Of a DNA stretch of 64,000 nt, positions 1-64,000 are shown piece by piece (positions within the stretch are counted from its first letter, which is position 1; each line of letters starts with the position of its first letter). The notes under the pieces were generated by a model, which did no database searches, had not been told where the DNA came from, and saw only the letters and a list, made by a program, of their open reading frames with translations. Location: NCBI RefSeq assembly GCF_003946085.1, contig NZ_RHOB01000011.1, positions 1 to 64,000 on the forward strand, given 5' to 3'. This stretch comes from Levilactobacillus angrenensis (lineage in GTDB: Bacteria > Bacillota > Bacilli > Lactobacillales > Lactobacillaceae). The position numbers and the translations under genes were made by a program.

Positions 1-30
1 CTAGTTTTGAGGGAATAAGTTCTCTTATAG

Positions 31-147
<117 letters not shown>

Positions 148-152
148 GAACG

Positions 153-181
153 AAAGAACCCAGTGATTGGGTTCTTTTTTT
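153..181 (+). terminator. rRNA operon intrinsic terminator
   Basis: AAGAACCCA and TGGGTTCTT form a perfect stem followed by a run of T, directly after the 5S gene. tRNA-Thr lies beyond it, so either read-through or a separate promoter feeds the tRNA. Confidence 0.85.
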
Positions 182-219
182 ATTGTCATTGATTGCAAAA
201 TCAGTGATAATAAGAGTAT

Positions 220-292
220 GCCGCTTTAGCTCAGGAGGTAGAGCGTTTCCATGGTAAGGAAGAGGTCGTTGGTTCAAATCCAATAAGCGGCT
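220..292 (+). tRNA. tRNA-Thr (anticodon GGT)
   Basis: A complete cloverleaf can be folded. The acceptor stem GCCGCTT pairs with AAGCGGC, the D arm is GCTC/GAGC, and the anticodon stem TTTCC/GGAAG holds the loop ATGGTAA, so the anticodon is GGT. The T arm is GTTGG-TTCAAAT-CCAAT. The discriminator base is T and CCA is not encoded. Confidence 0.95.
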
Positions 293-321
293 TATCAGTG
301 TAGATTGGGACCGGCTTGTAA

Positions 322-369
322 AAATAAGAACCGCACTGGAACAGCATTCCGGTACGGTTCTTATTTTTT
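322..369 (+). terminator. terminator after tRNA-Thr
   Basis: AATAAGAACCG and CGGTTCTTATT form an 11-bp arm around an inner stem, with a T-run at 361-370. It closes the rRNA-tRNA unit. Confidence 0.85.
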
Positions 370-370
370 T

Positions 371-784
371 GAATCCGTTAGACACCATTAGCATTTGCGC
401 GAAGCTTACGTATCATGCTTTCTTGTTCAAATTGAGGTTAGGGTTCTGCTCAGTAGATTCATTTAGCAGATCAATGCGTCTACAATTCTGGTAGCTACTT
501 TAGCTTTCAGTACGGCAATCGGGTAAGCTTAGCAATCGACCGTGATTATATGCGTCCGGGTCCCAGCCGCTGGGAGATGGCCTATAGGTCGCTTCTCGTG
601 AGCTGGCAAATAGGCTACCTGCGTGTGCCGACCCCTGATTGCCAGTCCGATACGAGACACACTGCATGCTGAATAACCCGTTAAATTACTTCCGATTGAA
701 CTCATTAATGCCCTTGTCTTCCGGAGGTTTCCCGCTGTATACTTTACCTGTATGTCAGAATTAAACAGGATTGGAGATAGGGAA
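371..784 (+). promoter_or_regulatory. non-coding gap with promoter of the first C39 gene
   Basis: No convincing gene is seen in this gap. A plausible sigma-A promoter lies near its end: TTGTCT at 714-719, an 18-nt spacer, and TATACT at 738-743. It is followed by the ribosome binding site GGAGA at 773-777. Nothing else in the gap was recognised. Confidence 0.5.
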
Positions 785-1696
785 ATGAAGTTAAAGATCA
801 TGGCATTGAGTTTGGCGATTGCCGGGGCCTGGAGTTTGGGTACCGGGGCAGTGTCCGCTCAAGCCAGCACCACGCAGCACATCGTTTCACAAAAATCAGT
901 GACGAAATTTGGTAAAGTCACTGGCAATCCAGCTGGGAGTCTGTATGCCTTCCATACCAGTGATGGGGCATTGACGTTGAGCGCGACGCATCAACTGAAA
1001 AACTTCAAGCACACGGCTTGGGAGATTAGTAAATCTGCGCTGGTCCAAAAGGCTAACGGGAAGACTTACCGCTACTATTACGTCAAGGCGCTCGGCACCA
1101 AGCAAACGGCGCGCGGCTGGGTTTGGCGGCATTATTTAAAGACTCCCAAGACAGTTAAGCTAGGGGCGCCCTACGTCAGCCAACAGGCCGTGAAAGCCTG
1201 GATGGGGTGCGAATCTGCTAGTTTACTGGAAGGCTTGCACTACAAGGGTGTGCTGAAATCCACTGGCTTAGTGGCCTTCATGAAGCATTTGCCACGCAGT
1301 AAAAATAATAATCCTAATAATGGGTTTGCGGGCAGCCCCTACAAGGTGACGCCGGGGGTCTTCCAGTCGATTTTCCCACGGCCATTGGCCAAATGGGGGA
1401 ATACCTACACGCCCGTGAAGAATATCAGCGGTGCCAAGCTCAGTCAGTTGCGGTCACAATTACGGCGGCACAATCCCGTGGTCGTTTACGTGACGCTGCA
1501 CTTTGCTAAGGCCCAATACGGTCATTACTTCTGGGGAACCGGGATTAACAACAGCCACGTCATGTTGCTAGATGGTTACCGCAAGGGCGGCTACCACGTG
1601 GCTGACCCGAACCATGGGAAGTACTGGGTCAGTGCGGCTAAATTCGCTCGCAGCTACAATTACAAGCACTTCGCTGTGGCCGTTGAAGGGAGATAG
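785..1696 (+). CDS. exported C39-family cysteine-peptidase-like protein
   Basis: 303 residues. The start at 785 is chosen over an upstream ATG at 752 because GGAGA lies 7 nt before it and the product then opens with a clean signal peptide (MKLKIMALSLAIAG... with an AQA-type cleavage site near residue 26). The C-terminal half is a Peptidase_C39_2-like domain: the candidate nucleophile Cys142 lies in GCESASLLEG, His258 in SHVMLLDGY, and Asp274 in VADPNHG. The middle part (about 60-125) resembles a lactobacillar SH3-like cell-wall module. C39-like exported proteins of this kind occur in lactobacilli as putative bacteriocin-processing or wall-active proteases; the substrate is unknown. The next gene is a paralogue 4 nt downstream, so the two are co-transcribed. 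Confidence 0.8.
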   Translation: MKLKIMALSLAIAGAWSLGTGAVSAQASTTQHIVSQKSVTKFGKVTGNPAGSLYAFHTSDGALTLSATHQLKNFKHTAWEISKSALVQKANGKTYRYYYVKALGTKQTARGWVWRHYLKTPKTVKLGAPYVSQQAVKAWMGCESASLLEGLHYKGVLKSTGLVAFMKHLPRSKNNNPNNGFAGSPYKVTPGVFQSIFPRPLAKWGNTYTPVKNISGAKLSQLRSQLRRHNPVVVYVTLHFAKAQYGHYFWGTGINNSHVMLLDGYRKGGYHVADPNHGKYWVSAAKFARSYNYKHFAVAVEGR

Positions 1697-1700
1697 TGGT

Positions 1701-2552
1701 ATGAGCAATTGGGTCAGAGTTTTCAGTGGTATGTGCATCGGTCTCGGTTTACTAGGGGCAGGCGTTACCGCTCAGGCGCAACCGGTGACCACCAAATCCG
1801 GGCGGACGACCAATTCACGAATCGTCCGGAGCGCTGGCTGGCGCTTATGGAGCAAGCCTGACATCAAGCAAGCTACAGTTCGCCGCAAGACGGGGAAGCT
1901 GAAAGGTAAGCTGGTTCAAATCGACCGAGTGGCCCGCGTGGGTCAAGCCAGTTACCTGCAAATCAGCCGTCGAGGCCACGTTTATGGTTGGCTTAATCAA
2001 AAAGGGTTACGGACTACTAAAAAAACCGTATTGCCGTACACCTACACGAGCCAATTATATCCGTTATACGCGCCGAACGGCTGTGAAGCAGCGAGCTTGA
2101 AAATGGCTTTGTCAGTCAAGGGAATCGCGACCAAGACGTCCCTCAAAACGATCATCAATAAAATGCCTAAGGCCAAGACACCTAAGAAGGGCTTCGTTGG
2201 CAACCCTTACACGGAGAGTCGGCCCGGAGAAACGCGGACGATTTATCCCAAACCACTAACGGCCTATACCAATACGTTTGACGCCCGCGCTGTCAACATT
2301 ACTGGCGCGACGAAGAATCAGTTGATCCGGGAAATCAAGCGGGGCAACGCGGTAATTTTTGCTGGGGCTTGGCGTATGCAAGGGTCCCGTCCGTATCACG
2401 TTTTGACACTCGTTGGGTATCAACGGGGGCAGTTTTTAGTGGCCGATCCGTACATGAAGAAGAGTTGGCCGAATAAAGTTTATTGGACCGGAACGCGTAA
2501 TTTTATGAAAGTGTACCAATCCCGCCACTCGCGGGCGATTGCGGTGCGTTAA
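1701..2552 (+). CDS. second exported C39-family cysteine-peptidase-like protein
   Basis: 283 residues. It starts at 1701, preceded by AAGGGAGA within the end of the previous gene; a longer frame from 1572 overlaps that gene and is not favoured. There is a signal peptide to about residue 25 (Ala-Gln-Ala). The same architecture as its neighbour follows: a basic SH3-like middle region, then a C39_2-like domain with Cys128 in NGCEAASLKMAL, His233 in RPYHVLTLVGY and Asp249 in LVADPY. The two copies are strongly diverged, so the duplication is old or they have different substrates. No ABC transporter or bacteriocin gene lies nearby, which argues against a classical C39 leader-peptidase role. Confidence 0.8.
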   Translation: MSNWVRVFSGMCIGLGLLGAGVTAQAQPVTTKSGRTTNSRIVRSAGWRLWSKPDIKQATVRRKTGKLKGKLVQIDRVARVGQASYLQISRRGHVYGWLNQKGLRTTKKTVLPYTYTSQLYPLYAPNGCEAASLKMALSVKGIATKTSLKTIINKMPKAKTPKKGFVGNPYTESRPGETRTIYPKPLTAYTNTFDARAVNITGATKNQLIREIKRGNAVIFAGAWRMQGSRPYHVLTLVGYQRGQFLVADPYMKKSWPNKVYWTGTRNFMKVYQSRHSRAIAVR

Positions 2553-2562
2553 GCCGCGACTC

Positions 2563-2596
2563 GGAATCATCGTTCAAAGGCGGTGGTTCCTTTTTT
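2563..2596 (+). terminator. terminator of the C39 gene pair
   Basis: GGAATCATCG pairs with CGGTGGTTCC (two G-U pairs) and is followed by TTTTTT, 10 nt after the stop codon. Confidence 0.8.
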
Positions 2597-2708
2597 GATT
2601 GTGCAAACAAGAACTTATTCTCTTCTGTCTGTTAACCTGATAGGATATTGATTATCGGAGAGAGAACAACAGGCAATTATAGACATTATTATTTTGGAGG
2701 AGACTAAC

Positions 2709-5700
2709 ATGGCACAAAACGTACGGACCACTCTTTGGTTGACCGCTGCAGCAACACTCGTGGGGACGGGCATGCTGCTGGAATCACCGAAGGCTAGCGC
2801 GGACGCGAGAGACAATGACAAATATACCCAGGTAAGCAGCAGACGGGGAGACAGGGTCAAGGATTGGATGCCTAGTCCAGAGCTGCAAAAGATTGTGTTG
2901 AAAACGCTTCAACAAATGGGAAAACGAATCAAGACAGAGCAAGACATTAAGCAGTCCCACATGAAGGAAATCAAAGAAATTATCGTGGATAATGATACCG
3001 TGGTGGGCAAAGGGGTCCAAAACCGGTTACCTGTAAGCCTGCAGGGATTGGAATACGCCACAAGCTTGCACACGTTGATTTTGGACGGGGGTGTGACCAA
3101 TTACGACAATGAAGGTAACATCAATTATGGCGAACACCCACAAACGGCACCGCGTGGTAATGTGACGAACTTGGGGCCGTTGAAAGACATGAAAAATCTT
3201 CAAACGTTAAAGGTGATGAATAACCGGTTATCAGATATTCGGGCGTTAGCGGGAGTAACGAGTATTCGTGATTTGGACCTGAGCGGTTGTCAAATTGAAG
3301 ACTTCAGTGTCTTGAGTCAACTGGCGTTGGAAAGCTTCAACGGCGATAATCAATTCATTTCCCGCCCAGTACTGTTAAAGGACAATAAGTTTAGTAGCAA
3401 CATGCCCAACAAGACCATGACGCGGGATGGCAAACGCTACCAGATTAAAGCATTAGACAAATTTGCCGTGCCAATGTACGTTGAGGAAACTCGGCACAAG
3501 GATAACGGTGATTTCATTTCCGCGACGCCATTTTACCGGGTCCACTTCAGTGGTGGGGAAGCCAAACCGGATGGACAAGATGGGCTGACTTACGAAACGT
3601 TACATGTCCCAGAAACCATCAAGCCCGGCGATAACTTTACGGATGGCAAGTTGACCAACTTAGAGAACGGTAAAGACCGGCTCGCGATGTTGGGAGAAAT
3701 CCGTGATCCAGAGAATCCAGACCGCGTGCTGTGGACCTTTGTTCAACAGTACCGGCCGAAGGATGAAGCTGCTCCTGTGAAGGTCCATTACGTTGATACG
3801 GAAGGCAAACAAATCAGCGAAGACGACATTTTAGAAGGTGGCCTGGGCCAAGCTTACGATGCACAACCTAAGGATGTTGAAGGCTACACTTACAAGGAAA
3901 CTAAAGGGGAGCTGACCGGATCCTTTACTCAAAGTGAACAAGAGGTCACCCACGTCTTTGAGGTCACTTCGACGGATGTCGATGACGATGATGAGGACGA
4001 GGATGACAATGATGGCAACGGCTCAGACAACAACGGCAATGGATCCGGCGGTAATGGCGGCGACAATAACGGCGCTAACAACGGTGGCGACGAAAACAAC
4101 TCCGGCAATGAAGGCGGCAACGGCTCCGATAACGGTGGAGATGGAAACAACACTGGCAATGAAGGAGACGGCGACGACGCTAACAACGGCGGAGGTGGGA
4201 ATAACTCCGGCAACGAAAGCGGCGGCAACGGTTCCGACAACGGCGGAGATGGGAACAACTCTGGCAACGACGGCGACGGCTCCGACAACGGTGGAGATGG
4301 AAGCAACTCTGGTGACGAAGGAGACGGTAACGGCTCTAACAACGGTGGAGATGGAAGCAACTCTGGTAACGAAGGAGACGGTAACGGCTCTAACAATGGT
4401 GGAGATGGGAACAACTCCGGCAACGAAGGTGGTAACGGTTCCGACAACGGCGGAGATGGAAACAACACTGGCAATGAAGGAGACGGCGACGGCTCTAACA
4501 ACGGTGGAAATGGAAGCAACTCTGGTAACGAAGGAGACGGTAACGGCTCTAACAACGGCGGAGATGGGAACAACTCCGGCAACGAAGGTGGCAACGGTTC
4601 CGACAACGGTGGAGATGGAAACAACTCTGATAACGAAGGCGGCAACGTAACTGGACCAGGAACTGGTGGCGGCAATAACGGTGGCGGTGGCCAACCAGGT
4701 GGGGGCAATGGCTCCGGTGGTGGTTCCGGTTCTGGCGGCGGTAACGGAAATGGTGGCAACGGTGGTGACGGCTCCGGTAGTGGAGACGGTGACGGCGATG
4801 GCGACGGTTCCGACAACAACGACGGAGATACTGGCTCTGGCGACGGCAACGACGGAGATACTGGCTCTGGCGACGGTTCCGACAACAACGACGGAGATAC
4901 TGGCTCTGGCGACGGCAACGACGGAGATACTGGCTCTGGCGACGGCAACGACGGAGATACTGGCTCTGGCAACAACAACGGCGGAGATACTGGCTCTGGC
5001 GGCAACGACGACGGAGATACTGGCTCTGGCAACAACAACGGCGGAGATACTGGCTCTGGCGGCAACGACGGCGGAGATACTGGCTCTGGCGACGGCAATG
5101 ACGGAGATACCGGTTCTGGCAACGGGAACGGAAACGGATCTGAAGGCGGCAACGGGAACGGAAACGGATCCGAAGACGGCAACGGGAACGGAAATGGTTC
5201 CGAAGGCGGCAACGGGAACGGAAACGGATCTGAAGGCGGCAACGGGAACGGAAACGGCTCTGAAGGTGGCAACGGGAACGGAAACGGCTCTGAAGGCGGC
5301 AACGGGAACGGGAACGGATCCGAAGGCGGCAACGGGAACGGAAACGGATCTGAAGGCGGCAACGGGAACGGAAACGGATCCGAAGACGGCAACGGGAACG
5401 GAAATGGTTCCGAAGGCGGCAACGGGAACGGAAACGGCTCTGAAGGTGGCAACGGCAACGGTAATGGTTCCGAAGGCGGCAACGGGAACGGAAACGGATC
5501 CGAAGGCGGCAACGGGAACGGAAACGGCTCTGAAGGCGGCAACGGCAACGGTAATGGTTCCGAAGACGGCAACGGGAACGGTAATGGTTCCGAAGGCGGC
5601 AACGGGAACGGTAATGGTTCCGAAGGCGGCAACGGGAACGGAAACGGATCCGAAGGCGGCAACGGGAACGGTAATGGTTCCGAAGGCGGCAACGGGAACG

Positions 5701-6500
5701 GTAATGGTTCCGAAGGCGGCAACGGGAACGGAAACGGATCCGAAGGCGGCAATGGGAACGGTAACGGCTCCGGTAGCGGTGACGAAAACGAAAACGATAC
5801 TGGTTCCGGCGGGAATAACAGTGGCAATGGCAATAACAACGGCAACGGCAATACCGGTGGCAACAACGATGGCAACAACTCCGGCAGTGGCAATAATACC
5901 GGTAACGGTAACAACGGTAACACTGGCGATGGCGCTGGTAACGGCAACACTGGTAGTAACAACGGCAACACTGGTGGGAGCAATACCGGCACCGGCAGCG
6001 GCAATAACACCGGTGGCGGTAACACGACTGGCAGTGGTAGCGGCAATGGCAATACTACTGGCAACGCCAACGATACCGGCAATACTGGCACCGGCAATAA
6101 CGGTTCTGGTAACACGACTGGTTCCGGTAGCACCGGCACTGGTACTGGTTCAACTGGCAGTTCAACCGGGGCATCAGATGTCGAAGATGATGCCGAAGAC
6201 CAAGAAATCACCGGATCCGACACCGATGATTTAACTGGTAGCACGGGGGGCAGTTACGGTGGTAGCAGTTCACCGAGTGGCATGAGTTACGGTGGCGGTT
6301 CCGGGTCCTCCGGTTACTCCGGTGGTAGCGGCTCTGGTTCTGGTTCCGGGAGTTACGGTCATTCCAACGGTGGTACGAGTGGCGGCGGTTCCGGCTTCCT
6401 ACCACAAACGGGCGAACAACAGTCCAAGCTCGCTTGGTTCGGTGCATTATTAGCCGCCTTCACCCTGAGCGGCTGGAAGAAACGTCGCGACCACGAGTAA
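2709..6500 (+). CDS. giant LPXTG surface protein with LRR, MucBP domain and Gly/Asn/Ser/Asp repeats
   Basis: 1263 residues. The start at 2709 follows GGAGGAGACTAAC; an in-frame TTG at 2694 lies too near the ribosome site. There is a signal peptide to about residue 36 (SAS-A-D). Residues about 95-220 carry leucine-rich repeats (LGPLKDMKNLQTL, VTSIRDLDLSG). Residues about 355-418 form a MucBP-like domain (VKVHYVDTEGK ... HVFEV). From about 423 an acidic stretch leads into a long low-complexity stalk: SDNGGDGNNSGNE-type units, then DGDTGSG units, then 21 near-perfect 10-residue GNGNGNGSEG units, then Gly/Asn/Thr/Ser sequence. The C-terminus is LPQTG (1231-1235), a hydrophobic segment and KKRRDHE, so sortase A should anchor it to the wall. 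The N-terminal domains would be projected by the stalk; a role in adhesion to mucus or to other cells is inferred. No sortase lies in the window. Confidence 0.9.
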   Translation: MAQNVRTTLWLTAAATLVGTGMLLESPKASADARDNDKYTQVSSRRGDRVKDWMPSPELQKIVLKTLQQMGKRIKTEQDIKQSHMKEIKEIIVDNDTVVGKGVQNRLPVSLQGLEYATSLHTLILDGGVTNYDNEGNINYGEHPQTAPRGNVTNLGPLKDMKNLQTLKVMNNRLSDIRALAGVTSIRDLDLSGCQIEDFSVLSQLALESFNGDNQFISRPVLLKDNKFSSNMPNKTMTRDGKRYQIKALDKFAVPMYVEETRHKDNGDFISATPFYRVHFSGGEAKPDGQDGLTYETLHVPETIKPGDNFTDGKLTNLENGKDRLAMLGEIRDPENPDRVLWTFVQQYRPKDEAAPVKVHYVDTEGKQISEDDILEGGLGQAYDAQPKDVEGYTYKETKGELTGSFTQSEQEVTHVFEVTSTDVDDDDEDEDDNDGNGSDNNGNGSGGNGGDNNGANNGGDENNSGNEGGNGSDNGGDGNNTGNEGDGDDANNGGGGNNSGNESGGNGSDNGGDGNNSGNDGDGSDNGGDGSNSGDEGDGNGSNNGGDGSNSGNEGDGNGSNNGGDGNNSGNEGGNGSDNGGDGNNTGNEGDGDGSNNGGNGSNSGNEGDGNGSNNGGDGNNSGNEGGNGSDNGGDGNNSDNEGGNVTGPGTGGGNNGGGGQPGGGNGSGGGSGSGGGNGNGGNGGDGSGSGDGDGDGDGSDNNDGDTGSGDGNDGDTGSGDGSDNNDGDTGSGDGNDGDTGSGDGNDGDTGSGNNNGGDTGSGGNDDGDTGSGNNNGGDTGSGGNDGGDTGSGDGNDGDTGSGNGNGNGSEGGNGNGNGSEDGNGNGNGSEGGNGNGNGSEGGNGNGNGSEGGNGNGNGSEGGNGNGNGSEGGNGNGNGSEGGNGNGNGSEDGNGNGNGSEGGNGNGNGSEGGNGNGNGSEGGNGNGNGSEGGNGNGNGSEGGNGNGNGSEDGNGNGNGSEGGNGNGNGSEGGNGNGNGSEGGNGNGNGSEGGNGNGNGSEGGNGNGNGSEGGNGNGNGSGSGDENENDTGSGGNNSGNGNNNGNGNTGGNNDGNNSGSGNNTGNGNNGNTGDGAGNGNTGSNNGNTGGSNTGTGSGNNTGGGNTTGSGSGNGNTTGNANDTGNTGTGNNGSGNTTGSGSTGTGTGSTGSSTGASDVEDDAEDQEITGSDTDDLTGSTGGSYGGSSSPSGMSYGGGSGSSGYSGGSGSGSGSGSYGHSNGGTSGGGSGFLPQTGEQQSKLAWFGALLAAFTLSGWKKRRDHE
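5122..5770 (+). repeat. 30-bp in-gene tandem repeat, 21 copies
   Basis: The repeat unit encodes G-N-G-N-G-N-G-S-E-(G/D) and recurs 21 times without interruption. Copies differ mostly at synonymous third positions (GGATCT/GGATCC/GGCTCT/GGTTCC for Gly-Ser), and three copies have Glu-Asp in place of Glu-Gly. A second 30-bp family (DGDTGSG) occupies about 4820-5120, and a looser one (NGSDNGGDGNNSGNE) about 4080-4650. The copies are prone to slippage, so length variation between strains is expected. Confidence 0.9.
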
Positions 6501-6580
6501 GCAGAATAGAAAATGCACATTCGTTAAGCTGGCAAATAGCCAGTCCTTAGCAGATGTAGCCAACAAAAAGGAGGGAAACA

Positions 6581-6691
6581 ATGCGTAGCAAAACAGAAAA
6601 CGTTCCGGTAACGTTTACCCCGTTACACTGGTTGGGTAGCTTGCTGGCGGCGTTTCGCGAAGAGAGTTACGATCCTAAGCAACCACGTTAA
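6581..6691 (+). CDS. 36-residue microprotein beside the LPXTG gene
   Basis: The ATG is preceded by a near-ideal AAAGGAGGG site 6 nt upstream. The product begins MRSKTENVPVTF and ends YDPKQPR; I do not recognise a family. Residues 15-25 read LHWLGSLLAAF, which matches 8 of 11 positions of LAWFGALLAAF in the sorting-signal membrane segment of the LPXTG protein encoded 80 nt upstream. It shares that gene's terminator and is probably co-transcribed with it. Translation is inferred from the strong ribosome site only. Its charge pattern (basic start, short apolar core, acidic then basic tail) would suit a small membrane-associated peptide. Confidence 0.6.
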   Translation: MRSKTENVPVTFTPLHWLGSLLAAFREESYDPKQPR

Positions 6692-6706
6692 TCACTACTG
6701 GCATAA

Positions 6707-6744
6707 AGAAAGGACCGGGATAAATGGCTATCCCGGTCCTTTTA
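6707..6744 (+). terminator. bidirectional terminator
   Basis: AAAGGACCGGGATA pairs perfectly with TATCCCGGTCCTTT. It has T-rich flanks on the plus side and an A-rich left flank, so it can serve both the LPXTG/microprotein unit and the convergent Nudix gene. Confidence 0.85.
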
Positions 6745-6758
6745 CATACTAAAATGAA

Positions 6759-7289
6759 TTAAGCTTCCGCCTGTTGGCGTTGATGGAGGTGGTCCCAGGC
6801 GCGCGTCAATTCGGCGGTGTAGGCGTTGAAGCCCACCTGATTGAGGTGTTCATGCGCAGTGGCGCGGTCGAAATAAGCGACGCGTTGGAGTTCCTCACGT
6901 TGAATTGTAAAGTCGGCCAACGTTTGGTCCGTTTGGAAGGCGAACCAGGCTTCAATCCAGTGGGAGTGCGGCTGTAACCAGAAATTATCGGCCGGACTCA
7001 CGGGGATGTCGATGCCCAATTCTTCATGAATTTCGCGGTGCATGGCCGCCGTGATGGTCTCGCCCGCCACGACGGAGCCGCCAACGGAACAATCCCAGCA
7101 GTCGGGGAAATTCAACTTATTGGGGGACCGTTGTTGCAAAAGCACTTCACCAGCGGTGTTGAAAATAAAGGCATCGACCACCAGATGAAAGCAACCCGCG
7201 CGAACGGGGTCTTGGCGCTGTTGTTGGCCGACGCGCTGGAGGCGCTGGTTATAGACGTCCCAATATTCACTTAAACGGTCTGCGGCCAT
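6759..7289 (-). CDS. Nudix hydrolase
   Basis: 176 residues. The start MAADRLSEYWD is chosen because AAGGAG lies 9 nt before it; an ATG 9 nt upstream abuts that ribosome site. The Nudix box is complete around residues 71-93: GGSVVAGE, then REIHEELG, fitting GX5EX7REUXEEXGU. The flanking sequence (AFIFNTAGEVLLQQRS, PDCWDCSVGG) is like the isopentenyl-diphosphate-isomerase-type and YfcD-type Nudix proteins, which act on nucleoside or prenyl diphosphates. The true substrate cannot be read from the sequence. The gene stands alone and converges on the LPXTG unit. Confidence 0.88.
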   Translation of the reverse strand: MAADRLSEYWDVYNQRLQRVGQQQRQDPVRAGCFHLVVDAFIFNTAGEVLLQQRSPNKLNFPDCWDCSVGGSVVAGETITAAMHREIHEELGIDIPVSPADNFWLQPHSHWIEAWFAFQTDQTLADFTIQREELQRVAYFDRATAHEHLNQVGFNAYTAELTRAWDHLHQRQQAEA

Positions 7290-7366
7290 GTCGGTCATCT
7301 CCTTACCTTTAATCCTAGCGTACCACTTTTAGGGCTAAAGGTTGACCCACAAATTTAATAAATGGA

Positions 7367-8005
7367 TCAGTCGGTCTCGTAACGCGTAATTTCAAATTGA
7401 TGATTTTCGTATTTGGCCATGTACACGTCGCGAATATTTTCCACCCCGTGTTGTTTGAGTTGGGCCAGCAACCACGCTTCATCGTGACTCATCAGTTCTA
7501 AGACGTCGTAGTCAATCTGACCGTCAACGATGACCGGGTAACGAATTGACCCGTCGCCTTGACGCAAGACGGTGAGGCTGCCATTTTGTTCAACGATGGC
7601 CCGCTTCACATCATTAATCTGGTAAACGCCAGCAGTCCGCAGCTTGAAGTCGATTTCTTTAGCGGAGAGGTTGGCTTTGAGGCAGTTGTGGACCAACAGT
7701 TGGCCATTACGAATCACGGTGATGGGGCCACCGTCAATGAATTTGCCAATGGCCCGGACGTGGATTTTCAGGTAGCGGGTCACTAAGATCAGTAGCGACC
7801 AAATCAGGAGGACGATGACAAACTGAATCAGGGTGACGGCGGAGTTGTAAATGACCCCGCCGACGATGCCCCCTAAGACGTAGTTTTGCACCTGGTCAAT
7901 GGCCGAGGTGGGTGCCAGGTTCCCCTTGCCAGAGAAATTGATGAGCAGCGTCATAAAAACAAAACCGACTAGTAATTTAATAAAGACATCTGAATAGACG
8001 AACAT
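7367..8005 (-). CDS. DUF421 membrane protein (YetF-like)
   Basis: 212 residues. Two to three N-terminal membrane segments (about 5-25, 40-55, 60-80) are followed by a cytoplasmic DUF421 domain containing the typical GGPITVIRNGQ and LRTAGVYQINDVKRAIVEQNGSLTV motifs. Proteins of this family are found widely in Firmicutes, and B. subtilis YetF relatives are linked to spore or membrane functions; the biochemical role is unknown. The gene starts 3 nt after the stop codon of the DUF3290 gene, and this two-gene pairing is common in lactobacilli, suggesting the two proteins form a complex. Confidence 0.85.
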   Translation of the reverse strand: MFVYSDVFIKLLVGFVFMTLLINFSGKGNLAPTSAIDQVQNYVLGGIVGGVIYNSAVTLIQFVIVLLIWSLLILVTRYLKIHVRAIGKFIDGGPITVIRNGQLLVHNCLKANLSAKEIDFKLRTAGVYQINDVKRAIVEQNGSLTVLRQGDGSIRYPVIVDGQIDYDVLELMSHDEAWLLAQLKQHGVENIRDVYMAKYENHQFEITRYETD

Positions 8006-8008
8006 AGC

Positions 8009-8455
8009 TTACTCCTTTACGATGGTGACTTTCGGCCGATGTAGCTGGACGCGCTCGAGTACGTAGGCGGAGCCGTCCGAATTATAATCTAAACGATAAT
8101 AGCCGCTGGGGGCCTTGATCAGCAGGTTCGTGTTCGTGGTGGTCGCGTTGACCGCTAACTTACTGGGTTGGACGTCTAATTGCTGGGCAACGTTTTTCAC
8201 AGTCGCCGTAATCTCGCCAGTCTGTTCGGTGGCCGAACGCAACGAGACCAGACTGTTGATTTGAAAACCTAAAACGAGCAATAATAACGTCCCCGTAATA
8301 ATACTCATATCTTTATATTTGACGTTCCACCGGTGACGCAGATAGTAAACAAATAAGCCGACGAAAACGGCTAGTAGCGCGATAATCAGCCCGATGCGCA
8401 GGTATTGCCAGCTACTGTGATGCGTGGTGAGATAGCCATAAGTATAGAATGTCAT
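8009..8455 (-). CDS. DUF3290 membrane protein
   Basis: 148 residues. Two membrane segments (about 20-40 and 50-70) precede an extracytoplasmic domain ending in VLERVQLHRPKVTIVKE. The match is to the DUF3290 family, whose genes typically precede a DUF421 gene, as here. The function is unknown. The pair is transcribed leftwards, away from the MFS transporter gene. Confidence 0.8.
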   Translation of the reverse strand: MTFYTYGYLTTHHSSWQYLRIGLIIALLAVFVGLFVYYLRHRWNVKYKDMSIITGTLLLLVLGFQINSLVSLRSATEQTGEITATVKNVAQQLDVQPSKLAVNATTTNTNLLIKAPSGYYRLDYNSDGSAYVLERVQLHRPKVTIVKE

Positions 8456-8590
8456 CGTATACTCCCTTCAATTGTTACTAGGGGTTATTTTATCACGAAA
8501 TTTGTTGTGTGGGGGAAATGAGGCAACCAGTCTTTTAATTAGAATACAGTGAGAGTATAATGAGAATATTTATAAAAAGGAGGTGTCGCC

Positions 8591-9856
8591 ATGGACGTAC
8601 GGATTACGAATCGCCAGTCGATCATCCAAATCGTAAAAGCGGCTAGTAGCGATATCATTGGGACACTGGGTGGCGACACCTTCAGCTTTGCTTTGGGATT
8701 GATGCTGTTGCACGCCACACATTCGGCCATCAGTTTTGGCTTGGGGTCAATCATTTATCCACTGGTGGGCCTGTTACTGGTCCTCCCCGTGGGCAATCTG
8801 GTCGATCGACGGCGGCACAAACCGTTACTTTTGATGAGTCGGGGGGTGGTCGTCGTGAGCTTTGGCGTGTACGCCTTAGTGGCCCCACACGTCAGTAATG
8901 TCATGGCACTGGCAGTGATTATCTTGACGATTATTGCCTGTGCGGACAAGGTCACGATCACGACTTACACGGCATCGGTCCACGAACTGGTCAACGACGA
9001 GCACGTCAAGACCCTGGCAACCATTGAACAGGCGGCGACGGCTGGCATCCAGCTGATTTCACCAGTCTTAGCGGCGGCGCTGTATTCTTGGATTGGGTTT
9101 GAAGGTATCGTCCGTGTGGAGTTAGTCGTCGAGATGACGACCTGGCTGATTGCGCTGAGCATGCGGTTTCACCCGTTGGCGGCGGACGATGAGGCGACCG
9201 GCGAAACGGCCAAGTCGCCTTGGGAACAGTTCAAGGTGGGGCTCGACTTTATTCGGACCCACTTTACCTTGCAGGCCGTGGTCTACATGGGAATCTTTCT
9301 TAACTTTTTGCTAGCTTCTATCGACGTCGGCTTGCCGTACGCATTAGTCCAAACGCGGCACTTGGGCAACGACCGGTTGAGCTGGGTCCTGAGTGCCTTT
9401 GCCGGCGGGGTATTACTGGGTAACGTGGCCCTGACGGCACTGCCGCGCTTTAAAAACGTCTTGCTGGTGGTCTTGCGGCTCTCCATGGGACTGGGCGGCA
9501 TCATCGCCGTATTTGGCATCTGCTTCATCGCGCCACTCCAGGGGATGACGCTGATTGGGTGGTTGATTGGCCTGTCCCTGATTTCCGGAGTGATGCTGGC
9601 ATTCGTCAACACGCCCATGTCCGTATACATGCAGATGACCGTGCCAACCAAATTGCTGGGGCGCGTCGGGTCAACGTTTAGCACCTTGATGCAACTGGCC
9701 TTGCCGTTAGGGACCGCGGCGTATGGCCTGTTCTTTCAAAAATTCCCAGCCGGGCCGGTTTACCTGATAACGGGTATCGTCATCATCGGCTATATCGGGG
9801 TCAACTTCATCTTAGTTCATCGGCACGACGCCGCGGAGCAAATTAAGCGAGGTTGA
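8591..9856 (+). CDS. MFS transporter (multidrug-type)
   Basis: 421 residues with twelve predicted membrane segments. It has the MFS loop motif between helices 2 and 3 (VGNLVDRRRHKPLLL) and a long central loop about residues 195-215. Start ATG 8591 follows AAAAAGGAGG. A candidate -10 TATAAT lies at 8556-8561. Sequence character (EQAATAGIQLISPVLAA, NTPMSVYMQMTVPTKLLGRVGS) is that of the MFS proteins annotated as macrolide or drug efflux carriers in lactobacilli. The substrate is not determinable. Confidence 0.85.
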   Translation: MDVRITNRQSIIQIVKAASSDIIGTLGGDTFSFALGLMLLHATHSAISFGLGSIIYPLVGLLLVLPVGNLVDRRRHKPLLLMSRGVVVVSFGVYALVAPHVSNVMALAVIILTIIACADKVTITTYTASVHELVNDEHVKTLATIEQAATAGIQLISPVLAAALYSWIGFEGIVRVELVVEMTTWLIALSMRFHPLAADDEATGETAKSPWEQFKVGLDFIRTHFTLQAVVYMGIFLNFLLASIDVGLPYALVQTRHLGNDRLSWVLSAFAGGVLLGNVALTALPRFKNVLLVVLRLSMGLGGIIAVFGICFIAPLQGMTLIGWLIGLSLISGVMLAFVNTPMSVYMQMTVPTKLLGRVGSTFSTLMQLALPLGTAAYGLFFQKFPAGPVYLITGIVIIGYIGVNFILVHRHDAAEQIKRG

Positions 9857-9912
9857 GGACATTTCGTGCTAAACTCGAAGGCGTAGATTAGACGAAATGG
9901 AGGGTTCCAACT

Positions 9913-11247
9913 ATGCAAGAGTTTGATATCGTGATTATTGGTGGCGGCCCCGGTGGCCTGGCAGCGGCGTACGGGCTACATGCTAGTGGCCTGCGGGTGG
10001 CGGTCGTCGAAAAGGACCTGTGGGGTGGCACTTGCCCGAACCGGGGATGCGACCCGAAGAAAATTCTGATGGCGGCAGTGGAAGCTCAGGGCCGCAGCGA
10101 AACCTTGCAGGGCCACGGCTTGACCAGCGTACCCCAGATTGACTGGACAGCCTTGATGGCCAAGAAACGTGCCTACACGGCGAAGATTCCCAGTGGCACC
10201 AAGAGTGGCCTGCAGGCGGCCGACATCGCGACCTTTGAGGGCACTGCCAGCTTTAACACCGACGGCACCCTGACCGTGGGCGAGACGCGCTTAAATGCGG
10301 CCAACTGGATCATTGCTACGGGCCAAGAACCGCGGCTGCTCGATATTCCCGGTAAGGAACTGTTACGGACTAGCAATGACTTCTTGGACTTGGATCAGCT
10401 GCCGGCAGACATTACCTTGATTGGTGCAGGCTACGTCGGGGTTGAACTGGCGGCCATTGCCAACGCTGCTGGCAGTCGCGTACATTTGGTCCACCACAAT
10501 GACCGACCGCTGCGGGCCTTTGATGGCGACCTGGTCCACGACTTAATGGACCGTTTGACGGCTGAGGGCGTTGATGTGAAATTAAACACGGACGTGACCG
10601 CCGTGGCTGCGGTCGATGACCAGTATCAACTGACGACGGCCAGTGGGGATACCTGGACGTCTGATTTGGTCTTTGCCACGGCTGGGCGGACGCCAGTGAT
10701 CGACGACTTACATCTGGAACGCATCGACGTGGTCACGACACCACACGGCATCTCGGTCAACGGTCGACTCCAGACGACCAATCATCACGTGTTTGCGCTG
10801 GGCGATGTGGTCGATCGGCCACAACCCAAATTAACGCCGGTGGCTGGCTATGAAGGCCGTTACCTGACGGATGCGCTGACTAACGGGGATGCGGACCCTA
10901 TCAGCTACCCGGTCATTCCGTCGGTCGTTTACGGAAAAACCCAACTGGCACAGCTGGGGGTAACACCCGCGCAAGCCGAAGAGGCACCGGAAAAATACCA
11001 CGTCAACGACTTGGATTTGACCCACTGGTACAGCTACCAACGCACGGCCGACCCGGCCGCCAGAATCAAGGTCGTGGTTGACCAGATCAGTGGCAACATC
11101 GTCGGTGCCGCGGTCTTGAGCGGTGAGGCCGAACAAGTTATCAACTACCTGGACTTCGTGATTCAAAACCACATGAGCACGGCCGACATCAACCAAACGA
11201 TTTTGGCGTACCCAACGCTGGCTTCAGATCTGACTTACTTTAACTAG
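9913..11247 (+). CDS. FAD-dependent pyridine nucleotide-disulfide oxidoreductase
   Basis: 444 residues of the glutathione reductase / dihydrolipoamide dehydrogenase fold. The FAD-binding motif GGGPGGLAAAYGL is at residues 9-21. The redox disulfide is in GGTCPNRGCDPKK (Cys-x4-Cys near 41 and 46). The NAD(P)-binding GAGYVGVELA lies near 174-183. The FAD motif VFALGDVVDRP lies near 295-305, followed by the dimerisation domain. The C-terminal His-Glu pair typical of glutathione reductase is not seen, so this is likely one of the broad class of lactobacillar thiol-redox flavoproteins rather than a true glutathione reductase. It is monocistronic. Confidence 0.88.
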   Translation: MQEFDIVIIGGGPGGLAAAYGLHASGLRVAVVEKDLWGGTCPNRGCDPKKILMAAVEAQGRSETLQGHGLTSVPQIDWTALMAKKRAYTAKIPSGTKSGLQAADIATFEGTASFNTDGTLTVGETRLNAANWIIATGQEPRLLDIPGKELLRTSNDFLDLDQLPADITLIGAGYVGVELAAIANAAGSRVHLVHHNDRPLRAFDGDLVHDLMDRLTAEGVDVKLNTDVTAVAAVDDQYQLTTASGDTWTSDLVFATAGRTPVIDDLHLERIDVVTTPHGISVNGRLQTTNHHVFALGDVVDRPQPKLTPVAGYEGRYLTDALTNGDADPISYPVIPSVVYGKTQLAQLGVTPAQAEEAPEKYHVNDLDLTHWYSYQRTADPAARIKVVVDQISGNIVGAAVLSGEAEQVINYLDFVIQNHMSTADINQTILAYPTLASDLTYFN

Positions 11248-11261
11248 CCAGCGCAGGTGGG

Positions 11262-11420
11262 AAGATAAAAATTAGTTATTTACAACTTCGTAGTGAGGAC
11301 TGGCTGTCTGCCAAATCTGGGTTGGAAACCGACCGAGTCTAAGAAGCGGTCTCGGCCTCGCTTTGAGCCGAAACGTGCGCCAACAGGCAACTGATTCCGC
11401 CTATTGTCACACCCTTTTTC
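11262..11420 (+). repeat. dispersed intergenic repeat, copy A1
   Basis: This module begins with AGTTATTTACAACTTCGTAG and carries a block reading AGAAGCGGTCTCGGCC followed by TCGCTTTGAGCCGAAAC. It matches the copy at 62954-63066 over most of its length in the same orientation. It lies immediately after the oxidoreductase stop codon. Confidence 0.75.
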
Positions 11421-11469
11421 AGCCTAAGAAAAAGCGCTTAAAACGCAAGCCAAACAGGAAACAAAATAC

Positions 11470-11501
11470 GCACCCCTGGAAATTGTCCGGAGGTGCTTTT
11501 G
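11470..11501 (+). terminator. terminator-like hairpin
   Basis: GCACCCCTGG pairs with CCGGAGGTGC (one mismatch) and is followed by TTTT. It could end oxidoreductase read-through. Confidence 0.6.
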
Positions 11502-11629
11502 TGTTGGCCAATTTTGGCGTATGATGGAATTTATTAATGGTTGTTGCGTGAGTGGGCTGTGGTCTGGGTCGACGGGATTTGCTGTTCAGAATATGTAAGT
11601 TGGCTTGCGTTGAGGAATGAGACCGTTCT

Positions 11630-11695
11630 TTAACTCGACCGCGCCCACCGTGTTCCGACGCTTCTCTGGCGAACGGCAGACGGCCAACAGTATAG
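11630..11695 (-). repeat. dispersed intergenic repeat, copy A2
   Basis: The segment CCCACCGTGTTCCGACG ... GGCGAACGGCAGACGGCCA is a diverged version of the hairpin module seen at 14259-14310 and 47692-47740. It is upstream of the antiporter gene. Confidence 0.65.
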
Positions 11696-11743
11696 TCCAT
11701 CGCAACCGCAACGATTAACGAGACTAAAGAAGGAGGGATCCGC

Positions 11744-12925
11744 GTGGCATTTCTAGGAACGTTATGTTTGATATTGATTCTGACGACCTTGGCGGGCAAC
11801 TTGTCTAACCGCTTAGGCGTGCCAGCAGTCATTGGTGAGTTACTAGTGGGCATTGTCCTGGGACCGGCGCTACTGAACTGGGTACACTTGAACAGTTTAG
11901 TCAGTTTATTCGCCGATATCGGGGTAGTGATTTTGATGTTTCTCGGGGGGCTGGAGAGCAATCTGCAGTTACTGATGAAGTATTTGCGCCCGGCTATCGT
12001 GGTGGCAACCTCCGGCGTGATTTTTCCGGTCGTCTTGATGGGCTTAACGTCTTGGTGGTGGGGCTTTACCCCGCTGGAATCACTCTTTATTGGGGTGATT
12101 TTCTCGGCGACCTCGGTCTCGATTTCGGTGGCCGTGTTAAAGGAATATCACGCCCTGACCACGCGAGAAGGGGCGACGATTTTAGGGGCAGCCGTGGCCG
12201 ACGATATCATTGGCGTGATTTTACTGTCCTTGATGATCAGCCTGCTGGCTAGCCAGGGTATCCAGACGGCGGGCAGTCAACCCGCGCTGGCATTGGTTTT
12301 GCTGGAACAGGTCGTCTTCTTCGTGGGGACATACGCCTTGGTCAAATGGATTGCACCGTACTTAATGCACTTGAGTGAACGACTGGTGGTCCCGTCTAGC
12401 GTGACCATCATGTCGATGGTTATTTGTCTGGGGATGGCTTGGATCGCCGATATCGTTGGCTTGAGTGGGGCCATTGGCGCATTCTTCGCCGGTATCGCCG
12501 TGGCCCACACGTCGTACCGCGCTGTGTTGGTCGACCACGTGGAGCCGCTGGGCAATGCCATTTTCATTCCGGTCTTCTTCGTTAGCGTCGGTCTGAACAT
12601 GACCTTAGACCATTTGGTGGAAAACTTAGGTATCATCGTCATCTTAACGGTGCTCGCCTGCGTGACGAAGCTGATTGGCTGCGGCTTGGGTGCCCGGCTG
12701 AGCGGGTTTAATAGCAACAGCAGTACCGTCATCGGCACGGGGATGATTGCCCGGGGCGAAATGGGCTTGATCACCGCTCAGATTGGTCACGAGGCGGGCT
12801 TGCTCGCCGGTAGTGACTACTCCGCCATGATTTTAGTGATTATTTTAGCAACTATTTTAGCGCCATTATTATTGAAACAGGCATTGAAACGGATGCCGGC
12901 TGGACGACCAGAAGAAGCCGTCTAG
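11744..12925 (+). CDS. cation/proton antiporter (CPA2 family, NapA/KefB-like)
   Basis: 393 residues with about twelve membrane segments. GTG start 11744 follows AAGGAGGG with a 6-nt gap. Family features include the early VPAVIGELLVGIVLGP segment and AVADDIIGVI near residues 149-158, where the Asp-Asp pair is the ion-binding site of CPA2 antiporters. GAIGAFFAGIAVAH and ARGEMGLITAQIG follow towards the C-terminus. There is no RCK/TrkA-N domain, so this is the short Na+/H+ antiporter type rather than full KefB. A role in pH or sodium homeostasis is inferred. Confidence 0.88.
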   Translation: MAFLGTLCLILILTTLAGNLSNRLGVPAVIGELLVGIVLGPALLNWVHLNSLVSLFADIGVVILMFLGGLESNLQLLMKYLRPAIVVATSGVIFPVVLMGLTSWWWGFTPLESLFIGVIFSATSVSISVAVLKEYHALTTREGATILGAAVADDIIGVILLSLMISLLASQGIQTAGSQPALALVLLEQVVFFVGTYALVKWIAPYLMHLSERLVVPSSVTIMSMVICLGMAWIADIVGLSGAIGAFFAGIAVAHTSYRAVLVDHVEPLGNAIFIPVFFVSVGLNMTLDHLVENLGIIVILTVLACVTKLIGCGLGARLSGFNSNSSTVIGTGMIARGEMGLITAQIGHEAGLLAGSDYSAMILVIILATILAPLLLKQALKRMPAGRPEEAV

Positions 12926-12973
12926 CAGTGTTGGGGAACACGGAAAAATTTGTCAAAGGGGTAGGGAAGCAAC

Positions 12974-13156
12974 ATGCGGTTTAATCGATTATTTTATCGC
13001 CAAATCGAGTTTTGGCTTGGTGTAATGCTAGTGTTGGCCGGACTGGTCTTTCTATTGATTGGTCAGGCGTTGACCATCAGCTGGTGGTTGACGATTGTCG
13101 AAATTTTAATTGGGGTGGCCCTCATCGTGGATTGTCTGATTGACAGTTGGCGCTAG
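12974..13156 (+). CDS. small membrane protein, 60 residues
   Basis: The product has two closely spaced membrane segments (about 13-30 and 35-54) and a basic N-terminus (MRFNRLFYRQIEF). A purine-rich AAAGGGGTAGGG site lies upstream. It follows the antiporter gene by 48 nt and shares its terminator, so it may be co-expressed with it. No family recognised. Confidence 0.6.
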   Translation: MRFNRLFYRQIEFWLGVMLVLAGLVFLLIGQALTISWWLTIVEILIGVALIVDCLIDSWR

Positions 13157-13164
13157 TGGGGTCA

Positions 13165-13201
13165 GAAAAGGCGCCTGGGATGCCTCCCGGACGCCTTTTC
13201 C
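13165..13201 (+). terminator. terminator of the antiporter unit
   Basis: AAAAGGCG and CGCCTTTT enclose a second CCTGGGA/TCCCGG stem. Confidence 0.8.
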
Positions 13202-13445
13202 AATTTGCGGGTTCTAGATTGGTTAACCCTACCTTACCGAAGTTAGTCGCCGTCGTCAACGATTTTCGTTTTAACTGAGAAATGGTTGGCGACAGCGACC
13301 GATGCCGCCTTAATGCAATTGCCCAGCTAGCGGGACTGGTGAAATTTGTTCGAATAGTTAATAATCAGGCTTGCTTTCTAACTGGAAGACGCGTAAATTT
13401 AATTGCGAGATGAATGACACACGAGTATTCAAGGGAGGAACCACC
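13202..13445. other. gap before a small exported protein
   Basis: Nothing beyond a probable ribosome binding site AAGGGAGG at 13430-13437 could be recognised in this stretch. Confidence 0.4.
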
Positions 13446-13907
13446 ATGAGTAAACCCTATTTTCTAATTGGCTTAGCCGCCGTCAGCTTCGGCCTGGCAG
13501 CGACCAGTTTGACGAGTGCCCAAGCGGCTACTTGGCACAAAGGAACGCCCAAGGTCATGCGCCACACCTGGTATTATAACGGCAAGGCGGATAACAAGGC
13601 TTATATCACCTACAGTCAGACCAAGAGTACCGGCAACCTGTTCGGCTACGATGACGCCAGCGAGAGTTACTACCGACTGCCCGGCTATGGCTTGAAAAAG
13701 CTGAAATACCAGTCACTGGGCAAGCACGTCTACCGGTTGTCCGGCATCCAGTATTCGCCTAAGGGCAGTACGGTCCAGTTCGACGGCCAGCGGATGACGT
13801 ACAAGGTGAAGGCGACGAAGAAGCAACTGCATTTCTATAAGGGCTACCACAATTATGTCCGCAAGGCGGCCTTCGCCACGATTAAGACGCCGAGTACTTT
13901 GAAATAG
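13446..13907 (+). CDS. small exported protein, unknown
   Basis: 153 residues. Start 13446 is chosen because AAGGGAGG precedes it and the product then opens with a signal peptide (MSKPYFLIGLAAVSFG...) cleaved near Ala-Gln-Ala at about residue 28. An upstream in-frame start at 13371 would bury the signal peptide. The mature part is basic and rich in Tyr, Lys and Gly (HTWYYNGKADNKAYITY, KKLHFYKGYHNYVRK), like many small lactobacillar secreted proteins. It has no known domain and no cysteine. Confidence 0.7.
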   Translation: MSKPYFLIGLAAVSFGLAATSLTSAQAATWHKGTPKVMRHTWYYNGKADNKAYITYSQTKSTGNLFGYDDASESYYRLPGYGLKKLKYQSLGKHVYRLSGIQYSPKGSTVQFDGQRMTYKVKATKKQLHFYKGYHNYVRKAAFATIKTPSTLK

Positions 13908-13961
13908 CGGAGCGCCTGCGTCAGCTCAGCTGGGCAGCAGAATCAACAGTAACAGCATATG

Positions 13962-14004
13962 AAAAAACAGCTTCCCACCGCGATTTGGTGAGAGGCTGTT
14001 TTTA
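13962..14004 (+). terminator. terminator of the small exported protein gene
   Basis: AAAAACAGC and GCTGTTTTT enclose CCACC/GGTG, ending in a T-run. Confidence 0.85.
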
Positions 14005-14016
14005 ATTTGCTGACTA

Positions 14017-14153
14017 AAGATTGAAAGTAACATCAACGCGGTAGTTCTCGGAACGACAGTGTTCTGTCCACTAGATTAGTGAAATCAGGAGCCTGCGTCA
14101 GCCAGAGATTCCGCCTGCTCTGGGGAACACCTCCACCTCTGGCTGCCTCCGGC
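14017..14153 (+). repeat. dispersed intergenic repeat, copy B1
   Basis: It starts at GATTGAAAGTAAC, passes through GGAACGACAGTGTTCTGTCC and AGTGAAATCAGGAGCCTGCG, and ends in CTGCCTCCGGC. The first 75 nt match the reverse complement of 33962-34045. The second part matches the ends, but not the middle, of 29225-29402 and 63253-63430, so this copy looks internally deleted. Confidence 0.8.
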
Positions 14154-14250
14154 GAGTTGTGATTACCTGCAATCTTGTCTTAGTTAAAGACTAGTTGTCA
14201 AATCAGCCGCTACCTGTGGCTAAACCAACTGTTACTAGCAAACACTCTTG

Positions 14251-14325
14251 TAGCCGAGAGTCCGCCCACCGCGTTCCAACCCATAGTTGGCGGACGGTAG
14301 GCGGCCAGCTCCAACTACGAAGCTG
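14251..14325 (-). repeat. dispersed intergenic repeat, copy B2
   Basis: TAGCCGAGAGTCCGCCCACC followed by GCGTTCCAACCCATAGTTGG folds into a nested hairpin (GTCCGCC/GGCGGAC and CCAAC/GTTGG). It is nearly identical to the reverse complement of 62972-63021. It lies just before the 3' end of the convergent helD gene. Confidence 0.8.
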
Positions 14326-14405
14326 TAAATGACTAATTTTAACGTGAGAAGTCGCATAGTGATAATGTTCTAGCTGATTTTCATCTTTCAACCTTCAGTT
14401 GCTGA

Positions 14406-16712
14406 TTAATTTTGGAATTCATGTTCAATCGTCAGGTCCGCCGCCGGAATCTTGTCGGAGGCAATCAGCGGGGAGGCGGGGCCAATCGACAACAGGGTCA
14501 GGTGGTGCATGGCCCGCGACGCAATCGTGTAGAGCGTCCCGGTCAGCTGCTCATCGGGGTAATTGTCAGCGGAAACGTTGTAGGCAATCACACTGTCGAA
14601 CTCCAATCCCTTGGCCAGGTAGATTGGCAACACCACCACACCCTTAGGCAGGGAGCGGTCGGTGTCAGTCAGCCGGGTCAGGTCGAAGTCGCGGTGCAGT
14701 TCTTGATAAACGTACTTGGCTTCGGCTGTGCTCTTGGTGAGAATGGCCACGGTTCCGTTGGTGGCTAGCTCGACCGTCAATTCGTGCGCCAGGGCCTTGA
14801 AGGCCGCCGCCGTGTCGTAACGGATGATGACCTTGGGTAAGTCACCGGGCCGGTTGAAGGCCTCAATCTGGTCGCCATCAGGCAGGAGGGCCTTGGCAAA
14901 CGTCGTGATGGGTAGCGTCGAGCGGTAAGACCGCCGCAGCGTGATCAGCCGTGAGCGTTTGACGTTAAGCGCGGCGTCCAGCTTTTTCAAGATGGCTTCG
15001 GGGGCCTCGACAGCCTTGAAGAGGGCCTGTTCGCTGTCGCCCAGCAACGTAAGCTTGGCGCGCGGAAAGGCGTGTTGCAGGTAAATCAGTTGAGCCATCG
15101 AGTAATCCTGCATTTCATCGACGAAGAGGTGCTGCATCCGGTGGTTTGCCCCGCCACCAGCTAAAATATCGCGCAAATACAGCAACGGTGCGGCATCGGT
15201 CAATGCCAAACGGTGGAACTCAATGTCGTGTTGGTAGCCGTCGATCACTGTTTGCCAGTCAGCCGCCGTCACGTCGTCGGGTAGCGGGCACTGTTTGAGA
15301 AATTCAGTGAACTGGCTGTAGGCGTCCAGAAAGTAGCCGTTGTAAATGGCATCGTCCACGGACCGTAATCGGCGCCGCACGATTTGCCGGGCAATGAAGT
15401 CAATCTCGTCATCGAGCTGTTCAAATTGGCCCAGGTGCTTTTCGCCCAGTAGATTGTGATAATCCTCGTCGCTGAGCTGGTCGATGGTGTCACGGACCCA
15501 GTCAGCCTTGGCTTCCTCGGCAATGCGGTGCTTGAGCCGTTTTTCCAGCTCGTTCTTAGTCCGCAACAAGCGATCGGCAGGTGCGGCGGCCAACGGAATT
15601 TGTCGGTAGATGTCGCGAATCTCTTCTTTACTGAAGAACACCCGGCTCTTGAAGCGGATGTCCGTGAATTTCAGGTCGTCGGCGCGACAGTGCAGGCAGT
15701 AGTCACGTACGGCCGTCATCATTGCGGCACTTTCGCGGAACTGGCGTAGCGGTAGGTTGACCGGCGTTTGTTGGTCGGCTTCGTAGCGCTCGAATTGCGT
15801 TTGGACGTTCAGCCCTTGGAAGCGTTGCGTGAGAAATTCTGCCAGGGTGACCTGGCGCATGTTGCGCTCACCCAAGCTGGGGAGCACGTCACTGATGTAG
15901 TGGCTGAACAAGCGGTTGGGCGAGAACAAGACGATTTGGTCAGCCTCGAGGTCGCGGCGACTGTGGTACAGCAGGAAGGCGATGCGCTGGAGAATGGCGG
16001 ACGTCTTGCCCGACCCGGCAACCCCTTGGACCACGAGCAGGTCGCTCTTGGTATCACGGATGATGTCGTTTTGTTCTCGCTGAATGGTAGCCACGATATT
16101 TTGCATGGTGGCGTCGTTCTGTTCGCCCAAAGCGTGTTGGAGCATTTCATCACCAACAGTCTCGTTGGTGTCAAACATGCTTTCGATTTTGCCGTCTTGA
16201 ATCAGAAATTGCCGCTTCTTCAAGAGGTCGGTCTGTTGTGGGCCGGCCGGTGTGTCGTAGGCGACCTGGCCCAGGACACCGTTGTAGTACACACTGGAAA
16301 TCGGCGCGCGCCAGTCATAGACCAGAAATTCTTGGTCGTCGTTGACAAACGAGGCAGTTCCGATGTACAGCGATTCCGGTTGCGTTTCGTCCGGGTCCTG
16401 AATGTCGATGCGCCCGAAGTAGGGGGATTTCTGGAGTTCTTTAAAGGTATCAAGTTGTCCTTGAATAATGTTTTGGTTTTCCGTCAGCCGCGAGACTAAG
16501 GCCCGTTGCTGCTGGAGTTCGGCACTGGTTTCGATTCGGTCATCGACTTCAAACCAGTTGACCGAGGTGTTTTCGCTATAGTTCTTTAACACGTTACGCA
16601 GCTCTTGGTGCGCCGCGTCATAGTCGGCAGCGGTCTTATCGATGCGCTTGCCAATCTCATCACTCACGCGGTCGACGCGCTGTTGTTCCTGAGCTTCTTC
16701 GCTGGTGGTCAA
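14406..16712 (-). CDS. helD: RNA polymerase recycling motor ATPase HelD
   Basis: 768 residues. A TTG start at 16712 is preferred: AAAGGAGG lies 8 nt upstream and the product then begins MTTSEEAQEQQRV. An upstream TTG would put the ribosome site inside the gene. The N-terminal coiled-coil arm (about 1-110) is followed by a superfamily 1 ATPase core: Walker A GVAGSGKTSAI near 230-240, Walker B HLFVDEMQDYS near 525-535, and GDSEQALF and LRRSYRST motifs. HelD proteins bind RNA polymerase, prise open its clefts and release stalled complexes using ATP. The length is normal for Bacillales/Lactobacillales HelD. The gene is monocistronic. Confidence 0.9.
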   Translation of the reverse strand: MTTSEEAQEQQRVDRVSDEIGKRIDKTAADYDAAHQELRNVLKNYSENTSVNWFEVDDRIETSAELQQQRALVSRLTENQNIIQGQLDTFKELQKSPYFGRIDIQDPDETQPESLYIGTASFVNDDQEFLVYDWRAPISSVYYNGVLGQVAYDTPAGPQQTDLLKKRQFLIQDGKIESMFDTNETVGDEMLQHALGEQNDATMQNIVATIQREQNDIIRDTKSDLLVVQGVAGSGKTSAILQRIAFLLYHSRRDLEADQIVLFSPNRLFSHYISDVLPSLGERNMRQVTLAEFLTQRFQGLNVQTQFERYEADQQTPVNLPLRQFRESAAMMTAVRDYCLHCRADDLKFTDIRFKSRVFFSKEEIRDIYRQIPLAAAPADRLLRTKNELEKRLKHRIAEEAKADWVRDTIDQLSDEDYHNLLGEKHLGQFEQLDDEIDFIARQIVRRRLRSVDDAIYNGYFLDAYSQFTEFLKQCPLPDDVTAADWQTVIDGYQHDIEFHRLALTDAAPLLYLRDILAGGGANHRMQHLFVDEMQDYSMAQLIYLQHAFPRAKLTLLGDSEQALFKAVEAPEAILKKLDAALNVKRSRLITLRRSYRSTLPITTFAKALLPDGDQIEAFNRPGDLPKVIIRYDTAAAFKALAHELTVELATNGTVAILTKSTAEAKYVYQELHRDFDLTRLTDTDRSLPKGVVVLPIYLAKGLEFDSVIAYNVSADNYPDEQLTGTLYTIASRAMHHLTLLSIGPASPLIASDKIPAADLTIEHEFQN

Positions 16713-16876
16713 AACGACCGCCTCCTTTGGGTAGACTAAAGTGCCTAACAAGTTTAGTCATTATTGGGGGCTGTGTCAATCAATCTAGCTTGGGAAGGGA
16801 GAAGTCAAATGAAGTGGGAATGTCTTTAATTTGAAATTGGCATAAGGAAGGCCATGAGTTTTGTGCATTTTGCATA

Positions 16877-16892
16877 AGAAAGCGCTTACTTA
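16877..16892 (+). promoter_or_regulatory. catabolite response element (cre) upstream of adh
   Basis: AAGAAAGCGCTTACTT fits the CcpA operator (core GAAAGCGCTTAC). It sits just upstream of a possible -10 TATGAT at 16905-16910, over the -35 region, so CcpA would be expected to control the alcohol dehydrogenase gene. Confidence 0.65.
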
Positions 16893-16943
16893 ATTAGAGC
16901 GTTTTATGATACTCTTAATGTAAGGTAGTTATCAGTCAATGAA

Positions 16944-16966
16944 AATGGTGTCGCGCTTACACCATT
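16944..16966 (+). promoter_or_regulatory. 5' leader hairpin of the alcohol dehydrogenase gene
   Basis: AATGGTGT and ACACCATT form a perfect 8-bp stem around a 7-nt loop, directly followed by the palindrome TCAGGCCTGA. It lies in the presumed leader RNA and lacks a T-run, so it is not a standard terminator. Confidence 0.5.
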
Positions 16967-17010
16967 CAGGCCTGAGATTACCGCAATACATAGGTGAAAG
17001 GATGAGTGTT

Positions 17011-17961
17011 ATGCAAGGCTGGCAATTTACGAAGACTCATGCACCACTACAATTAGTTGAGGTCGCGGATCCCGTCGCGGCGGCAGGGCAAGTGGTCGTG
17101 GCTATCAAGGCGTCCGGGCTCTGTCACACGGACGTGACCATCATGGATGACCCGGGCTGGATGGACTTGGTACAGCCGCCCGTTATCTTGGGTCACGAGT
17201 GTGCGGGGGTCATCGAATCAGTCGGCACTGGCGTCAGCAAATTTAAACCGGGCGACCGCGTTGGCGTATGTCCCATTGATCCGGATACGCAGGTCTCCAT
17301 TGGTGGTGTGGTCGACGGTGCCTATGCAAACAAGCTGGTCGTCCCGCAAACGGAATTGATTCCGTTGCCCGACAACGTCTCATTCATTGACGGCGCGGCG
17401 GCCACGGATGCCGGCATGACATCGCACCGGGCCATCTTTGGCGTCGGTGGCGCGCGGGCCGGGATGAAGGTCGGTATCGTGGGTATTGGCGGTATCGGTG
17501 ATTTCGGTGCGCAGCTGGCAATTGCGGCCGGTTGCGATGTTTACGCCGCGGACCCGAAGCCGGAAGCCAAGCAGATGGCGGCGGCCATGGGGTGCAAGGC
17601 CATCTTTGATGACGTCAGTGAGATGAAAGACATCGCGCCTGATTTGATTGTGGACTTTGCAGGCTTTGATACGACCACAGCCCACGCGCTGTCAGTGGTC
17701 GCGCCGGGCGGCAAGGTCGTCGTGGTGGGGATGGGCATTCTCCACTCGACCATCAGTACCTGGGACCTGATTATGAAGCGGGCGCAACTCGTCGGCAGCA
17801 TGGGCGGCGACAACTCAGACATCGCCTTTTGCTACGACGCGTTGTCTAAGGGCCTGGTCAAACCGGCACTGACCACCATTGACTTCAGCGAAATTGACCA
17901 AGGCTTGGAAAAGTTGCGGCAAGGTGGCGTCACCGGGCGGTTGATTGCGACGCAGGCGTAG
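17011..17961 (+). CDS. zinc-type alcohol dehydrogenase family protein (AdhP-like)
   Basis: 316 residues. The ATG at 17011 has GAAAGGA 8 nt upstream; the ATG at 17002 is too close. Medium-chain dehydrogenase fold: Cys38 (SGLCHTDVTIMDDP) and His62-Glu63 (LGHECAG) are catalytic zinc residues, and GIVGIGGIGDFGAQLA near 167-182 binds NAD(H). Two oddities are seen. The four-cysteine structural-zinc lobe is missing (only VGVCPIDPD remains), and the usual third catalytic-zinc Cys is Asp133 in AATDAGMTSH. Family members reduce acetaldehyde and other short aldehydes; this variant may have another substrate. A cre site and a leader hairpin precede it. Confidence 0.85.
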   Translation: MQGWQFTKTHAPLQLVEVADPVAAAGQVVVAIKASGLCHTDVTIMDDPGWMDLVQPPVILGHECAGVIESVGTGVSKFKPGDRVGVCPIDPDTQVSIGGVVDGAYANKLVVPQTELIPLPDNVSFIDGAAATDAGMTSHRAIFGVGGARAGMKVGIVGIGGIGDFGAQLAIAAGCDVYAADPKPEAKQMAAAMGCKAIFDDVSEMKDIAPDLIVDFAGFDTTTAHALSVVAPGGKVVVVGMGILHSTISTWDLIMKRAQLVGSMGGDNSDIAFCYDALSKGLVKPALTTIDFSEIDQGLEKLRQGGVTGRLIATQA

Positions 17962-17981
17962 TGTGATAAATGAATAGAAGT

Positions 17982-18014
17982 GAGGCCGTTCCCATGATGG
18001 GGCGGCCTTTTTTA
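17982..18014 (+). terminator. terminator of the alcohol dehydrogenase gene
   Basis: AGGCCG and CGGCCT enclose CCCATGATGGG and are followed by TTTTTT. Confidence 0.85.
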
Positions 18015-18296
18015 TAAATCAGATTATAATAAAACATAATTAAAATAATTTACATTAATAACGATGACTAGGGACGATAATCTGGTATACTGAGATTAAG
18101 CAAAATTCTGAGTTGATAGGTGGCATTGAAACGCTTGAATATTCAGTGAAAACTAGGTCGCTGATATCCAGGAGATGTTGGGGGAATTGGCGCAGAAGGT
18201 TTTCATTCCCGGAAAATTAATGAATGGGATTAACGTCTAACCCAGCAAAAGAGTAGTTATTAGTGATCCATAAGCACAAAAAAGGTGGAGGCGGCA
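18015..18296 (+). promoter_or_regulatory. leader region with extended -10 promoter
   Basis: An AT-rich start leads to TGGTATACT (extended -10, hexamer 18086-18091). If used, this leaves a 5' leader of about 200 nt before the exported Ig-like protein gene. No riboswitch was recognised in it. Confidence 0.45.
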
Positions 18297-20186
18297 TTGG
18301 TCATGATAGTGGGAAGAATGGTGCGACTGTTGGTGATGGCGCTAATAGTCTTAACCGTTATGGGGATTCGGCAGCTAACTGAACCGTCGCGAGAGGTGGC
18401 GTTGGCGGCTACGATTCAAGGTGTGGGAGTCGAAAGCCCAGCACCAATTAAGGTTGCAGGGATATTTTTTAGTACGGGATTTAATTTGCAACCGGCTGAT
18501 AGCTATACGTTTGTGGGACACGAAAAGACGCTGAGAACTTCGGTTGTGCGTCCGGTGACTGAAAGACTATTTGCTTCTCAAATTCAATGGTTTCAGTGGA
18601 AACAGGGGATGAATAGTTGGGACGAGGTTAAGGGGAAAAACAATTTCGACTTAACAGTCAAGCCACAGAAGACGGGAGAGATATATTATCAGGAAAAATA
18701 CTCGTCTAAAGGATGGACAGGAGGATTGCTTGGTCAGAGTACCTGGTATTCACGAGTAGCTAAGTTAACAATTGCTTCCGAGCCAGTCTCAGCTAAGGAG
18801 CTAGCGATAACGACAGATAATAACTATCTTTACAACAATCAGCAAACTGCCCAGCAGACTTACGTACATGCCACCCCGATGCCCCCCAATGCTACCGGGG
18901 ACCTCACGTGGTCGAGCTCCGATAAGTCTTTGGCTACCGTTGATGCCAAAACGGGCAAGGTCACAGCCAATACGCGTCGCTCAGCTGGCGTTGCTACCAT
19001 CACGGGAACGATGACCAATGCTGACGGGACCTCTGTTTCGGCTAATGTCAAAATCACAATTGGTGAGGGCTTAACCGCACAAACAGTTGATGAAGGCCAG
19101 CCCGCCACGTTTAAAATTTTAGGAAAGTTTGATCAGACGCCTACTCAGGTCATCTGGCATCGGGTCGATGGTGCTGGCAAAGATACGGTGGTTAGCAGGC
19201 AGACTAAGATGAGCTATACGACTCCTGCCACGACACCAACTGATAATCACAACCAGTATTATGCAGAGATTAAAGTTAACTCTGATGGCAAAGAACAGAC
19301 TATTACGACTGGTCAGGCAACGCTAAACGTTAATCCCAGCACGCGGCCTAGCGTTAATATCACGAATGCAATTAATGATAAAACTGATTTATGGAATTCT
19401 TCCAAGTCGACTGACATTGCGGTCATTGCCAACGATACCTGCCAGATTACTGGCATAGTGACTGATCAGAATCCGGCGTCGAAGCTCAGTACAGGTGATT
19501 TAGAATTTAATTTACCGCAAGAAGCGATCGTCTCTGGCGTCAGCGTCGACAACCAACCGGCGACTTACACCGCCGTCGCCGATAATCGTATGGACAAGAC
19601 TTATGCCGTGCAGAATCAGGACTTTAGACAGACTAAAACGCACACGGTCGTCGTCACTTTTAAGATACCGAAGATGCCTAAAGGCCGCTACAAGACTGGT
19701 ATTAAGTTGCGCGGATACGATGGACAGACGCCGCTCCAATCATTGGGAACTTTCAGTGGCAACGATGTGGTCCTGAACTTCACGGATGGCAAAATTGATA
19801 TCAAGGCAAACGCTGTCAGTTTTGGTAACTTAACGATGCGCAACTTGGGACAGAACATACCAGGAAGGGCTACCGGAGATGGTGAATTGCTAGATGTTGC
19901 GGACCATCGGCGGGAGAAGACTGTTGAGCGGATTACGTTGCGCCAGGTCGCGCCATTGAGCAATAAAACCGGAGATTTACCCGCAACAATCAGCTTTGAT
20001 CCGGGCCATCAGCACCCCTTACAGCCGCTATCGACCACCGCCCGCGATGTTGTGAGGACTAAAGATAATGAGACACTTTCCTCCATCGGGACTGTTCAGG
20101 GTCAAGGGCTAACGCTCAACGTGCATGCTTGGAAACCGGGCGTGTACACGACCGAATTGGACTGGGGTATTATCACGGCACCCTAA
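18297..20186 (+). CDS. exported Ig-like / WxL-like surface protein
   Basis: 629 residues from the TTG at 18297, which has GGTGGAGG 5 nt upstream; the ATG at 18303 is the alternative. The N-terminus is a signal peptide or anchor (VRLLVMALIVLTVMGI). A BIG_2 bacterial Ig-like domain lies near 195-265 (GDLTWSSSDKSLATVDAKTGKVTA, then GVATITGTMTNADGTS), followed by a second Ig-like strand region. The last about 190 residues look like a diverged WxL domain (FGNLTMRNLGQNIPGRA ... GVYTTELDWGIITAP). WxL domains bind peptidoglycan non-covalently. There is no LPXTG motif. Its role as a surface or adhesion protein is inferred; the usual DUF916 partner genes are absent. Confidence 0.65.
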   Translation: MVMIVGRMVRLLVMALIVLTVMGIRQLTEPSREVALAATIQGVGVESPAPIKVAGIFFSTGFNLQPADSYTFVGHEKTLRTSVVRPVTERLFASQIQWFQWKQGMNSWDEVKGKNNFDLTVKPQKTGEIYYQEKYSSKGWTGGLLGQSTWYSRVAKLTIASEPVSAKELAITTDNNYLYNNQQTAQQTYVHATPMPPNATGDLTWSSSDKSLATVDAKTGKVTANTRRSAGVATITGTMTNADGTSVSANVKITIGEGLTAQTVDEGQPATFKILGKFDQTPTQVIWHRVDGAGKDTVVSRQTKMSYTTPATTPTDNHNQYYAEIKVNSDGKEQTITTGQATLNVNPSTRPSVNITNAINDKTDLWNSSKSTDIAVIANDTCQITGIVTDQNPASKLSTGDLEFNLPQEAIVSGVSVDNQPATYTAVADNRMDKTYAVQNQDFRQTKTHTVVVTFKIPKMPKGRYKTGIKLRGYDGQTPLQSLGTFSGNDVVLNFTDGKIDIKANAVSFGNLTMRNLGQNIPGRATGDGELLDVADHRREKTVERITLRQVAPLSNKTGDLPATISFDPGHQHPLQPLSTTARDVVRTKDNETLSSIGTVQGQGLTLNVHAWKPGVYTTELDWGIITAP

Positions 20187-20269
20187 GAATTCCAGGTATT
20201 TGTAGCGGCCACTCACTATAAAAATCTTTGTAGAAGATACCAGTTTACTTTACGCAGAAAAACCACTAA

Positions 20270-20494
20270 AATAAAGGAATGGAACTTGATAAAAGTAGGC
20301 CAATTCCAGAGAGAAACCGCCCGAGCTGAAACGGTTTTATGGCCGAAGTGGGTCAAGCAATTTTTAACCAAATCGATAATAATTTATCGCGGTGTCACCG
20401 TTATTGACAAAAGTGGTGGTCATAGATGGCCACAATTTAGGTGGTACCGCGCAAGAGCGTCCTATTGGCATTGGCCAATGGGGCGCCTTTTTAG
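20270..20494 (+). promoter_or_regulatory. T-box leader of trpS
   Basis: The conserved T-box motif AGGTGGTACCGCG is at 20439-20451. It is followed by a terminator hairpin (GCGTCC...GGGGCGC with ATTGGC/GCCAAT) and a T-run ending near 20493. The AGAGAGAAACCGC-type Stem I and GCTGAAACGGT elements lie upstream around 20308-20336. Candidate tryptophan specifier codons TGG occur at 20340-20342 and 20349-20351. Uncharged tRNA-Trp should stabilise the antiterminator and induce trpS. Confidence 0.9.
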
Positions 20495-20512
20495 AAAAGG
20501 AGAATACGTTTA

Positions 20513-21532
20513 ATGAGTAAAAAACACGTGATTTTAACTGGTGACCGTCCAACAGGTAAGTTGCACATTGGGCATTATGTTGGTTCCTTGAAGAACCGGG
20601 TCGCCCTACAGAATACCGGGGACTACGACACGTACATCATGATTGCTGACATGCAAGCCTTGACCGACAATGCCCGGGATCCCGAAAAGATTCGCCACAG
20701 TCTGTTACAAGTGGCCTTGGATTATTTGGCGGTGGGTATTGACCCAGCCAAGTCGACGATTCTGGTCCAATCCCAGATTCCCGCATTAAACGAACTGACG
20801 ATGGCCTACTTGAACCTGGTTTCCGTTTCTCGGTTGAACCGGAACCCGACCGTTAAGACGGAAATCAAGCAAAAGGCCTTTGGTGAAAGTGTGCCCGCCG
20901 GTTTCTTCATCTACCCAGTCAGCCAAGCCGCTGATATCACGGCATTCAAGGCCGACACGGTGCCAGTAGGGGAAGACCAAGAACCTATGCTGGAACAGAC
21001 CCGAGAAATCGTGCGGAGCTTCAACAACATTTACCAGCAAGAAATCTTAGTCGAACCCGAAGGTTACTTCCCACCAAAGGGCCAAGGCCGGATTCCTGGC
21101 TTAGACGGCAATGCCAAGATGAGTAAGTCCTTGGATAACGCCATTTACCTGGGCGACAGTGCCGACACGATTCAAAAGAAAGTGATGTCCATGTACACCG
21201 ACCCAGAACACGTGCACATTGAAGATCCCGGTCACATCGAAGGCAACACTGTCTTCACTTACTTGGACATTTTTGCCGAAGACCGCGACCACGTCGAAGA
21301 ACTCAAGGCGCAATACCAGCACGGTGGCCTCGGGGATGTTAAAATTAAGCGGTATTTAAACGAAGTCTTACAAGCTAAGCTCCAACCAATTCGGGAACGG
21401 CGAGAAGCCTTTGCGGCTGACGAAGGCGCTGTTTACGATATTTTGAAGCAGGGTAGTGAAAAGGCTAACCAGGTGGCCGCACAGACGTTACACGAAGTCC
21501 GGCACGCGATTGGCATCGACTACTTCGGCTAG
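20513..21532 (+). CDS. trpS: tryptophanyl-tRNA synthetase
   Basis: 339 residues; ATG follows AAAAGGAGAATACGTTTA. It is a class I synthetase that charges tRNA-Trp. The HIGH-type motif is [13 protein letters not shown] near residue 13 and the KMSKS loop is [12 protein letters not shown] near 197-206. The tryptophan-binding region [15 protein letters not shown] lies between them. It heads a rightward gene run in which ppx follows by 20 nt; expression is governed by the T-box leader. Confidence 0.95.
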
Positions 21533-21552
21533 GCTGAAATGGGGGATGCACC

Positions 21553-22473
21553 ATGCAAAATCTAGCTATTGTTGATTTGGGCTCTAATTCAGTGCGGATG
21601 GCCGTCAACGAACTGCATGATGACGGAACGTATCGCGAGGTGAACCGGGTCAAAGCGGATAGTCGCTTGTCCGAGGGCATGGGTCCCGAGAAGATTCTCC
21701 AACCCAAGGCCATGGACCGGACGATTGCGGCACTCAAGTCGTTTCGACCGTACTACGAGCAACTCCCGCATTTAATCGTGCGCGGTATTGCGACGGCGGC
21801 GGTGCGCCAGGCGCGTAACCGCGATGAGTTTTTAAAACGCGTTGCGGCGGCCACTAACATTGAGTTGGAGGTCTTGTCCGGTGACCAGGAAGCCTACTAT
21901 GACTACCTGGGGGCCGTCAATCGGTTAAAAATCAAGGATTGTCTGTTGCTCGACACCGGTGGGGCAAGTTGTGAACTGGTCCACGTCAAGGACGGCCGCG
22001 ATGCCAACCTGATCAGTGTGCCGTTTGGCGCGGTCAACCTGTCGGAACAATTCCGGCTCGATGACCGGGTCACAGCGGTTGATTTGTTCTCCGCGCAAGT
22101 CTTCTTACGCGAGCGGCTCCAGGATATTTGGTGGCTCAATGATGCCAAACACCTGCCGCTGGTCTTGCTAGGCGGGGCCAACCGAACGCTGGCTCGAATG
22201 AATCGTCAGCAACAAAAAATTCTGCACGTGGAAAATATCCACGGCTACCGGTTGACGACGGGACAGGTCATGAAGACCTTTGAACGCTTATTGCGCGTGC
22301 CATTGAATGAGCGTAAGCGAATCTCTGGTTTAGAGAGCGAACGCGCTGATATTATTATTGGCGGGATGTTGCCCCTGGTCACGTTGCTCCAGATGCTCGA
22401 TTCCGATCGTGTCATCTTTTCCGAAAGCGGCGTGCGCGAGGGCATCATTTCCGAGTATTTGAGCCAACGTTAA
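21553..22473 (+). CDS. ppx: Ppx/GppA family phosphatase
   Basis: 306 residues of the ASKHA fold. The phosphate-1 loop is IVDLGSNSVRMAV (residues 6-18), the connecting motif LSGDQEAYYDYLG is near 113-125, and the phosphate-2 loop LLDTGGASCELVHV is near 136-149. Family members hydrolyse polyphosphate or pppGpp; this short form without an HD domain is typical of the Ppx1-like proteins of lactobacilli. It is followed after 12 nt by the HMG-CoA reductase gene. Confidence 0.88.
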   Translation: MQNLAIVDLGSNSVRMAVNELHDDGTYREVNRVKADSRLSEGMGPEKILQPKAMDRTIAALKSFRPYYEQLPHLIVRGIATAAVRQARNRDEFLKRVAAATNIELEVLSGDQEAYYDYLGAVNRLKIKDCLLLDTGGASCELVHVKDGRDANLISVPFGAVNLSEQFRLDDRVTAVDLFSAQVFLRERLQDIWWLNDAKHLPLVLLGGANRTLARMNRQQQKILHVENIHGYRLTTGQVMKTFERLLRVPLNERKRISGLESERADIIIGGMLPLVTLLQMLDSDRVIFSESGVREGIISEYLSQR

Positions 22474-22485
22474 GGAGGCCGACCA

Positions 22486-23748
22486 ATGCGTCCACAACCC
22501 TTTTACCGTCTGCCCTATGAGGAACGGCGTCAGCGTTTAGCCACGCACAGTCACTTGACCAGTACCCAACTGGCTACACTGGCTGCGCATCGGGCTTTGG
22601 CTGATGAGGACTTGATTGAAAACTATTTGACGACCTACGGCTTGCCCGAGGGCGTGGCAGTCAACCTGCGGGTGGACGGCCATGACCTGACTGTGCCGAT
22701 GGTGACCGAGGAACCCTCGGTGATTGCGGCGGCCAGTAATGGTGGGCGCCTGTTGACTAGTGAAACGGGAATCACGACCACGATTGCTCGTCGTGAGTTG
22801 ATGGGGCAGATTGTCTTTGACCAAGTAACGGACCCCGCTGAGCTGGTGGCCTGGCTGACGGCTCATCAGCAGCGCTTGCTCCAGGTGGCCGATGCGGCTC
22901 ATCCCAGCCTGTTAACGCACGGTGGTGGTGCACGGTCCATCCGCATTCGCCAATTACCGCCAGACTGGGTGTCACTGGACTTGTTCATTGACGTGAGCGA
23001 GGCCATGGGGGCCAATTTGGTCAACACGCTGACTGAGGCGGTGGCGGCCGACATCAAGGCACACCGCGATGATGATATTTTAATGAGTATTTTAAGCAAT
23101 TACGCCACGCACAGTCTGGTCACGGCCAGCTGCGTCGTGCCAGTCGACCAATTGCGCACCAAAACCATTGCTGGCGCCACGGTTGCCCAACGCATCGCGG
23201 CAGCTAGTGACTTCGCCCAGGTCGACCCATACCGGGCCGTGACCCATAACAAGGGCATCATGAACGGTATCGACGCCGTGGTTTTGGCTATGGGCAATGA
23301 TTGGCGGGCCGTGGAAAGCGGCGTTCACGCTTACGCCAGCCGCCACGGGCAGTATCAGGGTCTGAGCCGGTGGTGGGTCGTTGATGACCAACTACACGGC
23401 GAACTGACGGTGCCATTGGCCTTGGGATTCGTCGGTGGGGCCACCCGCGTGTTACCGCTGGTCAAGGTCAACCAGCAATTGGCCCAAGTCACCAGTGCTC
23501 GGCAACTCATGGGGGTCACGGCGGCCGTGGGACTCGCCCAAAACGTGGCGGCTCTGCGGGCACTCGTGACCGATGGCATTCAGCGCGGGCACATGTCACT
23601 GCAGCGTAAGTCATTGGCGCTGTCCGTCGGGGCGACACCGGCCGAATTACCGGCAGTGGTTAAACGGCTGGCGACCATCACGCAACCGACGATGGCCCAA
23701 GCAACGGCGGCGCTGCAGGCTGTCCGTCAAGCAAATTTAAAGAAATAG
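22486..23748 (+). CDS. mvaA: hydroxymethylglutaryl-CoA reductase, class II
   Basis: 420 residues; AAGGAGG precedes the start. It reduces HMG-CoA to mevalonate, the committed step of the mevalonate route to isoprenoids in lactobacilli. All catalytic residues of class II enzymes are visible: Glu76 in TEEPSVIAAASNGG, Lys256 in THNKGIMNGIDAV, Asp272 in GNDWRAVE and His369 in RGHMSLQ. The substrate-binding DVSEAMGANLVNTL lies near 173-186. The DAMGANL-type motif and length separate it from class I enzymes. It lies in the trpS-led run with no other mevalonate gene adjacent. Confidence 0.95.
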   Translation: MRPQPFYRLPYEERRQRLATHSHLTSTQLATLAAHRALADEDLIENYLTTYGLPEGVAVNLRVDGHDLTVPMVTEEPSVIAAASNGGRLLTSETGITTTIARRELMGQIVFDQVTDPAELVAWLTAHQQRLLQVADAAHPSLLTHGGGARSIRIRQLPPDWVSLDLFIDVSEAMGANLVNTLTEAVAADIKAHRDDDILMSILSNYATHSLVTASCVVPVDQLRTKTIAGATVAQRIAAASDFAQVDPYRAVTHNKGIMNGIDAVVLAMGNDWRAVESGVHAYASRHGQYQGLSRWWVVDDQLHGELTVPLALGFVGGATRVLPLVKVNQQLAQVTSARQLMGVTAAVGLAQNVAALRALVTDGIQRGHMSLQRKSLALSVGATPAELPAVVKRLATITQPTMAQATAALQAVRQANLKK

Positions 23749-23763
23749 GGGAATTGAACGCGC

Positions 23764-24729
23764 ATGCAAGCAAAAGATGTTAAATTGAACGACACAGTAC
23801 AAGATTTATTAGACCAAGTCAATGCCCTGTATCCGGGCAAAGTCACCGTCCAAATGATTGGTGAACTTCAAGCTGGATTTGTGCGGCACGACCAGGCGCA
23901 ACAGATGCAAATGGGCAAGGACATCGCCATTCAGGTGGCTGATTTGACGGCGCCTAACTATACGGCGTCACACGAACTTCTGCATTTATTGATGATTTTA
24001 TCCGGCTTCCCGCAAGTCTTCTTCTCGTTGACCACGGGGCAACCAGCATTGGATGAACAACTGATGATCATGGGGACTGAGCTCTACGACATCGTGAGTC
24101 ACATCGTGGTGGTCAGTGAACAACGCAAGCACAATTTGATCGACGACCACATCAAGGACCTGTACTTGAAAGGGGTCACGGCCACCATCAAGCCAGAACC
24201 GAACCCAGTCGACGATGAAATGACTTTGCGGACGTTGACCCTGTTAGATGCGTTGGTCTTCTTTGGGACTGACGAATCAGCCATCATGGAGCAGTTCACG
24301 CGTGACTACCCGATTAGTTTTGCGGCGGCGCAAAAGCTTTACGGGGTAATCACGGCTAAGCCAGTCGATTCGCCATTTAGCCTACGCCGCAACGTGGTCA
24401 AGCTCTTCAAGGCCTTCGATGAACAATTGGCAGCTTGGAGCTTGCCGGCCTTGCACAACACCGAGTTCACCACGCTGACCAGCGTCTTGTCCAAACGACA
24501 ATTGGGACTGCAGGTCAAGCAGATCTTTGAACTGTACCATTCCGATATGCACGAGAAGACCACGCAACGGCGCGGCTACGTCGGCTTTAACAAGGCGGAT
24601 GAACAAAACGCCTTCGTATTACCGTCACCAGCACCTAAGGATGATACGCCAGAATACTTCACCAAGATTTACAGCATGACAGTGGAAGACCTGTTCAAGC
24701 AATTGAAGATGCCTTACATTTTACGTTAA
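23764..24729 (+). CDS. HExxH-containing protein of the lactobacillar 'IpaB/EvcA' family
   Basis: 321 residues. It resembles proteins usually annotated as IpaB/EvcA family in lactobacilli, a name with no demonstrated meaning. What can be seen is a perfect HELLH at residues 70-74 within ASHELLHLLMILSGFP, matching the HExxH zinc-binding signature of metallopeptidases. It is followed by a helical acidic stretch (DEQLMIMGTELYDIVSHIVVVSEQ) that could supply the third ligand (Glu or His). No signal peptide or membrane segment is evident, so it is cytoplasmic. Translationally it is tightly linked to mvaA (15 nt). A peptidase activity is inference only. Confidence 0.65.
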   Translation: MQAKDVKLNDTVQDLLDQVNALYPGKVTVQMIGELQAGFVRHDQAQQMQMGKDIAIQVADLTAPNYTASHELLHLLMILSGFPQVFFSLTTGQPALDEQLMIMGTELYDIVSHIVVVSEQRKHNLIDDHIKDLYLKGVTATIKPEPNPVDDEMTLRTLTLLDALVFFGTDESAIMEQFTRDYPISFAAAQKLYGVITAKPVDSPFSLRRNVVKLFKAFDEQLAAWSLPALHNTEFTTLTSVLSKRQLGLQVKQIFELYHSDMHEKTTQRRGYVGFNKADEQNAFVLPSPAPKDDTPEYFTKIYSMTVEDLFKQLKMPYILR

Positions 24730-24761
24730 ACAATTAAGCATTAATAGAAAGGATGATTGGG

Positions 24762-25466
24762 ATGGAAGCGAGCTTACAAGCAACCTTTGACCAAGCCAAG
24801 CACATCGTATTTCTCACGGGTGCGGGCGTTTCGACGCCGTCAGGAATCCCGGATTACCGGTCGAAAAACGGCCTGTACACCGGGCACCGCAACGCCGAGT
24901 ATTATTTGAGTCACGCCTGTCTGGCACAGGAACCAGAAGTCTTTTATGACTACGTGAAGCAAAACCTGTACCATCCGGACGCCAAGCCCAATGTCATTCA
25001 TGAAAAACAGGCGGCATTGACGCGAGAAGACCGGGCGACGGTCATCACACAGAATATCGATAACCTTTACAACGTGGCGCACACCAAGCATTTGGTCGAA
25101 TTCCACGGCAACATGTATCGGGTCTACTGTCAGGTTTGTGGCGCGCAGGTGCCTTGGCAAGAATACCTAAAGGACCCCCATCATGACGTGGATGGTGGGT
25201 GGTTGCGGCCAGACGTCGTTTTGTACGATGAAGGCCTCAATGAACTGAACATCCAGCGCTCCGTGGCGGCCATGAACCAAGCGGATTTAGTCGTCATCGT
25301 GGGGACCTCCATGCGCGTCTACCCGTTCGCCGGGTTATTGGATTACCGCAATTCGGCGGCCAAAGTGGTGGTCGTCAACCAAGAAAGATTAGATTTGGGC
25401 TTTGACTACGATATGGTGCAGGCCGAAGCCACCACGTTCTTCAACGACCTGCAAGTCCGGGGGTAA
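24762..25466 (+). CDS. Sir2-family NAD-dependent protein deacylase
   Basis: 234 residues. ATG 24762 has AAAGG 8 nt upstream; an in-frame ATG at 24753 touches that site. The NAD-binding motif GAGVSTPSGIPDYRS lies near 19-33, TQNIDNLYN near 92-100, and the catalytic His115 in EFHGNMYRV. Only one pair of the four zinc cysteines is present (Cys123 and Cys126 in YCQVCG); the second CxxC is replaced by VDGGWLRPDVVLYDE. Sirtuins remove acyl groups from lysine and consume NAD. The altered zinc site resembles the SirTM-like and lactobacillar short sirtuins, so the acyl or ADP-ribosyl preference is uncertain. Confidence 0.85.
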   Translation: MEASLQATFDQAKHIVFLTGAGVSTPSGIPDYRSKNGLYTGHRNAEYYLSHACLAQEPEVFYDYVKQNLYHPDAKPNVIHEKQAALTREDRATVITQNIDNLYNVAHTKHLVEFHGNMYRVYCQVCGAQVPWQEYLKDPHHDVDGGWLRPDVVLYDEGLNELNIQRSVAAMNQADLVVIVGTSMRVYPFAGLLDYRNSAAKVVVVNQERLDLGFDYDMVQAEATTFFNDLQVRG

Positions 25467-25471
25467 CGCTG

Positions 25472-25798
25472 ATGAGCCATCAAGAAGTCATTCATCAACT
25501 CCGCGGCTTGGTCCGCCGGCTCCGCTTGTTGAGCGTGCTCCAGCTGATTCCGGATACCTTGGTTATTTACGGGATTCTCCAATTGGCGTTCAGTGGGCAA
25601 ATCGTGACGCTCTTTAACGCCAGCTTTGCCCGTAGTCAAGCGGTGTTGGTCACAGCACTCTTTGCCTTGATCGACCTGTGTGTGACGGGGATTCGCTACA
25701 ATGACCGGCTGACTGGTAAACGGCTGATTGGCCAGCTCAGCGGGCGTTTGACCACGCCGGAAGCCGAGTTGATCAAACAGTTTGAACGATTTAAATAG
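25472..25798 (+). CDS. small membrane protein, 108 residues
   Basis: It begins 5 nt after the sirtuin stop codon, with GGGGG as a weak ribosome site, so it is translationally coupled. Two membrane segments (about 22-42 and 55-73) are flanked by basic and acidic helices. The family is not recognised. Confidence 0.6.
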   Translation: MSHQEVIHQLRGLVRRLRLLSVLQLIPDTLVIYGILQLAFSGQIVTLFNASFARSQAVLVTALFALIDLCVTGIRYNDRLTGKRLIGQLSGRLTTPEAELIKQFERFK

Positions 25799-25830
25799 CA
25801 CCGATTTAGATTTACGTAAGGAGGGATTGG

Positions 25831-26676
25831 ATGATTACGATTGGTTTAACCACCTGGACGGAGCATCCAGCCTTGATTGGTGGCGAGACGCGGCCGGTAA
25901 CGCTGAGCGAATATGCCGGGCACTTACCCGTCGTTGAATTGGACACGCCATTTTATGGCATTCCTCGGCAGAGTACGATTGAAAAATGGCAGGCGGCCGT
26001 GCCGGATGGGTTTCAATACATTTTGAAGGCCAACCAGGTCATGACGCGCCACGACCGGCAACAGGCTGACGATGAAGTGGCCCGCAACACGGCCTTTACC
26101 ACGTTTCGTTCAGCGATTTGGCCGCTGATCAAGGCGCACAAATTATTGACGGTGCTCTTCCAATTTCCACCGTACTTCAATCGGACGACGGCTAACATTG
26201 AATACCTGCGCAACGTGCGGGTGTTGATGGGAGATTTGCCGGTGGCGGTGGAATTTCGCAGTCCCAGCTGGTTCGCCACGCCGGGGATGACGGCGGATGT
26301 CATGGCTTACTTGAAGTCGCTGCATTTTACCAATGTGACGACGGATGAACCGCACAATTTAAATGACGGCATCCCGCTGGTTGAAACGGTCACGACTCCC
26401 GACCTGGCGCTGGTCCGCCTGCACGGGCGCAACGCTAAAGGCTGGTTCAATCAGGGCCAGGACTGGCGCAAGACCCGGACGTTGTACCGCTACTCAGAAG
26501 CGGAGTTGCAGGAATTCGCGGCGTTGGCGAAACGGCTGGACGCCCAGGCCAAAGATGTTTGTGTGATTTTTAATAACAACTCCGGTAGGGATGCGGCGCC
26601 TAACGCGTTACGTCTCCGCGAAATTCTCGACCTTCACTGGCAGAACCTGGCACCACAGCAGTTGGACTTGTTCTAA
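25831..26676 (+). CDS. DUF72 family protein (YecE-like)
   Basis: 281 residues; AAGGAGG precedes the ATG. A TIM-barrel DUF72 protein: ITIGLTTWTEHPAL at the start, YAGHLPVVELDTPFYGIPRQSTIEKW near 28-53, FQFPPYF near 110-116, VAVEFRSPSWF near 137-147, and RLHGRNAKGWF near 196-206. The molecular function of the family is not established. It closes the trpS-led gene run. Confidence 0.88.
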   Translation: MITIGLTTWTEHPALIGGETRPVTLSEYAGHLPVVELDTPFYGIPRQSTIEKWQAAVPDGFQYILKANQVMTRHDRQQADDEVARNTAFTTFRSAIWPLIKAHKLLTVLFQFPPYFNRTTANIEYLRNVRVLMGDLPVAVEFRSPSWFATPGMTADVMAYLKSLHFTNVTTDEPHNLNDGIPLVETVTTPDLALVRLHGRNAKGWFNQGQDWRKTRTLYRYSEAELQEFAALAKRLDAQAKDVCVIFNNNSGRDAAPNALRLREILDLHWQNLAPQQLDLF

Positions 26677-29088
<2,412 letters not shown>

Positions 29089-29108
29089 AAATTAAATAAA
29101 CCATAACC

Positions 29109-29152
29109 AAAACGTGGGCGGCGGATCGATGAGACGCCGACCACGTTTTGTT
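29109..29152 (+). terminator. metG terminator
   Basis: AAAACGTGG and CCACGTTTT enclose a GGCG/CGCC inner stem 20 nt after the stop codon. Confidence 0.85.
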
Positions 29153-29154
29153 AT

Positions 29155-29402
29155 AAATACCAGTTGCCATCTATTGCCGCCTACCGTTCCGCGAAAAGCT
29201 AGGCTGACGAAACCAGTCGCCTACGGCTGCCAGGGGTTCCGCCTGCTAGGGGGAACGGCTCCAGCCAAAGAGCGGGCTTCCACCTCGCTTGAAAGCCTGG
29301 CCAGACCCGCCAGTCTCTCAAGTCGTCCCACGCTGTAGGCTGAGATAAAACCTCAGCCAACACCGTCGACACAGCTGGCTGCACTCCTGGCCTTCTCCGG
29401 CA
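29155..29402 (+). repeat. dispersed intergenic repeat, copy C1
   Basis: From GGGGTTCCGCCTGCTAGGGG to GGCCTTCTCCGGC, this copy matches the reverse complement of 63253-63430 over about 170 nt. Shared parts include CGCTTGAAAGCCTGGC, AAGTCGTCCCACGCTGTAGG and the small hairpin GGCTGAG-loop-CTCAGCC, whose loop differs between copies while the stem is kept. Confidence 0.85.
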
Positions 29403-29524
29403 AAGTTGGGCTCTCCCGGTGTACGTGTGTGCTAATTGTGGCTCAGAATTGAGTTGCCAGTCACGGGCACGGCGCCGGAACAACCTCCAGTGCGAGTCAA
29501 ACATTTCGGGGGTGTTTTCGGGTT
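29403..29524. other. unassigned stretch between two repeat copies
   Basis: No gene, terminator or promoter recognised; it may be a further diverged part of the repeat family. Confidence 0.3.
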
Positions 29525-29738
29525 AATGCAAAGCTATTGGCTAGCACTACCGTAGCCGAGAGTGGAGCGAAAACTAGGCTCAGCCGGGGAATTTAGCAGC
29601 ATACTTTGCTGGTAAATTGGTGACTTTGAGACGTGACTTTCGGCTCAAATCAAGGGCCGAGACTGGGCTCTTTGGCTCGGGCCGTCCTCCCCCAGCGTTC
29701 CAGCCTAGTTTTCGCGCAACGGCAGGCGGCAGGCAAGA
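29525..29738 (-). repeat. dispersed intergenic repeat, copy C2
   Basis: It contains TAGCCGAGAGT (as in copy B2) and TTTCGGCTCAAATCAAGGGC, the reverse-strand version of the CGCTTTGAGCCGAAA block of copies A1 and E1. It ends with GCGTTCCAGCCTAG ... GGCAGGCGGCAGGC. The outer arms GAAAACTAGGCT and AGCCTAGTTTTC (29568-29579 and 29702-29713) are a perfect 12-bp inverted pair, so the whole element can fold back. It lies directly upstream of tatD. Confidence 0.75.
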
Positions 29739-29775
29739 CGATTTAAGTACAGAATCATTAAAAAGGAGACACATG

Positions 29776-30555
29776 ATGAAAATCTTTGATTCGCATACGC
29801 ATTTGAACAGCGAAGAGTTCATCAACGACGTGCCCGGCTATCTTAAGCGGGCCGCCGACCTGGGTGTGGTCAAGATGACCAATATCGGCTCGAATACGCA
29901 GTTGAATGCCGACGCCATCAAGTTGGCCCACCAGTATCCGCAGCTCTATGCCGCGGTCGGCTGGCACCCGGAGGACTCGAAGAACTACGATGCCGCAGCC
30001 GAAAAGCTACTGGAAGAACAGTTAGCGGATGACCGCGTCGTGGCGTTGGGTGAGATTGGGTTGGACTATCACTGGGACACGTCGCCCCAGGATGTTCAGC
30101 GCAAGGTCTTTGCTCGGCAAATCGCCATCGCTAAGGAAGTGGGCAAACCCATTGCCGTGCACAACCGTGATGCGTTTGCAGACACTTACCGAATCATCAA
30201 GGATGCAGATATCCGGGATATTGGTGGGGTCATGCACAGTTTCAACGGCGACCCCGAGTGGTTGAAGAAGTTCTTGGACCTGGGCATGCACATTTCGTAT
30301 TCCGGTGTGGCTAGCTTCAAGAATGCCCATGAGGTTCACGATTCCGTGCGGGCCACCCCGCTGGATGTCATGATGGTCGAGACCGACGCACCATACTTGA
30401 CGCCGGAGCCCCACCGCGGCGAGCAAAATGAACCCGGCTTTACCCGCTACACGGTCGAAGCCATCGCCAAGGAGCGCGAGACCACCCCGGAAGCAATTGC
30501 GGCCGCCACGTTTAAAAACGCAGAGGAGTTTTACAAGATAAATGAAGAAGATTAA
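29776..30555 (+). CDS. tatD: TatD family hydrolase (deoxyribonuclease)
   Basis: 259 residues. ATG 29776 lies 7 nt after AAAAGGAG; an ATG 3 nt earlier is the alternative. The open frame continues upstream into the repeat, but that part is not coding. Metal-dependent TIM barrel: FDSHTHLN (His7, His9), LGEIGLDYHWD (Glu near 92), AVHNRDA, GVMHSFNG and VETDAPYLTPEP supply the metal ligands. TatD enzymes act as 3'-5' exonucleases and D-aminoacyl-type hydrolases. It overlaps rnmV by 14 nt, the usual arrangement in Firmicutes (tatD-rnmV-rsmA). Confidence 0.93.
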   Translation: MKIFDSHTHLNSEEFINDVPGYLKRAADLGVVKMTNIGSNTQLNADAIKLAHQYPQLYAAVGWHPEDSKNYDAAAEKLLEEQLADDRVVALGEIGLDYHWDTSPQDVQRKVFARQIAIAKEVGKPIAVHNRDAFADTYRIIKDADIRDIGGVMHSFNGDPEWLKKFLDLGMHISYSGVASFKNAHEVHDSVRATPLDVMMVETDAPYLTPEPHRGEQNEPGFTRYTVEAIAKERETTPEAIAAATFKNAEEFYKINEED

Positions 30556-31105
30556 AGAAGTTCTCGTGGTTGAGGGCAAGGATGACACCAAGCAGATCAA
30601 CCGCGCCGTCAATGCCGATACGATTGAGACTCGTGGTTCCGCGATTGACGACGACACGCTGGCGTTGATTGAAAAATTAGCGGACCAACGCGGCATTATC
30701 ATTTTCACGGATCCCGACTTTTCTGGCGAGAAGATTCGCAAGATTGTGGCCGAGGCCGTGCCTAACGCCAAGCACGCTTTCTTGCCTAAGGCAGAGGGGC
30801 GGCCGGATAAAGCCGGTGGGTCACTCGGCGTGGAGCACGCCAGTCCCGAAGCTATTCGTGCGGCACTCAGCCACGTTTATACGGAAACGACCGCCGCGCC
30901 GACGCTTATCACGCACGAAGACCTGATGGCGGCCGGTTTGATTGGTGGGCCAGGGGCCAAGGAGCGCCGCGAACAGCTGGGTGAACTCCTGCAGATTGGC
31001 TACGTCAATGGTAAACAATTGGAAAAACGGCTGCGGATGTTTGGCATTCAGCCGGCTGATTTTGCCGCCGCCCTCAAGCAGGTGCGGGCAAAGGAGGAAA
31101 AATAA
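30542..31105 (+). CDS. rnmV: ribonuclease M5
   Basis: 187 residues. A Toprim-domain nuclease that matures the 5' and 3' ends of 5S rRNA with ribosomal protein L18. Toprim motifs: [10 protein letters not shown] (Glu11 region) and [15 protein letters not shown] (Asp-x-Asp near 60). The C-terminal DUF4093 part ([23 protein letters not shown]) completes the family architecture. It overlaps tatD at its start and rsmA by 1 nt at its end (TAATG), indicating translational coupling. Confidence 0.95.
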
Positions 31106-31995
31106 TGAGAAATGAAGTTCCTGAAATTGGGTCACCAGCCCGAACGAAAGCGATTTTGAACCGGTACCATCTGGTGGCGAAGAAGAGTCTGGGCCAAAAC
31201 TTCCTGTCTGACCTCAATATTCTGCGGAATATTGTGGCCGCGGGAGACGTGACTGACCAGGACAACGTGATTGAAATTGGCCCCGGAATCGGTGCCTTGA
31301 CGGAACAAATCGCCAAGCGCGCGCACAAGGTCGTGGCGTTTGAAATCGACGAGAACCTCCTGCCCGTGTTGGACGAAACGTTGATGGATTACGACAACGT
31401 CAAGGTCATCAACGAAGATATTTTGAAGGCCAATCTGCCAGAAGTCGTGAAAAACGAGTTCGAGCCGGGGCATCCTATCAAACTGATTGCCAACCTGCCA
31501 TACTACATTACGACGCCGATTCTGATGGGCGTGCTCCAAAGCAATGTGGATTTCGCGGCCATCGTGGTCATGATGCAAGCCGAAGTGGCCGATCGGTTAG
31601 TCGCCGAGCCAGGCAACAAGGCGTACGGGTCGTTGTCCGTGGTCATGCAGTACCGTGCGCACGTGGAGGTCGCCTTCAACGTGCCCCGGACGGCCTTCAT
31701 TCCGCAACCCAACGTGGACTCCGCCATCATTCGGTTGACGCCGCGGGAGGCGCTACCGGTTAATCCGTACGAAGACAAAGCCCTGTTTGGTTTCGTTAAG
31801 GGATGCTTTGCGCACCGGCGGAAATCCCTGTGGAACAATCTTCAAGGGATCTTTGGCAAGCAGCCAGAAGTCCGCGAACGGATTGAAACAGTTTTGAATC
31901 AGACAGGAATTTCCCGGCAGCTACGGCCAGAACGGCTAACCTTGATAAATTTCATCGAATTAACCAACGCATTCCACAATGAAGGACTTATGTAA
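31105..31995 (+). CDS. rsmA: 16S rRNA dimethyladenosine transferase
   Basis: 296 residues. It dimethylates A1518 and A1519 in the 3' terminal hairpin of 16S rRNA using S-adenosylmethionine; loss gives kasugamycin resistance. Visible motifs are [11 protein letters not shown] near 28-38, the SAM loop [14 protein letters not shown] near 57-70, and the catalytic [11 protein letters not shown] near 132-142. The C-terminal helical domain contains [13 protein letters not shown]. The gene is coupled to rnmV by the TAATG overlap. Confidence 0.96.
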
Positions 31996-32015
31996 CCCTT
32001 ACCAATTGTGGATTC

Positions 32016-32082
32016 TTGCGGATTAGCGCGTGTTGTGGTATAATTTGCAATTCATGTGAAACGATGGTATAATTGTTTCACA
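32016..32082 (+). promoter_or_regulatory. tandem promoters and palindrome upstream of veg
   Basis: TTGCGG (32016-32021), a 17-nt spacer and TATAAT (32039-32044) form one promoter. A second TATAAT lies at 32069-32074, centred inside a perfect 8-bp dyad TGTGAAAC (32055-32062) / GTTTCACA (32075-32082). The dyad could be an operator for the downstream promoter or for read-through from the first. Confidence 0.7.
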
Positions 32083-32094
32083 GAGGTGAAGTGC

Positions 32095-32331
32095 ATGCCA
32101 ACAAGTTTAGCGAACATTAAGAATAAACTGGACGATCGGATCGGCGAAAAACTGATGGTGATTGCCCAGGCCGGTCGTAAGAAAACGACAGAGCGGCATG
32201 GAATTCTTCGGGAAACCTATCCAGCCGTTTTCGTAGTGGATTTAGACCAAAACGAAAATTCGTTCGAACGGGTTTCATACAGCTATACCGATATTTTAAC
32301 CAAGAACATCGAAGTTGACTTTGATGAATAA
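32095..32331 (+). CDS. veg: Veg family protein
   Basis: 78 residues. The start MPTSLANIKNKLDD at 32095 follows AGAGGTGA; an in-frame ATG at 32056 lies inside the promoter palindrome. Conserved Veg features are GEKLMVIAQAGRKKTTERHGILRETYPAVFVVDLD and SYSYTDILTKNIEV. B. subtilis Veg stimulates biofilm formation by modulating SinR and is very highly transcribed. The position after rsmA and before ispE is the conserved one. Confidence 0.93.
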   Translation: MPTSLANIKNKLDDRIGEKLMVIAQAGRKKTTERHGILRETYPAVFVVDLDQNENSFERVSYSYTDILTKNIEVDFDE

Positions 32332-32335
32332 ATAA

Positions 32336-32359
32336 TTGGGCCTGATAAGGCCTTTTTAT
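32336..32359 (+). terminator. short terminator after veg
   Basis: GGGCCTGATAAGGCC followed by TTTTTATTTT; a short stem, so probably partial. A -10-like TATAAT at 32377-32382 follows and could start ispE transcription. Confidence 0.6.
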
Positions 32360-32442
32360 TTTGCCCAAAACCATAGTATAATAGGCTTAATCATACGACG
32401 ATAAGGGTAGGGTGCCCTACCAAAGAGAATTCAGGTGAGCGC

Positions 32443-33297
32443 ATGCAACTGATTGAAAAGGCACCAGCCAAGATCAACCTCGGCCTCGACACACCGTACC
32501 ACCATCAAGATGGCGCGGAAGAATGGAACATGGTCATGACCTCCGTGGACTTGGCAGATTACGTAGAAATTCAAACGTTAACCAAACATAAACGCATCCG
32601 CGTCGCTTCTGACAGCGGCTTTCTGCCCAATGATCAGCGCAATTTGGCGTTTCAGGCGGCTAATTTGTTGCAGACCAATTACCACATTGATGAGGGCGTC
32701 AACATTCGAATCAAGAAAAACATTCCGGTGGCAGCTGGTTTAGGCGGTGGGTCATCGGACGCTGCGGCCGTGTTACGCGGCTTAAATCAGGCGTGGTCGC
32801 TGGGCCTCAGTTGGCAGGAATTGGCCGAACTGGGCTTACAGATCGACTCCGACGTGCCGTACTGTGTGTATGGGCGAACAGCCCACGTCCGCGGGCGGGG
32901 TGAGCGGATCACGCCGCTATCGAAATTGCCGGCGGCGTGGGTCGTGTTGGCCAAACCCAAGGTCAGCGTGTCCACCCCCAGCATTCTCCAGCAGATTCGC
33001 TACGACCAGCTGGCCCATCCCGACATCGACGCACTGTTACGCGCCGTGCGGGAACAAGACATTGCCGGGATGTGTGCGGTCATGGGCAACGCCTTAGAGC
33101 CCCTGACGGCCCATCGCTATCCGGAAATCACGCAACTCAAGCAACAGATGATGAAGTTCGGCGCCGACGCTGCGCAAATGAGCGGGACCGGTCCGACGGT
33201 TTTTGGTCTCTGCAGCAAGCAGTCGCGGGCCCAGCGCGTTTTCAACGGCATGAAGGGCTTTTGCCGCGAAGTGTATTTGGTGCGGCCGTTGCCCTAG
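32443..33297 (+). CDS. ispE: 4-diphosphocytidyl-2-C-methyl-D-erythritol kinase homologue
   Basis: 284 residues of the GHMP kinase superfamily. APAKINLGLDT near 8-18, the ATP loop PVAAGLGGGSSDAAAVLRGLN near 95-115, and MSGTGPTVFGL near 246-256 match IspE. In the MEP pathway it phosphorylates CDP-methylerythritol. This organism has class II HMG-CoA reductase, which points to the mevalonate pathway, so here IspE is probably an orphan with another role; such orphan ispE genes are a known feature of lactobacilli. The sequence after it diverges from the usual order, in which purR follows. Confidence 0.9.
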   Translation: MQLIEKAPAKINLGLDTPYHHQDGAEEWNMVMTSVDLADYVEIQTLTKHKRIRVASDSGFLPNDQRNLAFQAANLLQTNYHIDEGVNIRIKKNIPVAAGLGGGSSDAAAVLRGLNQAWSLGLSWQELAELGLQIDSDVPYCVYGRTAHVRGRGERITPLSKLPAAWVVLAKPKVSVSTPSILQQIRYDQLAHPDIDALLRAVREQDIAGMCAVMGNALEPLTAHRYPEITQLKQQMMKFGADAAQMSGTGPTVFGLCSKQSRAQRVFNGMKGFCREVYLVRPLP

Positions 33298-33342
33298 CGG
33301 TGCTGGTTATTGATTTAAAAAGGTGAGGATGTTAGAGAAAAA

Positions 33343-33936
33343 ATGACGACTTCTAAAGCAGACGAAATTTTCCAAGCCATTCAAGCGGATCCCATGAATC
33401 AAACGTTTACGCAACAGGGGATGTTGCCGCTGTATCACGTGGCGCCACACGCAGAGATTTTACTGGTCAGCCAGGCACCGAGTCGACAGGCGCAAGCGTC
33501 GATGACTTTCTGGGATGATGCAAGCGGTAACCGGCTACGTGACTGGATGGGCGTGACCAAAGACCAGTTTTACCATTCCGGTAAATTGGCGGTTTTGCCG
33601 CTAGATTTCTACTATCCTGGTAAACATGCGCATGGCGGCGATTTACCACCACGCAAGGGCTTCGCAGAAAAGTGGCACGCGCCATTGCTTGAGCTGATGC
33701 CCCACATCAAGCTGACCTTGTTGATTGGTCAGTACGCGCAGAAATACTACCTGCCATATCGTGAGAAAACGTTGACGGCCACGGTCGAACATTACGCGGA
33801 CTACTTACCGGATTACTTTCCGCTGGTCCACCCGTCGCCGCTGAATTACGGCTGGATGCACCAGCACCCGTGGTTTACGGCAACGGTGGTGCCAGAACTC
33901 CAAGCCCGGGTGGCGGCGATTATGGCGGACAACTAG
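33343..33936 (+). CDS. uracil-DNA glycosylase family protein
   Basis: 197 residues. It fits the UDG-like (YqfB-type) superfamily found in lactobacilli: ILLVSQAPSRQAQ near 38-50 in place of motif A, LAVLPLDFYYPGK near 85-97, TLLIGQYAQKYYL near 127-139, and PLVHPSPLNYGWMHQHPWF near 164-182, the last being the HPSPLN motif B typical of these proteins. Motif A lacks the usual GDxPG, so glycosylase activity on uracil is uncertain. It is the first gene of the block that separates ispE from purR. Confidence 0.8.
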   Translation: MTTSKADEIFQAIQADPMNQTFTQQGMLPLYHVAPHAEILLVSQAPSRQAQASMTFWDDASGNRLRDWMGVTKDQFYHSGKLAVLPLDFYYPGKHAHGGDLPPRKGFAEKWHAPLLELMPHIKLTLLIGQYAQKYYLPYREKTLTATVEHYADYLPDYFPLVHPSPLNYGWMHQHPWFTATVVPELQARVAAIMADN

Positions 33937-33961
33937 GACTAACGCTGACAGGCTAAATCTC

Positions 33962-34045
33962 TGGCGGACGCAGGCTCCTGTTTTCACTGATAGTAGACAG
34001 GACACCGCCGTTTCGGGAATTACTGCGTAAACGCTACTTTCAATC
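33962..34045 (-). repeat. dispersed intergenic repeat, copy F (single module)
   Basis: GCGGACGCAGGCTCCTGTTT through TAGACAGGACACCGCCGTTT to CTTTCAATC is the reverse complement of copy B1's first 75 nt with scattered substitutions. It stands alone in a convergent gap just before a bidirectional terminator. Confidence 0.75.
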
Positions 34046-34054
34046 TTTCGTTAA

Positions 34055-34107
34055 ACAAAAAACGGTTCTACCAACGACTCTCAGGTCGTTAGTGGAACCG
34101 CTTTTGT
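34055..34107 (-). terminator. bidirectional terminator
   Basis: AAACGGTTCTACCAACGAC pairs with GTCGTTAGTGGAACCG. It has A-rich and T-rich flanks on opposite sides and serves the convergent UDG-like and alpha-xylosidase genes. Confidence 0.8.
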
Positions 34108-34120
34108 TTGTACGTAAGGA

Positions 34121-36409
34121 TTACAGCGTGATCGTGGCGCTGTCGCCAGTCAAGGCAGCCTTGGTGACTTGGCCATTTTCATGGACCAGGACCGTGGCGT
34201 TGCCCGTTAAGCCGGTGGTCGTCACTTGCAATTCGTTGTCGTGACGGTCAACGGTGACTTGACCCGCGTCTTGACCCTGTTGGTTCACGACGGCGACCGT
34301 GGTCGTGCCTTCGTGCATGTCATACAGGTGGATGTCGAGGTCTTTGGTGAAGTCGTAGTCTGCGTGAACAGCTTGTGGGTTCCGCAGGAGAATCGTGTTT
34401 TCTCGTGCCAGGACAGGTAAGTCGAGTTCGCCGTAGTCTAGGCTGAGCCATTTGCCATCTTGGATGTCGTAGACCTCATCGTCGTTGATGATGCTGGTCC
34501 ACTTGCCAGCTGGCAGGTAGAGGTTGACGTGGCCTTCATGGTTGAAGACAGGGGCTACCAGAATCTGACTCCCCAGCATGTATTGGTTGTCCAGCGTGTG
34601 GGCGGTGCGGTCGGCCATGAAGTCGAACCACATTGGCCGCATCAACGGGTTACCGTAAGCCGTGTTGTGAGCGGCTTGCGTGTAGAGGTAAGGCATCAAA
34701 GAAAGCTTCAGATTGACAAATTTCCGCGTGTTTTCAACGGCTTCGTCATCGAAGTTCCACGGTACCCGGTAAACGTTGCTACCGTGGTAGCGGCTATGTG
34801 AGGAGAGCAGGCCAAATTGGGTCCAACGCTTATACAGGTCCGCGGTTGGTGTATCAGGACCGTCTTCGAAGCCACCGATGTCATGGCTCCAAAACGCAAA
34901 GCCGGAACTCAAGAAGGAAAGCCCACCGTGCAGGGTGTCGGCCATGTTCTTGAAGGTCGACAGCGCGTCGCCACCCCAGTGAACCGGGAACTTCTGGGAG
35001 CCGACCGTAGCGGAACGGGCGAAAACAACGGCTTCGTCTTCACCCTTAGCAGCAGCCAACGTGTCAAAGACCGCTTGGTTGTATTGCAGGGTGTAGTAGT
35101 TGTGTTCGCGCTTAGGGTCGGAGCCATCGAAGAAGACAGCATCGTCGACCGGAATCCGTTCACCGAAATCAGTCTTGAAGCAGTCTACCCCCATGTCAAT
35201 CAGCGCTTGGAGCTTACCTTGATACCATTTCACAGCGTCCGGGTTGGTGAAGTCGACAAAAGCATTGCCAGCTTGCCAGAGGTCCCATTGCCAGATATTG
35301 CCGTCTTCGCGTTTGACGAAGTAGCCTTTTTCTTTGCCTTCCGCAAACATCTTTCCTTTTTGGGCGATGTACGGGTTGATCCAGACACAGACTTTAATGC
35401 CGCGGTCGTGAATCTTCTTGATCAAGCCTTCAGGGTCAGGGAACTCGTCGCGGTCCCATTCCATGTTGGACCACTCAAAGCCCTTTTGCCAGAAGCAGTC
35501 AAAATGGAAGACGTCCAGCGGAATGTCATGGTCCTTCATGCCGTCGATGAACTTCATGACGGTGGCTTCGCTGTAGTCTGTCGTAAATGACGTCGTCAGC
35601 CACAGACCAAATGACCAAGCAGGTGGCAGTTGCGTCTTGCCAGTCAGTTCCGTGTACCGGTGGAGAATCTCTTGTGGCGTGGGGCCGTAAATGACATAGT
35701 ACTGTAAGGATTGACCTTCGGTGCTAAATTGGACCCGGTCAACGTTTTCGGAGGTGATTTCGAAGTCCACGGGTTGCGGTTGGTCAACGAAGACCCCGTA
35801 GCCGGCGTCAGTCAGGTAGAACGGAATGTTCTTATAGGACTGTTCAGAAGCGGTCCCGCCGTCTTGGTTGTCAATGCGGACTTCTTGGCCGTTCTTGATG
35901 AAGTTACCGAAGCGTTCGCCCAGACCGTAAACCTTGTCTTCAACGCCGACGTTCAGTTGTTCACGCATGTAGTCAGTATTGGTGGACTTGTCGTGGATAA
36001 CCCCTTGGGCCTTGTCCAAAGACTGGGTCAGCAAGTGATCACCGTGCAAGAAGTCCAGCTGGAAGGCCGTTTGGAACGGAATCCGCGCGGTCAAGTCACC
36101 CGACGTGAAGGTCAATTCATCATCGCTAGTCGTGATGGTGACGTCTGGATTCTGATTGTTAATGTGGTAGGCAGGCCCGTGGGTATCCTGATCGAAGTGG
36201 GTCAGCTTTACGCCAATCACACCTTCAACTGGGGAGGTCAAGTCAATCGTACTCATCCCTAGGTTCAGTTCGTCACCGCGTTCATGGATAAACTTAAACG
36301 GCGCGTACAGGGTCAGTTGCTTATCGGTTTGCCGGTAGTCAAAGACTTCCCGGGGCGATTCAATCTGATATTGTGGCCGATCGAGCCAGTAACCATTCGT
36401 AAACTTCAT
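34121..36409 (-). CDS. xylQ: alpha-xylosidase, GH31 (XylQ/YicI-like)
   Basis: 762 residues, the length of YicI-type enzymes. It hydrolyses alpha-1,6-xylosidic bonds, for example in isoprimeverose. The catalytic nucleophile is Asp414 in DCFKTDFGERIP; other GH31 landmarks are HFDCFWQKGFEW near 300, CVWINPYIAQKG near 345, and FWSHDIGGFEDG near 510. The start is followed upstream by AGGTGTTTATCC. Divergent transcription from a GPH transporter gene with an adjacent ROK regulator mirrors the xylPQ/xylR arrangement of L. pentosus; isoprimeverose or xyloglucan-fragment use is inferred from that. There is no signal peptide, so it acts on imported sugar. Confidence 0.92.
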   Translation of the reverse strand: MKFTNGYWLDRPQYQIESPREVFDYRQTDKQLTLYAPFKFIHERGDELNLGMSTIDLTSPVEGVIGVKLTHFDQDTHGPAYHINNQNPDVTITTSDDELTFTSGDLTARIPFQTAFQLDFLHGDHLLTQSLDKAQGVIHDKSTNTDYMREQLNVGVEDKVYGLGERFGNFIKNGQEVRIDNQDGGTASEQSYKNIPFYLTDAGYGVFVDQPQPVDFEITSENVDRVQFSTEGQSLQYYVIYGPTPQEILHRYTELTGKTQLPPAWSFGLWLTTSFTTDYSEATVMKFIDGMKDHDIPLDVFHFDCFWQKGFEWSNMEWDRDEFPDPEGLIKKIHDRGIKVCVWINPYIAQKGKMFAEGKEKGYFVKREDGNIWQWDLWQAGNAFVDFTNPDAVKWYQGKLQALIDMGVDCFKTDFGERIPVDDAVFFDGSDPKREHNYYTLQYNQAVFDTLAAAKGEDEAVVFARSATVGSQKFPVHWGGDALSTFKNMADTLHGGLSFLSSGFAFWSHDIGGFEDGPDTPTADLYKRWTQFGLLSSHSRYHGSNVYRVPWNFDDEAVENTRKFVNLKLSLMPYLYTQAAHNTAYGNPLMRPMWFDFMADRTAHTLDNQYMLGSQILVAPVFNHEGHVNLYLPAGKWTSIINDDEVYDIQDGKWLSLDYGELDLPVLARENTILLRNPQAVHADYDFTKDLDIHLYDMHEGTTTVAVVNQQGQDAGQVTVDRHDNELQVTTTGLTGNATVLVHENGQVTKAALTGDSATITL

Positions 36410-36425
36410 GGATAAACACCTCTTG

Positions 36426-36441
36426 AATTTTTTAAAAAATT
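36426..36441 (-). promoter_or_regulatory. palindromic operator, xylosidase side
   Basis: AATTTTTTAAAAAATT is a perfect 16-bp palindrome that continues into TTGAATTTCTT. It lies between the xylosidase promoter and its start codon. It shares TTGAATTT-type half sites with the palindrome on the transporter side, so both are likely sites for the ROK regulator encoded downstream. Confidence 0.65.
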
Positions 36442-36463
36442 GAATTTCTTAATCGACAAACAC

Positions 36464-36500
36464 AGTTTACGTGGGTCACGGTCAAATGTCAACGCTTTCA
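36464..36500 (-). promoter_or_regulatory. xylosidase promoter with cre site
   Basis: On the minus strand TTGACA (36487-36492), a 17-nt spacer and TAAACT (36464-36469) form a good promoter. Its -35 box is embedded in TGAAAGCGTTGACA (36487-36500), a strong cre match, so CcpA binding would block transcription. Confidence 0.8.
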
Positions 36501-36789
36501 TCAAGAAAATTTTGACAGTGATGGCGACCATCCGGTGGGCCGGCCACCGCCCTTAAATGAAACGATGATTTATAAAATTTTCTGACAAACGGTTGCGCAA
36601 TTATTAACGGGTCGATGCTGTTATGGCGGTAATCGTCACGAATGGTGGTTAGACCAGTTGGCCGAAAAATTTTCTTTTGGGCCGTCGCCAGGTTGGTCAA
36701 TCTGGGCAAATACAGTAGGCTCTAAGCTTTTCGGCAGGCGGCCGTCTTTAAAAATAGTTGTCCCACCCAACTAACCCAGTAAAATCGCA
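36501..36789. other. middle of the divergent intergenic region
   Basis: About 290 nt between the two promoters. It is AT-rich with a few GC-rich patches; no gene was recognised. The separation leaves room for independent control of the two directions. Confidence 0.4.
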
Positions 36790-36840
36790 TTGACAACTGG
36801 AAGCGGTTACAGTATGCTGTGATTTGAAAATTGAATTTTC
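36790..36840 (+). promoter_or_regulatory. transporter promoter with cre and palindromic operator
   Basis: TTGACA (36790-36795), a 17-nt spacer and TATGCT (36813-36818) form the promoter. TGGAAGCGGTTACA (36798-36811) in the spacer is a cre site. The perfect palindrome GAAAATTGAATTTTC (36826-36840) overlies the expected transcription start. The layout suggests glucose repression through CcpA plus local repression through the ROK regulator. Confidence 0.8.
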
Positions 36841-36899
36841 TTGAACGTCGACAGCTCAGTTTTCAATATTAGAATCGTAATTTAACGAGGTGTGTACTT

Positions 36900-38300
36900 A
36901 TGACTGAAAATGCTCCTAAAGCTGCGGTGGCCGAGCGCAACATGGTCCCGTGGAATGAACGCATTGCTTATAGCTTTAGTGATTTTGCCTGCAACCTGTC
37001 CTTCCAAATGGTGGGGACTTACTTAATGATCTTCTACACGGATACGTTTGGCATCAGTGCCGCGGCCATGGGGACCTTGTTCTTAGTGGCCCGGATCGTC
37101 GATGCCTTTGATGGTCCGTTCTGGGGGATTATGATCGACCATACCCATACTAAGTGGGGGAAGAGTCGACCGTACTGGCTATGGTTCTCGATACCCTTTG
37201 CCGTGTTCTGTGTGTTGGTCTTCACGACGCCCAATATGAGTCTGACTGGAAAGCTGGTCTGGGCTTACGTGACTTACATTGGGGTCGATGTCCTGTATTC
37301 AGCGGTTAATATTCCGATTACCTCCATCTTGCCATCATTAACCAGTAATTCGCAAGAACGGGTCACCTTGTCCACGATTCGCCAGTTCATGGGGACGGCC
37401 GGTGCCACCATTATCACCGGGATTACCCTGACCATGGTAGCCTTCTTTGGTAACGGCTCCACGGATAGCGCCCGCGGGTGGTTCATCTGGGCCTTGATCG
37501 TCGGTATCATCGTGGTCATCATTTTCGGCTTTGTCTTCAAGTACACGACTGAACGGGTCCAAACCAAGAGTTCCCGCCAGTCAATTCCCATCAAGCAATC
37601 TCTGAAGGCCTTGAAGAAAAACTGGCCTTGGGCGATCATCATCTTCATTAACTTCATCTACTGGATGGGGATGCAGACGCGGTCGCAAGTGACGGTGTAC
37701 TTCTTCAAATACAACATGCACGACGCCAAACTGGCATCCTTTATTTTGAGTCTCCAAATCGTTGCGCTGGTGGCCGTGGTCTTAACACCGTGGACCTCCA
37801 AGCTGATCGGTAAACGCAATACCATGTTAGGCGGGATGATTCTTGCGGTTGTGGGCCAACTATTGTTGAGCCTGGGGGCAACCCACCTGAGCGTGCCGAT
37901 GATCATCTTCGCTACCATCGTCGGTTACTTAGGAACTGGCTACGTTTCCGGCCTGATTGCCGTAATGTTGGCCGACGCTGTGGATTATGGTGAATGGAAA
38001 AATGGTGTCCGCGCCGAAGGAATTGTTACCTCATTCTCCAGTTTTAGTGCTAAATTAGGAATGGGGATTGGTGGGGTCATCACCGGTTGGATTTTGACCG
38101 GGACTGGCTACGTTGCCAATCATACGCAAACGGCTTCTGCGCTTCACGGGATTGAACTGAATTACATTTGGGTACCACTGTTAGGATTTGCGCTCTCCGG
38201 TATTGCCCTGATGTTCTACCACGTCGATGGCATTGAAAAGCAAATGCAAAGTGACCTGGCAGAAAAGCACGCCCGAGAAAATGCGGCGGATGGCGAATAA
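36900..38300 (+). CDS. xylP: GPH-family sugar/cation symporter (XylP-like)
   Basis: 466 residues, about twelve membrane segments. Glycoside-pentoside-hexuronide features: NERIAYSFSDFACNL near 19-33, ARIVDAFDGPFWGIMIDHTHTKWGKSRPYW near 63-93 (loop 2-3), and DYGEWKNGVRAEGI near 365-378. Substrate is inferred to be isoprimeverose or a related xyloside because the divergent neighbour is an alpha-xylosidase. The C-terminus is a short hydrophilic tail without the IIA domain found in some GPH carriers. GAGGTG precedes the start. Confidence 0.88.
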   Translation: MTENAPKAAVAERNMVPWNERIAYSFSDFACNLSFQMVGTYLMIFYTDTFGISAAAMGTLFLVARIVDAFDGPFWGIMIDHTHTKWGKSRPYWLWFSIPFAVFCVLVFTTPNMSLTGKLVWAYVTYIGVDVLYSAVNIPITSILPSLTSNSQERVTLSTIRQFMGTAGATIITGITLTMVAFFGNGSTDSARGWFIWALIVGIIVVIIFGFVFKYTTERVQTKSSRQSIPIKQSLKALKKNWPWAIIIFINFIYWMGMQTRSQVTVYFFKYNMHDAKLASFILSLQIVALVAVVLTPWTSKLIGKRNTMLGGMILAVVGQLLLSLGATHLSVPMIIFATIVGYLGTGYVSGLIAVMLADAVDYGEWKNGVRAEGIVTSFSSFSAKLGMGIGGVITGWILTGTGYVANHTQTASALHGIELNYIWVPLLGFALSGIALMFYHVDGIEKQMQSDLAEKHARENAADGE

Positions 38301-38321
38301 TAAATGAAGTGAGTGAACGGC

Positions 38322-39473
38322 ATGATTATCAATAAGGACGTGATGCGTGATCACAATGAGCGCTCGGTACTGCAGGCCATCGTGAATCACGGACCCATCG
38401 CGCGTAACGAAATTTCTAAACTCCTGGGATTGAACAAGGTGACGGTGTCTGACATTGTCGGTACCTTTATCGACCGCAAATTGGTTTCGAGCCAAGGAGA
38501 AAAGGCCTCCAGTCCCGGTAGTGGGCGCCGCGCCGAATTGGTCGCGTTCAACGCCACGTATGGCTACGTGATCAACTTCAGTATTTCTGGCGAGGTCTTA
38601 GAAATGCTGGTCACCCAGCTGGACGGCCGGGCCCTAAGTTACAGCGAAAGTCCTTTGAATCAGCCGACTGTTAGCGAGATTATCGCGAAAATGACGGACA
38701 TGATTGGTCAGTTGCCAGCCTTTGAAGTGGAAAATGGGCTGCAGGCCATCTCCATTGCCATCTTCGGGGTAGTCTATCAAAATGAAATCGTCACGTCGCC
38801 CTTCGTGGACTTTGGCGATTTTGACCTGGTCAGCTACTTTCAGGAGCGCTATCACGTGCCGGTCATCATGGAAAATGAGGCCAACTTGGCAGCGGTGTTC
38901 GAGCAGGATTTCAGTAAGCAAGAGCTACAAAGCCTAGTCGCCGTCAGTATCCACGAAGGAATTGGCGCGGGTATCTTACTGAACAAACAGCTCTATCGCG
39001 GTAATTATGGTCGGGCCGGGGAAATTGGCCAGATCATGATCCAGGGGCCTGGCAATCAGCGCTTGGCCAAGCTGCCCAGCTTTGATCGCGAATGGTCTGA
39101 AGCGGCGCTACTGAAGAAGGCGGCGCGGCTCAAGGGTGTTGAGCGCTATTCGCTAGACCAATTGGTTCAAGCGGCGGGACAGGATGATCCAGAGATTACC
39201 AGTCTACTGGAAGACCTCTGCTACCATCTGGCAATCGTGACCAGTGACCTGATTGTGGCCTATGATCCGCAGATGATTTTCTTCAATTCGCCACTCGTTG
39301 AACAATTACCAGAACTTTTGAAAAACATTCAGATGAAACTGAGCTTTATGCCGCTGGTGCCACCGCTAGTGATGTCCAAGGACGTGAAATATGCCACCTT
39401 GTTGGGTGGGGCGTCATTGGCCATTCACCAGGTGCTGGATATGCCGGGCACGCGTTTGATTTTTCATCATTAG
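38322..39473 (+). CDS. xylR: ROK-family transcriptional regulator (XylR-like)
   Basis: 383 residues; the ATG at 38322 is favoured over a GTG 9 nt upstream. The N-terminal winged helix-turn-helix (about 10-60: RSVLQAIVNHGPIARNEISKLLGLNKVTVSDIV) is followed by a ROK sugar-binding domain with a kinase-like core (ENEANLAAVFEQDF, GIGAGILLNKQLYRGN, GRAGEIGQI). In L. pentosus the equivalent XylR represses xyl genes and is released by xylose. It lies 21 nt after the transporter gene and is probably co-transcribed, giving autoregulation. Confidence 0.88.
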   Translation: MIINKDVMRDHNERSVLQAIVNHGPIARNEISKLLGLNKVTVSDIVGTFIDRKLVSSQGEKASSPGSGRRAELVAFNATYGYVINFSISGEVLEMLVTQLDGRALSYSESPLNQPTVSEIIAKMTDMIGQLPAFEVENGLQAISIAIFGVVYQNEIVTSPFVDFGDFDLVSYFQERYHVPVIMENEANLAAVFEQDFSKQELQSLVAVSIHEGIGAGILLNKQLYRGNYGRAGEIGQIMIQGPGNQRLAKLPSFDREWSEAALLKKAARLKGVERYSLDQLVQAAGQDDPEITSLLEDLCYHLAIVTSDLIVAYDPQMIFFNSPLVEQLPELLKNIQMKLSFMPLVPPLVMSKDVKYATLLGGASLAIHQVLDMPGTRLIFHH

Positions 39474-39481
39474 CTTCACCG

Positions 39482-39526
39482 AATGCGGGGACACGGCTCA
39501 TTGCTAGCTGTGTCCCCGCATTTTTT
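39482..39526 (+). terminator. terminator of the transporter-regulator unit
   Basis: AATGCGGGGACAC pairs with GTGTCCCCGCATT, followed by TTTTTT, 9 nt after the stop codon. Confidence 0.9.
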
Positions 39527-39547
39527 GACGGTAGCGAATGGTGGAAT

Positions 39548-39575
39548 TTGGCTGTAGCTGGTATTCCAGCATAAT
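39548..39575 (+). promoter_or_regulatory. possible promoter of the GH1 operon
   Basis: TTGGCT, about 16 nt, then CATAAT upstream of the glycosidase gene. This is a weak match; no cre site or palindrome was seen here. Confidence 0.4.
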
Positions 39576-39595
39576 AGCTTTAATGAGCCATCTAA

Positions 39596-41999
<2,404 letters not shown>

Positions 42000-42122
42000 G
42001 AGTTAGGTTGAGGCACGGAAATTACCATGAACGACTGGAAATTCCTAAGTGAATTAGTGGCAACCACCGTCAAATTTCGGTACAGTGGAGGTAGCTAAAA
42101 AACAGAAATGGGGTCGTTACTG

Positions 42123-43058
42123 ATGAAGACTTGGCAAAAGGTCGTTGGCGGCGTGGCAGCGCTATCTGCCGTGGGGGCCGTGAGCGTTTTTGGGGCCGCA
42201 GCGGGACTGTATTTGTCCGCTACCCGGTCGTACGCGCGAAGTCGCCGGCAGTCTAAGGAACGGGCGATTAGTGAAAATACGGCGGCGGACAACGCCTGGT
42301 ACTTGCGCCACCACCCAGTTGAGTGGACCCAAATTAGTCAAGATGGCTTGTGCTTGCGGGCCAGTTGGTTGGCGGCCGAACAGCCCACGGACAAAGTTGC
42401 CATTTTGGCGCACGGCCTGGGCCACGCTCGTGAGCAAATGATTCCCTGGGCGCGCGTCTTTCACGACTGGGGTTATGCGGTCTTGATGCCCGACGCTCGG
42501 GCTCACGGTGAGAGTGATGGTCATACGATTGGCTACGGCTGGACCGACCGACACGACTATCAGCAATGGGTCAACCAGGTCGTGGCCAAGAACGGCTACC
42601 AGAGCCAAATCGTCATGTTGGGCATCTCCATGGGCGCCGCGACGGTCATGGCGACGGCTGGTGAAAAGCTGCCGGCCAACGTTAAGGCCATCATTGCGGA
42701 CTCGGGCTACGCGTCCGTTTTAGGCGAGGCTCGTTTCCGGATGCGTCACGAATTTCACGTGCCGACCCAACCAACGCTGGCGATTGCTGACCAGTACTCA
42801 CGGCTGGGCGACTACCGCTTGGCGGACGGCGATATCGCTAATCAGCTCCGCAAGAGTCATATCCCACTGTTGCTGATTCAGGGCGCTAACGATGAGACGG
42901 TGCCGATCGAGAATCTGGACCTCTTGTACCAAGCCGCTGCGGGTCCCAAGCAGAAATACCGTGACCCGGTAGCAGCGCACATCGCCACGCGCGAGGAGAA
43001 TCCGGAGTGTTATGACCGGCTGGTGGCTGATTTCTTGGCACCGTATGTGCGGGGGTAA
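42123..43058 (+). CDS. alpha/beta hydrolase with N-terminal anchor
   Basis: 311 residues. Start ATG 42123; an in-frame ATG 15 nt earlier is possible. One N-terminal membrane segment or signal anchor (about 7-30) leads to an alpha/beta hydrolase fold: HGLGHAREQMIPWARVF near 96-112 (oxyanion loop), nucleophile Ser169 in LGISMGAATVMA, Asp in QGANDETVPI near 253-262, and a C-terminal His in VAAHIATREENPECY. Similar to the YqkD/BAAT-like esterases of Firmicutes. It is monocistronic, and its substrate is unknown. Confidence 0.85.
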   Translation: MKTWQKVVGGVAALSAVGAVSVFGAAAGLYLSATRSYARSRRQSKERAISENTAADNAWYLRHHPVEWTQISQDGLCLRASWLAAEQPTDKVAILAHGLGHAREQMIPWARVFHDWGYAVLMPDARAHGESDGHTIGYGWTDRHDYQQWVNQVVAKNGYQSQIVMLGISMGAATVMATAGEKLPANVKAIIADSGYASVLGEARFRMRHEFHVPTQPTLAIADQYSRLGDYRLADGDIANQLRKSHIPLLLIQGANDETVPIENLDLLYQAAAGPKQKYRDPVAAHIATREENPECYDRLVADFLAPYVRG

Positions 43059-43132
43059 AGTAGACTCTGACTGGGTTTTAAAATGTCTTTTTAATGTTTA
43101 CCGATTATGATTTTCCGAGGGATATCGAAGAA

Positions 43133-43165
43133 GCAAGTTAAAGGCAAGTTAAAGGCAAGTTAAAG
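43133..43165 (+). repeat. 11-bp tandem repeat, three copies, in the CRISPR leader
   Basis: GCAAGTTAAAG is present three times head to tail, 54 nt before the first CRISPR repeat and 75 nt after the hydrolase stop codon. Confidence 0.85.
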
Positions 43166-43218
43166 GAAAAACGCCTTTTTTGAAAAATAGAATCCCGGTG
43201 TAGCGGCGTTTCTTTAGT

Positions 43219-43368
43219 GTGTTCCCCACAGGTGTGGGGGTGATCCTGTCAAGTCGCTTGCCGGACTGAAGACGTCAGAGTGTTCCCCACGGGTGTGGGG
43301 GTGATCCTCAGCGGTAGCCATGCTTGCTGCCCATCTTTGGGTGTTCCCCACAGGTGTGGGGGTGGTTT
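43219..43368 (+). CRISPR. orphan type I-E mini CRISPR array, 3 repeats, 2 spacers
   Basis: 28-nt repeats at 43219-43246, 43280-43307 and 43341-43368 are built on the dyad TTCCCCACAGGTGTGGGG and end TGATCC, which is the type I-E consensus of lactobacilli. Both spacers are exactly 33 nt (43247-43279, 43308-43340), giving a 61-nt period. Repeat 2 has one internal change; repeat 3 is degenerate in its last six bases (GGTTTT region), marking the distal end, so the AT-rich leader is on the left. No cas gene occurs anywhere in the window. Confidence 0.92.
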
Positions 43369-43435
43369 TAAAGTCCAATAATTTTATCTTGAGCGTCACC
43401 GAATCAGATTACTAATGCCCTTTCATGAAATTATT

Positions 43436-43476
43436 TACAGTATTTAGTTGACTATTATCGCTAAATACTGTATAGT
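43436..43476 (+). promoter_or_regulatory. pyrD promoter embedded in a 12-bp palindrome
   Basis: TTGACT (43448-43453), a 17-nt spacer and TATAGT (43471-43476) form the promoter. The arms TACAGTATTTAG (43436-43447) and CTAAATACTGTA (43461-43472) are perfect inverted repeats that bracket the -35 box and touch the -10, as expected of a repressor operator. Confidence 0.8.
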
Positions 43477-43499
43477 AACCATTAATCCGTCGCATTGCT

Positions 43500-43672
43500 T
43501 AGCTGACGTGTCCAGAGAGGCCGCACTAAGCACGGAACCCAACGATGGATCTTGAGAGTCTAATTTAAACGCAACGCACTTACCCTTTAATTGCTTCCAG
43601 CGAGGAGCAAAACGGTCTTGCTTAACCTAAAATTCGACCGATATGGCGCTGGAGCAATCCAGCGCCTTTTTT
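43500..43672 (+). promoter_or_regulatory. PyrR-type attenuator leader of pyrD
   Basis: GTCCAGAGAGGCC at 43509-43521 is the conserved PyrR-binding loop of pyr leader RNAs. It is followed by a terminator GGCGCTGGA-loop-TCCAGCGCC with TTTTTT (43645-43672). UMP-loaded PyrR would stabilise the anti-antiterminator and stop transcription before pyrD. No pyrR gene lies in the window. Confidence 0.85.
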
Positions 43673-43707
43673 GTGCGCCGAGACATTACATTTCACGGGA
43701 GGAAATC

Positions 43708-44637
43708 ATGTCACAACTTAACATCGATTTACCAGGATTATCGCTCAAGAACCCCATCATACCGGCAAGTGGGACTGCGGCTTATGGACAGGAGCTCGCG
43801 CAACATTTTGATTTGAACGCACTGGGAGCATTGGTCATCAAGTCCACGACGTTAGCACCACGTAAAGGCAATTCGCGGCCCAATGTTACTGAGACTGTGG
43901 GTGGGTGGATGAATGCGATTGGGCTGACCAATCCTGGCATCGATGTGGTGATGACTCAGCGCTTGCCATGGCTGGCTGAACACTATCCAGGTCTACCCAT
44001 TATTGGTAGCGTGGCTGGCAGTACCTTTAGCGAGTACGTAGCCGTAGCTAAGCGTCTGACGCGGGCAACTAACATTCATGCTTTGGAAATCAACGTGTCG
44101 TGTCCCAACGTAGCGGCCGGCGGGTTAGCCTTTGGTACGGAACCGAATAGCGTTTATAATCTGGTGACTGAAATTGTAGCAGTGGCAACTAAACCAGTTT
44201 ACGTGAAGCTAACACCGAGTGTCACGGACGTTACCGTAATTGCCCAGGCAGCTGTGACCGGTGGCGCGGCCGGTTTGACGCTGATCAACACGTTACCTGG
44301 TCTGCAACTAGATTTAGCTACTCGCCAGCCCACGCTCAGTAATGGGACTGGGGGCCTATCCGGGCCGGCCATTCATCCTCTGGCTGTTCGTATGATTCGC
44401 GCTGTGCGGTCAGTAACTGACGCACCCATCATGGGCGTCGGTGGTGTCAGCAGTGCCGAAGATGCCTTGGAGTTCTTTCTCGCCGGGGCTAACGCAATTC
44501 AAGTGGGGGCGGCAACCTATGGCAATCCCTGCGCCTGTCGCGACATCGCCGCAGCGTTGCCGGCGGCCCTGGCCAAGTATCATCTACCAGACCTGATGAC
44601 ACTGGCCCGAGAACGACACCAGGCAATTCGAGGATAA
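43708..44637 (+). CDS. pyrD: dihydroorotate dehydrogenase, class 1B type
   Basis: 309 residues. ATG 43708 follows GGGAGGAAATC; the longer open frame from 43591 crosses the attenuator and is not used. It oxidises dihydroorotate to orotate in pyrimidine synthesis. FMN site and active base: LEINVSCPNVAAGG with catalytic Cys132, PVYVKLTPSVTDV, GLTLINTLPGL, MGVGGVSSAEDALEF and AGANAIQVGAATY. Class 1B enzymes normally need PyrK, which is not adjacent; several lactobacilli have pyrD without pyrK. The gene stands alone, separated from any pyr operon, yet keeps its own PyrR leader. Confidence 0.93.
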   Translation: MSQLNIDLPGLSLKNPIIPASGTAAYGQELAQHFDLNALGALVIKSTTLAPRKGNSRPNVTETVGGWMNAIGLTNPGIDVVMTQRLPWLAEHYPGLPIIGSVAGSTFSEYVAVAKRLTRATNIHALEINVSCPNVAAGGLAFGTEPNSVYNLVTEIVAVATKPVYVKLTPSVTDVTVIAQAAVTGGAAGLTLINTLPGLQLDLATRQPTLSNGTGGLSGPAIHPLAVRMIRAVRSVTDAPIMGVGGVSSAEDALEFFLAGANAIQVGAATYGNPCACRDIAAALPAALAKYHLPDLMTLARERHQAIRG

Positions 44638-44731
44638 CAGGATTGTCGCAGATTATTGGTGTGAACACGCATGAATTCTCTTAATGTAAATAACATAGTA
44701 GTAATTGTTTTCCAGAATAACCCAACAATCT

Positions 44732-44776
44732 AAGACCAGGTATGCAGGACTAATTCTAGCGTGCTTGGTCTTGTTT
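44732..44776 (+). terminator. pyrD terminator
   Basis: AAGACCAGGTATGC pairs with GCGTGCTTGGTCTT and is followed by a GTTTGG tail about 95 nt after the stop codon. Confidence 0.7.
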
Positions 44777-44851
44777 GGTTAAATGGGATGGTGGGCTGCA
44801 CCCCCATCCTTTACATTTGTACAAAGATTCCCCCACAACCGCGAAAGTTTG

Positions 44852-44904
44852 TTGACAAGTTTTCATTTTCTGGTAAACTACTAAACGGTAATCATTACTG
44901 TTTA
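44852..44904 (+). promoter_or_regulatory. zinc transporter promoter with Zur box
   Basis: TTGACA (44852-44857), a 16-nt spacer and TAAACT (44874-44879) form the promoter. Directly downstream, TAAACGGTAATCATTACTGTTTA (44882-44904) is a near-perfect palindrome matching the Bacillus Zur box core GTAATCATTAC. Zinc-loaded Zur is expected to cover the transcription start. Confidence 0.8.
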
Positions 44905-44942
44905 CATATCAAAAACGAAAAGACTAGTAGTGAAATATTTTA

Positions 44943-45878
44943 GTGAAGATGGGGATGACGGACTTGCAAAAACAAAATTGGTGGCGGTCGATGCGCTGGT
45001 TGACGGTGGTTGCCGCATTCGTGGCGCTCTTGACGCTGGCGGGCTGCCAACCTACGACCCAACCGAAGCAGTCCGGCAAAATCAACGTGGTGGCGACGCT
45101 GGGGTTCTATGGTGAAGCGGCGCAAGCGATTCTGGGCAATCGCGGCAACGTGCAGACGATTATCAACAGTCCCAGCATTGATGCCGAGAGCTACGAGCCC
45201 GACGTGAAGACGGCCAAGCTGGTGGCCAAGGCCAACGTGGTGATTGAAAATGGCTTAGGCTATGACAGTTGGATGGACCACGTTGTGGCGGCCAATGAGG
45301 GCTCTGGCACGAAGACGTTGACGATTGGCAAGCTGATGGGCAAGACCACCGGGGACAACCCCCACTTGTGGTCGGACCCGACCGTGATGACCCAGGTCAC
45401 GCGGCGGTTGGTACAACAGTTTAGCCGTATCGAACCGCGGCATGCTGCTGAATTCAAACGCCGCGGTGCCGCTTACGAGCGACAACTGGCGGTGCTGAGT
45501 AAGACGGCCCAACAGATCAAACGTCACGCCCACGGCCAACAGGTTGCGGTGAGCGAGCCCGTCTTTGACATGGCGCTCACGGCGATGGGTTATCGCATCA
45601 GTGACGGGCATTTTGCCCAATCCATTGAAGAGGACAGCGACCCCACGCCAGCTGATATCACCAAACTCCAAAGACAGATCAAGCACCACGAGATTGCCTT
45701 TTTCGTGGAGAACACGCAGAACTCAAGCAAAAACGTCACGGCCATGGTCGACCTGGCGCGCCAATACCACGTTCCTGTGGTCAAGGTGACCGAGACCATG
45801 CCGACTAACCAAACGTACCGGGCCTGGATGCTTGCACAGTATCGCCAGGTCCAGCGGATTCAGGAGGATCGTTCATGA
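44943..45878 (+). CDS. znuA: zinc ABC transporter substrate-binding lipoprotein (ZnuA/AdcA-like)
   Basis: 311 residues from the GTG at 44943; ATGs at 44949 and 44955 are alternatives because the ribosome site is weak. A lipoprotein signal peptide ends in LTLAGC with lipidated Cys35. The cluster-9 metal-binding fold shows NVVATLGFYGEAAQAI, DNPHLWSDP (His ligand) and a C-terminal VPVVKVTETMP. The His-rich loop common in zinc-binding members is short here. It captures zinc (or manganese) outside the membrane for the ABC pair encoded next; the Zur box favours zinc. Confidence 0.88.
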   Translation: MKMGMTDLQKQNWWRSMRWLTVVAAFVALLTLAGCQPTTQPKQSGKINVVATLGFYGEAAQAILGNRGNVQTIINSPSIDAESYEPDVKTAKLVAKANVVIENGLGYDSWMDHVVAANEGSGTKTLTIGKLMGKTTGDNPHLWSDPTVMTQVTRRLVQQFSRIEPRHAAEFKRRGAAYERQLAVLSKTAQQIKRHAHGQQVAVSEPVFDMALTAMGYRISDGHFAQSIEEDSDPTPADITKLQRQIKHHEIAFFVENTQNSSKNVTAMVDLARQYHVPVVKVTETMPTNQTYRAWMLAQYRQVQRIQEDRS

Positions 45879-46576
45879 GTGAACCAGCAATTTTAAAACT
45901 TGAAAATTTGGGCGTGACCTTTCCCAATCACCCGGTCTTTACCGACCTCAACCTGACGATTCGTCAAGGTGAGTTCTGGAGCATCGTCGGGAAAAATGGG
46001 GTGGGGAAGACCACGCTGATGCGCGCGATTTTGCATCAGTTACGCCCGACCACGGGCAAGGTAACCTACCTGCCCAATGCCAATAGCGTCAAGATTGGCT
46101 ACGTCCCGCAATTTCGCAATATCGATAGCGATTATCCGCTGACCATCAAGGACTTCGTGGGGTTGAACCTGACTGGCTGGAAATGGCCCTGGTTATCCCG
46201 CAAGGAACACGCAGAGATCGACCACATTTTAGCGGAAACGGGACTGACCAAGCTGGCTAAACGGCCGATTGGTCAAGCCTCCGGTGGGGAACGGCAGAAG
46301 GCTTATTTGGCCCAAGCATTGGTAGAATCGCCCAACCTGCTGATTTTAGACGAGTCGACGGCCAGTCTGGATCCCGTCACCAAGACAGAGTTGCTGGATC
46401 TGGTCATCGAATTGAACCAGCGGCTGCATTTGACGGTGCTCTTCGTGACCCACGACATCCCGATGGCCCGCAAGTACAGTTCACAATATCTGATGTTAAC
46501 GCCGGACGGGGTCGAACAAGGCCCTATCAGCGGGTTGACCCAAGCCAAGGTCTGGGAGGGCGAGAAGAATGTTTAG
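45875..46576 (+). CDS. znuC: metal ABC transporter ATP-binding protein
   Basis: 233 residues; overlaps znuA by 4 nt (ATGA). Walker A GKNGVGKTTLMR near 38-49, signature SGGERQKAYLAQAL near 133-146, Walker B LLILDESTASLD near 153-164, and the switch His in VTHDIPMA near 190-197. It powers the ZnuB permease encoded immediately after. Confidence 0.92.
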   Translation: MSEPAILKLENLGVTFPNHPVFTDLNLTIRQGEFWSIVGKNGVGKTTLMRAILHQLRPTTGKVTYLPNANSVKIGYVPQFRNIDSDYPLTIKDFVGLNLTGWKWPWLSRKEHAEIDHILAETGLTKLAKRPIGQASGGERQKAYLAQALVESPNLLILDESTASLDPVTKTELLDLVIELNQRLHLTVLFVTHDIPMARKYSSQYLMLTPDGVEQGPISGLTQAKVWEGEKNV

Positions 46577-47366
46577 TTATGAATTTATGCGCAACGCCTT
46601 CGCGGCCGGGACCATCATCGCCATTATCTGTGGCATCATGGGCGTCTTCGTGATTGCCCGCAACATGTCCTTTTTAACGCACACCTTATCTGAAATTGGG
46701 TTTTCCGGGGCAGCCTTCGGGGTGTTTGCCGGTTGGGCCCCGCTAAATGGGATGTTACTGTTCACGGTCATCAGTTCGGTCATCGTGGGTCAGCTGAGTG
46801 CCCGGAGTGAACGCCGAGAAGCGGCCACCAGCGCCATTTCCGCACTGTTCATTGGGCTGGGAATCCTGTTTTTGTCGTTGGCCAACAAAAACGCCAGCTA
46901 CGCCACCAGCATTTTGTTTGGGAGCGTTATCGGCATCAGTGCCAGCGACGTCCGGCAAATGCTGTGGCTATCCATTCTGGTGCTACTGATTGTGTTTGTG
47001 CTCTACCGGTTCTTGAAATTTGACTCGTTCGACCACACCGGTGCGCGGGTCAAGGGGCTGTGGACCAATACGCTGTCCATCACGTTCTTGGTCTTAGTCG
47101 CCTTGAGCGTGAGTGTCGCGGCGCAAATCGTCGGCTCCCTGTTGATCTTCATCCTGTTGACCCTGCCAGCGGCGACGGCCAAATACTTCGCACACACGGT
47201 CGGGGGTATGATGACCCTGGCGATTGGCCTGGCACTGGTCGGCGTCTGGGCGGGACTGACGTTAAGCTACGTCACCAACTACCCGGTCTCCTTCTTCATC
47301 GCAGCTATCGAAGCGGTCTTCTACTTCCTGGCGCTGGGGTGGCAGAAATTGCAGACGGCGGAGTAA
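46569..47366 (+). CDS. znuB: metal ABC transporter permease
   Basis: 265 residues with eight or nine membrane segments; overlaps znuC by 8 nt. ABC-3 family features: FAAGTIIAIICGIMGVFVIARNMSFLTHTLSEIGFSG near the N-terminus (the SFL-H-LSE coupling region) and VGSLLIFILLTLPAATAKYF near 196-215. Order znuA-znuC-znuB under one Zur-type promoter. Confidence 0.92.
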   Translation: MFSYEFMRNAFAAGTIIAIICGIMGVFVIARNMSFLTHTLSEIGFSGAAFGVFAGWAPLNGMLLFTVISSVIVGQLSARSERREAATSAISALFIGLGILFLSLANKNASYATSILFGSVIGISASDVRQMLWLSILVLLIVFVLYRFLKFDSFDHTGARVKGLWTNTLSITFLVLVALSVSVAAQIVGSLLIFILLTLPAATAKYFAHTVGGMMTLAIGLALVGVWAGLTLSYVTNYPVSFFIAAIEAVFYFLALGWQKLQTAE

Positions 47367-47416
47367 GTTCGACGCTAGGTCGTTATCTGAATCAAACGAA
47401 AAATATTTTGGAAATA

Positions 47417-47460
47417 ACCAGGTCGACTTCTCGGAAATGGGGGAAGCGGCCTGGTTTTAG
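47417..47460 (+). terminator. terminator of the zinc transporter operon
   Basis: AACCAGGTCGACTTC pairs with GAAGCGGCCTGGTT (one mismatch) and ends in TTTTAG. Confidence 0.75.
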
Positions 47461-47529
47461 TTTGCGTCATTAAAGAAAGTAGCCTCAGCGCAGTCGTTCC
47501 CGGAAAAGCAGTTTCCTATTCACTAAAAA

Positions 47530-47750
47530 AAAGGTTGAAAATTGAATTAATGTCTTGACTCCCGGAGCGACAGCGTTTTGTCCACCAGAACTAGTGAAAC
47601 CAGGGCCTGCGTCAGCCAGGGTTCCGCCTGCTCTGGGGAACGCTTCCGGCCAAAGAACAGGCTTCCGCTTCGCTTTTTAGGCTCGGTCCGGTCCGCCCAC
47701 CGCGTTCCAACTCATATTTGGCGGATGGTAGGCGGCCAGCATATCTGACG
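47530..47750 (+). repeat. dispersed intergenic repeat, copy D
   Basis: It opens with the B1-type module (GAGCGACAGCG, TGTCCACCAGAACTAGTGAA, GGGCCTGCGTCAGCCAGG), continues with GTTCCGCCTGCTCTGGGGAA and ends with the hairpin module GTCCGCCCACCGCGTTCCAA ... GGTAGGCGGCCAGC as in copy B2. So D joins in one unit the parts that are apart in copy B. Confidence 0.85.
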
Positions 47751-47903
47751 TTGCCAACAATCAGCTGAAGCGCAAGCGTGAACCCCGCAAAGTAAGCCCA
47801 AGTGTTGTATCCTAGGACTGGTGTCAGCAACCTGGAGTAGACCAATTGCCAACAAATTCGTCAAAAACCCGGGAATTTGGCCCGTAATTTCTTAAGTTTA
47901 AAC

Positions 47904-47960
47904 AAGTTTTCGGAATTCTCACGAAAATGTAACGAAAAACCCGAACATTTATGCTAAAAT
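47904..47960 (+). promoter_or_regulatory. purR promoter with two PurBoxes
   Basis: AAAACCCGAACATT (47936-47949) fits the PurBox consensus, and AAGTTTTCGGAATT (47904-47917) is a weaker box in the opposite orientation, 18 nt away. An extended -10 (TGCTAAAAT, hexamer 47955-47960) follows. The facing-pair layout is that of B. subtilis PurR sites, so purR is probably autoregulated. Confidence 0.75.
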
Positions 47961-48003
47961 TGGGCTTACAATTAACTCTAAAGAAATAGTTGAGGTGAAG
48001 AAG

Positions 48004-48840
48004 TTGAAAGTCAGAAGAAGTGACCGGTTGGTTGATATGACCCGGTATTTATTGGAACGGCCGCATCAATTGGTTTCATTAACCTTTTTTGCGGCGCGTT
48101 ATGAATCAGCGAAGTCTTCGATCAGTGAAGACTTGACGATTCTGAAGCGCACCTTCCAGACGCGGGGAACGGGTCTGTTAGAGACGGTCCCTGGCGCTGC
48201 TGGTGGTGCACGGTTCATCCCCTACGTGTTGCGTGAAGAAGCGGAACAATTTGTGGATGACATGATCACCGAACTGTCCGAAGCCGACCGGTATTTGCCC
48301 GGTGGCTACGTGTACATGTCCGATATCTTGGGGCGGCCCTCAGCTTTGCGGCAAATTGGGCGGATCTTAGCCACGCAGTACTTAAATCAAAACGTGGACG
48401 TCGTGGTGACCGTTGCCACCAAGGGGATTCCGTTGGCCCAAAGTGTGGCCAGCTACCTCGGGGTGCCGTTCGTCATCGTGCGGCATGATTCGCAGATCAC
48501 CGAAGGCTCGACCGTCAGTGTCAACTACGTGTCCGGATCGACCAAGCGTATCGAACGCATGGCGCTGTCTAAGCGGAGCGTCAAGCCCAATTCACGGGTC
48601 TTGATCGTCGATGATTACATGAAGGGTGGCGGAACCGTGGGTGGTTTGCGCTCCTTGGTCGACGAGTTCGATTCCCAATTAGCGGGCGTGGCCGTGTTTG
48701 CCGAAGGCGATTTTGCCGGCCAACGGACCGTTAGCAAGTACACGTCACTGTTGAAGATTCAGACCGCCGATGAACAGATTCGCGTATCACCCGGGAATTA
48801 CCTGACCCAGATTTTTGGCGACGATTCCCAATTAAAATAG
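48004..48840 (+). CDS. purR: purine operon repressor PurR
   Basis: 278 residues. The TTG at 48004 gives MKVRRSDRLVDMTRYLLERP, which aligns with the start of B. subtilis PurR, and GAGGTGA lies upstream. An N-terminal winged helix (RYESAKSSISEDLTILKRTF near 31-50, VPGAAGGARFIPYV near 62-75) precedes a phosphoribosyltransferase-fold domain with the PRPP motif VLIVDDYMKGGGTVGGL near 199-215. PRPP releases PurR from PurBoxes. It is followed by glmU after 16 nt and prs, whose product makes PRPP. Confidence 0.95.
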   Translation: MKVRRSDRLVDMTRYLLERPHQLVSLTFFAARYESAKSSISEDLTILKRTFQTRGTGLLETVPGAAGGARFIPYVLREEAEQFVDDMITELSEADRYLPGGYVYMSDILGRPSALRQIGRILATQYLNQNVDVVVTVATKGIPLAQSVASYLGVPFVIVRHDSQITEGSTVSVNYVSGSTKRIERMALSKRSVKPNSRVLIVDDYMKGGGTVGGLRSLVDEFDSQLAGVAVFAEGDFAGQRTVSKYTSLLKIQTADEQIRVSPGNYLTQIFGDDSQLK

Positions 48841-48856
48841 CTAGGAGACATTTAGC

Positions 48857-50236
48857 ATGACGACTAGAAATACCATTATCCTCGCTGCCGGTAAGGGCAC
48901 CCGGATGAAATCAAAACTGTACAAAGTGTTGCACCAAGTTTGTGGGAAGGCCATGGTTGACCACGTGTTGACCCAAGTCGAACAGACCCACATGGATAAA
49001 ATCGTGACGGTCGTCGGGTATGGTGCCGATGACGTCAAGGCCACGTTAGGTGACCGGACGCAATACGCCTTACAAGCCAAGCAAATGGGGACCGGCCACG
49101 CCGTCTTACAAACTGAACCCTTGTTGAAGGATGAAGCGGGGACCACGCTGATCGTTAGTGGTGACACGCCATTGTTCCGGGCGGAAACGTTTGAAGACCT
49201 CTTTGCCTACCACGAAGCCAAGCACGCGGCGGCCACCATTTTGACCTCGATTGCCCCGGATCCGACCGGCTACGGCCGCATCGTCCGCAACAATATCGGC
49301 ATCGTGGAAAAAATCGTCGAACAAAAAGATGCCAGCTCCGAGGAACAAGAAATTCACGAAATCAACACTGGGGTGTACGTTTTCGATAACCAAAAGTTGT
49401 TCAAGGCGCTGCACGAAACGTCTAATGACAACGCGCAAGGGGAATACTACCTGACGGATGTCATTGAAATCTTGAAACACCAAGGCGACATCGTGGCGGC
49501 TTATCAAATGGCCGACTTCGACGAATCCATGGGGGTCAATGACCGAGTGGCCTTGTCCGCAGCGACGAAGATCATGCGGCAACGGATCAACGAACAACAC
49601 ATGCGTGACGGCGTGACCTTGATTGATCCTGCCACGACTTACATTGATGCCGGAGTTCAGATTGGCGCCGACACCATCATTGAACCGGGCGTGCTCTTGA
49701 AGGGCGACACGGTCATCGGTGAAGACTGCTACATCGGGTCACATTCTGAATTGCGTAATGCCAAATTAGCCGACCACGTCACGGTCACCTCCTCCTTACT
49801 GGAAGATTCCGACATGGCTAGCGGCTCTAATATTGGTCCGAACAGTCATTTGCGGCCAGAATCCCACATCGGGCCTAAGGTGCACCTCGGCAACTTTGTC
49901 GAAGTCAAGAAGGCCACGATTGGTGAAGGCACCAAGGTGGGCCATTTGACCTATGTCGGCAACGCCAAGCTGGGCAAGAACATCAACGTTGGTTGTGGGG
50001 TCGTTTTCGTCAATTACGATGGCAAACACAAGCACGAAACGACCGTGGGTGACGACGCCTTTATCGGCTCGAACTCAAACTTAGTCGCCCCGCTAGAAGT
50101 CGCTGACCACAGCTTTATCGCAGCGGGCTCGACGATTACTGATGGCGTGGCCAAGTATGACATGGCCATTGCCCGCTCCCGGCAGACGAATAAACCCAAT
50201 TATTACCAAAAATTACCTTATCGGGGCGAAGATTAA
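48857..50236 (+). CDS. glmU: bifunctional UDP-GlcNAc pyrophosphorylase / glucosamine-1-phosphate acetyltransferase
   Basis: 459 residues. It makes UDP-N-acetylglucosamine for peptidoglycan. The N-terminal uridyltransferase carries [19 protein letters not shown] near 8-26 and GTGHAVLQT near 77-85. The C-terminal left-handed beta-helix acetyltransferase begins near 250 with hexapeptide repeats ([35 protein letters not shown]), and [19 protein letters not shown] holds the active-site region. Length and domain order are normal. Confidence 0.96.
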
Positions 50237-50319
50237 GGTGAAGGCCTTGTGTTTCCTAACGCGATAGCATAAAATTGTTGTAGGAAATTCAGACAGACTA
50301 TACGCAATTGGAGGAAATT

Positions 50320-51300
50320 ATGGCTACGCAATATTTTGACCCTAAATTAAAGATTTTTGCGTTGAACTCCAACAAACCGTTGGCGGAAAAAATCGCTAAC
50401 GAAGTTGGTGTCGAATTAGGGAAAACTTCGGTGGACCGGTTCAGTGACGGCGAAATTCGGATTAACATCGAACAAAGTGTGCGGGGCAGCCACGTGTACG
50501 TGATTCAATCAACGTCGGCACCCGTAAACGATAATTTGATGGAACTGCTGATCATGATTGATGCGTTACGACGGGCCAGTGCGGCCACCATCAACGTGGT
50601 CATTCCGTACTACGGCTATGCGCGTCAAGACCGTAAAGCGCGTTCCCGCGAACCAATTACGGCAAAGTTAGTTGCTAACATGCTGCAAACGGCCGGCGTC
50701 ACGCGGGTCTTGGCATTAGACTTGCATGCGGCCCAGATTCAAGGCTTCTTCGATGTGCCAGTTGACCATTTGATGGGCGCACCGCTGTTAGCGGACTACT
50801 TCATCAACAGTGGCTTGGCGGAAGACGCTGTTGTCGTTTCTCCTGACCACGGTGGGGTAACGCGGGCCCGGGCCTTAGCCGAATTCTTGAAGGCGCCAAT
50901 CGCCATCATCGACAAGCGGCGGCCCAAGGCCAATGTAGCGGAAATCATGAATATCATCGGGGATGTTAAGGGCAAACGATGCATCATGATCGATGATATG
51001 ATCGACACGGCCGGCACGATTACTTTGGGGTCACAAGCCCTGATGGATGCCGGTGCCAAAGAAGTTTACGCTAGCTGTACGCATCCTGTTTTGTCCGGCC
51101 CAGCCATTGAACGAATCAAGAACTCACCGATTAAGAAATTAGTCGTAACGGATTCCATTCAATTGACGGCCGACAAGCAAATCGACAAGATCGAACAAAT
51201 TTCGGTTGGTCCGCTGATTGGTCAAGCCATCAAGCGAATCAACGAAAACCGGCCAGTCAGCCCATTGTTCAAGAACCGTTTCCGGAGTCACGAACAATAA
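50320..51300 (+). CDS. prs: ribose-phosphate pyrophosphokinase
   Basis: 326 residues; ATG 50320 follows GGAGGAAAT (an in-frame TTG 12 nt upstream overlaps this site). It makes PRPP from ribose 5-phosphate and ATP for purines, pyrimidines, His, Trp and NAD. Motifs: [12 protein letters not shown] near 39-50, [17 protein letters not shown] near 97-113, [18 protein letters not shown] near 135-152, and the PRPP loop [14 protein letters not shown] near 225-238. It ends in a terminator. Confidence 0.96.
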
Positions 51301-51314
51301 AAATTTAGACTTGA

Positions 51315-51353
51315 AAAAGGAGTTCGGGGCAATTGTCCTCGGCTCTTTTTTTA
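51315..51353 (+). terminator. prs terminator
   Basis: GGAGTTCGGGG pairs imperfectly with CCTCGGCTC and is followed by seven T. Confidence 0.75.
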
Positions 51354-51387
51354 AAACGACCAAGATTAAAGTAAGGGATTGAAGGCA

Positions 51388-51741
51388 ATGAAGAACTGGA
51401 AACGGGCAGCGACAGGTACCGTAGCGGCGGGCCTGCTGATTGCGTTGGTAATGAAAATATTAGGCCAGTCATTTTTGATGATTGGCGATCTATTGTTCAT
51501 GGTGGGGCTGGCATTGATCGTGTTTGGCGCCATCTGTGTGTTGTTAAAAGGTCACTTGTTCACAGGGTGGCGGCATCTGTGGCATCGTAAGGATAAGGTC
51601 GAGCCACTGCCGGGCGAAAAGGTCCCGCTCAAGCACGTGGCCAGCGTGAAGAACTCACCCATCGTGGTGAATACCTTTGCGCGCTTCGGTTTGGTCAGCG
51701 GCATTTGCTACATCATCTTGGGTGTGGTGTTTACGATTTAA
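51388..51741 (+). CDS. small membrane protein (DUF3899-like)
   Basis: 117 residues. ATG 51388 (MKNWKRAATG is in frame shortly after) with AAGGG upstream. Three membrane segments (about 14-30, 35-56 and 100-117) surround a basic cytoplasmic loop (HRKDKVEPLPGEKVPLKHV). It resembles DUF3899 membrane proteins, which have no known function; the assignment is tentative. Confidence 0.6.
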   Translation: MKNWKRAATGTVAAGLLIALVMKILGQSFLMIGDLLFMVGLALIVFGAICVLLKGHLFTGWRHLWHRKDKVEPLPGEKVPLKHVASVKNSPIVVNTFARFGLVSGICYIILGVVFTI

Positions 51742-51807
51742 AAAAAGCGCATAGTTGTAGGAACCTGCTGCCTTTTGGCCCACGTTTTGGCCATTTAAAG
51801 TTGGTGC

Positions 51808-51846
51808 AAAAGGGGGTCTGGGATGTTTTGTCCCAGACCCTTTTTG
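51808..51846 (+). terminator. strong terminator
   Basis: AGGGGGTCTGGGA and TCCCAGACCCTTTTT form an 11-bp GC-rich stem with a short loop. Confidence 0.85.
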
Positions 51847-51999
51847 GTGTGTCTGATGGCGAAATGGTTAGCTCCCGAAATTTTACGAAGCCGGGTCGCA
51901 GCTGACTTAATCGTATCCCGGTCTGCCGGTAGAGACTATAGTGAATGATGAAAGAACTGGATGCCGAGGAGCAGCCGGTTCAGAGGGGAGCTAGGTAAA

Positions 52000-52281
52000 A
52001 TGACGTTAAAGAATATTGGAATTTTATTGGGAATTGTCGTTGTCAGTGGCGCAGGATTCGCCCTGAGTGGCCACCAGCCGGCGGGTCGAGTAGAAACGGC
52101 CGCTGCATCGCGAGTCGTTCGGGTCACGAAGCAAGAAGTCCAGCCCGCACCGTTGGCAAGCAAGCACCAGTCTGTGGCGCCAGTCGGCCAGCTCAGCCGG
52201 ACGATCACCAATGCTGAACGCGAACCGATCGTTCCCAGTCGGAATGCGGGGACCACGGCGCCAACGGGGGAGCTTTGTTGA
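52000..52281 (+). CDS. small exported protein, possibly frameshifted
   Basis: 93 residues as read; GGGGAG 9 nt before the ATG. One N-terminal membrane segment or signal peptide (MTLKNIGILLGIVVVSGAGF) precedes a Val/Ala/Gln-rich region. The frame stops at TGA 52279-52281, directly after a GGGGG run at 52265-52269. Reading on in the frame reached by losing one G continues SFVDDSHIVLRSLGLPLDD and stops at 52346-52348, exactly at the edge of the terminator. The gene may thus be about 115 codons with a frameshift. No family recognised. Confidence 0.55.
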   Translation: MTLKNIGILLGIVVVSGAGFALSGHQPAGRVETAAASRVVRVTKQEVQPAPLASKHQSVAPVGQLSRTITNAEREPIVPSRNAGTTAPTGELC

Positions 52282-52348
52282 CGATTCACATATTGTTTTA
52301 CGATCTTTAGGTTTACCACTTGATGACGGTCGAATCATAATCATTTAA

Positions 52349-52386
52349 ACAACGGACACTTTCCTAGCGAAGGTGTCCGTTTACTT
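52349..52386 (+). terminator. terminator of the small exported protein gene
   Basis: AACGGACAC and GTGTCCGTT pair perfectly across a 13-nt loop, ending in TACTTT. Confidence 0.8.
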
Positions 52387-52623
52387 TATCGTTAAACTGC
52401 TAAACAGATTAAAGGTGCGATACGATTGGGCTTTTTTCGCTAGGAAATCGGGTAGCATTCCTGTATGATTGAACTTACCTCTAACGGGGCTAAACGTTGA
52501 TATAACGGTATTTATAATGAGCATGGCAAAAGCTAAAAGTACTAACCGTACCAGTTAACTCTGCATGGATCGTCTTGGTATTTTTGACTGGCATAGCCGT
52601 GACGTCACCAGTGTCGAAAAGCA
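52387..52623. other. gap without recognised gene
   Basis: About 240 nt of AT-rich sequence. A stop-free stretch runs through the end of it but lacks an acceptable start, and its tail is the merR terminator, so it is not called. Confidence 0.4.
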
Positions 52624-52662
52624 CAAAAATAATCGGGGATCCCGGTGAGGCAATCCCCGATG
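52624..52662 (-). terminator. terminator of the MerR gene
   Basis: ATCGGGGAT and ATCCCCGAT pair perfectly; read leftwards the stem is followed by TATTTTT. Confidence 0.85.
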
Positions 52663-52709
52663 GTTAAGTTAATTTCATCGCCCTATCTCCGTGCGGCTAG
52701 CGTTACTGA

Positions 52710-53126
52710 TTAAACGACCTGGTCGTCCAGTTCGCCGATTTCTTCGATCATGGTAGCTAATTCGCTGTGTGACAACGTGGATTTGGTCAATGCCTGAATC
52801 ATCTTGGCTGTGAGCTTGGTCAACTTGGTGTAGAAATTCTGGTCGTCGGCAAACTGTGCGTGCTTGCCGGTGATGAACCGTAGCGTATTAGCACAGTGCG
52901 TGGCATTGACGTCGGCATTTCGTAATTTTAAAATTTCGCAAATCTCTTCCAGCGACAACCCCGCGCGTTTGAGACTGTGGATGATCCGATACGTCGCTAG
53001 GTCTGTCACCGTGTATTTGCGGTAGTTGCCGGGCGTGCGCTTAGGTACGAGCATCCCCATCTTCTCGTAAAAGCGCAAGGTGTCCGGCTGACAGCCCACC
53101 CGTGTTGCAAATTCCTTAATATTCAT
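52710..53126 (-). CDS. MerR-family transcriptional regulator
   Basis: 138 residues. The start MNIKEFATRVG is chosen because the winged helix begins there and AGAGGAG lies upstream; a longer frame to 53177 has no ribosome site. The MerR HTH is complete (MNIKEFATRVGCQPDTLRFYEKMGMLVPKR, then YRKYTVTDLATYRIIHSLKRAGLSLEEI). The dimerisation helix follows, and one Cys (THCANTLRFI) is present, without the paired C-terminal cysteines of metal sensors. The effector is unknown. Its target is not obvious, as the neighbours on both sides are unrelated. Confidence 0.85.
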   Translation of the reverse strand: MNIKEFATRVGCQPDTLRFYEKMGMLVPKRTPGNYRKYTVTDLATYRIIHSLKRAGLSLEEICEILKLRNADVNATHCANTLRFITGKHAQFADDQNFYTKLTKLTAKMIQALTKSTLSHSELATMIEEIGELDDQVV

Positions 53127-53231
53127 AAAACAACCATCTCCTCTGGTCGACCCTAGATTAACACTGGAGCCAACCATAGGGTTAAACTTAACGACTAAAA
53201 GCCGGAAATTAACCGAGGTTCGGTGAGTTAA

Positions 53232-53270
53232 TTAAAAAATCGACTTATCCGCTGAGGGGGTAAGTCGATA
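53232..53270 (-). terminator. terminator of the HAD operon
   Basis: ATCGACTTA and TAAGTCGAT pair perfectly; read leftwards they run into TTTTTTAA. Confidence 0.85.
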
Positions 53271-53357
53271 ACGGTTTGATTAATTAACGTCTAAGGGGTG
53301 AAAGCAAAACTAACTCATGCAATCCCGAAATGACAGTGTTTTGGAAACATTAGCGGA

Positions 53358-54176
53358 TTACTGCAACGCATACTTGCGAATGGCCGCAGCCACACCGTTT
53401 TCCGCGTTGGTCAGCGTCACGGCTTGGGCGGCATCTTTGATTTCAGCGATCGCGTTGCCCATGGCCACGCCCATGCCGGCGTAGGTGATCATCGACAGGT
53501 CATTGCCTTGATCGCCCAAAGCCATGACGTTGTCGGCCGTGAAGCCGAGCTGTGTAGCCAGTTCGCTCAAGGTGCCGCCCTTGCTAGCATGACTGTTCAT
53601 GACCTCAATGAAGTAGGGGGCACTTTGAACCACGCTGAAGCGGTCCTTGAAGCTTTGGGGCATGTTGGCTTTCACGTGATCGATGACTTGAGGGTCATCC
53701 ACGAACATGGCCTTGGAAATCGTCAGGTCACGCGGGGTCTCGCTGACTTCGCGGTACCGGATCAGCATGCGGACCAAGTAGCTCTCGGCGATGGTGTAGG
53801 CGCTAATGTTCTTGTTAGCCGTATAGATGTGTTCCGGCGTTTCGATTTGAAAGTGGGATTGTAGCTTGCGGGAGAGGCTTTCCAGGTCGATGTAGTCATC
53901 GTAGGTCAACGAGTGGTTGGTCAGGACCTTGCCCGAGATCGTCTGGGCCACGGACCCATTGAAGGTGATGGCGTATTGGTCATCGCCGCTGATAGCCATG
54001 GCGTCCAGATACGGTTGGACACCGGTCAACGGCCGACCGGTACACAAGACAACTTTGATACCCTGGGCCTTGGCGGCTTGGACGGCGTCAATGGTCTCTT
54101 GGGCCAGTTCGTTTTTCTCGTTGAGTAAGGTGCCATCGATGTCGATGGCGATTAATTTAATAGTGCTTGCAGTCAT
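53358..54176 (-). CDS. Cof-type HAD-IIB phosphatase (first of a tandem pair)
   Basis: 272 residues, AAAGGAG before the start. HAD motif I is [14 protein letters not shown] near 9-22, motif [13 protein letters not shown] near 39-49, and motifs [18 protein letters not shown] with [12 protein letters not shown] near 213-236. Cof-type enzymes dephosphorylate sugar phosphates and FMN or PLP. It lies downstream of a paralogue with a 22-nt gap, and both probably belong to a four-gene leftward operon starting at the LipL-like gene. Confidence 0.9.
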
Positions 54177-54198
54177 GAAGGCGTCTCCTTTAAATGAG

Positions 54199-55011
54199 TT
54201 AGAGTGTTAAAGCGTAAGTTAAAATGGCGTTGGCCACGCCGTCATTGGCATTACTGTCGGTCACGGCATCGGCTGCGGCTTGGACAGTGGCCGTGGCGTT
54301 GCCCATGGCGACCCCCAGGCCAGCAGCTTGGAGCATGGGCAGGTCGTTGGGCCCGTCACCGATGGCCATCACGTCGTTAGCGTCGATGTGGAGCCGTTGG
54401 GCCAGTTCCTGTAGGGCCGTGGCCTTGCTGACGTGGTGGTTGAGCACTTCGATGAAATGGTCATCGGTGCGCACCACGTAAAATTGTTGCCGGAGTGCTG
54501 GTGGCAACGTCGCGTCAAATTGGGTGACCAGGTCCGTTTCGTCGATGAAGACAAAGGTCAACAAGGCTTCATCTTGCGGAATCTCGGCTGCCGGTAGGTA
54601 TTTGATGGGGAGGTTGACCAAATGACTTTCCCGGATAGAATAGGCGCTGGCCGGGCGATTGGGGGTGTAAATGGCTTGCGGCGTGATCAGGTGGTAATGA
54701 ATCGGAGCTTGGTCGGCGAGGTCAACCAGGCGTTGGGCGTCGTTTAAGCTCAGCGAGTGCGTGATCAACGCTTGGCCACTGGTCGTTTGGACCGCCGCAC
54801 CGTTGTGGGCGATCACATACTGGTCGTCACCGATGAGGTCCAGCATTTCCAGGTAGGGCCGCACGCCGGCTAAGGGCCGTCCGCTGCAGAGCACGACTTT
54901 GATGCCTGATGCCGTGGCCGCCTTGATGGCGTCGATGGTCGACAAGGCGAGCTTGTTGTTGGGGGTCAGTAAGGTACCGTCAATATCGATTGCAATTAGT
55001 TTCACCGTCAT
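54199..55011 (-). CDS. Cof-type HAD-IIB phosphatase (second of a tandem pair)
   Basis: 270 residues, AAGGAG upstream. Motif [17 protein letters not shown] near 5-20, motif [18 protein letters not shown] near 37-52, and [12 protein letters not shown] with [14 protein letters not shown] near 205-235. It resembles its downstream neighbour over its full length, so the pair arose by duplication; the cap domains differ, which suggests different substrates. It starts 3 nt after the HD hydrolase gene ends. Confidence 0.9.
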
Positions 55012-55013
55012 GG

Positions 55014-56378
55014 TTAGGACTCCTTGGGTTGAATCAATTGGTTATTTTGAATATAAGCGCCAAACTGGTCGTAAATGGGCTGGAACAATTCTGGCGCATC
55101 ATTGCCAGGGTTGAGCATTTCCTTGGGGAAGAAGAAGCGTTGGTCCCCGGAGAACTTCCCGCGCATAGCGTTGACCAGATCAGACACGGTCGACAGTTCT
55201 AACAGGCTGCCATCGGGTTCTTGGAGCTCGATTTGCGTCAGCGGGTAGGTGACTTTAGGGTCGTAGGCATCGTCGTAAGGTAAATCATAACTGTTGTCCG
55301 TGGCGGTGTAGTAATCGGTGTTGAACCCGACCGAGCGAATCATCTCCCGCAACTTGGGCAGGAGCGATTCGGTTGCCGCAGTGAACTCGGCACTCTTCAG
55401 TGGCTTGCGGTCCAAGAAACGGTGGGCCAGGTCGGCTAAAATTTCATCCGGTGAATCGCGCCAGTGAATGAAGTAGGTGGTCAACACGCCGTCATCGAGG
55501 TTGAGGTAGTCGTTCAAATCAAATTCGTGATTGAAGAAGGGCAACAGCAGGTGGGGGATAAAACTCTCATCCGTCTGGTTGGCCTGGTAGAGCTCGTTGG
55601 CCCGGCCTAATAAATGGTCCAAGATGACTTCCATCGACCGGGAAACGGGGTGGAAGTAGACCTGTTGGTACATTTGAAAGCGGCTGATGATGTAGTCTTC
55701 AACCGCGTGCATGCCGTTCATGGCAAAGGCAATCCCGCCAGCATAAGGCCGCATGACCCGCAAAATCCGCGTGAGGTCAAAGGTCCCGTATTCGGTCCCA
55801 GTAAAGTAGGCGTCCCGTAAGAGATAGTCCATCCGGTCCGCGTCGATTTGACTGGAGATCATTTGAACGACCTGGGGATTGGGGTAAGTCTTTTGAATCA
55901 CGCTCGCCACTTCGGCAGGGAAAGTCGGACTGACGCGGCGCAAGACCTGGTTGACTTCCGTTTCCGGCGAGGTCAAAATCTCTGCGGTAATGGCCTCATG
56001 GTCGGTGTGGAAAATGTGCTCGAAGGTGTGGGAATACGGCCCGTGGCCAATATCGTGCAACAAGGCAGCACATAAGGCCGTCAGTCGTTCGCGGTCATCC
56101 CAGCCGCCATCCCCCGGCGTTTGCGATGGGTAATTGCGTTGGAAATTATCACAGATTTGCCGGGCAATTTCGTAGACACCCAATGAATGGGTAAAACGGG
56201 AATGTTCGGCCCCGTGGAAAATCAGCGAAGCCGTGCCAAGTTGTTTAATGCGCCGGAGCCGTTGGAACTCCCGGGTGTTGATCAGGTCAAGAATGATTTG
56301 ATGTTGAACATAAATATAGTTGTGGACCGGGTCGCGGAAAACTTTCTCTCGTGGCAGTCGTTGTTGGGCGTAGGTCAC
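55014..56378 (-). CDS. HD-domain phosphohydrolase (YwfO-like)
   Basis: 454 residues. HD metal-binding residues: EHSRFTHSLGVYEIA near 56-70, LCAALLHDIGHGPYSHTFEHI near 104-124 (the His-Asp pair), and QIDADRMDYLLRDAYFTG near 183-200. The dGTPase/SAMHD-like arrangement matches B. subtilis YwfO-type proteins. Substrate is likely a (d)NTP, but this is not shown. The gene starts upstream of the HAD pair, and LipL is next upstream with a 22-nt gap, the same ywfO-ywfL neighbourhood as in Bacillus. Confidence 0.88.
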   Translation of the reverse strand: MTYAQQRLPREKVFRDPVHNYIYVQHQIILDLINTREFQRLRRIKQLGTASLIFHGAEHSRFTHSLGVYEIARQICDNFQRNYPSQTPGDGGWDDRERLTALCAALLHDIGHGPYSHTFEHIFHTDHEAITAEILTSPETEVNQVLRRVSPTFPAEVASVIQKTYPNPQVVQMISSQIDADRMDYLLRDAYFTGTEYGTFDLTRILRVMRPYAGGIAFAMNGMHAVEDYIISRFQMYQQVYFHPVSRSMEVILDHLLGRANELYQANQTDESFIPHLLLPFFNHEFDLNDYLNLDDGVLTTYFIHWRDSPDEILADLAHRFLDRKPLKSAEFTAATESLLPKLREMIRSVGFNTDYYTATDNSYDLPYDDAYDPKVTYPLTQIELQEPDGSLLELSTVSDLVNAMRGKFSGDQRFFFPKEMLNPGNDAPELFQPIYDQFGAYIQNNQLIQPKES

Positions 56379-56400
56379 ACTGATTCCTCCTTTAAGTCGG

Positions 56401-57228
56401 TTAATTTAAACGTGGTTGTCGCCGGACCATTTGGGCGGTGGCGTGTTCTAAATCTGTTTGAAATTTCGGGGTCGCCATCAACGTGGCCAATTTTTCGTGG
56501 CCCACGTGTAGCCCGGCGTTCGTTGCGGCGGTGATGAACCGTTGCTTTGCATCCGCCACCGTAAGGTCCTGGTGGAGCAGTGCCGCGGTGGTCGTCATCA
56601 CGTTGGGGTCGACGTCGGGGAAGCCCCATTTATTTTCCGCCGTACTGAGGCCGGCTTGATAGAAGTCGCGAATCATTGCGCCGCGCGCGGGTTGGTCGCC
56701 GTTCACACCGAGGTACAACATGATCACCAAGGCGTGCGGACTGCGCCGTTGGGCGATACCGGCAATCTTCTTGCCGGCGACACTCAGGTCATAATCACCG
56801 GGGCAATAGGAGCGGGTGATCTCATAGTGTTCCAGTGACAGCTCCGGCCAGGCGGCGTCGACCAAGGCGGTCATTTGCGCATAAGCGGCCTCGACACTGA
56901 TGGGGGGCGTGGTGAGTGGGGCAAATAACGAGACGTTCAACACGCCCGCGTCACTGACGACGGCCAGACCACCAGAGTTGCGGAGCACGTAATCATAGCC
57001 ATGCCCGGAAACGGCCTTCACAGCCGCTGTCAGGTCCGGTAGGCGTTTGTCCTTCAGTCCCATGATAACGGTAGGCTGCATGGTCCAGAAGTGCAAAATG
57101 GGCTGCTGAAGGTCGACAACGAGGTCCAGGAGAGCGTTGGTGTAGCCAAAGGCCTGATTTTTCTGATCAGCCGGGATCGGCGTGGTCACGGTTTGAAGTG
57201 AATCTGTGGGGAGGTTAAACGGAAACAT
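56401..57228 (-). CDS. lipoate-protein ligase / octanoyl-GcvH amidotransferase (LipL-like)
   Basis: 275 residues of the BPL/LplA/LipB fold. RNSGGLAVVSDAGVLNVSL near 83-101 is the RRxxGGGAVxHD-like lipoyl-binding region. SYCPGDYDLSVAGKKIAGIAQRR near 145-167 contains a Cys matching the catalytic Cys of LipL and the conserved Lys of the family. LipL moves octanoyl or lipoyl groups between GcvH and E2 proteins. Its gene order next to the YwfO-like gene supports the LipL assignment over a free-lipoate ligase. Confidence 0.82.
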   Translation of the reverse strand: MFPFNLPTDSLQTVTTPIPADQKNQAFGYTNALLDLVVDLQQPILHFWTMQPTVIMGLKDKRLPDLTAAVKAVSGHGYDYVLRNSGGLAVVSDAGVLNVSLFAPLTTPPISVEAAYAQMTALVDAAWPELSLEHYEITRSYCPGDYDLSVAGKKIAGIAQRRSPHALVIMLYLGVNGDQPARGAMIRDFYQAGLSTAENKWGFPDVDPNVMTTTAALLHQDLTVADAKQRFITAATNAGLHVGHEKLATLMATPKFQTDLEHATAQMVRRQPRLN

Positions 57229-57486
57229 GAAACCTACCTTCTTTCGTAAAGTTTCTTCAATCTCTCATTATACTAGAAAACGCTTGCGCCGTCATGGTCT
57301 GTACCAGTGACTAGTCAACGATTGCCTGAAAGTTGGTCACGGGTCCCGCTACCCGTTTGCGAGGGGGTGTCAACGGCGGGGGCAACCCGTGAAGCACCAC
57401 CCCCAGAAAAAGAAGATAATTGGTAGGCTTTCCCGGGAAAATGAACTATAATTAATCCAGACAATTCGCGGAAAGGAAGTGTGCAA
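57229..57486 (+). promoter_or_regulatory. divergent gap with ywiB promoter
   Basis: GC-rich sequence with a proline-codon-like CACCACCCCC stretch and no gene. A -10 TATAAT at 57447-57452 (weak -35 region) lies 35 nt before the ywiB-rpoE start. A hairpin-forming GGGTCCCGCTACCC lies near 57342-57355. Confidence 0.45.
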
Positions 57487-57927
57487 ATGGATCGATTATC
57501 TACGGGGGTGCCCGTCATGATTCACTTGGAGACGCACATTAAGCAGGACCAAGACGTTTCGGATTACCGCTTGGATGTGGATGGCCAACTGGTTCAGATG
57601 GGTCGGACCCTGTACTTGCGGTATTTGGAACCGAATAAGGAAACGGGTGAACAGACACCGGTCACCATGAAGTTTACGCCAGAAGGTGAAGTCCATCTGA
57701 CCCGCAACGCTGAAGCTGAATTGCGGCTACACTTTGTGAGTGGCAAACGCGTGACGGCCCGGTACAACACGCCGTACGGCATCATGCCGATCGAAACCGT
57801 GACGCCTTATTTGGAGACCAGCTTCAAGGAAAGACCGTTTAGTGGCAACGTTAAGATCGACTACTTACTCTATGCGAATGAAGATCTGGTCGGAAACTAC
57901 AAGATTAGATTGCAATTTACCGCATAA
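57487..57927 (+). CDS. DUF1934 family protein (YwiB-like)
   Basis: 146 residues of a calycin-like beta-barrel fold: VMIHLETHIKQDQDVSDY at the start, MGRTLYLRYLE near 38-48, and GNVKIDYLLYANEDLVGNYKIRLQFT at the end. The function is unknown. The gene precedes rpoE and pyrG, the conserved Bacillales/Lactobacillales arrangement. ATG 57487 is preferred to a GTG 6 nt upstream because of AAAGGAA spacing. Confidence 0.85.
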   Translation: MDRLSTGVPVMIHLETHIKQDQDVSDYRLDVDGQLVQMGRTLYLRYLEPNKETGEQTPVTMKFTPEGEVHLTRNAEAELRLHFVSGKRVTARYNTPYGIMPIETVTPYLETSFKERPFSGNVKIDYLLYANEDLVGNYKIRLQFTA

Positions 57928-57971
57928 ACGAGTATCATATTTCGTAGACTGTGGAAAGGACGTGCACCAGT

Positions 57972-58631
57972 TTGGAATTAAAAGTCTTTGAGGGCCAGAA
58001 CAAAAAGGAATTATCAATGATCGAAGTTGCTCACGCCATTTTATCGCAACATGGCGATGTGATGGCATTTGCTGACTTAGCAAACGCCGTCCAAGCCTAT
58101 TTAGGCGATAGCGACGCAGAAGTTCGTGACCGGCTGTCCCAATTCTATACGGATTTAAATGTCGATGGTAGTTTCATTTCTCTGGGTGATAACCTTTGGG
58201 GACTGCGAACTTGGTATCCGTTTGAATCCATCGATGAAGCGACCGTTCACGCCGAGGAAGATGAAGATCAACCTAAGCGTAAGAAGCGCAAGAAGGTTAA
58301 CGCCTTCTTGGCCGACACGACCGATGACGATGATGTGATCGATTACGATGACGACGATCCAGAAGATGACGATACGACCACGTATGCATCTGACGATGAC
58401 GACGATGATACGACCGGCAACGGCGGCACCCCTGATCTGGGCAAGCTCCAGAACGGGTTAGGCATCGACGACGATGACGAAGAAGACGATTCGGAAGACA
58501 TTCCGGATGGTATCGAAGACCAGCTTTCCCAAATGGAAGCCCCGGACGACGATGATGAAAATCTTGATTTCTCCGCCGACGACGATGAAGCTGACGATGA
58601 TGAAGATGAAGATGACGAAGAACAAAAATAA
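57972..58631 (+). CDS. rpoE: DNA-directed RNA polymerase subunit delta
   Basis: 219 residues from a TTG start ([24 protein letters not shown]). The globular N-terminal HARE-HTH domain covers about 1-90 ([43 protein letters not shown]). A basic KRKKRKK patch near 103-109 is followed by an extremely acidic Asp/Glu tail of about 110 residues. Delta increases promoter specificity and recycling of RNA polymerase in low-GC Gram-positives. The long acidic tail with an intervening basic patch is the normal RpoE layout. Confidence 0.94.
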
Positions 58632-58646
58632 TTTTGCGTTCTTTGC

Positions 58647-60405
<1,759 letters not shown>

Positions 60406-60421
60406 GCTAAGCTGATTAGCG

Positions 60422-60455
60422 AAGGAGTAGGGGAAGTTGCCTGCTCCTTTTTTTA
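60422..60455 (+). terminator. pyrG terminator
   Basis: AAGGAGTAGG and CCTGCTCCTT pair with one G-U and are followed by seven T. Confidence 0.85.
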
Positions 60456-60667
60456 ACGAAAAATTTCAGTTCTTCAAAATAACGAAATGCCGCCATGCCG
60501 CGGTTAATCCACTCAAAAACCACGTTAATTATTTATCGTTCATTAAGAAACTTTTAATGTGAACATGTTTGTGGACGTTAACCACCAATCATGGTATTCT
60601 GTAGGGTAATATGAGTGGCTGACTTAAATAAGTTAACTTAGCTAACGACCGTGGGGAGGGCTGTGAC

Positions 60668-62815
60668 GTGAAGAAAAGATGGGGATGGTTAATCGCTTTG
60701 GCCGCAATCTGGGGCCTGGGCGGTGGTAGCATCGTGAGTCAGGCAAGCGATACCGCCGTGAGCGACGACTTGCCAGCTAGCTTTGCTCTGAACGGCATTT
60801 TCAATACGACCAGTAAGATTCCCAACGTCACGAATAACGCGACGCTGGTCACGAACAATCATGGGCTACAGCTGACCAGTGGTGCGACTAGCCAAAACGG
60901 GGCGGCCTGGGCGACGAGTGATAATAAATTTGACCTCAGCAAGAACGGTCGCTTTTCAATGTGGCTGTATTTTGGTAAAAATGGCGCGTCCAACTCTGGC
61001 CAGGGGATGGCGTTTGTAATGCAAAATGCGGGTGCTACTGGCTTCACCGCCTTTCCCAGTGCAGCGAAACCAGCTGGGCAATCGCTGGGGGTCTGGGGAG
61101 TCGACTACGACAACACGGCGACCGATGCCAAGGCAGTTGCGGCCTCAGCTATTCAAAAGAGTTGGGCGCTGGAATTCGATGAGCAGGTCAATAACAACCG
61201 TGACGGGGGCAACAATAGCGGCTTGGATTATAATTATCCCTATGAAGACGAGCAACATGTGGCGTCTAATTATCCGGGTGAGACCACCAGCTACGCGCGA
61301 AACGGGACGCAGAGTAGTGGGAATAAATACTACTACCGCTTAATTCATCAGGGGGCTTTTGTCACCACCTTGTCGGACGGTGCCTGGCATCACGTCACGT
61401 TGGATTGGACGGCGCCAACGGGGACCAGCGATACGGGAACCATGACCTACACGCTGGGGGACAAGAACCCAACTACCGGGGCCAGTCAAACACCAACGAA
61501 TACCAAGACAGTCAGCGTGGATTTGACTAAGCTGGGCATCAATGCAACCGATAGCACCAAACAGGTCTACTGGGGCTTTACCGGGACGTCGACCACGCTA
61601 ACAGCCAACAACGTCGTGGCCTTTGAGCACATCCCGGGACTGGTCAACGCCAGTTCCGCCGTAACGGTGACTGACCAGAGTACCGGTAAGACGATTAGCG
61701 ACGGTGATACGGTCAACGGCAACGATGCGCTGGCCTACACCTACAAATTAAATTATGATGGTGGCAATCAGACTTGGCAAAACATTGAAGCCCAACTACC
61801 ACGGCCCGCTGGCGTCACTTTCTCGGCGGGGACGATCACCTATGCCGATGGCAGCACGGAAACCTTGAGCAGTTCCGAACTGAATTCAAGCACGCTGGCC
61901 CACACTTTGGGGAAGAATCTTTCCACGGCTAATGCCAGCGCGACAATCACATTGACCGGGCAGGCAAACGCGGTGACCAGCCAGACGAGTGTGGCCAGCA
62001 CCATCGGCCACTTCAATGGCAGCAATGAAATTAGTTCGGTGACAACGCCGAGCTACACCATTTTCCCCGCACGGCAATGGATATTGGCCGTGTCTTCTGG
62101 GAGCACCATGACGGCCCAGCCTGGTCAGAGCGTGAAAGTCACGGGGAGCGTGGCCGTGGATAGTAGCGCGGATGATGAGACGGTGACCAATAAAGATGTG
62201 ACGATGCATGCTAGTCTGGATAACGGGTACACGATTGACGACTTCACCCTCAACGGCAGTTCCAGCGATCCCGATGAGGAGGGGGTATTTAACCTAACGA
62301 TTCCCGCCGATAAACTGGTGACGGGTGTTAACAAATTAACGTTGTACACGACCGATGACCGGGGAAATAAATCCAAAGAAGTGAGCGTGACCATCACAGT
62401 GACGGGGACGTTGGCGTTTAAGAACGTGAATCCTAAAAGTTCCTTCGTGACCACGCGTCTGGCTGGTACTTCGACGCTGATTGGCCGCAATGCCGACTGG
62501 GACGTCTCCGTGACCAACGCCCGAGGGAAAGGTTCCGAGTGGTCGGTGACGGCGCAGGCCAGTGACTTTACAGATCCGGACACGGCTACCAAATTGGCCG
62601 GTGAGGCTGTCTGGGTGGACGCATCAGGCAATACCAGTTCACTGACGCAGGCGCAGGTCATTGCCAGCGGGACCAACACTGCCGCCAGCCAAACGACGAA
62701 CATCGTCGACGACTGGGGCAACGCTGGTGGCATCATGCTCAAAACCAATAGCGACGCGATTAGCGGTGACTATCAGGGAACGATCACCTGGACACTGAGC
62801 AATACCTTGAATTAA
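60668..62815 (+). CDS. exported L-type lectin / WxL domain surface protein
   Basis: 715 residues from GTG 60668, preceded by GGGGAGGG. A signal peptide ends near residue 27 (SQAS-D). Residues about 35-330 form an L-type (legume-like) lectin domain: GAAWATSDNKFDLSKNGRFSMWLYFG, GQGMAFVMQN, ALEFDEQVNNNRDGG, and WHHVTLDWTAP. Ig-like beta repeats follow, and about 570-715 is a WxL domain ending in GDYQGTITWTLSNTLN. The family binds carbohydrate through the lectin and peptidoglycan through WxL. There is no LPXTG motif, and DUF916 or other WxL-cluster genes are not adjacent. A role in attachment to glycans is inferred. Confidence 0.82.
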   Translation: MKKRWGWLIALAAIWGLGGGSIVSQASDTAVSDDLPASFALNGIFNTTSKIPNVTNNATLVTNNHGLQLTSGATSQNGAAWATSDNKFDLSKNGRFSMWLYFGKNGASNSGQGMAFVMQNAGATGFTAFPSAAKPAGQSLGVWGVDYDNTATDAKAVAASAIQKSWALEFDEQVNNNRDGGNNSGLDYNYPYEDEQHVASNYPGETTSYARNGTQSSGNKYYYRLIHQGAFVTTLSDGAWHHVTLDWTAPTGTSDTGTMTYTLGDKNPTTGASQTPTNTKTVSVDLTKLGINATDSTKQVYWGFTGTSTTLTANNVVAFEHIPGLVNASSAVTVTDQSTGKTISDGDTVNGNDALAYTYKLNYDGGNQTWQNIEAQLPRPAGVTFSAGTITYADGSTETLSSSELNSSTLAHTLGKNLSTANASATITLTGQANAVTSQTSVASTIGHFNGSNEISSVTTPSYTIFPARQWILAVSSGSTMTAQPGQSVKVTGSVAVDSSADDETVTNKDVTMHASLDNGYTIDDFTLNGSSSDPDEEGVFNLTIPADKLVTGVNKLTLYTTDDRGNKSKEVSVTITVTGTLAFKNVNPKSSFVTTRLAGTSTLIGRNADWDVSVTNARGKGSEWSVTAQASDFTDPDTATKLAGEAVWVDASGNTSSLTQAQVIASGTNTAASQTTNIVDDWGNAGGIMLKTNSDAISGDYQGTITWTLSNTLN

Positions 62816-62856
62816 GTCAGTGTCAGCACCGGCTTGACTGAAAATTGAGAACGCAC

Positions 62857-62895
62857 AAAAACAGGCACGGCCCCAGCGGGCGCGTGCCTGTTTTG
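62857..62895 (+). terminator. terminator of the lectin/WxL gene
   Basis: AAAACAGGCACG and CGTGCCTGTTTT pair perfectly around a GCCC/GGGC inner stem. Confidence 0.9.
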
Positions 62896-62953
62896 TATGC
62901 ATTTAAAGCTGAAATCAGTTAGAACAACTCATGGCATTAGTAGGATTGGTCGG

Positions 62954-63066
62954 TTACAGCTTCAGTGTGAGAGCTGGCCGCCTACCGTCCGCCAACTATG
63001 GGTTGGAACGCAGTGGCGGACCGGACCGAGCCTGAAAAGCGGTCTCGGCCTCGCTTTGAGCCGAAA
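62954..63066 (+). repeat. dispersed intergenic repeat, copy E1
   Basis: The module CAGCTTCAGTGTGAGAGCTG followed by GCCGCCTACCGTCCGCCAAC (nested hairpin) and AGCGGTCTCGGCCTCGCTTT matches copy A1 in order and orientation, and copies B2 and D as reverse complement over its first half. Confidence 0.85.
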
Positions 63067-63252
63067 CCCACGTCTCAAAGACGCCAGTTGTCTAAGCGGC
63101 ATGAACCGCGCCGCTAAGGCAACTCCCACGGCTGAACCCATATTTGGCGGACTCTCGGCTACAAGTGTGCGTGATAGCAATGGTTAGCTTAGCCCCAGTT
63201 AGCGGTTGATTTAACAACTAGTCTTTAACTAGCGCCATCTTGCAGATAATCA
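63067..63252. other. unassigned stretch between repeat copies E1 and E2
   Basis: No gene recognised. It carries GGACTCTCGGCTACAAGTG and TGATAGCAATGGTTAGCTTA near 63150-63190, which match the reverse complement of 14224-14262, so most of this stretch also belongs to the repeat family. Confidence 0.5.
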
Positions 63253-63470
63253 CCAACCGGCCGGAGGCAGTCAGGGATGGAGCCAGCTGTGGCGACGGTG
63301 TTGGCTGAGGTTCTTTCTCAGCCTACAGCGTGGGACGACTTGAAAGCCTGGCGAACTTTGCCAGGCTTTCAAGCGAACCGGAAGACCGCTCCTCAGGCTG
63401 GAGGTGTTCCCCAGAGCAGGCGGAACCTCTGGCTGACGCAGGCTCCTGGTGTCGCTATTCAGAACGCAGT
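63253..63470 (-). repeat. dispersed intergenic repeat, copy E2
   Basis: The reverse complement of the C1-type module. It contains a perfect 14-bp hairpin CTTGAAAGCCTGGC / GCCAGGCTTTCAAG and the smaller GGCTGAG / CTCAGCC hairpin, and ends in GGCTGACGCAGGCTCCTGGT. The stop codon of the FtsX-like gene (63455-63457) falls within or directly at this edge. Confidence 0.85.
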
Positions 63471-64000
63471 GCAGTGGCCGCATCCTTCTTCGCAGCCATG
63501 CGGGCTGGCACGTGGCCACCCAGCATCGTCAGGATCGTGCTAATGACAATCAAGACGATACCGTGAACGGGGTTCAGGTGCGCGACGTTGCTGAGGTCCG
63601 TGATGTTTTTCAAGACCACGTTGATTGGGAATGTCAGGAGCCAAGCAATGACGACCCCGAGGGCACCGGAGCCCACGCCGAGGATAAAGGTTTCGGCGTC
63701 AAAGACCCGGGTGATATCTTTCTTCCGGGCCCCTAAGGCCTTCAAGATCCCAATTTCCTTGGTACGTTCCAGAACCGACGTGTAGGTGATGATGGCAATC
63801 ATGATCATACTCGTGACCAGTGAAATGCCGGCAAACGCAACCAACACGTAGGTAATAGCATCCATCAGCCCACCAGTCAAGCTGGAGACCGTACCGGCCA
63901 TGTCGGTGTAAATGACCTTATCGGCTTTCTTCTTACCATGGTTGTATTTATCCAGGTAGGTCAGGACCTTGTCCTTGTTCTTGAACGTGTTCGGGTAGAT
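63455..64000 (-). CDS. FtsX-like ABC transporter permease, C-terminal part
   Basis: Runs off the right edge, so only the C-terminal about 181 codons are seen. After an extracytoplasmic stretch (NTFKNKDKVLTYLDKYNHG) come three membrane segments: about ITYVLVAFAGISLVTSMIMIAII, FILGVGSGALGVVIAWLLTF and HGIVLIVISTILTMLGG. They enclose the MacB/FtsX motif VLERTKEIGILKALGARKKDI and end in VPARMAAKKDAATALRSE. This is a MacB-type ABC permease, perhaps for peptide or antimicrobial export. The ATPase partner is outside the window. Confidence 0.88.
   Translation of the reverse strand: MYPNTFKNKDKVLTYLDKYNHGKKKADKVIYTDMAGTVSSLTGGLMDAITYVLVAFAGISLVTSMIMIAIITYTSVLERTKEIGILKALGARKKDITRVFDAETFILGVGSGALGVVIAWLLTFPINVVLKNITDLSNVAHLNPVHGIVLIVISTILTMLGGHVPARMAAKKDAATALRSE

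Follow-up and report, generated by a model that had tools for sequence, protein, structure and literature searches.

Mosaic intergenic repeats in a Levilactobacillus genome are probable copies of an ISPepr1-type MITE that carries an inverted pair of branched hairpin units

REP repeats are palindromic and biased to the 3' sides of genes, and their palindromic unit is short, about 20-40 nt. BOX, RUP and Correia elements are non-coding, modular, intergenic repeats, each of a single lineage and partly MITE-like; they are set apart from the repeats analysed here by their ends, duplications and size, on general descriptions rather than by sequence comparison. The REP, BIME and REPIN repeats of proteobacteria are a subject of PMC3116915 and PMC8266576. 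The known kind of element most relevant here is the MITE of the ISPepr1 subgroup, which is defined within the IS4 family in PMC2266710. For this subgroup, Table 1 of that paper lists ends of the form YT-AA-YTT---A, 7-8 bp repeats and a size of 1500-1600 bp.

The window analysed is a 64,000-nucleotide stretch of a draft Levilactobacillus genome of 2.80 Mb in 62 contigs (G000). As far as its sequence can tell, its intergenic repeats are very probably old, partly deleted copies of an ISPepr1-type MITE of about 640 bp. Like MITEs of this subgroup, they have CT ends that agree with the consensus end in PMC2266710 at seven of the eight specified bases, 7-8 bp duplications, a non-coding body and, in the genus, an insertion sequence with identical 14-bp ends. 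They differ in measuring about 640 bp and in their interior, which is no remnant of the insertion sequence but holds two conserved, branched units in inverted orientation. What is uncommon is this cargo unit, which ranges across the family and covaries in Watson-Crick pairs only.

Six segments of the window had been grouped by the original prediction into one repeat family with blocks in different orders and orientations. Comparison of the segments bears this out, since blocks recur among them, in either orientation, more than chance would allow, with inter-segment BLAST E-values down to 2e-50 (Table 1). Further copies, whose scarcity the prediction had named as evidence against itself, are numerous. 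With up to 3 mismatches allowed, the window genome contains 117 occurrences of a 32-base core motif, against 0 in the reversed control. A search of the same genome with window positions 62930-63480 returned at least 46 matches, namely the query itself, 39 long matches of 83-92% identity and 6 of 30-35 bases, a lower bound because 40 of 273 candidates were scored. The statement that the repeats never lie inside a gene start also fits, as 16 of the 30 best genome copies are flanked by convergent genes, 13 by tandem genes and none by divergent genes, with 1 unclassed, on rough ORF calls.

Alignment of 30 copies gives a complete element of about 640 bp, with most two-ended copies measuring 633-644 bp, bounded at both ends by the inverted repeats CTRAAGGTTGAAAG. 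Allowing one more degenerate base, the end motif has 95 exact occurrences in the window genome and 0 in the reversed control. Among the matches listed, 22 facing end pairs lie less than 700 bp apart, 14 of them spanning 615-644 bp and 8 shortened to 281-482 bp. The target-site duplications that the prediction proposed looking for are present: 18 of 25 end pairs, sampled from the window and other loci of its genome, are flanked by 7-8 bp duplications (at least 7 of 8 or 6 of 7 bases matching) and 7 are not, while shuffling of the flanks yielded a mean of 1.25 and a maximum of 7 in 2000 rounds. Similar ends with duplications were also found in two other genera, at L117 and L133, one of 7 bp and one of 8 bp with 1 mismatch. 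The element lacks a transposase gene, as the prediction had stated, and protein-coding content of any kind is unsupported, since the longest open frames of the 30 copies reach 71-106 codons against a mean of 97 for the shuffled consensus. Variation among the copies is by deletion, truncation, inversion and nesting. Copy F has no outer ends that can be recognised even when 4 mismatches are allowed.

Table 1. Positions of the six repeat copies in the window and of their parts. M1 and M2 are the two units of the element, P2 to P5 their predicted helices and R1 the covariance model of the unit.
Feature	Position	Strand	Evidence
Copy A, three scattered fragments	11262-11695		
Copy A fragment 1, piece of left outer arm	11268-11312	-	BLAST, 80% to 14340-14296
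Copy A fragment 2, hairpins P3/P4 of the unit	11331-11397	+	R1, E 0.01; 11331-11374 matches 63024-63067 at 93%
Copy A fragment 3, unit edge (P2 strand)	11642-11689	-	77% to 47694-47741
Copy B, internally deleted MITE, 385 bp end to end	14014-14398		Homology to copy F
Copy B left inverted end	14014-14027	+	End motif search
Copy B right inverted end	14385-14398	-	End motif search
Copy B left target duplication, TTGCTGA	14007-14013		Identical to 14399-14405
Copy B right target duplication, TTGCTGA	14399-14405		Perfect 7-bp repeat of 14007-14013
Copy C, pair of units	about 29170-29733		Shared blocks, R1 matches
Copy C extra P2-like arm	29175-29206		Complementary to 29701-29731, self BLAST 91%
Copy C M2-type unit	29218-29403	+	R1, E 0.026; 82% inverted match to 63260-63454
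Copy C M1-type unit	29553-29728	-	R1, E 4e-31
Copy D, right outer arm only, right end CTTTCAATCTTTCG	33949-34050		81% inverted match to 14013-14117; right end motif with 1 mismatch
Copy E, rearranged fragment combining outer arm with edges of M2 and M1	47525-47741		Matches to B, C and F; R1 match 47571-47734 (-), E 0.0034
Copy F, doublet, fullest copy in the window, nearly whole core	62945-63457		Both units
Copy F M1 unit	62979-63161	+	R1, E 1e-39
Copy F M2 unit, inverted, diverged	63260-63454	-	82% to copy C; R1 partial match 63334-63405 (-), E 5e-4

The partner of the element was reached through a broken IS4 transposase piece that adjoins one MITE-type end in the window genome (L141), relatives of which occur in 12 of the 34 genus genomes searched. 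The motif Y-2-R-3-E-6-K, read by eye in this piece, corresponds to the YREK motif defined in PMC2266710. From there the search led to an ISPepr1-like insertion sequence of the IS4 family in a related species (L158). This element is 1559 bp long, is flanked by an 8-bp target duplication (ctgattaa) and carries at both ends the 14-bp sequence CTAAAGGTTGAAAG, identical to the MITE ends. Its 489-codon open frame matches NF049925 (IS4_4 transposase) with 469.9 bits against a cut-off of 250, over positions 4-443 of 449. In size, ends and 7-8 bp repeats, it is consistent with the ISPepr1 entry of PMC2266710. Together, the inverted ends, the target duplications and an insertion sequence with identical ends identify the repeats as MITEs, which sustains the prediction's reading of non-autonomous mobile elements.

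The hairpin unit had no match in six loci that bear the insertion sequence, so the MITE interior is cargo and not a remnant of the insertion sequence. No intact partner was found in the window's draft genome, its single transposase-piece match being broken and adjoining an IS5, which makes current mobility in this genome doubtful. A 3-kb stretch between two end motifs on contig C30, at L141, was rejected as a candidate autonomous element because it consists of the broken IS4 relative, the IS5 and xerS.

The original prediction also offered a REP-like nature, and this holds only loosely. As in REP, BIME and REPIN systems, many copies lie in intergenic DNA and the units are paired in inverted orientation. 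Movement of single-stranded hairpins by a Y1 (RAYT) transposase would account for this arrangement, yet it is highly improbable here, given the clear 7-8 bp target duplications, the IS4 partner and a unit of about 180 nt. Moreover, PF01797, the Y1 family of REP systems, has 0 matches in the window genome, while it does match in 5 of 14 control genomes; the absence of a Y1 transposase match also disfavours an IS200/IS605 origin. Origin from a phage or plasmid was likewise set aside, as the 195-nt core matched none of 50,697 phage or 72,556 plasmid records, and exact searches of viral contigs with a 27-base core pattern and with a gapped end-to-end pattern found nothing.

The cargo consists of two inverted units, M1 and M2, homologous but diverged and each about 180 nt long. 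In the predicted fold, a P2 arm encloses the hairpins P3, P4 and P5. Covariance model R1, with 178 positions, was built from 38 units of 12 genus genomes and gives rough E-values. Its matches fall in 119 of the 397 Lactobacillaceae genomes sampled and in 14 of 40 genera. In an order-wide sample, 25 of 395 genomes have matches, of which 23 belong to the family and the other two carry a single weak match each; with 6 candidates scored per genome, both samples give presence and not copy number. Neighbouring units form 32 pairs, of which 29 are convergent and 3 tandem, with none divergent, counting gaps below 700 nt and E at most 0.1, excluding opposite-strand overlaps and a duplicate listing of copy C (L227), with some pairs representing one place in two species. 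Among the matches listed in searches of open-access papers, no description of the unit or the element was found; PMC2267715 and PMC1590033 name Lactobacillus once each, for L. johnsonii. The novelty of the unit of about 180 nt is accordingly provisional.

The stems of the unit covary strongly. Standard pairs fill 96.0% of cells, a share that drops to 35-48% once partners are slid, and both sides vary in 25 of 39 pairs. Such a multi-hairpin fold with compensatory changes resembles large structured RNAs of the RNase P kind, from which the unit differs in its many dispersed copies, its lack of a G-U excess and its lack of an Rfam match. Non-standard pairs in the unit comprise 18 G-U, 35 A-C and 25 others against 1404 Watson-Crick pairs, whereas the RNase P control (30 genus loci, structure likewise from RNAalifold) has 475 G-U, 1 A-C and 10 others against 2687. 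In 27 units from three related species, G014, G016 and G029, there are 15 G-U and 16 A-C. Distinct per-genome states number 3 G-U and 16 A-C in hairpin P3, and 1 G-U and 2 A-C in P4. In 30 copies from the window genome, M1 has 21 G-U and 33 A-C, and M2 has 27 and 44 in its own orientation, corresponding to 44 and 27 on the M1 strand.

In the orientation of the unit, A-C exceeds G-U by 1.6-1.9 fold in the first of these sets and in the window-genome copies, a mild asymmetry that leaves room for a weak preference on the opposite strand. A structure predicted for that strand gives 114 G-U and 20 A-C, a count biased by 11 extra pairs chosen with G-U allowed, although the lean towards that strand recurs. 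We conclude that the strong G-U preference of a working RNA is found on neither strand, and that there is a mild lean to the one opposite the unit. That G-U is no commoner than A-C argues against a constraint on single-stranded RNA and for one that acts on DNA or is strand-symmetric. Rfam searches at gathering score recovered only 5S rRNA and tRNA in the window, and in 8 loci at E at most 5 returned 10 scattered matches, none above gathering score and none coherent, so no known structured RNA is recognised. The RNA decoys that the prediction had offered as a further possibility find no backing in these results.

The pattern fits a constraint on DNA structure or correction from arm to arm. In the second case, template switching in quasi-palindromes at replication, together with gene conversion, could keep near-perfect stems in a structure without function, and could also produce Watson-Crick-only covariation. 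Such a process would leave paired columns little altered, produce double changes and favour no G-U pairs among dispersed copies. Within the units of the 30 copies, paired columns indeed change at 0.019 and 0.038 and unpaired columns at 0.108, and nested and swapped units are seen. However, some unpaired positions are invariant, 25 of 27 units retain an internal A-A mismatch in P5 (A-T in the other 2), and an unpaired T in P3 is present in 27 of 27, which argues against correction alone. Furthermore, the units evolve more slowly than the rest of the same copies, with identities to the consensus of 94.7% and 93.7%, against 82.6% and 79.4% for the outer arms and 85.2% for the spacer. Upkeep of the stems by such processes, with no function of the structure, is rather unlikely. 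The DNA-level reading of the unit is favoured, with about an even chance of being right.

Units of the same kind also occur outside the MITE. In G014, G016 and G029, a search allowing up to 3 mismatches found no MITE ends in any of 11 loci, so the MITE fails to explain the whole spread of the unit. These end-less units are closed by a different stem, about GGGTTAAAC/GTTTAACCC, which by eye varies in step between copies and lies near stop codons. At pgsA, an M2-type interior stands within the P2 arms in G016 and G029, in the place where G014 has an intact M1 (also by eye). These observations suggest two layers, in which the unit spreads by its own means and was captured by an ISPepr1-type MITE in some lineages. 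This is compatible with the explanation preferred here and quite plausible, at somewhat less than even chances. Against it stand the finding of neither an enzyme nor a target duplication for a second route, and the consideration that aged MITE copies whose ends have eroded could have the same appearance.

In the same three species, the unit follows a co-oriented gene by 8-25 nt, right after the stop codon, at 14 of 20 loci; these are top-scoring matches on rough ORF calls, and four pairs are one place in two species, leaving about 10 places. Across a mixed set of 58 units, a co-oriented stop stands within 40 nt of only 14, so tight placement at gene ends is not general. Ten adjoining genes were scanned and are ordinary and diverse, such as metG and pgsA, two having no family match. 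A terminator-like hairpin follows the unit by 102-271 nt in 9 of 16 gene-adjacent units and was not found in 3 of 16; with separate hairpins downstream, the unit itself is unsupported as a terminator.

Such positions, the downstream hairpins and the strong covariation of the stems are also what a structured 3'-UTR RNA would show, one that serves as stabiliser, decoy or processing site and travels with the MITE. This alternative is nonetheless improbable, considering the pair counts (15 G-U against 16 A-C, compared with 475 against 1 in RNase P), the missing Rfam match and the patchy occurrence of the unit at gene ends. At E at most 0.5 in 30 of the 34 genomes, unit matches 3' of metG occur at 18 of 30 species loci with none detected at 12, and 3' of pgsA at 7 of 30 with none detected at 23. 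Among the matches listed, the metG stop, terminator and next gene adjoin in several species, leaving no space for the unit.

The original prediction had regarded the same copies at the same places in all relatives as evidence against itself, and the orthologous gaps at metG and pgsA differ between species. The metG unit pair has one order in the window species and G030 and the reverse order in G025; G030 and G025 are its genus neighbours. Together with the interior swap at pgsA, this reversal explains the kind of mosaic seen in the window.

Taken together, the most probable course of events begins with an IS4-family, ISPepr1-type DDE transposase that would move the non-coding element in trans through the shared ends. 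Insertion would occur into AT-rich intergenic DNA with duplication of 7-8 bp. The cargo is the two inverted, branched hairpin units of about 180 nt, which range more widely than the MITE across Lactobacillaceae. The structure of the unit may matter as DNA, most simply as a branched cruciform formed by both strands. The mosaic would then arise by deletion, by the nesting and inversion seen among copies, and probably by gene conversion. More tentatively, the unit may represent an undescribed class of DNA structure in Lactobacillaceae, a branched cruciform under selection on both DNA strands, often at gene 3' ends, spread in part by a route of its own and captured by IS4-type MITEs; as a whole, this proposal is possible but not likely.

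These elements account for the mosaic make-up of intergenic DNA in such genomes. The unit recurs in many genomes of a bacterial family found in food and the gut, and it offers a clear test of whether large repeat structures in bacteria can be conserved as DNA, and not through RNA or a side effect of mutation. Strand-symmetric covariation restricted to Watson-Crick pairs, judged beside RNase P of the same genus as control, could serve as a simple measure for other repeat families. If the proposal of a selected cruciform captured by MITEs is true, a transposon would disperse a host-relevant DNA structure through the genome.

The interior of the repeat unit, in which a P2 arm encloses hairpins P3, P4 and P5, is not alike in close species at one orthologous gap. 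Comparison of this gap, L190 and L191 versus L189, showed M1-type arms enclosing an M2-type interior.

Other features were observed near element copies or elsewhere in the window and its genome. At L141, a locus on contig C30 of this genome, a broken IS4-family piece adjoins an IS5-family piece and a xerS gene. Within the window, the end of a 148-aa reading frame coincides with the edge of copy F, the fullest element copy, and the frame matches the C-terminal part of MacB/ADOP-type permeases. A larger, repeat-rich frame gives a weak internalin_J match, and its product is probably a surface protein.

Reading frames and repeats in the window
Feature	Position	Remark
1268-aa reading frame	2694-6500	contains long 30-nt tandem repeats
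30-nt tandem repeats	about 4050-5926	inside the 1268-aa frame
148-aa reading frame	63455-63901	abuts copy F

Directly downstream of pgsA (L195 and L194), a GTGTTCCCCACAGGTGTGGGGGTGATCC-like repeat forms an array that resembles a CRISPR locus and adjoins this gene in both L. angrenensis and its genus neighbour L. suantsaiihabitans.

Hairpins P3 and P4 share the apical motif RAGCC...GTCTY at many loci. This motif, which served as a search pattern, may be a recognition element.
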